Source of the DNA: Actinomycetota bacterium
Lineage (GTDB): Bacteria; Actinomycetota; Acidimicrobiia; Acidimicrobiales; WLNW01
Assembly: GCA_009699605.1 (NCBI GenBank)
Contig: WLNW01000009.1
Coordinates: 1-43,129, forward strand
Length of the DNA: 43,129 nt
Direction: 5' to 3'
In this document: positions 1-43,129 of the stretch, piece by piece
Numbering within the stretch: position 1 is the first letter of the stretch
How the letters are laid out: each line of letters starts with the position of its first letter
The notes under the pieces: generated by a model
Seen by the model: only the letters and a program-made list of their open reading frames with translations
The model's database searches: none
Told to the model about the DNA's origin: nothing
Position numbers and translations under genes: made by a program

Positions 1-63
1 GACCCGGCGCACACCCGACATTGCGTGGCATCGTTGCGCCAACCGATTCGTTCCGAGGCCGTC

Positions 64-672
64 GTGACATTGCAGAACCGCGTGACTCCGTTGAACGAGT
101 TGGTCGCCGATGCTTCCTACCGAGGCACGTTCATGGGCAACCGCGGGGTGTTGCACGACGACCATCGCCACATCGTGCGCTGGCGGAACGGCAACAGCTG
201 GATCACGTGCCTGCTCGCCTACAAGGGCCGGCGGAACGAGCCGATGACACCAGGTCTCTACACCGAGCTGTTCTTCCTGGACGAGCCCACCGCCCTCGCT
301 GCGGGCCATCGGCCGTGTGCGCTGTGCCGGCGTGAACGGTTCAACGCGTTCCGCCAAGCGATCGCGGCGGCCGGCGGGGGCACCCTCTCGGCGACCGAGC
401 TCGACGATCGCCTCGATGACGAGCGGCGCTCCGGGAACGCGCAGCGTCGGCACGTGGTCAACAGCACGGACCTCCCCGATGGTGTGATGATGATGGCGCA
501 CGACATGGCGCACCTGCTGTGGCAGGGACGGCTGTTCGGTTGGGGACCGAGTGGCTACATCCTGGCCGGTCCGTTGCCGCGAGGCGACGTGGAGGTGCTC
601 ACACCGCCGATCGCGGTGCGCGCGCTGCGGGGCGGGTTCGTCCCTGAGGTTCATCCGTCTCTCCCCACCTGA
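64..672 (+). CDS. Conserved hypothetical protein with CxxCR motif
   Basis: I do not recognise a function. The 202-residue product has one strong landmark, GHRPCALCRR at about residues 81-90 (Cys85 and Cys88), preceded by TELFFLDEPTALAA. This resembles the half-site GYRPCxxC of the Ada-type metal-binding fold, but no second cysteine pair is visible apart from Cys49. The C-terminal half carries HDMAHLLWQGRLFGWGPSGY, which reads like a soluble enzyme or binding domain. The frame stays open to the window edge, so an upstream start cannot be excluded. I chose GTG at 64 because a GAGG lies just before it and the upstream residues look non-conserved; GTG at 25 is the alternative. The next gene starts 16 bases after the stop, so the two may be cotranscribed. 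Confidence 0.6.
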   Translation: MTLQNRVTPLNELVADASYRGTFMGNRGVLHDDHRHIVRWRNGNSWITCLLAYKGRRNEPMTPGLYTELFFLDEPTALAAGHRPCALCRRERFNAFRQAIAAAGGGTLSATELDDRLDDERRSGNAQRRHVVNSTDLPDGVMMMAHDMAHLLWQGRLFGWGPSGYILAGPLPRGDVEVLTPPIAVRALRGGFVPEVHPSLPT

Positions 673-688
673 TCCGAGCGGAGTTGCC

Positions 689-2317
689 ATGCGTGAACCG
701 ACCAACGACGTCCGCGTCGAGCACCACGTCGAAGTGTCGATGCCGGACGGCACGGTGCTCCTCACCGATGTCTTCCACCCGGTGGGTGTCGACGATGCGC
801 CCACCGTCCTCGAGCGCACCCCGTACGGCCGCCGGGGCGGGGGTTTCGGTACCGGCCCCGGCCTCGCGGCGCGTGGATATCGGTACGTGCTACAGGCCTG
901 TCGCGGTACCGACGGTTCGGGCGGTATGCACAGCTACTTCGCCGAGGCCCCCGACGGACGCGCCACGGCCGACTGGATCGCTCAGCAGCCGTGGTTCGAC
1001 GGGCGCCTGGGCTCCTTCGGGGCCAGCTACATGGGCTTCACGCAGTGGGCCCTCGCGTCGACGAGACCGCCACACCTGAAGGCGATGGCGGTTGCCCTTT
1101 CCACGTCGATCCGCGCGTATTCGTGGTATCCCGGCGGGTCACTCGCGCTCGAGGTGATCATCCCGTGGGATCTGGGCGCGGTGCAGTTCAACAAACCGGA
1201 TTCCGAGGCGATCGTGCCGGACATCTCGCCCGAGGCGATCTCGGTGCGAATGCGCGAGCTGCGCGCCGCCTTCGACCACCTGCCGCTGGGCGACGTGATC
1301 CGCAAGGTCACGGGGGAGGACCTCGACCTCTACCGACAGCAGCTCGATCATGCGGAGGTCGGCGATCCGTACTGGGCGCCCGTCGACTTCCGGCGGTTCC
1401 TCGCGGACTGGACCGTGCCGACGCTGCTGGTCGATGGATGGCACGACTATCCGCTGCCGGGCGTGTGCGACGACTATGCGGCGTTGCGCGATGCAGGGGT
1501 TCCCGTGCGTCTGCGCATCGGTGCCGGTGGGCATCTCGGTGGCGGCGGAGAGGGCGGCATGACCGACGCTCCACTCGACTGGTTCGACACGTACCTCCTC
1601 GAGCGACCCGAGTTGTTGCCGGTACCGATGCCGACGCGCCCGGTGACGGTGCAGGTTCAGGGCGCGGACGTGCACTGGGTCGACCTCGACGACTGGCCTG
1701 CGCCACAGGTGGTAAATGTGCCGTGGCATCTGCGAACCGGGGGACGGCTCACCCCCGATCGGCCGAGCGAGGCGGAGCAGCCCGACGGGTTCCGCTACGA
1801 CCCGACTGATCCCACACCGGCCGCCGGTGGTATCGGCATGCTCACCGGCGGTGCGGTCGACAACCGTGCGCTCGAAGCTCGCCCAGACGTGCTGGTGTTC
1901 ACCGGCGAGGCACTCGACGCCCCGCTCACCTTGCTGGGCCCCGTCACCGCCGACCTGTACGTGACATCGTCGATCGACCACGTCGACTTCTTCGTGCGAT
2001 TGTGCGACGTGCACCCCGATGGGCGCTCGGTGAACGTCTGCGATGGCCTTCGGCGCGTGGTGCCCGCCGCCATCGAGCGGGACGTCCTCGGCGTGCACCA
2101 CGTCTCGGTCGCTCTGTGGCCGGCCGGACATCGATTCGGGGCCGGTCATCGACTGCGCGTCCAGGTGTCGGGCGGAGCGCATCCGGTGTACGCCCGCAAC
2201 ATGGGGACGGGAGAACCGCACGCCAGCGCGACGACGATGCGGGCGGCCGACCACTTGGTCCACCATGATCTGCAATACCCGTCGACGGTCACCCTGCCGC
2301 ACTTCGCCGAAGCATGA
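689..2317 (+). CDS. CocE/NonD-family serine hydrolase (X-Pro dipeptidyl-peptidase-like)
   Basis: A 542-residue alpha/beta hydrolase of the cocaine esterase / X-Pro dipeptidyl-peptidase S15 family, expected to cleave an ester or acyl bond in the cytoplasm. The nucleophile is Ser113 in GASYMG, the acid is Asp253 in DGWHDYP, and the histidine is His282 in GAGGHLGG. Their spacing closely matches the cocaine esterase triad. The C-terminal third (from about residue 310) is the jelly-roll domain of the family, with VTADLYVTSS and DFFVRLCDVHPDG. The start is ATG 689 after GAGCGGAG; the frame reads further upstream but overlaps gene 1 there with poor codon use. The stop overlaps the next ATG (ATGA), so translation is coupled to the hydroxyacid dehydrogenase. 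The substrate is unknown. Confidence 0.9.
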   Translation: MREPTNDVRVEHHVEVSMPDGTVLLTDVFHPVGVDDAPTVLERTPYGRRGGGFGTGPGLAARGYRYVLQACRGTDGSGGMHSYFAEAPDGRATADWIAQQPWFDGRLGSFGASYMGFTQWALASTRPPHLKAMAVALSTSIRAYSWYPGGSLALEVIIPWDLGAVQFNKPDSEAIVPDISPEAISVRMRELRAAFDHLPLGDVIRKVTGEDLDLYRQQLDHAEVGDPYWAPVDFRRFLADWTVPTLLVDGWHDYPLPGVCDDYAALRDAGVPVRLRIGAGGHLGGGGEGGMTDAPLDWFDTYLLERPELLPVPMPTRPVTVQVQGADVHWVDLDDWPAPQVVNVPWHLRTGGRLTPDRPSEAEQPDGFRYDPTDPTPAAGGIGMLTGGAVDNRALEARPDVLVFTGEALDAPLTLLGPVTADLYVTSSIDHVDFFVRLCDVHPDGRSVNVCDGLRRVVPAAIERDVLGVHHVSVALWPAGHRFGAGHRLRVQVSGGAHPVYARNMGTGEPHASATTMRAADHLVHHDLQYPSTVTLPHFAEA

Positions 2318-3264
2318 TGCGCGTCGCGGTCCTCGACGACTACCAGGGTGCGGCCCGCGCGAGTGATGCGTGGACCGCGCTGGCCGGTCGTGCCGAGGTG
2401 GTCTTCTTCTCCGACAGCGTGCGCGGTCGCGCGCTCGTCGAGCGGTTGGCGGCGTTCGACGCAGTCGTGCTGATGCGCGAACGGACGCCCGTGCCGCGTG
2501 CCGTCATCGAGGCGCTGCCGCGCCTGGTGCTCATCGTGTCGAGTGGTCGTGCGAACGCGGCGCTCGACACCGAGGCTGCATGCGAGCAGGGCATCGTGAC
2601 CTGCGGGACGGTCGGGCTCGCCGGGGTGACCGCCACGGTCGAACACACCTGGGCGTTGATCCTTGCGGTGGTGCGCGGCGTGGCCACCGAACACGACACG
2701 ATTCGCGACGGTGGTTGGATGCGCGGCGTGCCGCCCCAGCTCGCCGGGCGCACGCTCGGTGTCGTCGGCCTGGGCAACCTCGGCCGCTTGATCCCGCCGG
2801 TCGCCTACTCGCTCGGCATGCAGGTGGTTGCCTGGAGCCGCAACATGACGCCAGCCGACGCCGACGCGGTTGGCGTGCGCTACGCGGCGTACGACGAGTT
2901 CTTCGCAACTGCGGATGTCGTCACCCTGCATCTCAAGCTGAGCGATCGATCGCGTCACTACATCGGTGAGGCAGAGCTGCAGGCGATGCGCCCGGGTTCG
3001 TTCCTCGTGAACACCTCACGTGGCGGGGTGCTCGACACGCAAGCACTCCTGCGTGCGCTCGACCACGGCCCGTTAGCGGGCGCGGCGCTCGATGTCTTCG
3101 ACGAAGAACCCTTGCCGCTCGAACACCCGTTGCGACGCCACCCCAAATGCCTCGTGACGCCGCACATGGGCTACGTCAGCGATGCCTCGTATGCGGAGTA
3201 CTACGCCCAGATCGTCGAGGATCTCATGGCGTACCTCGACGGCGCACCGATTCGCACGTGGTGA
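2314..3264 (+). CDS. D-2-hydroxyacid dehydrogenase family protein
   Basis: A 316-residue NAD-dependent 2-hydroxyacid dehydrogenase. The Rossmann loop is GLGNLG at residues 152-157. The catalytic set is visible in order: Arg in NTSRGG, Glu in FDEEPLP and His in TPHMGY. This is the full family pattern (Arg-Glu-His), so an active dehydrogenase of a 2-keto acid or phosphoglycerate-like substrate is likely. It is shorter than SerA enzymes and has no regulatory ACT domain, which argues against the main serine pathway. It starts inside the stop of the CocE-type hydrolase by a 4-base overlap, so the two are probably made together; the acid released by the hydrolase could feed it, but that is inference. 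The convergent gene ends 21 bases downstream. Confidence 0.9.
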   Translation: MMRVAVLDDYQGAARASDAWTALAGRAEVVFFSDSVRGRALVERLAAFDAVVLMRERTPVPRAVIEALPRLVLIVSSGRANAALDTEAACEQGIVTCGTVGLAGVTATVEHTWALILAVVRGVATEHDTIRDGGWMRGVPPQLAGRTLGVVGLGNLGRLIPPVAYSLGMQVVAWSRNMTPADADAVGVRYAAYDEFFATADVVTLHLKLSDRSRHYIGEAELQAMRPGSFLVNTSRGGVLDTQALLRALDHGPLAGAALDVFDEEPLPLEHPLRRHPKCLVTPHMGYVSDASYAEYYAQIVEDLMAYLDGAPIRTW

Positions 3265-3285
3265 GCACCTGCGGGGCGCAGCCAG

Positions 3286-4134
3286 TTAGACGCGTACCGA
3301 GTGGTGAAAGGTGCGGCGCACCTCGGTGAGCATCGGGACGGGCGCCCCGACGCGGGCAGCAAGGTGCAACGCCTGATCGAGATCCTTGTCGGCCAACCGG
3401 TTCGTGTGCTCGAGCGCGGCGCGCACTGCGGGGTCGGCGTCGGGTGGGAGAGGTTCGGGCCCTCCGAGCGTGAACGGGGCCAGCGACTGATCGAACACGC
3501 CGGTCTCGCTGATGGTGTGGCGCAGCAGCGCGAGGTCGACACCCGATCGATGTGCGAGCTCCATTGCCTCGTGTACCGCGACCATCATCGCGTAGCCGGT
3601 CGCGTTGCGAGCGAGCTTTAGCGCCATGCCGGCGCCAACTGGGCCGGCGTGTAGCACCTCCTTCGAGAAGCAGCCGAGAATCGGCTGTGCGGTATCGACG
3701 GCATGGACGGGCCCGCCGACCATGGTGAGCAATGTTCCGGCCGCAGAGCCGGCCTCGCCGCCGCTGATGCCCGCGTCGAGCACGACCATGCCGCGTGCGT
3801 CGGCCTGAGCGGCCAAGCGATGAATGGTCTCGAGCGAGACCGTGGTGTGGATCGCGACGATCGCGCCAGGTAGCAGCGACGACAGCACGCCCTCGGTACC
3901 TCCCACGACCTCGAGCGCTTGCGCGTCGTCGAACACGATCACGCTGACGAAGGTCGCCCCTTCGGCCGCGTGAGCTGGCGAGCGTGCGGCAACCGCACCC
4001 GCCGCGACGCGAGCGTCCATCGCCGCGGCCTCCTTGTCGTAGACATGGACCTCGTAACCCGCGGCGACGAGGTGGTCGGCGATCGGGCCGCCCATGCGAC
4101 CGAGTCCGATCACGGCGATGCGTTCGTTGCTCAC
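3286..4134 (-). CDS. NAD(P)-dependent oxidoreductase, 3-hydroxyisobutyrate dehydrogenase family
   Basis: A 282-residue beta-hydroxyacid dehydrogenase. The N-terminal dinucleotide loop reads GLGRMG at residues 10-15. The substrate-binding stretch DAGISGGEAGSAAGTLLTMV is the family signature DxPVSGG with some drift, and the conserved catalytic lysine sits in GAGMALKLARN. The C-terminal helical domain follows. It likely oxidises a 3-hydroxy acid or reduces a semialdehyde using NAD(P). It is the downstream gene of a two-gene minus-strand unit with the carboxymuconolactone-decarboxylase-like gene, overlapping it by 4 bases (ATGA). The exact substrate (3-hydroxyisobutyrate, tartronate semialdehyde or another) cannot be told from the sequence. 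Confidence 0.9.
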   Translation of the reverse strand: MSNERIAVIGLGRMGGPIADHLVAAGYEVHVYDKEAAAMDARVAAGAVAARSPAHAAEGATFVSVIVFDDAQALEVVGGTEGVLSSLLPGAIVAIHTTVSLETIHRLAAQADARGMVVLDAGISGGEAGSAAGTLLTMVGGPVHAVDTAQPILGCFSKEVLHAGPVGAGMALKLARNATGYAMMVAVHEAMELAHRSGVDLALLRHTISETGVFDQSLAPFTLGGPEPLPPDADPAVRAALEHTNRLADKDLDQALHLAARVGAPVPMLTEVRRTFHHSVRV

Positions 4135-4523
4135 GACGCGCTTTCGAGGTGCGTGGCGATGGCGGTCTCGCTGACCCGGTAGAGATCGCCGCTCGACGGA
4201 TAACCGATGTAGGGGATGAGCTGGATCGCGACCTCGCGGACCTGTTCGACGGAGAGCTCACCGTTGGCGAGCGTGCGCGAGAACTGCAGGCCGAGGATGT
4301 CGAAGCGATGCTGCGCCGCGAGCACACCCATGACGAGCAGACGACGTGCGTCGATCGCCAACGCCGGTCGGGCCCACACCTCACCGAAGAGGTGGCCCAT
4401 CATCAGGTCGAAAAAGTCAGCCTGGCCTGGCTCCATGGTGACCGCATCGTCCCCATAGACCTGTCGGTACACGTCGAGCCCGAGGGCGCGTCGTTCGTCA
4501 TCATCAACTGGGCCGGTGTCCAT
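4131..4523 (-). CDS. Carboxymuconolactone decarboxylase-like (CMD/AhpD-fold) protein
   Basis: A 130-residue all-helical protein of the carboxymuconolactone decarboxylase family. The hallmark is the C-terminal run VREVAIQLIPYIGYPSSGD, with RLLVMGVLAAQHRFD in the middle. There is no CxxC pair, so it belongs to the decarboxylase-like branch and not to the AhpD peroxidase branch. Length and motif order match PcaC-type proteins, but the family contains many members of unknown function. It leads the unit with the downstream 3-hydroxyacid dehydrogenase, 4-base overlap. The upstream TACGGT hexamer lies 7 bases before the ATG, suggesting a leaderless message. Confidence 0.85.
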   Translation of the reverse strand: MDTGPVDDDERRALGLDVYRQVYGDDAVTMEPGQADFFDLMMGHLFGEVWARPALAIDARRLLVMGVLAAQHRFDILGLQFSRTLANGELSVEQVREVAIQLIPYIGYPSSGDLYRVSETAIATHLESAS

Positions 4524-4536
4524 GCCCCTGACCGTA
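4524..4536 (-). promoter_or_regulatory. Leaderless-type promoter -10 (TACGGT)
   Basis: On the minus strand TACGGT occupies 4536 to 4531 and is followed by 7 bases before the ATG at 4523. A start of transcription about 7 bases after a -10 would fall on the start codon. No Shine-Dalgarno sequence fits in this space, although the gap itself (CAGGGGC) is G-rich. Confidence 0.5.
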
Positions 4537-4570
4537 CAGGACGCGACGGCGTGCGGTTACGGCCTGAAAC

Positions 4571-6208
4571 TCACACGGTGCGCAGTACCCGGCCGCCCCG
4601 TTCGGCACGCGGTCGGCCGTTGACGAGGACGTGGTCGATCCCTACGACCTGATCGGCTACGAGCCGGTCGCCGCCTGCGGGAAGGTCGTAGACCCGACGG
4701 AGCGGGCTCGGTGTCAGGTGGGCGAGGTCCAGCACCACCAGATCGGCGTGTGCGCCCTCGGTGACCGTGCCGCGCTTGTGGAGCCCGAAGAACGCAGCCG
4801 GTTCGCCAGTGAGGCGATGCACGGCGCGTTCCAACGACATCACGCCGCGATCGCGAACCCAAAGCGCGAGGAACTCGACCGGCATCCCCGCGTCGCACAA
4901 CATGCCGACGTGCGCACCGGCATCCGAGATACCGAGGAGACAGCCGGGCTCGGACAGGAGCTCGGTGACACCCTCGGCGTTGTCGTTGCCGACGATCATG
5001 GTGCAGCGCGTCGTGAGATCGTCGCGCAGAGCGATCTCGACGAGCGCATCGAACGGATCGAGCTGCATCTCTGTGGCGAGTGACGCGAGGTCTCGGCCGA
5101 GCAATTCGGCCTCGGTGGTCTCGGCCACGAGGATCGACGACCAACGCACCTGATGAAACCTCTCGGACGCGAGCTCGTCGCGCGCTCGGGCGCGCCACGC
5201 GGTGTCGCGATAGAGCGATGGCCGGTCGGCGGTCGCCAGTGCCATCAGTTCCTTGAAGGCAGGAGCACCAATGAAGGGCGTGGGGTTCAGCAAGGAGAGC
5301 TGCACCGACAACGGGCGGCAGGTGACCTGCGGGTACACGCGAGCGCCGGCGGCCCACCCCTCACGATGTGTCCGGCGCTTCGCGGTCCAATGGGTTCGAG
5401 CGGCGTTGCCGTCTGGGTAGGTGACGAGGGCGGTCCAGGTGATGGCGCACCCCGTACGCGCTGCCACCTCGTAGAGCCATGCGAACTCGTCGTCGGGATT
5501 GGTCTCGACGACGCGATCGTGCGCGGCCGCGCAACGGACAAGTGCTTCCATCTCGTCGGTCGACGCGATCGCGCTCGGCACGCGACGCCCGCCCGCGCCT
5601 CGATGAAAGCGCGAGCGATCGGTCGAGATGCCGACCGCGCCGACGGACAGTGCCTCGGCGGCGAGCGCGTACATATCGGAGATCTCACGCGAGGTTGCCT
5701 CGCGCTCGTGTGCTTCGTCGCCCATGACCCACAGCCTCAGCGCAGTGTGGCCGACGTAGCTGGCGTAGTTCAGACCGACGCCCTTGTGCTCGAGCGTCTG
5801 CAAGTACTCGTCGAAGGTGGTGAACGACCACTCGATGCCTTCGTGCAGCGTTGCCGCGCTCATGTCCTCGACGCTCTCGAGCGTGTCGATGACGACGGAT
5901 CGGTGCTCGGGCTTGCACGGCGCGAGCGTGAATCCGCAGTTCCCGCCGATGACTGTCGTGACGCCCTGGTGCGACGATGGCGAGAGCGACGGATCCCACA
6001 GCACCTGGGCGTCGTAGTGGGTATGAATGTCAATGAAACCGGGCATGACGTGACGGCCCGACGCGTCGATGACCGACGCTCCGCTGAGCGTGCCCGCCGG
6101 AGCGACCGCCACGATGACGTCGTCGATCACGCCGACATCGGCCCGGTGCGCGCCCCGCACTCCGGTTCCGTCCACGACTATCCCGTTCGCGACCACGACA
6201 TCGAACAT
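4571..6208 (-). CDS. N-acyl-D-amino-acid deacylase-like amidohydrolase (paralogue 1)
   Basis: A 545-residue amidohydrolase of the D-aminoacylase / dihydroorotase branch. The metal-binding HxH is His62-Thr-His64 in DIHTHYDAQ, the bridging cysteine is Cys91 in GGNCGF, and the catalytic aspartate lies in GISDAGAHVG near residue 415. The two later metal histidines that D-aminoacylases carry are not obvious: the stretch where the first should be reads VVETNPDDEF and the second ITWTALVTYP, so the metal site or substrate may differ. The start is ATG 6208, which follows a run of six G at 12 bases; the open frame extends upstream without coding character. A paralogue with the same HxH and cysteine positions lies at 33043-34731. 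It is a lone gene, ending 48 bases from the next minus-strand gene. Confidence 0.85.
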   Translation of the reverse strand: MFDVVVANGIVVDGTGVRGAHRADVGVIDDVIVAVAPAGTLSGASVIDASGRHVMPGFIDIHTHYDAQVLWDPSLSPSSHQGVTTVIGGNCGFTLAPCKPEHRSVVIDTLESVEDMSAATLHEGIEWSFTTFDEYLQTLEHKGVGLNYASYVGHTALRLWVMGDEAHEREATSREISDMYALAAEALSVGAVGISTDRSRFHRGAGGRRVPSAIASTDEMEALVRCAAAHDRVVETNPDDEFAWLYEVAARTGCAITWTALVTYPDGNAARTHWTAKRRTHREGWAAGARVYPQVTCRPLSVQLSLLNPTPFIGAPAFKELMALATADRPSLYRDTAWRARARDELASERFHQVRWSSILVAETTEAELLGRDLASLATEMQLDPFDALVEIALRDDLTTRCTMIVGNDNAEGVTELLSEPGCLLGISDAGAHVGMLCDAGMPVEFLALWVRDRGVMSLERAVHRLTGEPAAFFGLHKRGTVTEGAHADLVVLDLAHLTPSPLRRVYDLPAGGDRLVADQVVGIDHVLVNGRPRAERGGRVLRTV

Positions 6209-6242
6209 CACCAGCTTCGTCCCCCCGCTCGGTGTCCTGAGT

Positions 6243-6263
6243 ATGTCGCGTATCGGACATGTC
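6243..6263 (-). promoter_or_regulatory. ATGTC/GACAT repeat upstream of the amidohydrolase
   Basis: ATGTC (6243-6247) and GACAT (6256-6260) form a 5-base inverted repeat with 8 bases between, and GACATGTC (6256-6263) is itself a palindrome. The cluster lies 35-55 bases upstream of the amidohydrolase start, where a promoter is expected. It could be an operator. No regulator gene is adjacent, and short repeats of this kind arise by chance. Confidence 0.25.
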
Positions 6264-6423
6264 GTCACCACGATCGGTCTCGCGGTGCGTTCGCCAAGCT
6301 CTCCTTCTCCGGCGGTGGCCGTACTCGGCGGGGACGTGATCGAGACCTGGATCGTGTGGTTCCGAGCTGAACCTGCGGCTGACGAGCTCAACAGCTGAAC
6401 CGGCGTGGTTCGCCCGTGGTCGA

Positions 6424-6435
6424 TAGCGTCTGCTC
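6424..6435 (+). promoter_or_regulatory. Leaderless-type promoter -10 (TAGCGT)
   Basis: TAGCGT at 6424-6429 is followed by 6 bases (CTGCTC) and the ATG of the VOC gene. There is no ribosome-binding sequence between them, so this supports a leaderless transcript and the chosen start. Confidence 0.55.
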
Positions 6436-6789
6436 ATGCGTCTTCATCATGTGAACATCGCGGTCCACCCTGATCTCCTCGAGGCCGAGATGGGCTTCCT
6501 CGCCGGCTGTCTCGGACTGTCGCGGCTCGATCCCGGCCCCGAGCTCGCCGAGCGCGCCCGTTGGTACGAGTTCCCGGATGGCTCGCAGGTGCACCTGAGC
6601 AGGACCACCGACCCGATCAGCACGCGCCCGGGGCACATCGCGCTCGACGTCGGTGATGCGCTCGACGAGATCGACCAGCGACTGGTCGCGGCAGGTCTTT
6701 CGCCACAACGCCAGCAGGGTCGCGAGCCGGCGGTCAGCCTCGTCAGCGATCCCGCAGGTCACCTGTGGGAGCTTCGCGCCCCCGACTGA
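6436..6789 (+). CDS. VOC-superfamily (glyoxalase/bleomycin resistance-like) protein
   Basis: A 117-residue single-domain vicinal-oxygen-chelate protein. The beta-alpha-beta-beta-beta repeat pattern is visible: MRLHHVNIAVHPDLL at the N terminus with a candidate metal histidine, GSQVHLSRT in the middle, GHIALDV opening the second half, and VSDPAGHLWEL near the end, the usual family finish. Such proteins bind a metal and a small substrate; functions include glyoxalase, dioxygenase and antibiotic-binding. Nothing in the sequence fixes which applies. It stands alone between a divergent amidohydrolase and the quinone-oxidoreductase-like gene 77 bases downstream. Confidence 0.85.
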   Translation: MRLHHVNIAVHPDLLEAEMGFLAGCLGLSRLDPGPELAERARWYEFPDGSQVHLSRTTDPISTRPGHIALDVGDALDEIDQRLVAAGLSPQRQQGREPAVSLVSDPAGHLWELRAPD

Positions 6790-6815
6790 CCGCGCGGCGA
6801 GGGTCGGGACAGGGC

Positions 6816-6865
6816 TACGTTTCCACTCGGCCACGCGCCGATCAGCGCGGTACACGGGGGTGGGC
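6816..6865 (+). promoter_or_regulatory. Promoter and G-rich leader of the MDR-sulfotransferase unit
   Basis: TACGTT at 6816-6821 is a -10 candidate 45 bases before the GTG at 6866. The leader ends in five G (6856-6860) and GGG (6862-6864) directly before the start, which would pair with the C-rich end of 16S rRNA. The same layout recurs at five other genes in this window. Confidence 0.4.
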
Positions 6866-7903
6866 GTGAGGGCAGTGCAGGTCGTTCAGAACGGTGCTCC
6901 GCTCGACGTGATCGAGGTGCGAGACATCGCAGTACCCGAGGTGGGTCCCGGCGAGGTGTTGGTCGCCGTGTCCGCGGCATCGGTGAACTTCGGCGACATC
7001 GCTCGTACGCGAGGTGGTGTGGCCACCGTGCAGATGCCGCCGCCCTTCACACTCGGGATGGACGTGTGCGGTGTCGTGGAAGCAGCCGGTGACGGCGCCG
7101 AGTCGTGGATCGGCCGTCGGGTCGTGGCGATGGCCAAGCAGTCCTTCGGCGGCATGGCCGAGTTTGCCGTGTGCGCGGCGACCGGCGTGTTCGACGCACC
7201 GCCAGAGCTCGACGATCTCGCGGCGGCGGGGTTCCTGCTGCCGTTCCACACGAGCTACGTGGGTCTTCACCGACGGGCGAGGCTGCAAGCGGGCGAGTCA
7301 CTGCTGGTCGTCGGCGCGGCCAGCAGCGTCGGGACCGCAGCGATGCAGCTGGGCGTGGTCGCCGGGGCAAAGGTGATCGCCCTCGCCGGTGGCGCGGCGA
7401 AGGGCAAGTACTGCACCGACCTCGGGGCGTCGACCTCGATCGACTACCTGGCCGAGGACCTCTTCGATCGGGTCATGGCCGAGACAGACAACCGCGGCGC
7501 AGACGTCGTGTTCGATCTCGTCGGCGGTGACCTCACCGAAACCATCTGGACGTGTGTCGCCCGCGAGGGCCGGTACCTGCCGGTCGGGTTCAACGGGGAG
7601 GCCGCCGGCGGGTTGTCGGGCAAGCCGCTGCGCAAGGTATCGATCGGGAACTTCTCGGTGATGGGCGTGATGGTCTCCTACAGCCCGGGAGCCGGGCCGA
7701 TGCGACGCTTCGGCATGAACCCGCTTCCGCCCGAGGTCGGTACGCAGGTTCACGCCGCGCTCCGTGAACTACTCGCGAGCGGTGCGATCACCCCGATGGT
7801 CGGGCGGTGCATCACCATGGACCAGGTCGGCGCCGCACTTGACGATCACGAGAATCGGCGCACGCAGGGCCGCACCGTGGTCGACATCGCGGGCTCTCGA
7901 TGA
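6866..7903 (+). CDS. NADPH:quinone oxidoreductase-like MDR protein
   Basis: A 345-residue medium-chain dehydrogenase/reductase of the zinc-free quinone oxidoreductase group. It has an N-terminal GroES-like domain (SAASVNFGDIARTRG, MPPPFTLGMDVCGVV) and a Rossmann domain with the loop VVGAASSVGTAAMQ. The structural zinc cysteine cluster of alcohol dehydrogenases is absent. It probably reduces an enone, quinone or enoyl-CoA with NADPH. GTG 6866 was chosen because the protein then begins VRAVQVVQNG, as MDR proteins usually do, and the G-rich leader ends there. Its stop overlaps the ATG of the sulfotransferase (ATGA), so the two form an operon. Confidence 0.88.
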   Translation: MRAVQVVQNGAPLDVIEVRDIAVPEVGPGEVLVAVSAASVNFGDIARTRGGVATVQMPPPFTLGMDVCGVVEAAGDGAESWIGRRVVAMAKQSFGGMAEFAVCAATGVFDAPPELDDLAAAGFLLPFHTSYVGLHRRARLQAGESLLVVGAASSVGTAAMQLGVVAGAKVIALAGGAAKGKYCTDLGASTSIDYLAEDLFDRVMAETDNRGADVVFDLVGGDLTETIWTCVAREGRYLPVGFNGEAAGGLSGKPLRKVSIGNFSVMGVMVSYSPGAGPMRRFGMNPLPPEVGTQVHAALRELLASGAITPMVGRCITMDQVGAALDDHENRRTQGRTVVDIAGSR

Positions 7904-9072
7904 GCGGCGAAAGAAGTGAGCTTCGCCCTGACGCCTTTATCGAGGCGGCAGTTGCGCAGACCGGCCTCGACGACTTCGGAAGCCCTAGTCATCGCGCGGG
8001 GCTCGACATCTACTGCGATTCGGTCGGGCGCGAGGCGCAGCTCAACGCGGTCGGCGCCAGCGCGATTCCCGGGGCGATCATCGCCGCGCTCAGCAATCGT
8101 CTCCGCATTGTCGACTGGGCGAAGCGCAACCCGGAGGTCACCGAGGAAGAGATCGTCGCTCCCTGGATCGTGGTCGGGATCTTTCGGGCCGGCACGACGT
8201 TCCTCAGCTACCTGCTCGAGAAGGATCCGGCCTCGCGACCGCTGCTGCGGTGGGAGGCGAACAACAGCGCGCCGCCCTCGACCGGCGACCATCGCAACGA
8301 CCCCCGGGTCGAGCCTCTTCGGGCGAGCTCCGCCATGCTCAATCAGCTCAATCCTCGGATCAAGGTCGTCCAGAGCGAGGAGCCCGATGGGCCTACCGAG
8401 TGTATTTCGGTGCTGAACCAGGACTTCAAGAGCCTCACGTGGGAAGCGCTCGCAAACGTGCCGGCTTACGGCCAGTGGCTGCGCACGGTCGACCACCGGT
8501 CGGCCTACGACTATCACCGGCTGGTGCTGCAGGTACTCCAGAGCGGCGGTGTCCGCGGCCGCTGGTCGCTCAAGAGCCCGCATCACGCTATGCGGCTCGA
8601 AGCGCTCCACGCGGTGTACCCCGATGCCCGCCTCGTGCTCATGCATCGCGACCCGACGGTCCTGTGTGCATCGGTGTGCAGCCTGATCACCACGCTCACG
8701 AGCACCTTCAGTGATGCTGACCACGCGCGCTACATCGCACAGCACTGGACCCAGATGCTCGAGGACTCTGTCGTCGGCATTGAATCCTTCCGGAGCGCGA
8801 ATCCCCGGGTGGCGATCCACGACGTGCAGTACGCCGACCTCGTGCTCGATCCGCTCGGAACGATGAGCAGGGTCTACAACGCCTTCGGAGACGAGCTCGA
8901 TGGCGCGGCGTTCGACGCGATGCGCGCCCATGTCGAATCGAACCGCAAGGGGCGCTTCGGCCAACATGGTTACGACCTCTCCGAGTTCGGGCTCGACGCC
9001 GGCGCGATCGCGGAGCGATTCGCCGGCTACGTCAACCGATACGACATCCCGATCGAGCACGCGCCGAGGTGA
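7900..9072 (+). CDS. Sulfotransferase family protein
   Basis: A 390-residue PAPS-dependent sulfotransferase of the bacterial Sulfotransfer_3-like type. The 5'-phosphosulfate loop is seen in VGIFRAGTTFLSYLL at about residues 90-104, and the 3'-phosphate-binding stretch in ARLVLMHRDPTVLCAS near residue 245. A conserved SLKSPHH motif lies between them. It would transfer sulfate to a hydroxyl or amine of a small molecule or lipid. Actinobacterial members often sit near lipid or sterol genes. It is cotranscribed with the MDR gene before it and converges on an operon that encodes a sulfatase, an unusual pairing discussed in the findings. The acceptor is unknown. Confidence 0.88.
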   Translation: MSGERSELRPDAFIEAAVAQTGLDDFGSPSHRAGLDIYCDSVGREAQLNAVGASAIPGAIIAALSNRLRIVDWAKRNPEVTEEEIVAPWIVVGIFRAGTTFLSYLLEKDPASRPLLRWEANNSAPPSTGDHRNDPRVEPLRASSAMLNQLNPRIKVVQSEEPDGPTECISVLNQDFKSLTWEALANVPAYGQWLRTVDHRSAYDYHRLVLQVLQSGGVRGRWSLKSPHHAMRLEALHAVYPDARLVLMHRDPTVLCASVCSLITTLTSTFSDADHARYIAQHWTQMLEDSVVGIESFRSANPRVAIHDVQYADLVLDPLGTMSRVYNAFGDELDGAAFDAMRAHVESNRKGRFGQHGYDLSEFGLDAGAIAERFAGYVNRYDIPIEHAPR

Positions 9073-9093
9073 ACCGACTTCTGATCGCGCGGG

Positions 9094-9543
9094 TCAGGCG
9101 ATCCGAAAAGCGGGGAAGGTCCAGTCGCCCCGGTCGACGAACACGACCTCGACCCGGGCATCGACGGCGATCGTGAGCGACGATGAGTCGACGATGCTGG
9201 TCATGAGCCGCGGACCCTCGTCGAGCGCGACGATGGCCGGGACGTAGGGCAGACTTGCGCCGAACGGTGCCAGATCATTCTCGCGCACGACGGAGTACGT
9301 GTAGAGCGAGCCGAGTCCGGTGACCTGATGCCAGGAGACCTGGTCGCTCCAACAATGTGGGCAGGCCGGCCGAGGCGGAAAGTGTGTGCGCCCGCACGTT
9401 GCGCACGCACGCACGAGCAGGCGGCGTTCGCGACACGCCTGCCACCACGGTTCGGTGAACTGGTCGGCGATCGGGGGTACCCACGGCACGGTGTCGACCG
9501 AGGGTGCGTCGAACGCCGTGTGGGGACCGGGTGGACGGTTCAT
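9094..9543 (-). CDS. DUF35 OB-fold protein with zinc ribbon (ChsH2/BbsA-like)
   Basis: A 149-residue protein with an N-terminal rubredoxin-like zinc ribbon (Cys47, Cys50, Cys61, Cys64 in CATCG and CPHC) followed by an OB fold starting at LGSLYTYSVV. Proteins of this type are partners of thiolase-fold enzymes, such as the DUF35 part of ChsH2 with the aldolase Ltp2 in steroid side-chain degradation, and BbsA with BbsB. Here the thiolase-fold gene ends one base upstream in the same operon, so a complex between the two products is likely. The zinc is expected to be structural. It is the last gene of the sulfatase operon. Confidence 0.9.
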   Translation of the reverse strand: MNRPPGPHTAFDAPSVDTVPWVPPIADQFTEPWWQACRERRLLVRACATCGRTHFPPRPACPHCWSDQVSWHQVTGLGSLYTYSVVRENDLAPFGASLPYVPAIVALDEGPRLMTSIVDSSSLTIAVDARVEVVFVDRGDWTFPAFRIA

Positions 9544-9544
9544 G

Positions 9545-10702
9545 TCAGTCGACCCCCAGGATCATGGTGGAGGCGGAGCTCATCCAGCCGCCGGTGCCGT
9601 TCACACAGGCCAGTCGGGCGTCGGCCACCTGGCGGGCCGCGGACTCGCCGCGCAGCTGGCGAACGGCCTCGACGATGAGGAACATGCCGCGCATGCCGGG
9701 GTGACAAGCCGACAGCCCGCCACCGTCGGTGTTGGTCGGCAGGCCGCCACCGATGCGCAGCGTTCCGCCTTCCACGAAGCGACCCGCCTCGCCGGGTGGG
9801 CAGAACCCGAGCCCTTCGAGCGTGAGCAGCACCGTGATCGTGAACGAGTCGTAGAGCTGGCAGACGTCAATGTCGGCCGGGGTGACGCCCGCTTGCGCGA
9901 ACGCGTCGCGTCCTGAGCGCACGCACGGCGACTCGGTGAAGTCGGGCCACTCGCTCATGGTCACGTGCGACACTGCCTCGCCGGTGCCGAGGATCCATAC
10001 GGGCGCCTTCGCGAGGTCGCGTGCGCGGTCCTCGGCTGCGAGCACCACCGCGCCGCCGCCGTCGGATCGGATGCAGCACTGCAACTTGGTGAGCGGGTCG
10101 GCGATTGGTCGCGAGCTGAGCACGTCGTCGATGGTGATGGGATCGCGGTAGTAGGCCTCGGGGTTGTCGGCCGCGTTGGCGCGCGCCGACACCGCGACCT
10201 CGGCGAGCTGTTCGATGGTGGTGCCGTACTGGGCCATGTGACGCTGCGCAGCCATCGCGTACTTGGAGACCAGCGTGTGCCCGAACGGAGCATCGAACTG
10301 TTGGTTGTCGCGGGCGCCGAAGCTGAGGTTCGACGTGCGCACGCCGCGTTTCAGGTCGGCACGGGTGGTGGACGCGTAGCTGAGCACGACGACGTCGACG
10401 AGGCCCAGCGCGATAGCGCTGGCCGCGTGCCGGCTCATGAACTCCCACGTGGACCCGCCCACGGTCGAGGACTCGACGTGCCGCAACCGTTGCGAAAGGC
10501 CCACGTACTCCGCGACTTCGATCGGTGACAGAACGCCGGTGCCCGTCGAGCACAGCCCGTCGATGTCGTCGCGCGTCAGGCCGGCGTCGGCGACGGCGCG
10601 CCGGATGGCCTGCTGATGGAGCTGGAGCTCGGTCTTGTCATCGACCCGGCCGAGGTCGGAGAGCCCGGCGCCTACCACGGCGACCCGTCTCGGTACCACC
10701 AC
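9545..10702 (-). CDS. Thiolase-fold protein, Ltp2-like (aldolase or lipid-transfer type)
   Basis: A 385-residue protein of the SCP-x/Ltp thiolase superfamily. The place of the thiolase nucleophile reads VESSTVGGSTW, with serine instead of cysteine, so ordinary thiolysis is unlikely. The stretch VCQLYDSFTITVLL has the tyrosine that Ltp2-type retro-aldolases use, and GLPTNTDGGGLSACHPG matches the C-terminal family loop. With its DUF35 partner directly downstream it resembles the Ltp2-ChsH2 pair that removes a propionyl group from steroid side chains by retro-aldol cleavage. The start is a GTG sharing its G with the TAG stop of the sulfatase. Alternative: a non-catalytic lipid-transfer protein. 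Confidence 0.85.
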   Translation of the reverse strand: MVVPRRVAVVGAGLSDLGRVDDKTELQLHQQAIRRAVADAGLTRDDIDGLCSTGTGVLSPIEVAEYVGLSQRLRHVESSTVGGSTWEFMSRHAASAIALGLVDVVVLSYASTTRADLKRGVRTSNLSFGARDNQQFDAPFGHTLVSKYAMAAQRHMAQYGTTIEQLAEVAVSARANAADNPEAYYRDPITIDDVLSSRPIADPLTKLQCCIRSDGGGAVVLAAEDRARDLAKAPVWILGTGEAVSHVTMSEWPDFTESPCVRSGRDAFAQAGVTPADIDVCQLYDSFTITVLLTLEGLGFCPPGEAGRFVEGGTLRIGGGLPTNTDGGGLSACHPGMRGMFLIVEAVRQLRGESAARQVADARLACVNGTGGWMSSASTMILGVD

Positions 10703-12966
10703 TACTGCACTCCCATCTCGACGCGAGCGACGTGCTCGACATCGGCTCTTGTCGGTACAGCGGTGGGCGCGATCTCGAATACGAGTTCACGAATGACACC
10801 GGGATAGATAAACGGTGCGACATAGTCGGAGCACACGGGAGCGTTCGCCCGACCGATGTCCATGCCGAGTGAGCTGAGCGTGCGCATGAGCGGCCCGAGC
10901 TCAGCCGATGCGACCGCGAGATCATCGATGGAGATCGTCACGACGCCGAGGCCGGCGCCGGTGTCGTGGACGGACGCACCGACGCGAACGCGGCCTGCGG
11001 GAAGTGGTCGAGGCGAGCGGACCTGGGTGTGGTGATGGAAGCGGTTCAGGTCGAACACGAGATGCCCGCCGAGCACGAACATGGCGTAGCCGCCATTCCC
11101 GCTGCCCCGATTGAGCAGCGCGCCGTCGGTCTCGTTTCCGGTCTCGGGCACGTCGATGGTCGCGACGATCGTGAACCCGCGCGGCCCGTGCGGCGGGCAC
11201 ACATCGATGGGCAGGTGCGAGACTGGTGGGCGGTAGACATAGCGCGACCGGCCGGTCGGCGAACCGCGCAGTGCGGGACGCGAGAGCTGCCATACCGGGC
11301 GGTCATCGAGTGGCAGCACGTCGTGGCGGCCCGCTTCGGCCCACCAGCGCTCGACCATGTGCCGGGTGCGCTCGGGTTCGGAAGCGGCGAGGTCGTGGCA
11401 CTCCGAGTAGTCGGATGCGAGGTGGTACAGCTCCCATACGTCGTCATCGAGCGCGGCGCCGGCTTCGTGATGGGCGACCGCCTTCCACCCGTCGTGGTAG
11501 AGGCCGCGATGTCCGAACATCTCGAAGTACTGCGTGGTGCGCCCGAGTCCGTCGATGGGATCGGTGAACGTGTGCCGCAGCGACGCGCCATGCATCGGCT
11601 GTTGGGCCAGGCCGTTTACCACGGTCGGCGCGTCGACTCCGAGCACGTCGAGCAACGTAGGGGTGATGTCGATGGCGTGCCCGAACGCGCCGCAAATGTC
11701 GCCACGGGCATCGATCCCCTTGGGCCATTGGACGACCAGTGGGCTGCGCACGCCACCACCATGGGTGTTCTGCTTGTAACGCTTCAAGGGTGTGTTGCCG
11801 GCCATCGACCAGCCCCACGGATAGTTCGAATGGCTCTCGGGTCCGCCCACGTCGTCGAGCCGCTCGATGGCTTCGTCGAGGTCCTGCTCGATGCCTTGGA
11901 AGAACTTCATCTCGTCGAGGACGCCGCGAGCGCCGCCCTCCTGGGAAGCGCCGTTGTCCGACATGACGATGATGATGGTGTTGTCGGTCGCGCCGATCTC
12001 GTCGAGGAAGTCGACGAGCCGGCCAATTTGCGCATCGGTGTGCTCGAGGAACGCGGCGAAGGATTCTTGGAGCCGCGCCGCGAACCGCTGCTCGCGCTCG
12101 TCCAACGCCGCCCACGCGTCGACGCCTGGGTTGCGGTCGGGTAGTGCGGTACCGGCCGGAACCACGCCCAGCTCGAGCTGGCGAGCGAACGTGAGGTCGC
12201 GGTGAGCGTCCCATCCGCCGTCAAAGCGCCCGCGGTATTTCGTTCGATACGAATCGGGCGCTTGATGGGGCGCATGCGTCGCACCGAACGCGGTGTAAAG
12301 GAAGAAGGGGCGCTCGGGGGTGATCGAGGTGTGATCGCGCAGGTAGCCGATCGCGTGGTCGACGAGGTCCTCGGACAGGTGGTAGCCGTCTGCGACCGAT
12401 CGCGGCGGGTTGACGTGTTCGTTGCCGCGCACGAGCTCGGGATGGAACTGGTCGGTCTCGCCGCCCAGGAAGCCGTAGAAGCGGTCGAACCCTCGGGCCA
12501 GCGGCCAGTTGTGGAACGGCCCGGCGGCGGAGCACTCGTGGCCCGGCGCGAGATGCCACTTGCCCACCATGAAGGTCGCGAAGCCGTGCGGACGCAGCAT
12601 CTCGGCGATGGTGGCCGCCGACGGGGGGATGGCGCCCCGCATGTTCGGAAAGCCCGTGTCGAAGTTCGCGACGCTGCGCATGCCCACCGCGTGATGGTTT
12701 CGGCCGGTGAGGAGGCTGGCCCGGGTAGGCGAGCACACGGGCGCGACATGGAAGTTGTTGTAGCGGAGTCCGCCGGCGGCGAGTCGATCGATGTTGGGCG
12801 TCTCGATGGCCGACCCGTAGCAGCCGAAGTGCCCGTACCCCGTGTCGTCGAGCAGGATCACGACTGCGTTCGGCGTGCCGGCTGCGGGCACGGCGAGCGG
12901 TGGCCAGTGCGGTGTCGACTCGGCGACAGTGCGGCCGATCGAGCCGCCGAACGGTTCTGTGTTCAC
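10702..12966 (-). CDS. Arylsulfatase-type sulfatase
   Basis: A 754-residue type I sulfatase. The formylglycine site is CSPTR with Cys78, followed by ASLLTGRN, the standard CxPxR signature. Metal and sulfate-site stretches are visible: VVILLDDTGYG near residue 38, VGKWHLAPG, HAPHQAP and VMSDNGASQEGG. No signal peptide is seen, so it is probably cytoplasmic. The C-terminal 200 residues form an extra beta-rich region beyond the usual arylsulfatase domain. Activity needs a formylglycine-generating enzyme, not in this window. GTG 12966 was preferred because a run of six G lies 3 bases before it; the frame continues upstream 21 codons. It is the first gene of an operon with the thiolase-fold and DUF35 genes. 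Confidence 0.92.
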   Translation of the reverse strand: MNTEPFGGSIGRTVAESTPHWPPLAVPAAGTPNAVVILLDDTGYGHFGCYGSAIETPNIDRLAAGGLRYNNFHVAPVCSPTRASLLTGRNHHAVGMRSVANFDTGFPNMRGAIPPSAATIAEMLRPHGFATFMVGKWHLAPGHECSAAGPFHNWPLARGFDRFYGFLGGETDQFHPELVRGNEHVNPPRSVADGYHLSEDLVDHAIGYLRDHTSITPERPFFLYTAFGATHAPHQAPDSYRTKYRGRFDGGWDAHRDLTFARQLELGVVPAGTALPDRNPGVDAWAALDEREQRFAARLQESFAAFLEHTDAQIGRLVDFLDEIGATDNTIIIVMSDNGASQEGGARGVLDEMKFFQGIEQDLDEAIERLDDVGGPESHSNYPWGWSMAGNTPLKRYKQNTHGGGVRSPLVVQWPKGIDARGDICGAFGHAIDITPTLLDVLGVDAPTVVNGLAQQPMHGASLRHTFTDPIDGLGRTTQYFEMFGHRGLYHDGWKAVAHHEAGAALDDDVWELYHLASDYSECHDLAASEPERTRHMVERWWAEAGRHDVLPLDDRPVWQLSRPALRGSPTGRSRYVYRPPVSHLPIDVCPPHGPRGFTIVATIDVPETGNETDGALLNRGSGNGGYAMFVLGGHLVFDLNRFHHHTQVRSPRPLPAGRVRVGASVHDTGAGLGVVTISIDDLAVASAELGPLMRTLSSLGMDIGRANAPVCSDYVAPFIYPGVIRELVFEIAPTAVPTRADVEHVARVEMGVQ

Positions 12967-13021
12967 GATCCCCCCGGATGTCGCCCGCCGACCTTCGTGA
13001 CGGTTCGGCGCCGCCATCGTA
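12967..13021 (-). promoter_or_regulatory. Promoter and G-tract leader of the sulfatase operon
   Basis: On the minus strand TACGAT (13021 to 13016) lies 50 bases before the GTG start, and six consecutive G (12975 to 12970) lie 3 bases before it. This is the same layout seen upstream of 6866, 24471, 26032 and 37243. Confidence 0.4.
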
Positions 13022-13084
13022 GGAGCCATCGATCGCTGTGGGTCACGGCGACGAGCTGTTGTGATCGATGACCTCAGGTTCTGC

Positions 13085-13097
13085 TAGTCCTTTCCCC
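13085..13097 (+). promoter_or_regulatory. Possible leaderless-type -10 (TAGTCC)
   Basis: TAGTCC at 13085-13090 stands 7 bases before ATG 13098. The last base is C instead of T, so this is a weak match, but the spacing is the same as at the better sites. Confidence 0.3.
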
Positions 13098-15068
13098 ATG
13101 GTTTCGACGCGAACCCCCGGTAGCCCCGCTGAGGGCAACCCCCATGCAGGTCAGCCGTTCTCCGACGACGACGCCGCCATTGCCGCCGCGCTCGAAGACG
13201 TCAGCGTCCCCGCGCTGCTGTGCTCGTTGGTCCACCTGACCGGCGACCCGTCGTGGATACGCAGCGGGCTACGGCCGGTCTTGTCGATGCTCAACGATTA
13301 CCAGTGCGGGATGACCCCCGAGGCCAAGGCCGAGGCCCGTCGCAACGCACTGCCCGCGATCGCCGCGTTCCGCGACGGGGGTTGTGTCCTGCCGCCACCG
13401 CCGTCGAACGAGCTCGTGCACGAGATGATGTCGTTCCTCGCGGCCGCACCGGTGCCGACCGACGTGGTGCCGATGTTCCTCGAGGACCTGCACCTCGACG
13501 GGTCGGATGGGGGTGCCGTCACCTGGGGCGCCGAGATCGCGCCCGATGCACGTGCCGCGGCGCACGTCGTGGTGATCGGCTGCGGCGAAGCGGGGCTGCT
13601 CGCCGGCATCCGCCTGAGGCAGGCCGGCATCCCGTTCACCGTCGTCGAGAAGAACGCCGGGCCCGGCGGCACGTGGTGGGACAACCGCTACCCCGGAGCG
13701 CGCGTCGACATCGGTAGCCACTTCTACTGCTACTCGTTCGAGCCAGCCGACCACTGGACCGAGTACTTCTCCCAGCACACCGAACTGCGCGCGTACTTCG
13801 ACCGCGTCATGCGGAAATACGGGGTCGACGAACACTGCCGCTTCCGCACCGAGGTCACCGCCGCGAACTTCGACGATGCCACGGGGCGGTGGTCGGTGCA
13901 CCTGCGCAACGACGACGGCAGCACCGAGGTGCTCGACGCGCGAGCGGTCATCAGCGCGGTGGGTGCACTCAACCAACCGAACCTGCCGGTGCTCGAGGGC
14001 GCCGAGAGCTTCGCCGGTCCGTCGTTCCACTCGGCGCGCTGGGATCACTCGGTCGACTATCGCGGCAAGAACCTCGCGCTCATCGGCGCGGGCGCGAGCG
14101 GGTTCCAGATCGCGCCCACGGTGGCCGACGAAGTCGCGACGCTCACGGTGTTCCAACGCACGGCGCAATGGGTTTTCCCCAATGCGAACTACCACCGCCA
14201 GGTGCCCGACGGCGACCGTTGGGCCATGCGCCACCTCCCGTTCTACGGTCGGTGGTTCCGTTTCCTCACGTTCTATCCGGGTGCCGGTCTCACCATCGAG
14301 AACTCACGCATCGACCCTGACTTCGACGACTCGGACGGCCTCGCGATCAACGAGCGCAACCTCATGACGCGCGGGATCTTCTCGCAGTGGATGGTCGATC
14401 AGCTCGGTGACCGCGAGGACCTCGTAGCCAAGGTGATCCCGAACTATCCGGTGACGGCCAAGCGCATGTTGCAGGACAACGGCTCGTGGCTGGCCGGCCT
14501 GCGCAAACCCAACGTCGAACTCGTGCGAACCGAGATCGAGCGCATCGTCGAAGACGGAATCGTTACGACCGATGGCACGTTCTACCCGGCCGACATCATC
14601 TGCTACGCCACCGGGTTCCGGCACAACGACTACCTGTGGCCCATGGAGATCACCGGTCGCCAGGGCGTCGTGTTGCGCGACCAGTGGGGTCACGAGCCCA
14701 CGGCCTATCTGGGCATCACCATCCCGAACTTCCCGAACCTCTTTTGCCTCTACGGACCCGGCACCAACCTCGCGCACGGCGGCAGCCTGATCTTCCAGTC
14801 CGAGTGCCAGATGAGCTACGTGATGGATGCCTTGCACGAGCTATTCGCGCACGGTCATCAAACGCTCGAGCCCAAGCCCGAGGTCCATGACGCATACAGC
14901 GATCGGTACCAGAGCGAGATCGCGCAGATGGTCTGGGCCCACTGGTCGGTGACGCACTCGCACTACAAGAACCCCGACGGACGCATCTTCACCCTGTCAC
15001 CGTGGCCGATCCCGCAGTATTGGAGCTGGACCAAAGCAGTCGACCCTGACGACTATGTGTTCACCTGA
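13098..15068 (+). CDS. Flavin-containing Baeyer-Villiger monooxygenase (HAPMO-like)
   Basis: A 656-residue type I Baeyer-Villiger monooxygenase. The FAD loop is GCGEAG at residues 161-166, followed by GGTWWDNRYPGARVDIG. The family fingerprint FxGxxxHxxxW is present as FAGPSFHSARW, and the NADPH loop GAGASG follows. The N-terminal extension of about 150 residues before the FAD loop is typical of 4-hydroxyacetophenone monooxygenase relatives, whose length is similar. The enzyme would insert oxygen next to a ketone to form an ester or lactone. ATG 13098 gives a protein of expected length; the frame also allows an earlier start at 13068. It is divergent from the sulfatase operon, with 131 bases between starts. 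Confidence 0.9.
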   Translation: MVSTRTPGSPAEGNPHAGQPFSDDDAAIAAALEDVSVPALLCSLVHLTGDPSWIRSGLRPVLSMLNDYQCGMTPEAKAEARRNALPAIAAFRDGGCVLPPPPSNELVHEMMSFLAAAPVPTDVVPMFLEDLHLDGSDGGAVTWGAEIAPDARAAAHVVVIGCGEAGLLAGIRLRQAGIPFTVVEKNAGPGGTWWDNRYPGARVDIGSHFYCYSFEPADHWTEYFSQHTELRAYFDRVMRKYGVDEHCRFRTEVTAANFDDATGRWSVHLRNDDGSTEVLDARAVISAVGALNQPNLPVLEGAESFAGPSFHSARWDHSVDYRGKNLALIGAGASGFQIAPTVADEVATLTVFQRTAQWVFPNANYHRQVPDGDRWAMRHLPFYGRWFRFLTFYPGAGLTIENSRIDPDFDDSDGLAINERNLMTRGIFSQWMVDQLGDREDLVAKVIPNYPVTAKRMLQDNGSWLAGLRKPNVELVRTEIERIVEDGIVTTDGTFYPADIICYATGFRHNDYLWPMEITGRQGVVLRDQWGHEPTAYLGITIPNFPNLFCLYGPGTNLAHGGSLIFQSECQMSYVMDALHELFAHGHQTLEPKPEVHDAYSDRYQSEIAQMVWAHWSVTHSHYKNPDGRIFTLSPWPIPQYWSWTKAVDPDDYVFT

Positions 15069-15098
15069 CCGACGAAGGATTTCAATGCGGCGGTTCGC

Positions 15099-15110
15099 TA
15101 CCGTCCCGGC
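15099..15110 (+). promoter_or_regulatory. Leaderless-type promoter -10 (TACCGT)
   Basis: TACCGT at 15099-15104, 6 bases (CCCGGC) before ATG 15111. It lies between two same-strand genes, so the kinase-like gene probably has its own transcript. Confidence 0.5.
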
Positions 15111-16538
15111 ATGGTCGCATCAGAGGCACGTGCAGGGCTGGACACGACATCGCCGGGGGCGCAACGGCTCGTCGAGTGGATCGAGACCCAGTTCCGGGGC
15201 GACGTCGTCTCGATGCGGCGCCTGGCGCGGTGGCGGCTCGGGTGGTTCGTCGATGTCCTGAGCGAAGGACGCCTGGTCGAGTTGTACGTGCGCGGCGCGC
15301 GCGGGCCCGACTTCCCGTCGCCCTACCCCCTGCGCCACGAGGTGGTCGTGCACGACCTGCTCGAGGCTGAAGGATTCCCGGTGCCTCACGTCTATGGCCT
15401 GGTCGACCTCGGTTTCACCGAAGCGATCGTGATGGATCGCGTGCCCGGCGAGCAGGGCTTGGCGGGCGCGGCCGACGACGCGACGCGGCGCCGCCTCATG
15501 CTCGAGTGCGTCGACTACATGGCGCGCATGCACCGGTTGGACCCGGTCGCCCTCGCTGCACGTGGGTTCGACGTTCCCACGTCTTCCGACGAAATCGTCT
15601 GGAGCGGCGCGATCGCGCGGCTCGAAGCGCACTACCTCGCCTCCGGTCGGCCAGCCGATCCGGTGATCGAGTTTCTCCGGCGTTGGCTCTGGCGTAACCG
15701 GCCCCGCAATCGCACCCGGGCCGCTTTCGTCACCTGGGATGCGGCGCAGTTCCTGCACTATGACGGCGTCCTCACCGCGCTGATCGACTTCGAGTTGGCG
15801 CACGTCGGCGACCCGTACATGGACCTCGCGCCGCTGCGCTCGCGCGATACCACCGAGCCGTTCGGCGACCTGAGCGAAGCGTTCGCCCGCTACGAGCAGG
15901 CCACCGGGGAACCGGTCGACTTCTCGGTGGTCCGCTACTTCGAAGTGTCCCAGCTCACCGCGACCCTGATGCTGCAGCGCCCCGTGATGCTCGCGCCCGA
16001 CGAGAGCAGCGATCTCGTCACCCACATCGTGTGGTTCGTCGAGAGCGCTCGCTACGCGCTCGACGTCCTTGCCGAGATCCACGAAATCGCGTTGGAGGTG
16101 ATCGACGTGATCGAGGCGCCGACGAGCCCACACGCAGCGGCGCACGCGCACCTCGTAGCCGCGTTGCATGCCGCCGCCCGCGCCCGACCCGACGCGTCCG
16201 CTGCGGACGATGTGGAGCGACGTTGGCGGGCGCGGTGCGCGTATCGGCTCGCTCGGCACCTGCAGCGCGTCGACGAAATCGGCGGACTGGTCGACGCGGC
16301 CGAAATTGCGGACGGCGCGACGTTGGTCGGCGCGCTCTGCGCGGACCGTGTCGCACTGGATGCAGCGCTCGTCGAGCGCATCGCACGCGAGGACCCGGCC
16401 GACGACCTCGCCCTGATCGGCTATCTGAATCGGCGCATGCAGCGGTCGAGCATGCTGCTCGGTCCGCCCGACGCGCTGTTGGTGAAGCACGTGCCGATAC
16501 AGCCGCTCACCCGGCTTGGATCTCCTCGACGCTCTTGA
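15111..16538 (+). CDS. APH-fold phosphotransferase-like protein
   Basis: A 475-residue protein with an aminoglycoside-phosphotransferase / kinase-like fold in residues 1-320, of the kind found near acyl-CoA dehydrogenases in actinobacteria. The C-lobe motif ALIDFELAHVGDPYMDLAPL is clear (Asp226 as metal ligand). The catalytic loop, normally HGDxxxxN, reads TWDAAQFL: Asp210 is kept, but the histidine and the asparagine positions are changed. The remaining 150 C-terminal residues are helical and alanine-rich and belong to no family I recognise. The last 32 bases overlap the 3' end of the convergent dioxygenase gene. Substrate unknown; reduced or altered kinase activity is possible. Confidence 0.8.
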   Translation: MVASEARAGLDTTSPGAQRLVEWIETQFRGDVVSMRRLARWRLGWFVDVLSEGRLVELYVRGARGPDFPSPYPLRHEVVVHDLLEAEGFPVPHVYGLVDLGFTEAIVMDRVPGEQGLAGAADDATRRRLMLECVDYMARMHRLDPVALAARGFDVPTSSDEIVWSGAIARLEAHYLASGRPADPVIEFLRRWLWRNRPRNRTRAAFVTWDAAQFLHYDGVLTALIDFELAHVGDPYMDLAPLRSRDTTEPFGDLSEAFARYEQATGEPVDFSVVRYFEVSQLTATLMLQRPVMLAPDESSDLVTHIVWFVESARYALDVLAEIHEIALEVIDVIEAPTSPHAAAHAHLVAALHAAARARPDASAADDVERRWRARCAYRLARHLQRVDEIGGLVDAAEIADGATLVGALCADRVALDAALVERIAREDPADDLALIGYLNRRMQRSSMLLGPPDALLVKHVPIQPLTRLGSPRRS

Positions 16539-17769
16539 TCTGGCCTTCGCCGTAGCCGGGCATGATCTCGTTGTAACCCGAGTACGGCCCGATGAGGTCG
16601 AAGGCGCGTGCGTTGTAGTGCTGCAAGTAGATGGTGCGTCGCGCGTTGTGCCCGGTCGGTCCAGGGCCCGAATGGAGCCCGCAGCCGAAGTGCACGGTGG
16701 CATCGCCGGGTTCGGTGACGAGGGGGATGATCGGCAGCTGTCGCTGGCGCTCCTCGTCGGGGAACGGGTGGAACGCCTTCCCCCACGAACCGGCCATCAT
16801 GTGCAGTTGTGAGCTGTCGCGGTTGGCGGCGTCGAGTTGGATGCCCACGAGCACGCAGGGGCACGTGATGTGGCAACCACCCATGCCGCAGTCGTTGTGG
16901 AAGGGCAGGTTCGCGTAACCGGTGACCTTGGTGCCCGGCGAGTACTCCTTCAGCACCGCGAGGATGCCTTCGATGCGGTCGGGTACGGGTACGACCTCCT
17001 CGAGGCTGAGGGCGACCAGGCTGCGCACCCGGGGGAGCTCGTACAGCGAGGCCAGCAGCGGCGACCGGTCGCTCAGGTAGGTGAGCCGGTACGGGTACTT
17101 GGTCCCATCGGGATCCTCGGCCCACCACGACGTGAGCTCTCCCTCGATTGCCTCGTCGCGGATTCGGTCGATCTCGGCGCGGAGATCGGTGATCAGGCTG
17201 CTGTCGAACGCCTTGCGAACCACCAGGTACCCGGTGCTACGCAAGAAGTGCGTCATGTCAGCCGGGTCGTCATCGACCGCGAACGAGCGCTCGAGATCGA
17301 GCGGCCGACCATGGCGGTCGACGAACTCGATGGTCTCAGGTCGGTAGATCTCGCGTCCCGAGTACAGGAGCCGTACGGCCGGATCCCAGGCGTCCCAGGT
17401 GTCGAGGCTGCCCTTTGAGAACGTGACCGCATTCGAGTACAGCAACCCGATGCGGGTGCGCATCTCGTAGAGGTAGTCGATCCACGCGTCGTCGTCGACG
17501 ATGTGCACGACGGTCTCCGCGTCGGCGACCACACCACGCTCGACGACGATGCGGCCGTCGCGCACGAGATAGCTGTACGCGCGGTCTCCGGGTAGCACGA
17601 TCGCGAGCGGGGGTGCGTCGGCGACGTCCCAGATCGCTGCGTCGCTGCGGCCCTCGCGCAGCCTCCGCGGCAACTCCTCACGATGGAACTCGTCGAAGTC
17701 GACCGCCGGATAACCCGCGATGCGGTACATGCCTGACAACACGACGTCCTTGCCGACCTGCAATGTCAT
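16507..17769 (-). CDS. Phytanoyl-CoA dioxygenase family protein with N-terminal SCP2-like domain
   Basis: A 420-residue Fe(II)/2-oxoglutarate oxygenase. The iron site is His-x-Asp in LPFHNDCGMGGCH, with the distal histidine in HFGCGLHSGPG and the 2-oxoglutarate arginine probably in NARRTIYLQHY. Residues 30-135, including RAYSYLVRDGRIVVERGVV and RTRIGLLYSNAVTFSKG, read like a sterol-carrier (SCP2) domain that may present a lipid. It probably hydroxylates an acyl-CoA or isoprenoid chain. ATG 17769 follows six G at 5 bases spacing; upstream residues look non-coding. Its end overlaps the convergent kinase-like gene by 32 bases. Confidence 0.85.
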   Translation of the reverse strand: MTLQVGKDVVLSGMYRIAGYPAVDFDEFHREELPRRLREGRSDAAIWDVADAPPLAIVLPGDRAYSYLVRDGRIVVERGVVADAETVVHIVDDDAWIDYLYEMRTRIGLLYSNAVTFSKGSLDTWDAWDPAVRLLYSGREIYRPETIEFVDRHGRPLDLERSFAVDDDPADMTHFLRSTGYLVVRKAFDSSLITDLRAEIDRIRDEAIEGELTSWWAEDPDGTKYPYRLTYLSDRSPLLASLYELPRVRSLVALSLEEVVPVPDRIEGILAVLKEYSPGTKVTGYANLPFHNDCGMGGCHITCPCVLVGIQLDAANRDSSQLHMMAGSWGKAFHPFPDEERQRQLPIIPLVTEPGDATVHFGCGLHSGPGPTGHNARRTIYLQHYNARAFDLIGPYSGYNEIMPGYGEGQIKSVEEIQAG

Positions 17770-17828
17770 CGTGACCCCCCGGTTTCGATGCCGGTGGCCA
17801 TCCTCGCGCACGGGCGCGCCGGCGTGTG

Positions 17829-18008
17829 CTACTTGGCGCGCTTGCCGATGAGGGAATCGCTACAGGTGGGGCACAGCCACCACTCGTACTCGGCCGTGAA
17901 CAGCAGGGTGTCGTCGACCGGAAACGTCGCCCGGCAACGGCTGCACTGGCGCGTGAGAGGCGCGGGTGCATCGGCGTGGGCGCCGACCTCATCGTGGTTG
18001 GACGCCAT
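17829..18008 (-). CDS. Small zinc-ribbon microprotein (59 aa)
   Basis: A 59-residue protein with two CxxC knuckles, CSRC (Cys22, Cys25) and CPTC (Cys46, Cys49), 20 residues apart. This is the layout of a zinc ribbon. Between them lies FTAEYEWWLCPTC and the end is the basic stretch LIGKRAK. The ATG at 18008 is preceded by GGAG at 8 bases, and TAGTCT (18059 to 18054 on the minus strand) is a plausible -10. I do not recognise the family. Isolated zinc ribbons of this size can bind nucleic acid or RNA polymerase, but no function should be assigned. It precedes the dioxygenase gene by 59 bases on the same strand. Confidence 0.7.
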   Translation of the reverse strand: MASNHDEVGAHADAPAPLTRQCSRCRATFPVDDTLLFTAEYEWWLCPTCSDSLIGKRAK

Positions 18009-18059
18009 GGGTGGACTCCGATCGGCGACGCTCGGAGGCCGCCGTGTGGGGTCAGACTA

Positions 18060-18298
18060 CGGGCCGGCGCACCAGTCCCGCCGCGTGACGCACGGTTCTC
18101 GTTCCGACACGGCACACTGGTCATCTTGAGTTGTTTTCGGTCCGCTGCTGGGACCAAGCCAACCCGAGGGAACGGACCCACCCATGTCGATCGCGAGCAC
18201 CGAACGAGCGGCCATTCGCCGCGGCGTCCTGCGTGCGGAGCGACGACGCCCGCGTTTCGGGCCCATGGGCATGACGCAGCAAACGGCGCGGGCTGCCG
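18060..18298. other. Intergenic stretch, no gene seen
   Basis: About 250 bases between the divergent 59-residue and 42-residue microprotein genes. The open frames here change codon character along their length, and one runs antisense to or through the next gene. I see no tRNA-like fold, repeat or long stem. It holds the minus-strand -10 (18054-18059) at one end and the plus-strand -10 (18299-18304) at the other. Confidence 0.5.
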
Positions 18299-18310
18299 TA
18301 GTGTTCCACC
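18299..18310 (+). promoter_or_regulatory. Leaderless-type promoter -10 (TAGTGT)
   Basis: TAGTGT at 18299-18304 is 6 bases (TCCACC) upstream of the ATG of the 42-residue basic protein. The match to the pattern seen at larger genes supports that this small frame is expressed. Confidence 0.5.
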
Positions 18311-18439
18311 ATGGCTGCAAAAGAACGTCAGACGACCGAGGCGAAGAAGCCCGGGCGTACCCTCAAAGAGAAGCGTGCGGCGAAAGACGTCAAACAGGCC
18401 GCGCAGAAGCAGGCTCGCAAGGGTTGGGATTCCAAGTAG
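18311..18439 (+). CDS. Small basic Lys/Ala-rich protein (42 aa)
   Basis: A 42-residue, strongly basic protein: 11 Lys and 4 Arg against few acidic residues, with the core LKEKRAAKDVKQAAQKQARK and an end GWDSK. It should form one amphipathic helix and may bind nucleic acid or ribosomes; that is inference. The start has a TAGTGT hexamer 6 bases upstream and no ribosome-binding site. It lies 137 bases upstream of the cold-shock gene on the same strand, so the two might respond together. No family is recognised. Confidence 0.6.
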   Translation: MAAKERQTTEAKKPGRTLKEKRAAKDVKQAAQKQARKGWDSK

Positions 18440-18465
18440 CCTCGCGCTGCTGGCCGAAATCCAGA

Positions 18466-18576
18466 TATCTTGCCGAAAGGCAACCGAAGTCGCCGTGAGG
18501 CGCAAGATCGACTCGGCGTATGTGGTCATCCGGACCGCTGCCCGCCGAACGAAAGAAAAGAAGAGAGAAGAAGAGT
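18466..18576 (+). promoter_or_regulatory. Cold-shock gene leader with GNRA hairpin and polypurine tract
   Basis: TATCTT (18466-18471) is a -10 candidate. It overlaps a hairpin TTGCC-GAAA-GGCAA (18470-18483), which has a GNRA tetraloop. The leader then ends in 25 consecutive purines (18551-18575) just before the ATG. Cold-shock genes commonly have long structured leaders that change with temperature. The purine tract probably supplies the ribosome-binding site (AGAAGAAGAG). It differs sharply from the GC-rich surroundings. Confidence 0.4.
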
Positions 18577-18780
18577 ATGGCAATTACAGGAACGGTGAAG
18601 TTCTTCAACTCCGAGAAGGGCTACGGCTTCATCTCTCGGGAACAGGGTGATGACGTTTTCGTTCATTACTCCAACATCCAGGGTGATGGCTACAAGTCGC
18701 TTGACGAGGGCCAACGCGTCGAGTTCGACGTCGCTCCGGGTCGCAAGGGCGAAGAGGCACAGAACGTTCGCGCGATCTGA
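18577..18780 (+). CDS. csp: Cold-shock protein, CspA family
   Basis: A 67-residue single cold-shock domain that binds single-stranded RNA and DNA. Both RNA-binding motifs are intact: RNP1 as KGYGFIS and RNP2 as DVFVHYS. The first residues [16 protein letters not shown] are the standard family start, and the end [15 protein letters not shown] is typical. It likely acts as an RNA chaperone. A clear hairpin terminator follows 22 bases after the stop, so this is probably a monocistronic message with its own long leader. Confidence 0.97.
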
Positions 18781-18802
18781 AAGTCTCGATCTCGTTCGCG
18801 GA

Positions 18803-18835
18803 GCCGTCGGCAGTGCCGGCGGCTTCGTCGTTTTT
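18803..18835 (+). terminator. Intrinsic terminator of the cold-shock gene
   Basis: A 9-base-pair stem, GCCGTCGGC with GCCGGCGGC, closes on a 3-base loop (AGT) with one G-U pair. It is followed by TTCGTCG and five T (18831-18835). This is the only canonical hairpin-plus-T-run I found in the window. Confidence 0.85.
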
Positions 18836-19037
18836 GGGGGTATTCCGTGCGCCGGCCGGTCACGGCCCGATGTAGTCCCTGGAGCTCGGCCGCACGCCCG
18901 CCGCTCGAGACCAATGTCGGGTGGTTGGTAGTGGCCCACGCAGTGGTGGGGACCCGTGCGCACCTACATCATCGGTGCGATGGTGCTCGATTTCGACGGC
19001 CCGACCAAGGTGTCGCTTCGCGTGCTCGTCGAGCGGA

Positions 19038-19949
19038 TCATCCGAAGCTCAGCTCGCGACCGGTCAGCTCGGCTGACCTGGCCCAAAGAGCCTGCGCATC
19101 TTCGGTCCGGCGCGCTCGTGCGCTGGGAGTCTCGAGCACCGGTCGGCCGCGCACGAGGTGACGCGGCCCGTAGAACTGACCGCCTTGCGCGGTGGGGTCT
19201 GTCGCGGCGCGAAGCAGAGGGAGCGCGCCGACCGGAACCGGCTGGGTGAGGACCGGGCTGAGAGCCAGCAACTTGTTCGTGAGCCCGCTGCCCTCGGCAC
19301 CCAGTTCGGTGTGGCACATGCCGGGGTGCGCGCCGAGCGCGATGGTCGATGCGTCGGCGAGCCGAAGGCGACGATCGAGTTCGGCGGTGAACAACAAGTT
19401 GGCCAGCTTGCTCTGGAAGTACGCCGGCCAACGGTGATAGCGGCGTGTGTCGAACATCAGGTCATCGAGGTGTAGCCGGCCGCTGCGATGAGCGAGGCTG
19501 GACATCGTGACGATGCGCGATCCCGGCGTGGCGAGCAGCAGCGGGAAGAGGTCGGCGGTGAGCGCGAAGTGGCCCAGATGGTTGACCCCGAACTGCATCT
19601 CGAAGCCGTCGATGGTCTGTGATCGGTCAAGGGCCATGAGACCGGCGTTGTTGACGAGCAGATCGAGCTGTGGCTCGGAATCGCGCACGTTCCGCGCCGC
19701 CGACCGGATCGACGCAAGCGCGGCCAGATCGAGGGGAACGAAACGCAGATCGGCGGCCGGGAACTGCGACCGGATCGAGGCGATCGCCCCTTCGGCTTTG
19801 TCGGGATTTCGGCACCCGAGCAGCACGCGAGCACCATGCTCGGCGAGCACCTTCGTGATCTCGTAACCGAGGCCGGCATTACCGCCCGTGACGAGCGCGA
19901 CGCGTCCGGAGAGGTCGGGTATGTCCGCCGAGCTCCAATGATCGGTCAT
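19038..19949 (-). CDS. SDR family oxidoreductase (retinol dehydrogenase-like)
   Basis: A 303-residue short-chain dehydrogenase. The cofactor loop is TGGNAGLG, the NNAG motif is in LVNNAGLMAL, the catalytic serine lies in VTMSSLAHRSG and the Tyr-Lys pair in YFQSK. The shape is that of the retinol-dehydrogenase / WWOX-like branch, with a long linker before the active-site tyrosine. It probably oxidises or reduces a hydroxyl or ketone with NAD(P). ATG 19949 has CTGGAG about 12 bases upstream and a TAACGT -10 (19981 to 19976); frames upstream of it run into the divergent gene. Only 67 bases separate its start from the divergent LLM gene. Confidence 0.9.
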   Translation of the reverse strand: MTDHWSSADIPDLSGRVALVTGGNAGLGYEITKVLAEHGARVLLGCRNPDKAEGAIASIRSQFPAADLRFVPLDLAALASIRSAARNVRDSEPQLDLLVNNAGLMALDRSQTIDGFEMQFGVNHLGHFALTADLFPLLLATPGSRIVTMSSLAHRSGRLHLDDLMFDTRRYHRWPAYFQSKLANLLFTAELDRRLRLADASTIALGAHPGMCHTELGAEGSGLTNKLLALSPVLTQPVPVGALPLLRAATDPTAQGGQFYGPRHLVRGRPVLETPSARARRTEDAQALWARSAELTGRELSFG

Positions 19950-20016
19950 CGTGTCGCACGCTCCAGGTTGGACCGACGTTACTGCGACGTGGGCGGCGCG
20001 AGGTAGGGTCCGCGCC
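19950..20016. promoter_or_regulatory. Compact divergent promoter region
   Basis: The 67 bases between the SDR (minus) and LLM (plus) starts hold TAACGT for the SDR (19981 to 19976) and TAGGGT for the LLM gene (20004-20009, 7 bases before GTG 20017). The two -10 elements face away from each other with 22 bases between, so their -35 regions must overlap the opposite promoter. Confidence 0.5.
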
Positions 20017-21057
20017 GTGCGCTTCTCGCTCAGTGTCCTGCCGTTCGTCGACCAGTCCGATCGCCAGCCGTATCGCCGCACGTTCGAGCTTTGTCGGATG
20101 GCCGAGTCGCTCGGATACGACACCGTGATGGTCGGGCACCATCACTTCCTCGACGGACAGATCAGCGATCCGTTCACGTTGCTCGCGGGCATCGCCGCAC
20201 AGACCGAGACGCTGCGCGTAGCGACAGCGATCTTCCTGCTGCCGCTGCATCATCCGTTGCAGGTGGCCGAGCGCGTGGCCACGCTCGATCAGTTGTCCGG
20301 TGGTCGCGTCTCGCTGGGTGTGGGCAGCGGCTGGAACCCGCTCGAGTATGAGGCGTTCGGCAGTTCACTGCGCGAGCGCGGCGCGCGCATGGACGAGTCG
20401 CTCGGCTTGTTGCGGCGACTGTGGACCGAGCGTGATGTCGAAGGCACCGGCCGGTTCTGGCGGTTCCCTCCGCTCACCATCTCGCCGCGACCGGTGCAGC
20501 GACCGCACCCCCCGTTGTGGGTTGCCGGCAACGCGCCGGCCGCGATCGAGCGCGCCGCGCGGCTCGGTACGCACTGGCTGTGCGACCCCGTGCAGACCCT
20601 CGACAGTATGATCTTGCTGAAGCAGCGTTACGAGGAGGCATGCCGCGACCGAGCGGTCGAACCGTCGTGGGTGTTGCGCCGATACGTGTGGCTCGGGCGT
20701 GACCGTTCGACGATGGAGCGCGACTTCCTGCCGGGCTTCGTGAACACGCAGCTGGCGTACTGGCGCGTGTCCACCGAGGGCGATGCCGAGCGGCGCCTGT
20801 TCGCGCGCATCGATGCCGGCGAGGACGTTGCGCCGGCCGAGGTGGCCCGCGGTCGCTTCTTCGGTGGCGCTGCGGGAGATGTCATCGCCGGCATCGAGGA
20901 ATGCCGCGAGGCCACCGGTTGCGCACACATCAGCGTGGGGTTCGGCGGTGGGCTGAGCGGCCGCCCCGAGGCTGCCGGATCGCGCGAGGTCTACGACGAG
21001 ACGTGGGCCATGGTCGAGCGTTTCGGCCGCGAAGTCATCCCGGCATTTCACGACTGA
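20017..21057 (+). CDS. LLM-class flavin/F420-dependent oxidoreductase
   Basis: A 346-residue luciferase-like monooxygenase-superfamily protein with a TIM-barrel pattern: FELCRMAESLGYDTVMVGHH, LRVATAIFLLPLHHPLQVAE, LDQLSGGRVSLGVGSGWNP and ISPRPVQRPHPPLWVAG. The motif GGRVSLGVGSG is typical for the cofactor phosphate-binding loop. It uses either FMN with oxygen or F420; the sequence does not decide. GTG 20017 was chosen because a TAGGGT stands 7 bases before it and the product begins VRFSLSVLPF. The frame extends another 22 codons upstream into the divergent promoter. Confidence 0.88.
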   Translation: MRFSLSVLPFVDQSDRQPYRRTFELCRMAESLGYDTVMVGHHHFLDGQISDPFTLLAGIAAQTETLRVATAIFLLPLHHPLQVAERVATLDQLSGGRVSLGVGSGWNPLEYEAFGSSLRERGARMDESLGLLRRLWTERDVEGTGRFWRFPPLTISPRPVQRPHPPLWVAGNAPAAIERAARLGTHWLCDPVQTLDSMILLKQRYEEACRDRAVEPSWVLRRYVWLGRDRSTMERDFLPGFVNTQLAYWRVSTEGDAERRLFARIDAGEDVAPAEVARGRFFGGAAGDVIAGIEECREATGCAHISVGFGGGLSGRPEAAGSREVYDETWAMVERFGREVIPAFHD

Positions 21058-21078
21058 GCACGGACTGATCGCTCATGA

Positions 21079-23088
21079 TCAGGTGCCCCCGGTTGCGGAC
21101 GTGAGTGTGACCGGTATGCCCGACTGCGTGATCATGCCGGTGAGCGGATCAACCGCATCCGGGTTGGCTGACGTGAGCCGGCTCACGTTCTGTCCACTGA
21201 GCCCATGCGGTACCGAGATCGCACCGGGCACGATGTCGTCGGTGATGCGCAGCACGGCCGTGAGGCTGCCGTGGCGCGCCGTGATGGTGACGCGTTGTCC
21301 GTCGACGAGTCCGGTGGCGTCCTGCGGGTTGCACCACAGAGCGGAGTCCTCGCCGCCCCGTGCGACGTCGCGCATGGCCGAGTTCATGCGACGCGGGGCT
21401 CGGCGCGGGATCGCGACCAACGGCGCCGAATCGCGCGTGCGCAGCTCCTCGAGCTGCTCGACGAGGACGCGCGGTGCGATACGCCACCGACCCTCGGGCA
21501 GTACGCGGTCGTGGACCCAACCGCGTACTCGCGGCGGGTCGCTGATGACGACGTCAGCATGGGCGAGCCCGGGTATCCGCTCGATGCACTTGGCCATGCG
21601 CTCGGCCGGATCGACACGAGCGTTGAGCCCGAGGCGATCACTGACATCGCCAAGCACCTCGACCAAGCTGCGTCGCGACGCGCCGGGCGGAACCACGGCT
21701 TCGGTGCGCTGCGCGGTGATGACCGGCGAGAACCGATCGGTGAACCAGTTCACGTCATCGCGTTCGAGCTGCCCGGCGACGGCGAGGACGTGGGTGGCCA
21801 TGGCGACGGTGTCGGCCTCGACGACATCGGCCACGGCGAGCACGTCGAGTTGGGAGAAGGCGCGTTCGAGGCGACCGGTGTCAGGGAGGGAGGTAAGGGG
21901 GTCACCGCCGATCACCAGCAATGCACGCACGTTGCCGGCCTCGATCTCGTCCGCCAGCACTGCGCACGGCCGTTCGCCGAAGCGCGAGACGAGCTCGGGC
22001 CGGCTCGGCGCGCCGTCGACGGATCGGCCCTCGGGCGGTGCCGCCGAAACGCCCGTCCGGTCGAGGCGCACGAACGAACCGGGGTTGAACCACGCGCCGC
22101 GCTCGTGCTCGAACGATCCCGTGATGATCTGGATGGCCCAGGCAAGCCACTCGGTAACGTTCGCCGACGCGGCCATGGTGGTACCCGTGCCGGTCACGAT
22201 GGTGACGCGTCGTTCGGCGCGGATCGCATCGACGAGAACATCGATATCGGCGCCCGCCAACCCGGTGCGTTCCTCTGCCAGGTCGCGTGTCCATGGTGCA
22301 ACCGCGAGCCGGAGGGCGTCGACGCCATCGACGTGGCGCGCGATGTAGTCGGCATCGGCGCCCTCGTCGAGCAACGCCCGCACCACGTAGGCCAGCAACG
22401 CAGCATCCGAGCCGGGGCGCACGGCGAGATGATGGGTGGCCAACCGCGAGGTCTCGGTGCGCCTTGGGTCGATCACCCAGAGACCGGTGCGTTCGGCGAC
22501 GCGCCGCAGTGCCTCGATCGGATCGACGAGCGCACCCGCGTGACCGTGTGACACCACCGGGTTCGTCCCGATGAGCACGGTCAGGCCCGCGTTGTCGACA
22601 TCGAGCGCGGGGAGCAGGCCCCCGAAGCCGCCGACCAACTCGGCCACGGTGAGTCGAGCGATGGCATCGACGGTGACGGCCGAGTAACGGCTTCGTGAAC
22701 CGAGCGCGCGCACGATGGCTTCGGCTTGCATCCGCCCGAACGCGTCCATCCAGGACCAGGTTCCGAAGTACACCGCCACGGCATCGGGGCCCGATTCCCG
22801 CACGATGCGCGCGAGCTGCGTGGCAAGGTCGTCGAGGGTTTCGTCCCACGAGGCCGGGACCCCGTGAAGCCTCGGCTCGTCGAGGCGACGCGGGTGATGG
22901 TGGAAGGATCCGAGCGCGCGGCCCTTCGCACAGCTGTAGCCACGGCTGACCGGATGTGACTGGTCGCCACGCACGCGCACCACGGAATCGCCTTCGGTGC
23001 TGACCACGAGTCCGCACAGCACCGGGCAGATACGACAGAACGTGGGGTGGTCGATGGCGGCAACATCGGGGATCGCACGGTCACTCAC
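21079..23088 (-). CDS. Molybdopterin-dependent oxidoreductase (formate dehydrogenase alpha-like)
   Basis: A 669-residue DMSO-reductase-family enzyme with an N-terminal [4Fe-4S] site, Cys18, Cys21, Cys25 and Cys53 (FCRICPVLCG and CAKG). The bis-MGD-binding domains follow, with VLIGTNPVVSHGH, VIDPRRTETSRLATHHLAVRPGSDAALL and a C-terminal MopB domain ending near HGLSGQNVSRLTS. Around residue 140, where formate dehydrogenases carry Sec or Cys, it reads SAVTVDAIAR; no Cys is present, so Asp141 or another residue may bind molybdenum. No twin-arginine signal is seen, so it is cytoplasmic. GTG 23088 follows GGGAG at good spacing. No partner subunit is adjacent. Confidence 0.88.
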   Translation of the reverse strand: MSDRAIPDVAAIDHPTFCRICPVLCGLVVSTEGDSVVRVRGDQSHPVSRGYSCAKGRALGSFHHHPRRLDEPRLHGVPASWDETLDDLATQLARIVRESGPDAVAVYFGTWSWMDAFGRMQAEAIVRALGSRSRYSAVTVDAIARLTVAELVGGFGGLLPALDVDNAGLTVLIGTNPVVSHGHAGALVDPIEALRRVAERTGLWVIDPRRTETSRLATHHLAVRPGSDAALLAYVVRALLDEGADADYIARHVDGVDALRLAVAPWTRDLAEERTGLAGADIDVLVDAIRAERRVTIVTGTGTTMAASANVTEWLAWAIQIITGSFEHERGAWFNPGSFVRLDRTGVSAAPPEGRSVDGAPSRPELVSRFGERPCAVLADEIEAGNVRALLVIGGDPLTSLPDTGRLERAFSQLDVLAVADVVEADTVAMATHVLAVAGQLERDDVNWFTDRFSPVITAQRTEAVVPPGASRRSLVEVLGDVSDRLGLNARVDPAERMAKCIERIPGLAHADVVISDPPRVRGWVHDRVLPEGRWRIAPRVLVEQLEELRTRDSAPLVAIPRRAPRRMNSAMRDVARGGEDSALWCNPQDATGLVDGQRVTITARHGSLTAVLRITDDIVPGAISVPHGLSGQNVSRLTSANPDAVDPLTGMITQSGIPVTLTSATGGT

Positions 23089-23155
23089 GGTTCACTCCCG
23101 GTGCTCTGCGCCGAACCTACGGGTCGCCCCCGCCACGGTACTGGTGACCCGCCGG

Positions 23156-23168
23156 TAGAGTTAGGGGC
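23156..23168 (+). promoter_or_regulatory. Leaderless-type promoter -10 (TAGAGT)
   Basis: TAGAGT at 23156-23161 followed by 7 bases (TAGGGGC) and the GTG of the 49-residue zinc-ribbon gene. It lies in the 80-base gap to the divergent molybdenum-enzyme gene. Confidence 0.5.
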
Positions 23169-23318
23169 GTGAGACAGCGTGGGAACTGCCCGGAGTGCCA
23201 TCTTCGCGATGCAACGCACACGGTCGCGGAGCCCGATCGGCCGCCGGCCGACCTGTGCGATCACTGTGCGTCGGCCTACGACCCACGGTTCGTGATCCGC
23301 TTCGCGCCTCGCCCCTGA
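23169..23318 (+). CDS. Small zinc-ribbon microprotein (49 aa)
   Basis: A 49-residue protein with two CxxC knuckles, CPEC (Cys7, Cys10) and CDHC (Cys30, Cys33), 19 residues apart. The rest is short and charged, ending AYDPRFVIRFAPRP. The layout is a zinc ribbon similar in plan, though not in sequence, to the 59-residue protein at 17829-18008. A clean TAGAGT lies 7 bases before the GTG, which supports a real gene. It stands between the molybdenum enzyme (divergent) and an MDR gene 123 bases downstream. Family and function are not recognised. Confidence 0.65.
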   Translation: MRQRGNCPECHLRDATHTVAEPDRPPADLCDHCASAYDPRFVIRFAPRP

Positions 23319-23427
23319 GCGGCCGAGCCACGGCGAGCGCTTCGTTGGACGTCGGTCCGGTGAGGACGTTGCGAGGTCAAGGTGCTTGCCGTCACGCTCA
23401 TATCGCTCGTCGGCTGAGCAGAGACGG

Positions 23428-23441
23428 TAGGGTCCGGCCTC
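23428..23441 (+). promoter_or_regulatory. Leaderless-type promoter -10 (TAGGGT)
   Basis: TAGGGT at 23428-23433, 8 bases before GTG 23442. The sequence TAGGGTCCG is shared with the LLM promoter at 20004. Confidence 0.5.
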
Positions 23442-24419
23442 GTGCGCGCCTGGCAGGTACATCGACATGGTCAACCCCTCGAAGCGCTCCGGCTGGTCGA
23501 GCTTGACGAACCGGAACCGGGCCCGGGCGAAGTGCGACTGAAGGTCCGGGCGGCCGCAATCGGCATGCCCGACGCGTTCATGTGCCAGGCGACGTACGCC
23601 TTGACCCCACCTTTGCCGTTCGTGCCGGGCCAGGAGGTGTGCGGGGTGATCGATGCGGTCGGCGCTGGCGTCGACTTGGCGATCGGCACCCGGATGATGG
23701 CGGTCACCAGCTTCACCGACGGGCGGGGCGGGTTCGCCGAATCCACGATCACCCGCGCTGCGACGGCGTACCGGGTGCCCGACGACATGAGCGACACCGA
23801 CGCCGCAGCCTTCCGGATCGGGTTCTCGACCGCATGGATCGGGCTCGTCCGTCGTGGCGCCCTCATGGCCGGTGAGTGGCTGCTCGTGCTCGGCGCGGCC
23901 GGCGGCTCGGGCGCGACGGCCGTGCAACTCGGTCGGGCGCTCGGCGCTCGGGTGATCGCTGTTGCGTCCGGTGCGGAAAAGCGCGAGTTCTGCCGGAAGA
24001 TGGGCGCCGAGGTGCTCATCGATCGAACGAGCGAGTCGGTACCGAAGGCCGTGTTGGAGGTCACTGGTGGTCACGGCGCCGACGTGATCTACGACCCGGT
24101 CGGTGGCGAACCGGCCGAGGCCTCCTTGCGATGCATCGCCGCGGGTGGTCGACTGCTCGCCGTCGGGTTCGCGAGCGGCCGTTGGGTTCAGGTGGACACC
24201 GCGCACGCGGTGCGCCGCAACTACTCGCTGGTCGGGGTCTACGCCGGCGGCTACACGCGAGAGCAGAGCGAGGCCGACCACGAGGCGTTGCTCGCGCTCG
24301 TCGCCGAGGGCCGCTTGGCGACGTTCGCCCACGAGGTGGCGTTCGACGATCTGCCAGCGGCCGTGGCCGCGGTAGGCGACGGTTCCGTGATCGGCAAGAC
24401 CGTCGTCGCATTCGCTTGA
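23442..24419 (+). CDS. NADPH:quinone oxidoreductase family MDR protein
   Basis: A 325-residue medium-chain dehydrogenase/reductase without the structural zinc cysteines. It starts VRAWQVHRHGQPLEALRLVELDEP, the usual opening of the group, and has the nucleotide loop VLGAAGGSGATAVQLG near residues 150-165, then FCRKMGAEVLIDRTSESVP and DVIYDPVGGEPAEASLRCIA. It should reduce an enone, quinone or enoyl-CoA with NADPH. It is followed after 51 bases by a SnoaL-like gene with its own promoter. It resembles the 345- and 383-residue MDR proteins of this window only at family level. Confidence 0.88.
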   Translation: MRAWQVHRHGQPLEALRLVELDEPEPGPGEVRLKVRAAAIGMPDAFMCQATYALTPPLPFVPGQEVCGVIDAVGAGVDLAIGTRMMAVTSFTDGRGGFAESTITRAATAYRVPDDMSDTDAAAFRIGFSTAWIGLVRRGALMAGEWLLVLGAAGGSGATAVQLGRALGARVIAVASGAEKREFCRKMGAEVLIDRTSESVPKAVLEVTGGHGADVIYDPVGGEPAEASLRCIAAGGRLLAVGFASGRWVQVDTAHAVRRNYSLVGVYAGGYTREQSEADHEALLALVAEGRLATFAHEVAFDDLPAAVAAVGDGSVIGKTVVAFA

Positions 24420-24470
24420 CGGCTACTGTCGGCTGCTGAATCACACCAGCCGTCAACAGGGGGACGTCGC
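24416..24470 (+). promoter_or_regulatory. Promoter of the SnoaL-like gene flanked by an inverted repeat
   Basis: TTGACGGCT (24416-24424) and AGCCGTCAA (24448-24456) form a perfect 9-base inverted repeat with 23 bases between. The left arm overlaps the stop of the MDR gene, and TACTGT (24424-24429), a -10 candidate, begins at its last base. Five G (24459-24463) lie 7 bases before GTG 24471. It could be an operator, an attenuating hairpin, or a weak terminator of the upstream gene. Confidence 0.4.
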
Positions 24471-24926
24471 GTGCTCACTTTGCAGGAGATCTCTGATCGC
24501 ATCGAGATCCAGGAACTTCTCGTCCGCTACAGCCACGCGGTCGACACGCGCGATTGGGAGATGTACGAGAAGGTCTTCACGCCCGACGCGTTTATCGACT
24601 ACACGTGCTTCGGTGGGCCGGCCGGTGACCCCAAGGAGATCCGAGCGTTCCTCGAGATGGCGATGCCGAAGTTCTTGAGCTTCCAGCACATGATCGCGAA
24701 CACGGTCCTTGACTTCGTCGACGCCGATCACGTGAAGGGCCGAACGATCTGCCACAACCCGATGGTCATGGATCTCGGTGGCGACAAGACCCACGTCTTC
24801 TACTGCGGGCTGTGGTACGTCGACGAACTCGTGCGCACGGCCGCCGGTTGGCGGATAGCGAAGCGCGTCGAGGAGAAGAGCTACGTGCACAACATGCCCG
24901 AAGGATTTGCGGTCCCCGAGGACTGA
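24471..24926 (+). CDS. SnoaL-like / NTF2-fold protein
   Basis: A 151-residue cone-shaped NTF2-fold protein of the SnoaL-like group. The N-terminal helix and first strand read LQEISDRIEIQELLVRYSHA, VDTRDWEMYEKVFTPDAFID, and the sheet follows with FQHMIANTVLDFVDADHVKG and YCGLWYVDELVRTAAGWRI. Such folds serve as isomerases, hydratases or cyclases, using Asp, His or Tyr residues in the cone. Here Asp, His and Tyr candidates exist (YSHAVD) but the reaction cannot be named. Its last 46 bases overlap the 3' end of the convergent MDR gene. Confidence 0.85.
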   Translation: MLTLQEISDRIEIQELLVRYSHAVDTRDWEMYEKVFTPDAFIDYTCFGGPAGDPKEIRAFLEMAMPKFLSFQHMIANTVLDFVDADHVKGRTICHNPMVMDLGGDKTHVFYCGLWYVDELVRTAAGWRIAKRVEEKSYVHNMPEGFAVPED

Positions 24927-26032
24927 TCGTCGATGCGGACGACCACGCGTCCGAGCGTCCGACGCTCGCCCATGGCCGTCAGCGCGTCGGGTACCTCGGC
25001 GAAGTCGATCTGCTCGGTGGTGACCGGGCGGAACTTGCCCGCGTGCCACAGCGCCATCACTGCGGCCTGCGTCTCGGCATCCATAGCGCGCATCACGTCG
25101 CGCGAATAGCCACCCAGCGTTGCCCCGACGAGCGTGTGGTTCGACATGTAGAAGCTCGGGTCGATCGGCGCAAGCCCGCCGGCATGACCGCAGAGCACCC
25201 ATCGTCCGTCGGGCTCCAGCAGGCGGCGGGACTGCGGACCCATCGAACCCTGTACCGGATCGAGCACCACGTGCACCGGCGCGCTGCCTATCACTGAGCG
25301 CACGGCGTCGGCCACGTCCCCGCCATCGTGCACCGCGACGTGATGCGCGCCGAGTGACGTCGCGTGTGCGCGCTTGGCTTCGTGTCCCACGACCGCGATC
25401 ACCTCGGCGCCGTGCGCCGCCGCAAGTTGCACCATGGCCGAGCCGAGGCCACCAGCCGCGCCGAGCACGACGACGGTCTCGCCGGCTCGAACCTTTCCGC
25501 GACGGATCGCCACGTGGTAGCCGGTGTGCGCGGGAATGACGAAGCCGGCCGCGTCGGCGTCGGACATCCCGTCCGGCACCTCGAACACCGGGCCGATGCC
25601 GACGGAGACGGGAGCGAGCCCACCCCACGGCTGCATGGTCACGGCGACGACTCGGCGTCCGACAAGATGCCGGCGCTCCGGCGGCGCGTCGATGACCTCG
25701 CCGACCGCTTCCTGACCCGAGATGTAGGGCCGGGCCACGCGCACCGGATAGGTCCCGCGAGCCATCGTGACGTCGGGTAGCCCGAGAGCGGCGACCCCCA
25801 CGCGGAGCATTACCCAATCCTCGTAGAACGGCCGCGCGGCGATGGCGGCGCGGCGGCGCTCGAACAGCGCGCGCTCGTCGGGGTCGTCCACCCCGAGCAC
25901 CGTCGGATCGACGACCCAGCCAGCGAGGTCCATCTTCGCCTCGGCGAGCAGGTCGGCCGAGGGTTCCGCGACGTCCTCCATGCGGAACACGTCGCGGGGC
26001 TCGCCGTCGCCTCGAACCACCCACGCCCGCAT
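24881..26032 (-). CDS. Zinc-type or quinone-type MDR oxidoreductase
   Basis: A 383-residue medium-chain dehydrogenase/reductase. The start MRAWVVRGDGEPRDVFRMED is the group's usual one. An insertion of about 55 residues (35-90), including DPDERALFERRRAAIAARPF, lengthens the N-terminal domain compared with related enzymes. The nucleotide loop is VLGAAGGLGSAMVQLAAAHG, followed by HATSLGAHHVAVHDGGDVAD. No zinc cysteine cluster is seen. ATG 26032 has GAAGGGGG just upstream; the open frame continues 100 codons further into the divergent region without conserved residues. The 3' end overlaps the SnoaL-like gene by 46 bases. Confidence 0.87.
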   Translation of the reverse strand: MRAWVVRGDGEPRDVFRMEDVAEPSADLLAEAKMDLAGWVVDPTVLGVDDPDERALFERRRAAIAARPFYEDWVMLRVGVAALGLPDVTMARGTYPVRVARPYISGQEAVGEVIDAPPERRHLVGRRVVAVTMQPWGGLAPVSVGIGPVFEVPDGMSDADAAGFVIPAHTGYHVAIRRGKVRAGETVVVLGAAGGLGSAMVQLAAAHGAEVIAVVGHEAKRAHATSLGAHHVAVHDGGDVADAVRSVIGSAPVHVVLDPVQGSMGPQSRRLLEPDGRWVLCGHAGGLAPIDPSFYMSNHTLVGATLGGYSRDVMRAMDAETQAAVMALWHAGKFRPVTTEQIDFAEVPDALTAMGERRTLGRVVVRIDDQSSGTANPSGMLCT

Positions 26033-26079
26033 TGTGCCCCCTTCTTGTGGCCTCGTCCCACGAGGCGTACCCGACCGTA
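26033..26079 (-). promoter_or_regulatory. Promoter and G-tract leader of the 383-aa MDR gene
   Basis: On the minus strand TACGGT (26079 to 26074) is 42 bases before ATG 26032, and five G (26041 to 26037) lie 4 bases before it. This region is shared with the divergent chromate-transporter-like gene. Confidence 0.45.
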
Positions 26080-26113
26080 GTCGGCGTCCTCCGGGTGCTC
26101 GCGGCCGGTGAAG

Positions 26114-26126
26114 TAACGTGCGCCTT
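26114..26126 (+). promoter_or_regulatory. Leaderless-type promoter -10 (TAACGT)
   Basis: TAACGT at 26114-26119 is 7 bases before GTG 26127. This spacing favours GTG 26127 over GTG 26118, which would begin inside the hexamer. Confidence 0.5.
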
Positions 26127-27290
26127 GTGCCGTGGTCCGACCCTGCGCGCGATGGCACGTCATCCTCCGCGTCGAAGCGCCGAGAGGTCGCCCTCCTTTT
26201 CGCGAAACTGGGCGTGATCGGCTTCGGCGGCCCCGCAGCCCACATCGCGCTCATGCGCGACGAGGTGGTGCGCCGCCGGGGTTGGATCGACGACCGCGAG
26301 TTCCTCGAACTGGTCGGCGTGGCCACCCTCATTCCCGGACCGAACTCGACCGAGTTGGCGATCCATCTCGGTCACCGTCGCGCCGGGCGATCGGGGCTGC
26401 TGCTCGCTGGCCTGTGCTTCATCACGCCAGCCGTGCTGATCGTGGGCTTCCTCGCGTGGCTCTACGCCGGGAACGGCTCACGTCCGGTGATCGTCGACCT
26501 GCGCTACGGCGTGCTGCCGGTGATCATCGCCATCGTCGGGCACGCGGTGTACTCGCTCGGGCGCGCCGTGTGCTCCTCGGCGATCTCCATGGTGCTCGCC
26601 GGCGGAGCGTTCGCTGGGTTCCTCGCCGGTGTGCCCGAGTTCGCGGTACTGCTCGTGGCCGGGCTCGCGTGTCTCGCCTGGCGCCACCGTGGTCTGCTCC
26701 GCCCGCAGTCGGCGTTGGGCTTCGCGATCTGGCCGCTCGCCACCGAATCGCGGGCGCACTCTGCAGTGTCGCTGCAGCGCCTCTTCCTCGTGTTCCTCGA
26801 GATCGGGAGCGTGCTGTATGGATCGGGGTACGTCCTGCTCGCGTTCTTGGAGAGCAACCTCGTCGTGCACCGCAGTTGGCTGACCGAGCAGCAACTGCTC
26901 GACGCCGTCGCGGTCGGCCAGGTCACGCCGGGGCCCGTGTTCTCGACGGCGACCTTTGTCGGGTGGCAGATCCATGGGGCGTCAGGAGCTGCGGTGGCGA
27001 CCATCGCGATCTTCCTGCCGTCGTTCGTGTTCGTGGCGTTCCTCGGGCGCATCGTCGAATGGATGCGACTGCACGCGTGGGCGCACGCGTTTCTCGAGGG
27101 TGTCACCGCGGCATCCTTGGGGCTCATGGCCGGCGTTCTCGTGCGGCTCACGAGCACTGCGGTCGACGGCGTGCTCACGGCGATGATTGCGATCGTCGCT
27201 CTCGGTGTGTTGGTGCGCACCAAGGTGAATTCGGCGTGGCTCGTGGGGATCGGCCTGTTGATCGGCGCCGTGCACGCGTTCGTCGCCTGA
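26127..27290 (+). CDS. chrA: Chromate transporter (ChrA family), two CHR domains
   Basis: A 387-residue inner-membrane protein with two homologous CHR halves. The first opens with KLGVIGFGGPAAHIALMRDE and FLELVGVATLIPGPNSTELA; the second with LEIGSVLYGSGYVLLAFLES and AVGQVTPGPVFSTATFVGWQ. GFGG and PGP are the family marks. About ten hydrophobic segments are visible, for example LLLAGLCFITPAVLIVGFLA. Members export chromate, probably as an anion exchanger, but many homologues are untested and may carry sulfate-like anions. There are no chromate reductase or regulator genes beside it. GTG 26127 was chosen by the promoter spacing. Confidence 0.9.
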   Translation: MPWSDPARDGTSSSASKRREVALLFAKLGVIGFGGPAAHIALMRDEVVRRRGWIDDREFLELVGVATLIPGPNSTELAIHLGHRRAGRSGLLLAGLCFITPAVLIVGFLAWLYAGNGSRPVIVDLRYGVLPVIIAIVGHAVYSLGRAVCSSAISMVLAGGAFAGFLAGVPEFAVLLVAGLACLAWRHRGLLRPQSALGFAIWPLATESRAHSAVSLQRLFLVFLEIGSVLYGSGYVLLAFLESNLVVHRSWLTEQQLLDAVAVGQVTPGPVFSTATFVGWQIHGASGAAVATIAIFLPSFVFVAFLGRIVEWMRLHAWAHAFLEGVTAASLGLMAGVLVRLTSTAVDGVLTAMIAIVALGVLVRTKVNSAWLVGIGLLIGAVHAFVA

Positions 27291-27342
27291 GGCCACGCCG
27301 CACGCGCCGCCGGATCCACGGCGCGTACCGCGGGCTGCGTCG

Positions 27343-27355
27343 TAGTGTCCAGACC
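27343..27355 (+). promoter_or_regulatory. Leaderless-type promoter -10 (TAGTGT)
   Basis: TAGTGT at 27343-27348, 7 bases before GTG 27356. It identifies the start of the LLM gene within a much longer open frame that runs antisense-like through the transporter gene. Confidence 0.5.
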
Positions 27356-28345
27356 GTGCCGAGCAAGGTGATGATCTTCGATCTGCGCCATCCGCCCGAG
27401 TTCGCGACCTCGGGCCGCGATCTGTATCGCGCTGCGCTCGACATGTGCCGCTGGGCCGACGAACGCGGTTTCGCCCGGATCGGGCTCGGCGAGCACCATC
27501 AGGCGCCCGACGGGTACCTCCCGACACCGTTGCTCGTGGCCAGTGCCATCGGGGCGTGTACGCGTGCGGTGCGGGTGCGCATCTCCATCCTTCTCGCGCC
27601 GCTCTACGACCCGATACGCCTGGCCGAGGAGATCGCCGTCGCGGATCTCTGTCTGGGCGGCCGGCTCGATGTGGGGCTCGGCGTCGGTTACGTCGAGGAC
27701 GACTTCGCCATGTTCGGCGTCGACTATCGCCGCCGCGGCAGGTTGCTCGACGAGCTCGTGCCGATCCTGCGTCAGGCGTTCACCGGCGAACCGTTCGAGT
27801 ATCGGGGCACTACGGTGCGCGTCACGCCGCGCCCGGTGCAGGATCCGATGCCGTTGTTCATTGGCGGCGCGTCGAAGCGGGGGATCGAGCGTGCCGTGCA
27901 ACTCGGCGACGGGTACTTCCCGCCGGGCATGCCGGCCGGTTGGCGGCGCTATCGCCGACGGCTGCTCGAGCTCGGCCGAACCGACCCGGGTGACTACCCG
28001 CAGCGCGGGCCGATCTTCCTCTGGGTCACGACCGAGCCGAAGGAGGAGGTGTGGGCGCGACTCGCACCGCACATGCGGCATCAGATCGATTCTTACGCCG
28101 CGTGGACCACCGGCGCGTACGGTCGCCCGAGCGGGCCGTTCGTGCCCTCGCGCGACATCGACAGCCTCCGCCAGGGCGGTGCCTATGACGTCGTGACCCC
28201 CGACGAGGCGATCGAGCTCGCACAGAGGCTCGGCCCGGAGGGCGAGCTCACCTTTAATCCGCTGCTTGCGGGGATCGACCCGGGTGCTGCGTGGAAGATG
28301 CTCGAGCTCGTCGATCGAGAAGTGCTCCCGGCGTTGGCGCACTGA
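27356..28345 (+). CDS. LLM-class flavin-dependent oxidoreductase
   Basis: A 329-residue luciferase-like monooxygenase-superfamily enzyme. Typical segments appear in order: MCRWADERGFARIGLGEHHQ, VRVRISILLAPLYDPIRLAE, LCLGGRLDVGLGVGYVEDDF, VTPRPVQDPMPLFIGGASKR. The end, LVDREVLPALAH, is also the family's. It shares the fold, but not close sequence, with the LLM gene at 20017. FMN- or F420-dependence is not decided by sequence. The real start is GTG 27356; the upstream part of the same open frame overlaps the transporter gene and shows shadow codon use. Confidence 0.87.
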   Translation: MPSKVMIFDLRHPPEFATSGRDLYRAALDMCRWADERGFARIGLGEHHQAPDGYLPTPLLVASAIGACTRAVRVRISILLAPLYDPIRLAEEIAVADLCLGGRLDVGLGVGYVEDDFAMFGVDYRRRGRLLDELVPILRQAFTGEPFEYRGTTVRVTPRPVQDPMPLFIGGASKRGIERAVQLGDGYFPPGMPAGWRRYRRRLLELGRTDPGDYPQRGPIFLWVTTEPKEEVWARLAPHMRHQIDSYAAWTTGAYGRPSGPFVPSRDIDSLRQGGAYDVVTPDEAIELAQRLGPEGELTFNPLLAGIDPGAAWKMLELVDREVLPALAH

Positions 28346-28453
28346 GCACGGTGTTGGAGCGGTGCCCGATGGTCGATGAAGAGGGAAGAGCCATGGCCGA
28401 CGCGTAAGGCGCCGACCGCCCCGCAACGCCGACGGCACGAGCCTGCACCACCT

Positions 28454-28600
28454 CTATCGGAATATCGGCAAAGCGGTCGCGCTCCGGTGGCGTGCAGCGT
28501 CGCGGCGAACCAGGTCGATCAGCCGACGCGACGCGACCGTGACAAGCCACGAGCGTGCCGAGAACCTGTGGGGCAAGCGTCACGCGTCGGTCGCTGCTTC
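28454..28600 (-). pseudogene. Remnant of an ECF sigma factor (ECF42/DUF6596-like)
   Basis: Two fragments of the N-terminal part of an ECF sigma factor of the large ECF42-type are recognisable on the minus strand. In one frame (from about 28600) the residues are RRVTLAPQVLGTLV, as in the family's LAPQVLGxLV. From about 28550 a different frame gives WLVTVASRRLIDLVRRDAAR, matching the WLxTVASRRLIDxLR stretch before region 4, then a stop at 28454. About 35 residues between them (region 2) are missing and the frame has shifted. The rest of the 356-base gap 28346-28701 gives no further gene; it contains only short frames. I take this as a decayed gene, not a working one. Confidence 0.6.
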
Positions 28601-28689
28601 GGCATCGAGTCGGAGCCGGCGGACCGGGTTCGACATTCGGTGCGGGAGGTTCTCCGAGCGGGAGATCGGCGCCGGTCGTCCGCTTCCGA

Positions 28690-28701
28690 TAGACATCGGG
28701 C
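28690..28701 (+). promoter_or_regulatory. Possible leaderless-type -10 (TAGACA)
   Basis: TAGACA at 28690-28695 lies 6 bases before ATG 28702. It ends in A, so the match is imperfect. Confidence 0.3.
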
Positions 28702-29487
28702 ATGCGGACGATCGTGGTGACCGGGTCAGCGTCGGGTATGGGTGCGGCGACCAGAGCGCGGCTCGTCGCCGCGGGCGAGCGGGTGATCGGCGTCGACATT
28801 CGCGACGCGGACATCGTCGCCGACCTCGGCACCGCCGAGGGGCGTGCACTGGCCATTGCCTCGGTCGGTGAGCTGAGCGGCGGGGTCATCGATGGGCTCG
28901 TGACCTGGGCCGGTCTGCCCGGCCTCACTGACCGCCCGGGTGGCCTGCTGGTTTCGGTGAACTACTTCGGCACGATCTCGATGCTCGAAGGGTTACGACC
29001 GATGCTCGCCAAGGGCGATCGCCCGGCTGCGGTGGCCATCAGCTCCAACTCCACCACGTGCCAGCCGGGGGTGCCCATGGACGTGGTCGAACGCTGCCTG
29101 GCCGGCGACGAGGACAGCGCCTGCGCTGCGGCCGACATCGCGTCGTCGCTCGCCACCTATCCCGCGACCAAGACCGCGATCGCCTGGTGGGTTCGCCGGC
29201 ACGCGCCGACCGGCGAATGGGCGGGTAAAGGCATCACCTTGAACGCGGTCGCGCCGGGCGCGGTCGAGACGCCGTTACTGCAGGCCAGTCGCCAGGATCC
29301 GGTCATCGGCGCGTTGGTCGACGCCTTCCCGGTGCCCGTCGGCCGCAAGGCCTCGGCCGACGAACTCGCGGCGTTCGTGCAGTTCCTGCTGGGCCCCGAT
29401 GCCCGGTTCTTCTGTGGCTCGGTGGTGTTCGTCGATGGTGGCACCGACGCCCAGCTCCGCGCCGACGCCTACCCTTTGCCGATGTAG
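28702..29487 (+). CDS. SDR oxidoreductase (3-alpha-hydroxysteroid dehydrogenase / CAD-like)
   Basis: A 261-residue short-chain dehydrogenase. The cofactor loop is TGSASGMG, the NNAG position reads WAGLPG, the serine region is AISSNSTTCQPG and the Tyr-Lys pair is in YPATKTAIAW. The segment GVPMDVVERCLAGDEDSA, an insertion before the active site, is typical of the coniferyl-alcohol / 3-alpha-hydroxysteroid dehydrogenase branch. The end GSVVFVDGGTDAQLRADAYP also fits. It probably oxidises a secondary alcohol with NAD(P). It is convergent with dapD, ending 33 bases from it. Confidence 0.85.
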   Translation: MRTIVVTGSASGMGAATRARLVAAGERVIGVDIRDADIVADLGTAEGRALAIASVGELSGGVIDGLVTWAGLPGLTDRPGGLLVSVNYFGTISMLEGLRPMLAKGDRPAAVAISSNSTTCQPGVPMDVVERCLAGDEDSACAAADIASSLATYPATKTAIAWWVRRHAPTGEWAGKGITLNAVAPGAVETPLLQASRQDPVIGALVDAFPVPVGRKASADELAAFVQFLLGPDARFFCGSVVFVDGGTDAQLRADAYPLPM

Positions 29488-29520
29488 GGCCGTCTCCGAT
29501 GTAGCGCGGCTGGGCCGAAT

Positions 29521-30657
29521 TTAGTGGTGAAGGGCGGCGTTGAGGCCGGTCCATCCGCCCGAACCCTCGCGCGCCAACGCCTCGATGGCGCCGCTGGTCG
29601 AGTTGCGGCGGAACACGAGGTCGGAACGGCCCGACAGGTCGCGGGCCTTGGCGGTGGTGCCATCGGGGAGGCGGACGATCGAGCCGGCGGTTAGGTAAAG
29701 CCCGGCTTCGACGGTGCAGCGATCACCGAGTGAGATGCCGATGCCGGCGTTCGCTCCGATGAGGCAACCGGCGCCGACGCTGATGATCTCCTTGCCACCG
29801 CCCGACAACGTGCCCATGATGGATGCGCCCCCGCCGAGGTCGGAATCGTTGCCCACGACGACGCCGGCCGAGATGCGGCCTTCGACCATCGCCGCACCGA
29901 GCGTTCCAGCGTTGAAGTTGCAGAAGCCTTCGTGCATCACCACGGTGCCTTCGGCGAGATGAGCACCGAGGCGCACGCGGCTCGCGTCGGCGATGCGCAC
30001 GCCGCTCGGGATGACGTAGTCGACCATGCGCGGGAACTTGTCGACCGCGTGCACGACAGGCCGCATGCCGGTGAGCTCGAGTTCGACGGCGCGTGCGGCG
30101 TAGTCGTCGGGTTCGAACGGGCCGTGACTCGTCCACACGTTGGTGACGAGCTTCGCGAAGAGACCGTCGAGGCCCACGCCGTGCGGCAGGACCTGGCGCT
30201 GGGACAGTAGGTGCAGTCGGAAGAACGCATCGCTGGTGTCGACGATCGGGTCGGTAAGGTCCTCGAGGAAGACGGCCACCACATGGCGTGTGCCGCCCAG
30301 GCGCGGCGCGGTGCGCAGCTTCTGGATCAGCTGCCAGCCCCACAGGTTGGGATGGGGTAAGTCGGTGCACGCCTCGGCCGGCGTGAGCATCGTGATGGCC
30401 CGGGCAAAGGTGGCCTCGTCGAGCCGGATGGAGGTAGTACCCGAGCGGTAGCCCGTGACGTCGGCCAGCACCGCCGCAGGGAGGAAGTTGCCGCCCGCGT
30501 TGGCCCGCGGGAAGTAGGTGTCGAGCGTGGCGCCCGACGGCCCGACCGTGGCGAGACCGAGCCCGAAGGCGGCTGGTCGCTTGTACGACTCGAGTGTGCG
30601 CTCGATCGTGTCACGGGCGGTGTTGAGCTCTTCCTGGGTTCGCCATGCTTCAGCCAT
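29521..30657 (-). CDS. dapD: 2,3,4,5-tetrahydropyridine-2,6-dicarboxylate N-succinyltransferase
   Basis: A 378-residue DapD of the actinobacterial type. It catalyses succinyl-CoA-dependent acylation of tetrahydrodipicolinate in lysine and meso-diaminopimelate synthesis. The C-terminal left-handed beta-helix shows hexapeptide repeats (ASRVRLGAHLAEGTVVMHEG, FCNFNAGTLGAAMVEGRISA, GVVVGNDSDLGGGASIMGTL); the N-terminal half includes AFGLGLATVG and DLPHPNLWGWQLIQKL. It is the only clear amino-acid biosynthesis gene in the window and stands alone with no dapE beside it. A TAACAT hexamer 8 bases upstream suggests a leaderless message. Confidence 0.95.
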   Translation of the reverse strand: MAEAWRTQEELNTARDTIERTLESYKRPAAFGLGLATVGPSGATLDTYFPRANAGGNFLPAAVLADVTGYRSGTTSIRLDEATFARAITMLTPAEACTDLPHPNLWGWQLIQKLRTAPRLGGTRHVVAVFLEDLTDPIVDTSDAFFRLHLLSQRQVLPHGVGLDGLFAKLVTNVWTSHGPFEPDDYAARAVELELTGMRPVVHAVDKFPRMVDYVIPSGVRIADASRVRLGAHLAEGTVVMHEGFCNFNAGTLGAAMVEGRISAGVVVGNDSDLGGGASIMGTLSGGGKEIISVGAGCLIGANAGIGISLGDRCTVEAGLYLTAGSIVRLPDGTTAKARDLSGRSDLVFRRNSTSGAIEALAREGSGGWTGLNAALHH

Positions 30658-30671
30658 GGGTGCGCATGTTA
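30658..30671 (-). promoter_or_regulatory. Leaderless-type promoter -10 (TAACAT) of dapD
   Basis: On the minus strand TAACAT (30671 to 30666) is followed by 8 bases (GCGCACCC) and the ATG at 30657. Confidence 0.5.
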
Positions 30672-30718
30672 GGACGAGCGCCGTCAGAACGATTCATCAA
30701 TCGCCGATGGGTCCGCTG

Positions 30719-31642
30719 TCACACGTGCCGGGTCGGTCGACGCGCCGACATGGCCGGGTTTCGGCCATGAATGCGCGCCGTGACGCGATCCGCGGCCTCG
30801 AGCACGCTTGTCGCATGCTCGGAAATGCGACTCGGATCGATCTGATGTGGCTGTGCGTGCACGCCGATGGCGGCGACCGGGTGACCGTCGTGCCCGTAGA
30901 CGGCCGCGCTGATCTGGGACACTTCCGCAGACTCTGAGCCGGTCCAGGGTCCGAAGGAACGCTCCTCGCGATGCAGGCGTGCGACCAGTTCGTCGCGCCG
31001 GCGCCGCGCCGCGTGCGACGCGGGCCGGTCCGCTAACTCGCTCACGGCCTGCTCGAAGCGCCGCCGGGCCTCCACGTCGAGGACCACGACGTAGCCCCGG
31101 TCCTCGGCGAAGCGGATGCTCTCGCGGTAGGCGCGGCGCTCGTCCGGTTCGAACTTCACGCGGGCTCGATCGAGCCACGCGTCGATCGTTCCGTCCGGTG
31201 CATGGAGAAGGTGCGCGATGCCGAACGGCGGGACGAACGGGATCGTCTGGCCCAGGCGGACCGTTTGCGAGAGCACGCCGGCGAGGCGTGCATGCGCGAC
31301 CACGACGATCTCGTCGCCGGACACGACCGATGCCAAGGCTTCGAGTCCGACAGCGGCGACCAGCGTGTCGAGCTCGGCCCTGAGCTCGTCGACCACCTGC
31401 AGGCCGGCGAGCGCGGCTTCGCCGAGTGGGATCATCCCGGCGCCCAGCGCGTAGCGCAGGTCGGATCGACGTTGCACCCAGCCACGGGGCTCGAGCGACA
31501 GCAGGATGGATTGGCAGGTGGTGCGGTTGAGGCCGGTGCCACGGGCGATGTCGCTGACGCTGAGCTCGACGGTCGGATGCGCGGCGAGGTACGAGATCAC
31601 ATCGACCACACGGTGGGCCGGAGCTGATGGTGCGAGGGCCAT
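30719..31642 (-). CDS. IclR-family transcriptional regulator
   Basis: A 307-residue IclR-type regulator. The N-terminal winged helix-turn-helix reads RVVDVISYLAAHPTVELSVS, DIARGTGLNRTTCQSILLSL, EPRGWVQR, and the effector-binding domain follows from about residue 90 with IVVVAHARLAGVL and QISAAVYGHDGHPVAAIGVH near the end. Such proteins sense a small metabolite, often an aromatic or aliphatic acid. ATG 31642 was chosen: the open frame continues far upstream but antisense to the P450. It is divergent from the P450 operon, with 111 bases between, and a 14-base palindrome there is a likely operator. Confidence 0.9.
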   Translation of the reverse strand: MALAPSAPAHRVVDVISYLAAHPTVELSVSDIARGTGLNRTTCQSILLSLEPRGWVQRRSDLRYALGAGMIPLGEAALAGLQVVDELRAELDTLVAAVGLEALASVVSGDEIVVVAHARLAGVLSQTVRLGQTIPFVPPFGIAHLLHAPDGTIDAWLDRARVKFEPDERRAYRESIRFAEDRGYVVVLDVEARRRFEQAVSELADRPASHAARRRRDELVARLHREERSFGPWTGSESAEVSQISAAVYGHDGHPVAAIGVHAQPHQIDPSRISEHATSVLEAADRVTARIHGRNPAMSARRPTRHV

Positions 31643-31657
31643 ACGCGCGTTAGAGTA
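31643..31657 (-). promoter_or_regulatory. Likely -10 of the IclR gene (TACTCT)
   Basis: On the minus strand TACTCT (31657 to 31652) lies 9 bases before ATG 31642. The gap is slightly longer than at the other leaderless-type sites. Confidence 0.35.
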
Positions 31658-31668
31658 CTGGCGTGTGA

Positions 31669-31682
31669 GTTGATATTTCAAC
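31669..31682. promoter_or_regulatory. Candidate IclR operator palindrome
   Basis: GTTGATATTTCAAC is a 14-base palindrome with six of seven base pairs matching, AT-rich in a GC-rich setting. It lies between the divergent IclR gene and the P450 operon, just upstream of the IclR -10, which is where autoregulating IclR proteins bind. Confidence 0.5.
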
Positions 31683-31753
31683 AGGTACGCCGTGGTCGTG
31701 AAGATGATGCTCGAGAAGCTGACGGTCGGGGGACTGATGGGGTACGACAACTG

Positions 31754-33046
31754 ATGGGAAACGACACCAGCGACAGTGCGGCGGTTTTCGACGCGAAGAA
31801 CCTGCTGGGCGGCATCGGGCTCGTGCGGGACCCACACGCTCGGCTGCGCGAGCTGCGCGAGGAATGCCCGGTGCACGCCGGTTCGGTGTCGGGCATCTTC
31901 GGTGTCGTCGGTTCCGACAACTACCTGATCCCCGACGATCAGCAGGTTTCGGTCTTCGCCTACGACGACGTCGATCGTGGCTTCCGGGACGCCGCCACGC
32001 TCTCGAACTCGTATTATGTGCCGTCCCTCCGCGACGTCATCGGCCGCACCATCCTCGAGATGGATCCACCTGAGCACCAGCGCTACCGCGCACTCCTGCA
32101 GGGGGCGTTCACCAAGGCCGAGATGGTCCGTTGGGAGGCCGACTTCGTGCGCGGCATCGTGAACCGGCAGATCGACCAACTCGCACCGCTCGGTAAGGGT
32201 GATCTCGCGTCCGACTTCGCGTTCCACTATCCGATTTCGGTGATCGCGGTCGCGGTCGGGCTGCCCGTCGACCACATTCCATCGTTCTACGAGCAGTCGG
32301 CCAAGCTCACGAACGTGGCCATCGCTGCACCCGAGCGCATGGCCGCGCGCGACGCGCTCTCGGCCGTGATCGAGGCCACGGTCGCCGAGCGCCGCGCGGA
32401 GCCCAAGGACGATCTCGTCAGCATCCTCGTCCACGCCGAGGTGGTCATGCCCGACGGGGCGCGCGAACGGCTCACCGACGAAGAGATCGTCGCGTTCGTG
32501 CGCCTGCTGGTGCCCGCTGGGGCCCAGACCACCTACCGCACGCTCACCAACTTGTTGTTCGCGCTCCTGACCCACCCCGACCAACTCGAACTTCTCCGCG
32601 CCGATCGCTCGTTGATCCCTCGCGCGATCGAAGAGGGTCTGCGGTGGGAAGCACCGTTGCTGTCGTTCGGTCGGATCGCCACGCACGACACGGAGATCGC
32701 CGGTCACGCGGTCGCGGCCGGCGCCACGGTGAACCTGTGCGTGCACTCGGCCAACCGCGATCCGCAACGCTGGCCCGAGCCTGACCGTTTCGACATCACC
32801 CGCCCAGTGCGTGGTCACGTGTCGTTCGGGCAAGGCAACCACATCTGTCTCGGCATCCACTTCGCTCGCATGGAGCTTCGCGTCGCGCTCGAGGTCATCC
32901 TCGACCGCCTCCCGGGCCTCCGGCTGGCGCCCGACGCCGACGATGTCCACATCGGGGGGCTCTCGACCCGCTCGGCACTTCGGCTGCCATGCGAGTGGGA
33001 CCTACCGCAGGCCACTGTCCCGAATGCAAGAGGGAGCAACCAATGA
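31754..33046 (+). CDS. Cytochrome P450
   Basis: A 430-residue bacterial P450. The heme-binding loop is FGQGNHICLG with Cys365 as the axial ligand, and the ExxR pair is Glu294 and Arg297 in EEGLRW. The I-helix stretch reads AGAQTT at 255-260; the usual acidic residue before Thr-Thr (AGxDTT or AGxETT) is glutamine 258 here, so proton delivery may be altered. The enzyme probably hydroxylates a hydrophobic substrate with a separate ferredoxin, not in this window. ATG 31754 was chosen; the open frame starts 28 codons earlier but inside the palindrome region. Its stop overlaps the next ATG (ATGA). Confidence 0.93.
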   Translation: MGNDTSDSAAVFDAKNLLGGIGLVRDPHARLRELREECPVHAGSVSGIFGVVGSDNYLIPDDQQVSVFAYDDVDRGFRDAATLSNSYYVPSLRDVIGRTILEMDPPEHQRYRALLQGAFTKAEMVRWEADFVRGIVNRQIDQLAPLGKGDLASDFAFHYPISVIAVAVGLPVDHIPSFYEQSAKLTNVAIAAPERMAARDALSAVIEATVAERRAEPKDDLVSILVHAEVVMPDGARERLTDEEIVAFVRLLVPAGAQTTYRTLTNLLFALLTHPDQLELLRADRSLIPRAIEEGLRWEAPLLSFGRIATHDTEIAGHAVAAGATVNLCVHSANRDPQRWPEPDRFDITRPVRGHVSFGQGNHICLGIHFARMELRVALEVILDRLPGLRLAPDADDVHIGGLSTRSALRLPCEWDLPQATVPNARGSNQ

Positions 33047-34731
33047 CCGCAGATCTCATCATCCGAGGTGCGCGCATCATCGACGGCACCGGGCTCCCGG
33101 GGTTCACCGGCGATGTCGAAGTTCGCGACGGACGCATCGTGCGGGTGGGGCGCGTTCGCGGCACCGCGGCGGCCAAGGTGATCGACGCCGACGGGCTCGA
33201 CCTCACGCCGGGTTTCGTCGACGTGCACACCCACTACGACGCGCAGCTGCACTTCGAGTCGTCGGCATCACCGTCGTCTTGGCACGGGGTCACCACGGTG
33301 CTTACGGGGAACTGCGGATTCACGCTCGCTCCCTCCAAGCCCGAGGACCTCGACTGGCTCGTGCTCATGCTGGCCAAGGTCGAGGGGATGTCCGCCGACG
33401 CGCTGCGCGCCGGGGTGAACTTCGGCGGCGGAACGCTCGGCGACTACCTGCGCCTGCTCGACGGGCGCATCGGGGTCAACATGGCGTCGTACGTGGGCCA
33501 CGCCGCAGTCCGCCGTTGGGTGATGGGTGCCGAGGCCAGCGAGCGCGAGGCCACCGCCGACGAGATCGTCGCGATGCAGGCGCTGGTCGACGAAGCGATG
33601 CGCGAGGGTGCACTCGGCCTGTCGACCTCCCAACTCGACGTGCACGCAGATCACGAGGGTCGTCCGGTTCCACCGAACCTCGCGTCGGCGGCGGAGATCG
33701 TCGCGCTGTCGTCGGTGCTCGCGGGCTACGACGAAGGCGCGCTAGAGCACCTGTGTCGCTCGTTCGCGTTGGGCTATGACGCGAGTGATCGCCAGTTGCT
33801 GGCCGACATGGCTCGCGCTTCGGGCGGAAAGTCGTTGCACGCGAACCTTCTGCTGCGGTTCACCAACGACCCCGATTCCTGGCGCACCTGCCTCGACGTA
33901 CTCGAGGGCTACGCACGCGAGGGTTTACGTGTCTACCCAATGGCATCGGCCAACCCGAAGGGCCTTCATCTCGCGCTGAGCGACACGATCCTGCTCGACG
34001 AGATGACGTCGTTCCGCGAGACGCTCGCGTTGCCGATGCCCGAGCGCATGCGCGCCCTTGCCGACCCGGGTGTCCGCGCCCGCCTGCGCCGCGACTTCGA
34101 CGCCGGCAATCGGCAGCTGGCGTTCGCTTGGAAGGACTTGCTCGTCGCGTCGGTGCGCGATTCGAAGAATGCTGCCCTCGTCGGACGCAGCGTCGGCGAC
34201 CTCGCCCGCGAGCGGGGCCAGGACGGTCTCGATACGTTCCTCGACGTCGCCTCCTCCGAGGACCTCGAAACGGTGTTCGTGATCGATCGCCCGGTCAGCC
34301 AGGCCGATCGTGACGTCATCCGGTTCCTGCTGGCGCACCCATTGACCATGCCCGGCTCCAGCGATGGCGGCGCACACGTGAACACGTTCTGCGGTGCGGA
34401 CTACACCACGCGCGTGCTCACCGAGTACGTCGACGACGAGTTCACCTTCGAGCACGCGGTGCGCCGCTTGTCGGCCGTTCCGGCGGCCACGATCGGATTG
34501 TGGGACCGTGGCGAGATCCGTCCGGGAGCGAAGGCCGATCTGGTGTTGCTCGATCGATCGAAGCTCGCCGTCGGGCCGGCCCGTCTGCTGCGCGACTTCC
34601 CGACCGGCGCGGCACGCATGGTGTGGGAGCAACGTGGTTATGTTGCCACGATCGTGAACGGCGAGGTCATCATCGACGACGGCAAGCCCACGGGTGCCAC
34701 GCCCGGCGAGGTGCTGCGGTTCAACCAGTAG
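33043..34731 (+). CDS. N-acyl-D-amino-acid deacylase-like amidohydrolase (paralogue 2)
   Basis: A 562-residue amidohydrolase related to D-aminoacylase. The metal site HxH is His62 and His64 in DVHTHYDAQ, the cysteine is Cys91 in TGNCGF, and the aspartate is in SSDGGAHVNTF near residue 450. Candidates for the other metal histidines are in LEHLCRS and SLHANLLLR, which its paralogue at 4571-6208 does not show. The enzyme probably cleaves an amide or cyclic imide; the name D-aminoacylase should not be taken as proven. ATG 33043 lies in the stop of the P450 and has GAGGGAGC just upstream. It is the second gene of the P450 operon. Confidence 0.87.
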   Translation: MTADLIIRGARIIDGTGLPGFTGDVEVRDGRIVRVGRVRGTAAAKVIDADGLDLTPGFVDVHTHYDAQLHFESSASPSSWHGVTTVLTGNCGFTLAPSKPEDLDWLVLMLAKVEGMSADALRAGVNFGGGTLGDYLRLLDGRIGVNMASYVGHAAVRRWVMGAEASEREATADEIVAMQALVDEAMREGALGLSTSQLDVHADHEGRPVPPNLASAAEIVALSSVLAGYDEGALEHLCRSFALGYDASDRQLLADMARASGGKSLHANLLLRFTNDPDSWRTCLDVLEGYAREGLRVYPMASANPKGLHLALSDTILLDEMTSFRETLALPMPERMRALADPGVRARLRRDFDAGNRQLAFAWKDLLVASVRDSKNAALVGRSVGDLARERGQDGLDTFLDVASSEDLETVFVIDRPVSQADRDVIRFLLAHPLTMPGSSDGGAHVNTFCGADYTTRVLTEYVDDEFTFEHAVRRLSAVPAATIGLWDRGEIRPGAKADLVLLDRSKLAVGPARLLRDFPTGAARMVWEQRGYVATIVNGEVIIDDGKPTGATPGEVLRFNQ

Positions 34732-34749
34732 GTTGCCACCGCCGGTGAC

Positions 34750-34762
34750 TATGGTCCCCGGT
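34750..34762 (+). promoter_or_regulatory. Leaderless-type promoter -10 (TATGGT)
   Basis: TATGGT at 34750-34755, 7 bases (CCCCGGT) before ATG 34763. It may give the crotonase gene its own transcript inside the operon and decides its start. Confidence 0.45.
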
Positions 34763-35560
34763 ATGGGTCTCGACGTCGACATGGACGGCGCGGTGCAACG
34801 CATCCGCCTCAACTTTCCCGAATCACGCAACGCGATCGACAACGACACGGCGGTCGCGCTCACCGAACTGTTCCGTGCCGCCAACCTGGATCGATCGATT
34901 CGCGCGATTCTGGTTACTGGCGTGGATCGAGACTTCTGCACGGGTGGCGGGGCCAACGTGCCGAAGCCCAGGGGAGATGCTGCTGATGCGCTCGCACCGT
35001 CGCTGATGGACTACCGGTTCGGCACCCATCTGTTCCAGAACCTGTTCGCCGCCTATTGGGAGATCGAAAAGCCCGTCGTCAGCGCAGTCAACGGCACGGT
35101 TGCGGGGGCCGGGTGGATGCTTGCGCTCCTCGCCGATCTCGTCGTGGCCGCCGAAGACGCACGATGGACGCACGTGTTCACCAAGCGAGGCATGATCCCG
35201 CACGCCGGAGACCCGTTCTTCCTGCCGCGCGTGCTGCCGTTCCACTTTTTGAACGAGATCGCGATGCTCGGTGACACTGTGGTGTCCCAGGACCTGCATC
35301 GCGTCGGCGCCGTCAACCGCCTGGTGCCGGCGGCCGAGGTCGAGGCCACGGCACGGACGCTCGCGGTGCGCCTGGCCGAGGGACCCACACGATCCCTCGG
35401 CCAGGCCAAGCGGCTCTACCGGCGTTCGCTCGAATGCGACATGCGCACCGCCTTCGGCGAGGAGACCGCTGCCGCCACGATGCTGACTACCACCCACGAT
35501 CGCACCGAGGGCGTGCAGTCCTTTCTGGAACGCCGCCCTGCGGTCTTCACCGGCGACTGA
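34763..35560 (+). CDS. Enoyl-CoA hydratase/isomerase family protein
   Basis: A 265-residue crotonase-fold protein. The CoA-binding oxyanion loops are RDFCTGGGANV and AVNGTVAGAGWMLALLADLV. The two glutamates of true hydratases are not evident: the first position reads AGAGWMLAL and the second THVFTKRGMIPHAGD, so classic hydration is doubtful. Isomerase, hydrolase or ring-cleaving chemistry within the crotonase family remains possible. ATG 34763 was chosen from the -10 spacing and the start MGLDVDMDGAVQRIRLNFPE; the frame reads 23 codons further upstream. It ends 7 bases before a long perfect hairpin. Confidence 0.87.
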   Translation: MGLDVDMDGAVQRIRLNFPESRNAIDNDTAVALTELFRAANLDRSIRAILVTGVDRDFCTGGGANVPKPRGDAADALAPSLMDYRFGTHLFQNLFAAYWEIEKPVVSAVNGTVAGAGWMLALLADLVVAAEDARWTHVFTKRGMIPHAGDPFFLPRVLPFHFLNEIAMLGDTVVSQDLHRVGAVNRLVPAAEVEATARTLAVRLAEGPTRSLGQAKRLYRRSLECDMRTAFGEETAAATMLTTTHDRTEGVQSFLERRPAVFTGD

Positions 35561-35567
35561 AAATGCG

Positions 35568-35615
35568 AACTGGTAGTTCTCGAGGGTGCCCTGGCACCCT
35601 CGAGAACTACCAGTT
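35568..35615. repeat. Perfect 23-bp inverted repeat (hairpin)
   Basis: Arms 35568-35590 and 35593-35615 are perfectly complementary over 23 bases, with only CT between them. The arms contain CTCGAG, and each arm has an inner GAACT/AGTTC pair, so alternative folds exist. No T-run follows (GCGAGTTGGG). It lies 7 bases after the crotonase stop and probably stops transcription of the P450 operon as a hairpin without a T-tract; it could also be a small mobile or repetitive unit. It is by far the longest perfect inverted repeat I found here. Confidence 0.85.
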
Positions 35616-35703
35616 GCGAGTTGGGCGAACCCGTTGGGGCGCTCCGGCGAAAGTCGATGCGCGGCAAACGCCAGAAGTCGACGGTTGCGCATGCCCGCCA
35701 TCG

Positions 35704-35721
35704 CTAATGTGGTACCATTAG
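35704..35721. promoter_or_regulatory. Operator-like dyad CTAATG-N6-CATTAG
   Basis: CTAATG (35704-35709) and CATTAG (35716-35721) are a perfect 6-base inverted repeat around TGGTAC. It covers the -10 (TACCAT, 35713-35718) of the amidohydrolase gene, so a bound protein would block transcription. Size and symmetry suit a TetR-, MarR- or GntR-type dimer. Confidence 0.5.
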
Positions 35722-35725
35722 AACC
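35713..35725 (+). promoter_or_regulatory. Leaderless-type promoter -10 (TACCAT)
   Basis: TACCAT at 35713-35718 lies 7 bases (TAGAACC) before ATG 35726. It overlaps the CTAATG-N6-CATTAG dyad. Confidence 0.5.
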
Positions 35726-37159
35726 ATGAGCGAATCATCAGCCGACATTCGGAAACGCCTGAGCCATCCCATCATCGACATCGACGGGCACATGGCCGAG
35801 TATTTCCCGGCACTCGCCCCGTACCTCGAACGCGAAGGGCTGTCCCTCGACCATCCGTCGTTGCAACGGATGCTGCCCCCGTACGGCGGCACCACGAAGA
35901 CCTGGCACAGCCAGACCCCTGAGGAACGTGCGGCCAACCGCACCCCGCGCGGGCCGTGGTGGAGCTCACCGGCCAAGCAGACCATCGACCTCGCGACCGC
36001 GCTCCTTCCCGGACTGCTCTACGAGCGGCTCGACGAACTCGGGCTCGACTTCAGCGTCGTCTACCCGAGCCTCGGGCTGGTCTTTCTGCACACCCCCGAC
36101 GACACCTACCGCCAGGGGACCTGTCGCGCCCTCAACCGCTCGAACGCCGAGACGTTCGCGCCATACGCCGATCGCCTTGCTCCAGTCGCGGCCATCCCGA
36201 TGCACACACCCGAAGAAGCGGTGGCCGAACTCGAGTACGCGGTCAACGTGCTCGGGTTCAAATCGGTGCTGTGTGCCGGCTATGTGCAACGCCCGTTCGC
36301 AGCCCTGGCGGGCAAGGACCCCGAGGTCTCGAACTACGCGTTCTGGCTCGACCAGTTCGGCGTCGACAGCGCGTACGACTACGACCCGGTGTGGGCGAAG
36401 GCGCAGGAGCTCGGGGTCTCGATCGCGTTCCACTCGGGATTCATCGGCATGACGCCGTACCGCTCGATCTCGAGCTACGTGTTCAATCACCTGAGCATGC
36501 TCGCCGAGGGACAGCAGTCGCTTGCGAAGTCGCTGTTCCTCGGTGGGGTCACCAATCGATTCCCCGGCATGAACTTCGCGTTCCTCGAAGGTGGCGTCGC
36601 GTGGGCCGCGGCGCTGTACAGCGACATCATCGGTCACTGGGAGAAGCGCAACCTCACGTCGCTCCGTGCCCACCTCGACCCCGCGCATATCGACGCCGCG
36701 ATGCTCGCGGAGAAGCTCGCCAAGTACGGCCCCGAGGTCAAGGCCATGCAGGGTGGGCTCACCAATCGGCCGCCCGAGCCCCGTGACATGCTCGACGAGT
36801 TCGCCGCATGTGGAATCGAGACAAAGCAGGACATCAAGCGGCTGTTCGTCGACCCGTTCTACTTCGGCTGCGAGGCTGATGACCCGATGACGTCGATGGC
36901 GTTCAACACGAAGATCAACCCCTTCGGCGCCGAACTCCACGCCATGATGGGTTCCGACATCGCCCACTGGGACGTGCCGGATATGGCCGAGGTCCTCGAG
37001 GAAGCCTGGGAGATGGTCGATCACGAGTGGATCGACGAGGCGGCGTTCAAGAAGTTCACGTTCTCCAACCCGGTGAAGTTCTACACCGGCACCAACCCCG
37101 GTTACTTCAAGGGCACGGTCGTCGAGGCCGCGGTCGACGAGTACCTGCAGGAGAACTGA
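35726..37159 (+). CDS. Amidohydrolase-2 family protein (metal-dependent TIM-barrel)
   Basis: A 477-residue protein of the amidohydrolase-2 (ACMSD/decarboxylase) family. The first metal site reads IIDIDGHMAEYF, with the usual HxH replaced by DxDxH as in many actinobacterial members. Next come PMHTPEEAVAELEYAVNVLG, VSIAFHSGFIG with a metal histidine, and FPGMNFAFLEGGVAWAAALY. Near the end GSDIAHWDVPDM carries the conserved aspartate. Members catalyse decarboxylation or hydrolysis of carbonyl compounds. Its leaderless-type start and operator dyad make it the first gene of a new transcript after the long hairpin. Substrate unknown. Confidence 0.87.
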   Translation: MSESSADIRKRLSHPIIDIDGHMAEYFPALAPYLEREGLSLDHPSLQRMLPPYGGTTKTWHSQTPEERAANRTPRGPWWSSPAKQTIDLATALLPGLLYERLDELGLDFSVVYPSLGLVFLHTPDDTYRQGTCRALNRSNAETFAPYADRLAPVAAIPMHTPEEAVAELEYAVNVLGFKSVLCAGYVQRPFAALAGKDPEVSNYAFWLDQFGVDSAYDYDPVWAKAQELGVSIAFHSGFIGMTPYRSISSYVFNHLSMLAEGQQSLAKSLFLGGVTNRFPGMNFAFLEGGVAWAAALYSDIIGHWEKRNLTSLRAHLDPAHIDAAMLAEKLAKYGPEVKAMQGGLTNRPPEPRDMLDEFAACGIETKQDIKRLFVDPFYFGCEADDPMTSMAFNTKINPFGAELHAMMGSDIAHWDVPDMAEVLEEAWEMVDHEWIDEAAFKKFTFSNPVKFYTGTNPGYFKGTVVEAAVDEYLQEN

Positions 37160-37190
37160 CCGCGGCCCGCCGCCTGGTCGATCGCGCGTC

Positions 37191-37242
37191 TACTGTGCCC
37201 CCGGTACCCGGCTGCTGCCTGCCGGGGACGAGGGGGATGCGC
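37191..37242 (+). promoter_or_regulatory. Promoter and G-tract leader of the tandem OB-fold operon
   Basis: TACTGT at 37191-37196 is 47 bases before ATG 37243. The leader is GC-rich, contains GCCCCCGG / CCGGGG halves able to pair, and ends in five G (37232-37236), 6 bases before the start. ATG 37237 is in the same frame but too close to the G-run. Confidence 0.4.
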
Positions 37243-38229
37243 ATGACTCGCTTTGTCGAGAGCACCATCACGTTTCCGTACAAGCGGTCGCTCGGTCCGG
37301 TGATCGGCGCCTTCATGTCGGCTCTCACCGACAAGCGCATACTCGGCATCCGGAACGGCGCCGAGGTCATCGTGCCGCCCATGGAGTGGGACCCGCGCAC
37401 CGGTGCCGAGCTCGCGCCCGACTTCGTCGAGGTCGGCCCGGCCGGCACCGTCGAGTCGTGGACGTGGGTGCCTGCGCCGTCGGTGCAGCATCCGCTCGAT
37501 CGACCGTTTGCATTCGCATTCATCCGTCTCGACGGGGCGAACACGCCGATGTTCCATGCCATCGATGCCACCTCGCCCGAAGCCATGGCCGACGGCATGC
37601 GGGTCGCGCCACGTTGGCGCGGCGTCCGCGAAGGGCGGATCAACGACATCGTGTGCTTCGTGCCGGGCGAGCAGTCCGAGGTCGAAGGCACCGATGCCGG
37701 CGCCCAGATCGAGCCCGTCGTGCTCATGGAGTACCTCGCGTCGATCACCTACGTGAACCCGGTGTCGCCCACCCTCGATCGCGTGGTCGACGCAAGCCGC
37801 GAGCGTCGACTCCTCGGACAACAGTGCCCGGTGTGTGGCCGCATCTACGCCGGTGGTCGCGGCCACTGCCCGATCGATGCGGTGGTGTTCGGCATCGACG
37901 ACGACCTCGATCTGCCCCAGACAGGCACCATCACCAACTTCGCCATCGTCACCCCGACCCAATATCCCGGCCAGACCGAGACCGAACCGTTCGTGCGGGC
38001 GTTCGTGCTGCTCGACGGCGTCGAGGTGGTGCTCGGGTACCAGCCGGTCGTCGAGCTGCCCTACACCGACGTGCGCGTCGGTCAGCGGGTTGCCGCGGTG
38101 TGGGCCTCGCCCGCCGAGGCCGTCGACACGGGTGGCCAGATGGGCGGGACGTTCGGCCAACTCATCGGTTGGATGCCGAATGGTGAGCCCGATATCGAAA
38201 ACCCCGACCTCGTGAACCGGATCTTCTAA
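37243..38229 (+). CDS. Tandem DUF35-like OB-fold protein
   Basis: A 328-residue protein made of two DUF35-type units. The second (residues 160-300) has a zinc-ribbon core CPVCG with Cys195 and Cys198, then GHCPID with Cys209; the fourth ligand is aspartate or another residue. Its OB fold begins TGTITNFAIVTPTQYPG. The first (residues 10-140) has matching spacing (KRILGIRNGAEVIVPPMEWD, AGTVESWTWV) but no cysteines. Single DUF35 proteins hold thiolase-fold enzymes together; a two-unit version followed by two thiolase-fold genes suggests one unit per partner, which is inference. Its TAA stop shares its last A with the next ATG. Confidence 0.85.
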   Translation: MTRFVESTITFPYKRSLGPVIGAFMSALTDKRILGIRNGAEVIVPPMEWDPRTGAELAPDFVEVGPAGTVESWTWVPAPSVQHPLDRPFAFAFIRLDGANTPMFHAIDATSPEAMADGMRVAPRWRGVREGRINDIVCFVPGEQSEVEGTDAGAQIEPVVLMEYLASITYVNPVSPTLDRVVDASRERRLLGQQCPVCGRIYAGGRGHCPIDAVVFGIDDDLDLPQTGTITNFAIVTPTQYPGQTETEPFVRAFVLLDGVEVVLGYQPVVELPYTDVRVGQRVAAVWASPAEAVDTGGQMGGTFGQLIGWMPNGEPDIENPDLVNRIF

Positions 38230-39311
38230 TGAGCAAGAGCCCCGACATCAAGGGCACCGACATCGCAATCGTCGGTTGGGCCCAGACACCGATGGTCCGC
38301 CGCACCGAGCTCTCGGAGACGCACCTGCTCGTCGATGTCATCACCGATGCGCTCGAGCCCCTCGCTCTCACGCGTGCCGACATCGACTTCACCTGTCTCG
38401 GCAGCTGCGACTACATCACCGGGCAGCCGTTCTCCTTCGTAGTCAACCTCGATGCGCTCGGCGCGTGGCCGCCCAAGCAGGACTCGCACGTCGAGATGGA
38501 CGGCGCCTGGGCCCTTTACGAAGCGTGGTTGCGCCTACAGCACGGCGATATCGAGATCGCGGTGGTAACCGGTTCGGGCCGCTCGTCCACCGGCGACCCG
38601 TCGCTGATCTATCCGATGGAGATGGACCCCTACTACCTGGCGCCGCTCGGCGCCGACCCGTTGACCTTTGCCGCATTGCAGGCACGGGCGGTCATCGGCG
38701 CGGGCATCGCCGACGAACGGCGCATGGCCGAGGTGGCGGTTCGATCGCGCCGCGACGCGATCGGCAATCCGTACGCGCAGGTATCGGGCCACGGCGACGT
38801 CGAAGCGCTCCTTGCCGGGGCCTACGTGCGCCAACCGCTGCGGCGTCACGATCTGCCCCCGATCACCGACGGCGCGTGCGCCATGGTGCTCGCCACCGCC
38901 GAGCGGGCGCGCGAGCTTTGCGAGCGCCCCGCGTTCATCCGCGGCCTTGACCACCGGACCGAGTGCCACAACCCGTCGTTCCGTGATCTGGCCGATGCGC
39001 CTTCGGTGCGCATCGCCGCGCACGCTGCGGGCCTGGGTGACGGTCCCGTCGAGCTCGCGGAGCTTCAGGCCGCGTTCACCCACGAGGAACTGTTGCTGCG
39101 TCACGTGCTCGGCCTGGGCGACGACGTGAAGGTCAACACGTCGGGCGGCGCGCTTGCGTCGAACCCGATCATGGCCACCGGGCTCGTCCGCATCGGCTGC
39201 GCGGCCGATCACATCTTCTCGGGCGGCCGCCGCGCGCTCGCACACTCGACCTCGGGACCGTGTCTGCAACAGAACCTGGTGTGCATCCTCGAAGGGGAGA
39301 CTTCCGCATGA
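38229..39311 (+). CDS. Thiolase-fold protein A (lipid-transfer/Ltp-like)
   Basis: A 360-residue thiolase-superfamily protein. The fold is visible in AIVGWAQTPMVRR at the start, AVVTGSGRSST and PLTFAALQARAVI in the middle, and NTSGGALASNPIMATGLVRI near the end. The position of the catalytic cysteine reads VEMDGAWALYEAW, without cysteine, and the late CGGG loop is SGPCLQQN. It probably lacks thiolase chemistry or works as one half of a heteromer. It begins on the stop of the tandem OB-fold gene and overlaps the next thiolase-fold gene by 4 bases (ATGA), so equal production is likely. Confidence 0.85.
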   Translation: MSKSPDIKGTDIAIVGWAQTPMVRRTELSETHLLVDVITDALEPLALTRADIDFTCLGSCDYITGQPFSFVVNLDALGAWPPKQDSHVEMDGAWALYEAWLRLQHGDIEIAVVTGSGRSSTGDPSLIYPMEMDPYYLAPLGADPLTFAALQARAVIGAGIADERRMAEVAVRSRRDAIGNPYAQVSGHGDVEALLAGAYVRQPLRRHDLPPITDGACAMVLATAERARELCERPAFIRGLDHRTECHNPSFRDLADAPSVRIAAHAAGLGDGPVELAELQAAFTHEELLLRHVLGLGDDVKVNTSGGALASNPIMATGLVRIGCAADHIFSGGRRALAHSTSGPCLQQNLVCILEGETSA

Positions 39312-40474
39312 GCGCTGAACCGTGCGCAGTGGTCGGCGTGGGGCAGACCCATCACAAGTCGCGCCGGCGCGACGTGTCGATGGGTGGGCTCGTGCGCGAG
39401 GCCGTGTTCCGAGCGCTCGACGATGCGCAAATGACCATGGCCGACATCGATGCGGTGGTGCTGGGCAAGGCACCCGACCTCTTCGAAGGTGTCATGAAGC
39501 CCGAGCTGTACTTGTCGGATGCCCTCGGCGCAGTCGGCAAGCCGATGTTCCGCGTGCACACCGCTGGTTCGGTCGGCGGCAGCACGGGCGTCGTTGCGGC
39601 GTCGCATGTGCAGACGCGACGGTTCCGGCGAGTGCTCGCAGTGGCCTACGAGAAGCAGTCCGAGGGCAATGCGCAGTTCGCGCTCGGCAGCGGCAAGGGA
39701 GCGAGCCTCGGGGCCGGTGGCTCGTTCGCGCCGTTCATCCGTTCGTACATCCATCGATCGGGAGCGCCCGAGCACATCGGTTGGATGGTCGCGGTCAAGG
39801 ACCGCAAGAACGCCTTGAAGAATCCGTACGCGCACCTGCAGATCCATGACATCTCGATCGAGAAGGTCAAGGCGTCCCCGATGTTGTGGGACCCACTTCG
39901 CTACCTCGAGTCATGCCCGTCCTCCGATGGTGCCTGTGCGGTCGTGCTCACCGATGAAGCCGGTGGCAAGGAGGCCGCGGCCGCGGGTCGTCCGCCCGCA
40001 TGGGTGCTCGGCACCGCATCGCGCAGCGAGCCCGGCGCGTTCCCGGGCCGTGACCCCGTGCGCCCTGCTGCCGTGGTCGATTGCTCGGCGCACGTGTACG
40101 CGCAGGCCGGCATCACCAACCCGCGCCGACAGCTGTCCATGGCCGAGCTGTACGTCCCGTTCTCCTGGCACGAGGCCATCTGGCTGGAGGGGCACGGCAT
40201 CGCTGAACTCGGCGAGGGCTGGCGGATGATCGACAACGGTGACACCGAGATCGGCGGATCGTTTCCGATCAACTGCTCGGGCGGCGTCCTCTCGTCGAAT
40301 CCGATCGGTGCATCGGGGCTGCTCCGCTTCGCCGAGGCGGCGTTGCAGGTGCGCGGCGCGGCAGGCGAGCACCAGGTCGAGAACGCAAAGGTGGCACTAG
40401 CGATGGCCTACGGCGCCAACAGCCAGTACTTCAGCATGTGGGTTGTGGCGTCGAGCCTTCAGCCCTTCGGCTGA
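39308..40474 (+). CDS. Thiolase-fold protein B (acetyl-CoA acetyltransferase-like)
   Basis: A 388-residue thiolase-superfamily protein, only distantly similar to protein A. Landmarks are VVGVGQTHHKSRRRDVSM at the start, VHTAGSVGGSTGVVAASHVQ where the nucleophile belongs, DGACAVVLTDEAGG, MAELYVPFSWHEAIW and NCSGGVLSSNPIGASGLLRF. Serine stands where thiolases have cysteine. HTAGSVGGS keeps the rest of the helix-capping motif, so CoA-ester binding is likely while thiolysis is not. It should pair with protein A and the OB-fold protein. The next gene starts 3 bases after its stop. Confidence 0.85.
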   Translation: MSAEPCAVVGVGQTHHKSRRRDVSMGGLVREAVFRALDDAQMTMADIDAVVLGKAPDLFEGVMKPELYLSDALGAVGKPMFRVHTAGSVGGSTGVVAASHVQTRRFRRVLAVAYEKQSEGNAQFALGSGKGASLGAGGSFAPFIRSYIHRSGAPEHIGWMVAVKDRKNALKNPYAHLQIHDISIEKVKASPMLWDPLRYLESCPSSDGACAVVLTDEAGGKEAAAAGRPPAWVLGTASRSEPGAFPGRDPVRPAAVVDCSAHVYAQAGITNPRRQLSMAELYVPFSWHEAIWLEGHGIAELGEGWRMIDNGDTEIGGSFPINCSGGVLSSNPIGASGLLRFAEAALQVRGAAGEHQVENAKVALAMAYGANSQYFSMWVVASSLQPFG

Positions 40475-40477
40475 GCC

Positions 40478-42505
40478 ATGGATACGGGACGCGTACGTAT
40501 CAGCGACGAAGGTCCGGTTGCGCCTGGTTTTCGTCGGTTGTTCGAACCACTGACGATCGGCAACTTCACTATCCGGAACCGCATCGTCAACACGATGCAC
40601 GGCACCGGTCTCGGCGAGGCGCGTGATCTGCGCTACCTGCAGGAGCGGGCTCGCGGCGGCGCGAGTCTGCTCGGTGTGCACGCGAGCGGTGGCGTATACG
40701 GATATGCGCTTGGTCCCGGGCCGCGCTCGGCGTCTTCCGACTGGGACGCCAAGGCGCTGTCGCCGCTGACCAGCGCCGGCATCGCCCACTACGACGACAC
40801 GGTGATACCGGGGCTACGCCGCCGAGCCGAGATCATCCACGCCGAAGGGGCCAAGGCCTTTGCGCAGGTGTACCACTCGGGAGCAGCGCGCCATGGCGCA
40901 CACGTCGGCCCTGCAATGGCCCCGTCGTCGGTGGCCGACCCCTACGAGGCGGTCGTTCCGCACGCGTTGACTGACGAGGAGATCGAAGAGCTCGTGGTCT
41001 GCTTCGCCCACGCGATCCGACGCACGCGCGAAGCGGGCCTCGACGCGGCCGAGATCCACGGCGCGCACGGATACCTCGTCAACGAGTTCCTGTCGCCCTA
41101 CTTCAACCGGCGTGACGACCAGTGGGGTGGCACTCGTGCGAACCGCGTCCGGTTCGTCCAGCGTGTGCTCCACGAGGCGCGCACGATGGTTGGCGCCGAC
41201 TTCCCGATCGGCATACGCATCGGCGTCGACGGCGACGGCGCTCGTCGCGGCATCACGGTCGCCGAGCTCGCGGAGATCGCCCGGCTTCTCGGCCCCGATG
41301 TCGCCTACATCAGCGTGAGCGGCGGCAACTACGCGGGCTTCGGAGACGGTCTCGAAACGGCCTACGTGAGTCCATGGTCGAAAGAGCCGGCCTTCAACGT
41401 CGCTGCGGCGGCGGCAGTGAAGCGTGTGGTCGACGTGCCGGTGATCGTGACCGGTCGCATCATCGATCCCGTCATTGCCGAGGGCATCCTTGCCGATGGC
41501 GCGGCCGACATGATCGGCATGGTGCGAGCGCTCATCGCCGATCCCGATTTGCCGAACAAGGCGCGGCGCGGGGACGCCGGCGCGGTGCGCATGTGCATCG
41601 GGCTGTCGGAGTGCCACCACATCGGGCCGCACCGCGTGCCGGTGACCTGCGCCGTGAACGCGGCCGCCGCGCGCGAAGACGAGATGGAGCTGGTGCCCGC
41701 CGCTGTGCCACGAACGGTAGTGGTCGTCGGTGCCGGACCTGCCGGCATGGAAGCAGCGCGCGTTGCGGCTCGTCGTGGGCACGAGGTGTTCCTGGCCGAC
41801 ACGCGACGCACGATCGGTGGCACACCTGCGGTGCTCGCTCTCGATCCGAATCGGCGCACGATGCGCGATCACTCGGCGTACTTCGAGACGGAGCTCCGCG
41901 ACGCCGGTGTGCGACTCGTCCTCGGCAACGAGGTCACCGCCGATGAGCTCGTTGCCTTCTCGCCCGACATCGTGGTGATCGCCACCGGAGGCACGCCGCT
42001 CGTTCCTGAGGTACCGGGCATCGACGGGCCGAACGTGGTGACCGCGGTCGACGTGCTCCGTGGTGCGGTCGTCGGCGATCGTGTGCTGGTGGTCGGCGGG
42101 CTCGATGCGCACCTCGCCGGCCCGACCATCGCCGAGTTCCTCGCGGATCAGGGCCGCACGGTCGAGCTGATCTCCGAACAGTTCGACTTCGCCCGCGCGG
42201 TCGAGGACGGCACGCGGCTGCCATTGATGCACCGACTCATGACCAAGGGTGTGACGGTGTCGCTTCTTCATCGGTTGACCGGTGTCTCGGAGGGTGGCGC
42301 CGACGTCGTGCAGTCGTTCGGACAGGTGGCGCGGCGCATCGACGATGTCACCGTGGTGCTGGCGTGTGGCCTCGTGCCGAACGACCGGCTCGCGCGCGAG
42401 ATGCAGGGGCGGGTACCCGAGGTGGTGGTGATCGGCGACGCGCTCGCGCCTCGACGCATCATGCATGCCACGCTCGAGGGCGCCCGCGTCGCGAATTCGA
42501 TCTGA
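40478..42505 (+). CDS. OYE/TMADH-type flavin oxidoreductase with FAD/NAD domain
   Basis: A 675-residue protein of the 2,4-dienoyl-CoA reductase / trimethylamine dehydrogenase type. Residues 1-360 form an FMN TIM barrel (GFRRLFEPLTIGNFTIRNRI, AEIHGAHGYLVNEFLSPYFN, DQWGGTRANRVRF). The iron-sulfur stretch reads CIGLSEC with Cys373 and Cys379, and Cys391 follows. The second cysteine of the canonical site is Leu376. The rest is an NAD(P)/FAD-type domain (VVVVGAGPAGMEAARVAA, VLVVGGLDAHLAG). A changed cysteine here is seen in some relatives that demethylate N-methyl compounds, so demethylation or enoate reduction are both possible. It is the last gene of the OB-fold/thiolase operon. Confidence 0.9.
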   Translation: MDTGRVRISDEGPVAPGFRRLFEPLTIGNFTIRNRIVNTMHGTGLGEARDLRYLQERARGGASLLGVHASGGVYGYALGPGPRSASSDWDAKALSPLTSAGIAHYDDTVIPGLRRRAEIIHAEGAKAFAQVYHSGAARHGAHVGPAMAPSSVADPYEAVVPHALTDEEIEELVVCFAHAIRRTREAGLDAAEIHGAHGYLVNEFLSPYFNRRDDQWGGTRANRVRFVQRVLHEARTMVGADFPIGIRIGVDGDGARRGITVAELAEIARLLGPDVAYISVSGGNYAGFGDGLETAYVSPWSKEPAFNVAAAAAVKRVVDVPVIVTGRIIDPVIAEGILADGAADMIGMVRALIADPDLPNKARRGDAGAVRMCIGLSECHHIGPHRVPVTCAVNAAAAREDEMELVPAAVPRTVVVVGAGPAGMEAARVAARRGHEVFLADTRRTIGGTPAVLALDPNRRTMRDHSAYFETELRDAGVRLVLGNEVTADELVAFSPDIVVIATGGTPLVPEVPGIDGPNVVTAVDVLRGAVVGDRVLVVGGLDAHLAGPTIAEFLADQGRTVELISEQFDFARAVEDGTRLPLMHRLMTKGVTVSLLHRLTGVSEGGADVVQSFGQVARRIDDVTVVLACGLVPNDRLAREMQGRVPEVVVIGDALAPRRIMHATLEGARVANSI

Positions 42506-42550
42506 AGGGGCGTGCGGACATTGTCATCCCGAACTACGAAGGACGATTCG

Positions 42551-43129
42551 ATGCCGGCCATGGATGACGAGGGCGTCGATACGCGAGTCGAGATCGAGAT
42601 CTGGCGCGTACCCACACCGATACCTCGCCCAGTGCTCACCGCAGCGGGGCCCTACGACACGTACTTTCATCTGGTCGTGATCGCCCGTCGAGGTGAACAC
42701 ATGGGTTGGGGCTATTCGGGCATGGCCACGGATGCGCTGCTCGACGGCGCATGCGCGTTCGCGGCGTCGGTGTTCGATGAGCGCCGGATGCCGCTCGAAG
42801 CACTGCTGCGCGTCGAGCGGGTCGGCACGGACACCGCGAGTCGCGGCGCGACCAATGCGATCGCGCTCGCGGCATGGGACCTCGCGGCCCGCGAGCACCA
42901 ACTCGGCGCGGCTGACCTGTGGGGGCGGCGCACCGGAACCGAAGCCATCGCGTGCTACGCAAGTGGCTTCTTCCTCGACGCGACCCTCGATGAGCTTCAC
43001 GACGAGGCACAGCGCTACCGCGATGCCGGCTTTCGATTCGTGAAGATGCGCACCGGCCTCGGCGTGGCCGACGACGTGCAGCGCTTCGAGGTGGTTGCTG
43101 AGCACTTCCCGGAGCCGCGCTCGATCGCC
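42551..43129 (+). CDS. Enolase-superfamily protein (mandelate racemase/muconate lactonizing-like), partial
   Basis: The first 193 codons of a protein of the mandelate racemase/muconate lactonizing enzyme group; the 3' end lies outside the window. The N-terminal capping domain reads RVEIEIWRVPTPIPRP, GWGYSGMATDALLDG. The barrel begins at AIACYASGFFLDATLDEL, and the first catalytic strand appears as FRFVKMRTGLGVADD, with the Lys-x-Arg pair where relatives have KxK. The metal ligands (usually Asp, Glu, Glu) are beyond the window. AAGGA lies 8 bases before ATG 42551; ATG 42560 is an in-frame alternative. Confidence 0.8.
   Translation, partial: MPAMDDEGVDTRVEIEIWRVPTPIPRPVLTAAGPYDTYFHLVVIARRGEHMGWGYSGMATDALLDGACAFAASVFDERRMPLEALLRVERVGTDTASRGATNAIALAAWDLAAREHQLGAADLWGRRTGTEAIACYASGFFLDATLDELHDEAQRYRDAGFRFVKMRTGLGVADDVQRFEVVAEHFPEPRSIA

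Follow-up and report, generated by a model that had tools for sequence, protein, structure and literature searches.

TANNNT hexamers before start codons point to leaderless transcription in an Acidimicrobiia genome

Introduction

In Actinobacteria, a TANNNT hexamer about 12 bp before the start codon was described in 2011 at more than 20% of genes and read as the −10 box of leaderless transcripts (Zheng et al. 2011, PMC3160421). Mapped 5' ends have since confirmed that reading in Mycobacterium tuberculosis (Cortes et al. 2013, PMC3898074) and in Streptomyces. In M. tuberculosis, the hexamer lies 7 to 12 bp upstream of mapped transcription start sites and is accompanied by no conserved −35 element (PMC3898074). 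Among bacterial species, 21.6% are predicted by GeneMarkS-2 to use leaderless transcription (PMC9581028). Because the TANNNT leaderless signal is established for Actinobacteria (PMC3160421, PMC3898074), the mechanism that we discuss is not new. The main text of Zheng et al. (PMC3160421) does not mention Acidimicrobiia, the class of the metagenomic assembly (MAG) analyzed here, and the part of the literature returned by our search for leaderless together with Acidimicrobi- held no start-site map for that class.

The present genome resembles these described systems closely. It shares its consensus with the TA-led genes of Actinobacteria and Deinococcus-Thermus, at a similar share of genes (~22% here; PMC3160421). 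With M. tuberculosis it shares the TANNNT hexamer, the lack of a conserved −35 element, and the use of both ATG and GTG, in a signal found there at more than a quarter of genes; the 5' ends, however, were mapped in that organism, whereas here we infer them (PMC3898074). Streptomyces avermitilis, in which 22.2% of mRNAs are leaderless, likewise has a TANNNT −10 box but differs in having a detectable −35 element, BTGACN, that is absent from the present set (PMC8780764).

Materials and Methods

The genome comprises 3.45 Mb in 277 contigs at about 67 to 68% GC. The window, by which we mean the whole stretch of 43,129 nucleotides that was analyzed, is contig 267, and the genome-wide tests covered 650,829 bases (19% of the genome), the window included. 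Genes and their starts were called blind by a codon-usage model that takes no account of the sequence before the start codon. By the strict count, a gene was taken as a transcription-unit head if it had an opposite-strand neighbor or a gap of at least 60 bases before it. Conservation tests drew on relatives from the order and the class, with no second genome from the family among them.

We relied on tests anchored at gene starts in place of a plain genome-wide count of TANNNT followed by ATG, which barely exceeded the count for the reversed pattern (504 versus 474). We set that control aside for two reasons: a reversed hexamer has AT in place of the TA step, and the two steps may differ in frequency; moreover, the majority of ATG triplets do not start genes.

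Results and Discussion

The earlier note had listed twelve TANNNT hexamers 6 to 8 bases before ATG or GTG codons in the window, and all twelve are exact matches that read as listed. At a spacer of 6 bases lie TAGCGT (6424..6429, +) before ATG 6436 of a glyoxalase-like gene, TACCGT (15099..15104, +) before ATG 15111 of an APH-family phosphotransferase, and TAGTGT (18299..18304, +) before ATG 18311 of a conserved 42-residue microprotein. At a spacer of 7 lie TACGGT (4531..4536, −) before ATG 4523(−) of a CMD-family protein, TAGGGT (20004..20009, +) before GTG 20017 of a luciferase-like monooxygenase, TAGAGT (23156..23161, +) before GTG 23169 of a 49-codon open reading frame (ORF) whose coding is unsupported, TAACGT (26114..26119, +) before GTG 26127 of a chromate transporter, TAGTGT (27343..27348, +) before GTG 27356 of a second luciferase-like monooxygenase, TATGGT (34750..34755, +) before ATG 34763 of an enoyl-CoA hydratase, and TACCAT (35713..35718, +) before ATG 35726 of an amidohydrolase 2 protein. 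The spacer is 8 for TAGGGT (23428..23433, +) before GTG 23442 of a zinc-binding dehydrogenase and for TAACAT (30666..30671, −) before ATG 30657(−) of a DapD-like succinyltransferase. Ten of the products belong to ordinary Pfam families.

Several of these starts are fixed independently of the hexamer. For seven of the twelve sites (4523, 6436, 15111, 18311, 23442, 30657, and 35726) no further candidate start lies between the in-frame stop upstream and the listed codon, and the ORF at 23169 likewise lacks an alternative, though it is not a supported gene. We favor 6436 over the blind call at 6451 because the glyoxalase Pfam match begins at residue 3. The hexamer before 34763 contains an alternative ATG, at 34751, so that 34763 must be the start if the hexamer is a promoter.

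The claim that the dozen sites mark heads of transcription units needs some adjustment: nine stand at strict heads, of which the window holds 22, and the other three lie behind same-strand gaps of 31 to 47 bases. Eleven stand before genes, while the one at 23169 has no demonstrable gene. Among three further sites that had been ranked as weaker, 13098 (TAGTCC) and 28702 (TAGACA) do lack the final T, but 31642(−) has an exact match, TACTCT (31652..31657, −), at a spacer of 9, the edge of the genome's range of 5 to 9. Its gene (30719-31642, −) encodes an IclR/PcaR-type regulator of 307 amino acids that a simple caller missed, preferring an antisense ORF (31202-31627, +) that has no family match.

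Elsewhere in the window, the regions 9094-10678 and 37237-40474 hold sets of genes for ChsH2-like OB-fold proteins, thiolases, and a lipid-transfer protein that matches PRK07937 above its curated cut-off. These sets look like genes for steroid or acyl-CoA side-chain degradation.

We consider it very probable that TANNNT here marks the −10 boxes of leaderless promoters and that transcription starts on the start codon, as the earlier note had proposed. Several features support the proposal: Shine-Dalgarno sequences are depleted, TTG starts are lacking, pyrimidines are in excess at −1, the signal is confined to unit heads, and diverged relatives keep it. TANNNT would serve as the −10 box of a promoter for the primary sigma factor, and a spacing of 6 to 8 bases (range, 5 to 9) would place the transcription start on, or 1 to 2 bases from, the A or G of the ATG or GTG. 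Start sites so placed would yield mRNAs with neither a 5' leader nor a Shine-Dalgarno sequence, on which the ribosome would initiate at the 5'-terminal start codon. By analogy with other actinobacteria, we predict both where the 5' ends lie and that ribosomes initiate on a 5'-terminal codon.

The spacing of the signal is sharp. Among 236 heads with an opposite-strand neighbor, spacers of 5, 6, 7, 8, and 9 bases gave 2, 22, 13, 15, and 6 matches, respectively, and each position from 0 to 4 and from 10 to 19 gave none or one. The modal spacer is 6, and every match precedes a start codon beginning with A or G. TTG starts are missing from TANNNT genes (0/93, versus 19/369), and a pyrimidine occupies −1 in 64 of 82 of them, versus 210/369 (P = 4e-4), an excess that is significant pooled and at spacer 8 but not at 6 or 7 alone. 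RNA polymerase favors start sites at which a purine at +1 follows a pyrimidine. Given this preference, both the pyrimidine at −1 and the absence of TTG would be needed if transcription began with the codon's first base.

The strongest competing account accepts the hexamers as true −10 boxes but shifts transcription to a few bases upstream of the codon or inside it, leaving a leader of 1 to 5 bases or a start past the annotated codon. Spacers do range from 5 to 9, and the distance from −10 box to start site differs by a few bases among mapped promoters of actinobacteria (PMC3898074); the modal spacer of 6, the purine at +1 after a pyrimidine, and the lack of TTG nevertheless favor a start on the codon, and we judge the shifted start unlikely. 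It is in any case a variant of the leaderless reading, as leaderless in the M. tuberculosis study spans ±5 bases (PMC3898074).

TANNNT is concentrated at transcription-unit heads and precedes only 8 of 172 operon-internal starts at spacers of 6 to 8. Shine-Dalgarno sequences occur in 5% of TANNNT genes versus 30% of other non-operon genes (P = 1.4e-7). This mutual exclusion, together with the fixed distance from the start codon, is also what one would expect of an initiation element, other than Shine-Dalgarno, acting in the translation of leadered mRNAs. We regard such an element as very improbable, in that the hexamer is nearly missing before operon-internal genes, whose need for translation signals is equal, and its sequence is that of the known actinobacterial −10 box. 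Upstream of the matches, we found neither an extended −10 nor any enrichment of a TTGAC-like −35 element at −26 to −21 from the hexamer. One independent sign of a promoter therefore falls away, although the mapped promoters of M. tuberculosis likewise show no conserved one. Because Streptomyces has the element while M. tuberculosis does not conserve it, a −35 is no strict hallmark of actinobacterial primary-sigma promoters.

The −10 box reading also rests on enrichment far above chance. In the window, 11 of 38 genes carry the signal, and P for 11 or more is ~1.5e-10 at a chance rate of 2%; the 1 to 2% that the earlier note had estimated is of the right order, dinucleotide shuffling giving 0.95% of heads. 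Genome-wide enrichment at the same spacing, which had been named as a test of the idea, is strongly positive in the 19% of the genome sampled. At heads with blind-called starts, TANNNT occurs at spacers of 6 to 8 in 67 of 369 cases, compared with 3.5 ± 1.9 (maximum, 10) in 200 dinucleotide shuffles, and errors of the blind caller make this figure a lower bound; at heads with an unambiguous start, it occurs in 31 of 108. Control codons carry it at far lower rates (0.12% of in-frame internal ATG/GTG, 0.04% out of frame, and 0.08% antisense), and twelve other hexamers, obtained by rearranging or altering the pattern and equally free to choose a nearby start, reach 7 to 37 head matches versus 109 for TANNNT. 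The starts had originally been picked by eye, perhaps favoring those that match, but an artefact of chance or composition is ruled out by the blind starts, the shuffles, the internal codons, and the rival hexamers. Corrected for control spacers, the excess amounts to ~30% at heads, 23% for genes that follow a same-strand gap of 20 to 59 bases, and ~6% for operon-internal genes, from which we estimate by arithmetic that ~22% of genes bear the leaderless signal.

The box is also conserved across genera. For dapD (30657, −), TANNNT stands at a spacer of 6 to 8 in 16 of the 21 relatives with a readable N-terminus (~50 to 58% protein identity) and at spacers of 0 to 5 or 9 to 15 in none of the 21, though their N-termini differ in length; we attach no P value to this count because the relatives are not mutually independent. 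The amidohydrolase at 35726 counts against the reading, keeping the signal in just 3 of 25 homologues, though these are probably paralogues for the most part; the count indicates that the leaderless trait is gene specific. Four more near-full-length paralogues of this amidohydrolase, 45 to 48% identical, are present in the same genome (contigs C90, C256, C60, and C215).

The promoter pattern had been said to expose two microprotein genes, and one of them holds. The gene at 18311..18439 (+) encodes 42 amino acids and is conserved in Acidimicrobiia, its relatives (named records mostly from Acidimicrobiia/Acidimicrobiales) sharing start, approximate length, and sequence at 53 to 74% identity. Differences between species fall mainly on third codon positions (166, versus 74 and 65 at the other two), the flanks being near background in most, and TANNNT stands at a spacer of 6 or 7 in 10 of 14 distinct loci or genomes. 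The product matches no Pfam or NCBIfam family. This is a real, conserved, and uncatalogued gene, and a leaderless one by prediction. The neighboring cold-shock protein gene (18577-18780, +), whose synteny with the microprotein gene is not kept in relatives, has a purine-rich stretch (GAAAAGAAGAGAGAAGAAGAGT) directly before its ATG and no TANNNT; it is probably a leadered contrast to the leaderless microprotein beside it. We do not accept the other candidate, 23169-23318, as a gene: its codon score is at the median of sham ORFs, and its product has no relative among the 395 class genomes searched.

Both dapD and the 42-residue basic protein keep the box 6 to 8 bases from the start across genera and families. 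We raise, tentatively, the possibility that leaderless initiation in Acidimicrobiia is gene specific and stably inherited over very long times, and that selection may favor the lack of a leader as such, for instance to aid translation during stress.

Conclusions

The observation proves correct, has strong support, and was largely to be expected; what it adds is an Acidimicrobiia lineage to those in which this signal is described. In this genome, transcription of roughly one gene in five appears to begin at the first base of that gene's start codon. The practical gain is in annotation: in a genome like this one, sequence by itself suffices to place about one start in five, and short genes come into view; here, the promoter pattern helped to reveal one real, uncatalogued protein of 42 residues.

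Follow-up and report, generated by a model that had tools for sequence, protein, structure and literature searches.

The first three of four tightly packed genes on an acidimicrobial contig encode, with a probability that we put at about 0.8, an aldol-lyase of the Rv3521–Ltp4–Ltp3 type (37243–40474), in which the Ltp3-type chain would be catalytic, the Ltp4-type chain would be its partner, and each chain would be held by one unit of a two-unit DUF35 protein. The window, that is, the whole stretch of DNA that was analysed, comprises 43,129 nucleotides (contig WLNW01000009.1, assembly GCA_009699605.1). The analysis shows to which families the genes belong, how they are ordered, and what their folds, residues, and genomic context are; from these we infer the complex, its catalysis, and its substrate. 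The genes of the cluster are as follows:

30719..31630, −, IclR-type regulator facing away from the cluster, approximate limits (Pfam HTH_IclR and IclR_C)
31670..33046, +, cytochrome P450, ORF as listed (Pfam PF00067)
32989..34731, +, Amidohydrolase_3 family protein (Pfam PF07969)
34694..35560, +, enoyl-CoA hydratase/isomerase family protein, real start may be further 3' (Pfam PF00378)
35726..37159, +, Amidohydrolase_2 family protein, 83-base gap to the DUF35 gene (Pfam PF04909)
37243..38229, +, two-unit DUF35/OB scaffold, Rv3521-type, 328 aa (two Pfam OB_ChsH2_C matches, AF2, Foldseek, motif comparison)
38229..39311, +, Ltp4-type thiolase-fold subunit, 360 aa (NCBIfam NF005924/PRK07937, AF2 fold, alignments)
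39308..40474, +, Ltp3-type thiolase-fold subunit, 388 aa, likely catalytic (NCBIfam NF006180/PRK08313, alignments)
40478..42505, +, FadH/BaiCD-like OYE and FAD flavoenzyme, 675 aa (Pfam, NCBIfam, PDB 1ps9)

The last four genes share one strand (+), with overlaps of 1 and then 4 bases and a final gap of 3 bases; re-reading the ORFs gave the same coordinates, order, strand, and packing as an earlier note on this DNA. The Amidohydrolase_2 gene possibly belongs to the same transcription unit as the trio. The IclR domains form the C-terminal part of a longer ORF (30719–32950), and the hydratase scored far under the cut-off of the EchA19 model (132 against 400 bits). The start of an enolase-superfamily (MR/MLE) gene lies 3' of the flavoenzyme gene (42512–43129) and is broken off by the contig end.

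Identity and conservation of the three genes

Judged by sequence, the trio is an actinobacterial version of the known and widespread Rv3521–ltp4–ltp3 set. The Ltp4-type chain exceeded the cut-off of NCBIfam NF005924/PRK07937, "lipid-transfer protein" (460 against 419 bits), and the Ltp3-type chain that of NF006180/PRK08313 (596 against 514 bits). The genes ltp4 (Rv3522) and ltp3 (Rv3523) adjoin Rv3521 in the cholesterol catabolic region (PMC6429209), and a KstR motif is present in the Rv3520c/Rv3521 promoter region (PMC1995591). The same three genes follow one another in Saccharopolyspora hirsuta, where F1721_32655 is the homologue of Rv3521, F1721_32660 is ltp4, and F1721_32665 is ltp3 (PMC9782250, PMC8708139). 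In the passages drawn on here, papers citing Wilbrink et al. 2012 describe ltp3 and ltp4 as encoding aldol lyases that act on sterol side chains branched at C24 (PMC6678751, PMC4761994, PMC6593523), and the review among them uses the term heteromeric aldol-lyase for Ltp3–Ltp4 (PMC6678751). The earlier note had known of no named system of this composition; for the first three genes, the family cut-offs and the name in the review speak against this. Genetic support for Ltp3–Ltp4 exists, and our literature search found neither an enzyme assay nor a solved structure.

The window's set shares with Rv3521–ltp4–ltp3 and with the Rhodococcus ltp3/ltp4 genes the kinds of genes, their order, the two-unit DUF35, and the absence of the cysteine from both chains; this likeness to the Rv3521–3523 and Rhodococcus sets was judged from NCBIfam cut-offs and described gene order. 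It differs from the canonical set in falling into a separate clade, in Gln280 of Ltp4, and in its neighbourhood of IclR, amidohydrolases, and OYE. Rv3521 (about 303 aa) we take to be a two-unit DUF35 itself. Its Tsukamurella homologue (309 aa) has two OB_ChsH2_C stretches, and those of Nocardia and Streptomyces are two-unit by length and span.

We sampled loci from order-level relatives and the host's own genome, four loci from a plasmid collection, and 80 named genome loci. Both thiolase-fold chains were present at 110 loci, a few of which are identical pairs. A two-unit DUF35 was encoded directly 5' and on the same strand at 107 of the 110, the other three being broken off by contig ends; the gene order of the trio is thus conserved far beyond chance. 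The two DUF35 units were fused at 56 of the 107 loci, encoded by two adjacent genes at 47, and partial at 4, so two scaffold units go with two thiolase-fold chains throughout. Named examples of the trio are found on a Streptomyces clavuligerus plasmid and on a Tsukamurella plasmid, the latter adjoining genes for an acyl-CoA synthetase, an enoyl-CoA hydratase, a P450, and a steroid 3-ketoacyl-CoA thiolase. The neighbourhood search that had been proposed for this cluster therefore supported the order of the trio, but not the place of the fourth gene.

Scaffold and thiolase-fold chains

The description of the first gene as a tandem DUF35 was borne out. Pfam detected two OB_ChsH2_C stretches in its product, and AlphaFold modelled two domains confidently, joined by a loose linker (pLDDT 87, pTM 0.53). 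The AlphaFold alignments drew their rows from the window and the genome loci. In Foldseek, the best PDB matches of this model were the DUF35 chains of 6ok1 (Ltp2–ChsH2) and 9myr (Sal–Shy), and PhlB-type DUF35 also matched. In the motif comparison, unit 1 lacked zinc cysteines, and unit 2 had C195-x2-C198-x10-C209-x2-D, that is, three Cys and an Asp; the Cys3His1 zinc site of Shy is a precedent for a three-Cys site. A motif scan across loci found zinc knuckles in unit 2 only, as CX2CX10CX2 followed mostly by C or D, with D in the window. Where the DUF35 is split (L010–L038, L053, L066, and others), the zinc-free unit comes first and the second unit often carries the zinc knuckle.

The window also contains a one-to-one pair on the minus strand: a 149-aa DUF35 with the full CX2CX10CX2C motif (9094–9543) and a thiolase-fold gene (9545–10702; 385 aa) with YDSF and no nucleophilic Cys. 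This pair adjoins a sulfatase (10702–13029) and a sulfotransferase (7900–9072). Its single DUF35 per thiolase-fold gene agrees with one unit per chain.

The Ltp3-type chain matches thiolases by sequence (Pfam and alignment), whereas the Ltp4-type chain barely matches the Pfam thiolase models; the AF2 model of the latter has the thiolase fold (pLDDT 86). The closest Foldseek matches of the Ltp4-type model were 6esq and 7pxp, 9myr and 6ok1 also scored high, and CsATase/PhlC were among the matches. Two independent alignments placed Glu89 of Ltp4 and Gly87 of Ltp3 at the position of the thiolase nucleophile, in agreement with the earlier note that both chains lack the cysteine. Gly87 is invariant at the 110 loci and Glu89 is kept at 108, with Asp at the other two; the cysteine is thus missing family-wide, and its absence is not peculiar to this genome. 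Ltp4 His87, Val88, and Asp91 are kept at all 110 loci. The stretch Y282-V-P-F-S-W of Ltp3, whose Tyr occupies the position of the HDCF His, is likewise invariant (110/110). The corresponding HDCF/HAPF position of Ltp4 is Gln280 in the window (motif QAAF), without a Tyr of the Ltp3 kind; beyond the window's clade, 69 of 77 sets have the HAPF His, versus 3 of 33 inside it.

Catalysis in Ltp2 and Sal relies on a Tyr in the HDCF position as the base, and the substrate hydroxyl is contacted by a backbone Gly close to the site of the lost nucleophile (PMC12329534). Since Ltp3 keeps Tyr282 and Gly87, matching this catalytic Tyr and pocket Gly, it is the likely aldolase. The window's set resembles the steroid aldolases Ltp2–ChsH2 (6ok1) and Sal–Shy (9myr) in combining a thiolase fold with DUF35, in the Tyr at the HDCF position, and in the Gly replacing the nucleophile. 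The YDHF/YDCY motif of Ltp2/Sal itself is missing from both window chains (YVPF in Ltp3, QAAF in Ltp4). Ltp2 and Sal form homodimers in which every chain has its own DUF35, whereas the window is predicted to encode a heterodimer with fused scaffold units. The benzoylsuccinyl-CoA thiolase BbsAB (7pxp) likewise pairs DUF35 with a thiolase fold, and its fold is close to that of the Ltp4 model. BbsAB is a working thiolase; in this it differs from the window's Ltp4/Ltp3, two different chains that both lack the cysteine.

Relatives, host genome, and flavoenzyme

Many trio loci adjoin FadD19-, EchA19-, FadA5-, or KstR-type genes. The recurrent neighbours include acyl-CoA synthetases over the PRK07798 cut-off (for which "FadD19-type" is our own naming), a hydratase that passes the PRK07799 cut-off and comes close to that of the EchA19 model (345 against 400 bits), a steroid 3-ketoacyl-CoA thiolase over its cut-off, P450s, and KstR-like regulators under the KstR cut-off. 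In a quick tree from concatenated sequences (SH-aLRT support only, midpoint root), the sets from sterol clusters (Tsukamurella, Nocardia, Prauserella, Streptomyces, and Deltaproteobacteria MAGs) fell mostly on one side. The window's set fell into a clade of 33 rows with sets from Acidimicrobiia and Embleya/Yinghuangia. The substrate of this set is uncertain, because its clade stands apart from the canonical sterol sets. The nearest sets, L043 and L044, are 79% and 77% identical to the window in Ltp4 and 81% and 82% in Ltp3. We looked for a wider neighbourhood shared among the closest sets (L043–L050) and did not find one. At L046, two Amidohydrolase_2 ORFs (3617–5856, +) lie 3' of the trio, a close relative of the window's; the window's own Amidohydrolase_2 gene is a different one, located upstream.

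The KstR-controlled sterol cluster context was not found in the window, which has IclR, amidohydrolases, and OYE instead; homologues from the sterol pathway lie on other contigs. Single-family profile searches of the host genome recovered an Ltp2 homologue with YDHF (L123; 652 bits, cut-off 469), a FadA5-family thiolase (529 against 515), and an EchA19-family hydratase (PRK07799; 404 against 316); the search for KstR gave no match over the cut-off. By these homologues, the host looks equipped for the degradation of steroid side chains. A second DUF35–Ltp4–Ltp3 set of the same genome (G000, contig C179; L006, 9382–13604, −) belongs to the same clade as the window's set; its DUF35 has no zinc cysteines at all, and it is followed by an SDR and by ORFs resembling acyl-CoA dehydrogenases.

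The fourth gene had been called TMADH-type. Its product does have the layout of an OYE barrel and FAD/NAD domain (Pfam; PDB 1ps9), but the residues disagree with a TMADH-type flavin site, which we rejected: the flavin-link site reads MHG, without the Cys of the 6-S-cysteinyl FMN in TMADH. At the positions that we take to be the Fe–S ligands in TMADH and FadH, it has C373, L376, C379, and C391, so that Leu376 replaces one of four Cys. The domain layout and the GYL…NEFL…DQWGG stretch are shared with FadH (E. coli 2,4-dienoyl-CoA reductase, 1ps9), BaiCD, and mycofactocin OYE 2. Besides Leu376 and the missing link Cys, what separates it from these enzymes is its score under the curated cut-offs, as for every OYE family tested (457 against 793 bits for mycofactocin OYE 2, 350 against 825 for BaiCD).

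Proposed complex and other readings

In the proposed aldol-lyase, Ltp3 and Ltp4 would form a heterodimer in which each unit of the tandem DUF35 supports one chain; the arrangement would be a pseudo-symmetric variant of the alpha-beta-beta-alpha complexes of Ltp2–ChsH2 and Sal–Shy. The earlier note had predicted a 1:1:1 complex of the scaffold and the two different chains; the conserved 2:1:1 unit count and these known complexes favour one scaffold unit per chain. Tyr282 (YVPF) of Ltp3 would take the proton from the beta-hydroxyl of a CoA thioester, with Gly87, in place of the thiolase nucleophile, lining the oxygen pocket. The C–C bond would then undergo a retro-aldol break, with a carbonyl compound and a short acyl-CoA as products. 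Ltp4 would complete the wall of the active site as a structural partner, possibly adding residues. Cleavage of a C–C bond in a CoA ester by aldol chemistry, as had been suggested, is likely, given the motif around the catalytic Tyr of Ltp3 and the likeness to Ltp2/Sal. The substrate is probably a branched side chain, sterol- or isoprenoid-like. Against the aldol-lyase and sterol reading stand the clade apart from the canonical sterol sets, Gln280 of Ltp4, and the set's own neighbours (two amidohydrolases, IclR, OYE, and the enolase-family gene), which are not sterol markers.

The same kind of complex may instead serve a non-sterol pathway, such as one by which the IclR/P450/amidohydrolase cluster would process a branched terpenoid or a compound bearing an amide. 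The separate clade, the second paralogous set of the host on C179, the amidohydrolases upstream, and the lack of clear sterol markers within the window point this way; the FadD, FadE, P450, and KstR-type neighbours of relatives in the clade, and the FadA5, Ltp2, and EchA19 homologues of the host, point the other way, and we regard this pathway as a real but minority possibility. A more elaborate version strikes us as unlikely: the heterodimeric, DUF35-scaffolded aldolase of the window-type clade would have been recruited to a non-sterol substrate, the conserved His87–Glu89–Asp91 patch of Ltp4, at the site of the former nucleophile, would join a composite active site, and the local cluster, flavoenzyme included, would supply the remaining steps. 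A complex for condensation or acyl transfer, resembling PhlACB or the archaeal thiolase/HMG-CoA synthase/DUF35 complex, belongs to the same fold group, as seen in the Foldseek matches to 6esq, CsATase/PhlC, and PhlB-type DUF35. Those complexes work via a nucleophilic Cys, whereas the window has Gly and Glu at this position and a Tyr motif in Ltp3 that matches aldolases; a reading of this kind is very improbable indeed. Thiolase or acyl-transfer activity is disfavoured, as the Cys is missing in both chains.

The earlier note had also predicted a flavin step after the aldol reaction. In such a four-gene system, the OYE would act next on the aldol product, or on an enoyl-CoA precursor, and the tight packing on one strand with a 3-base gap would be explained. 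However, no full-length OYE homologue was found in 1.34 Mb around the 80 named loci, L043 and L044 included, so the four-gene set is not conserved. The only close relative of the flavoenzyme among 296 genomes of the class (G171, 72%) has none of the window's genes in the 36 kb around it. We consider a four-gene system decidedly improbable and rejected it, since the position of the OYE is not conserved across loci. The flavoenzyme is a local neighbour outside the aldolase set; it is plausibly co-transcribed with the IclR/P450/amidohydrolase cluster and would act elsewhere in this local catabolic cluster.

The comparison removes the flavoenzyme from the system and defines a second clade of these sets. 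For the aldol-lyase, it gives a testable model, with one DUF35 unit per chain, whether fused or split, no zinc in the first unit, and the catalytic Tyr confined to Ltp3. The removal of phytosterol side chains is an industrial route to steroid drug precursors.
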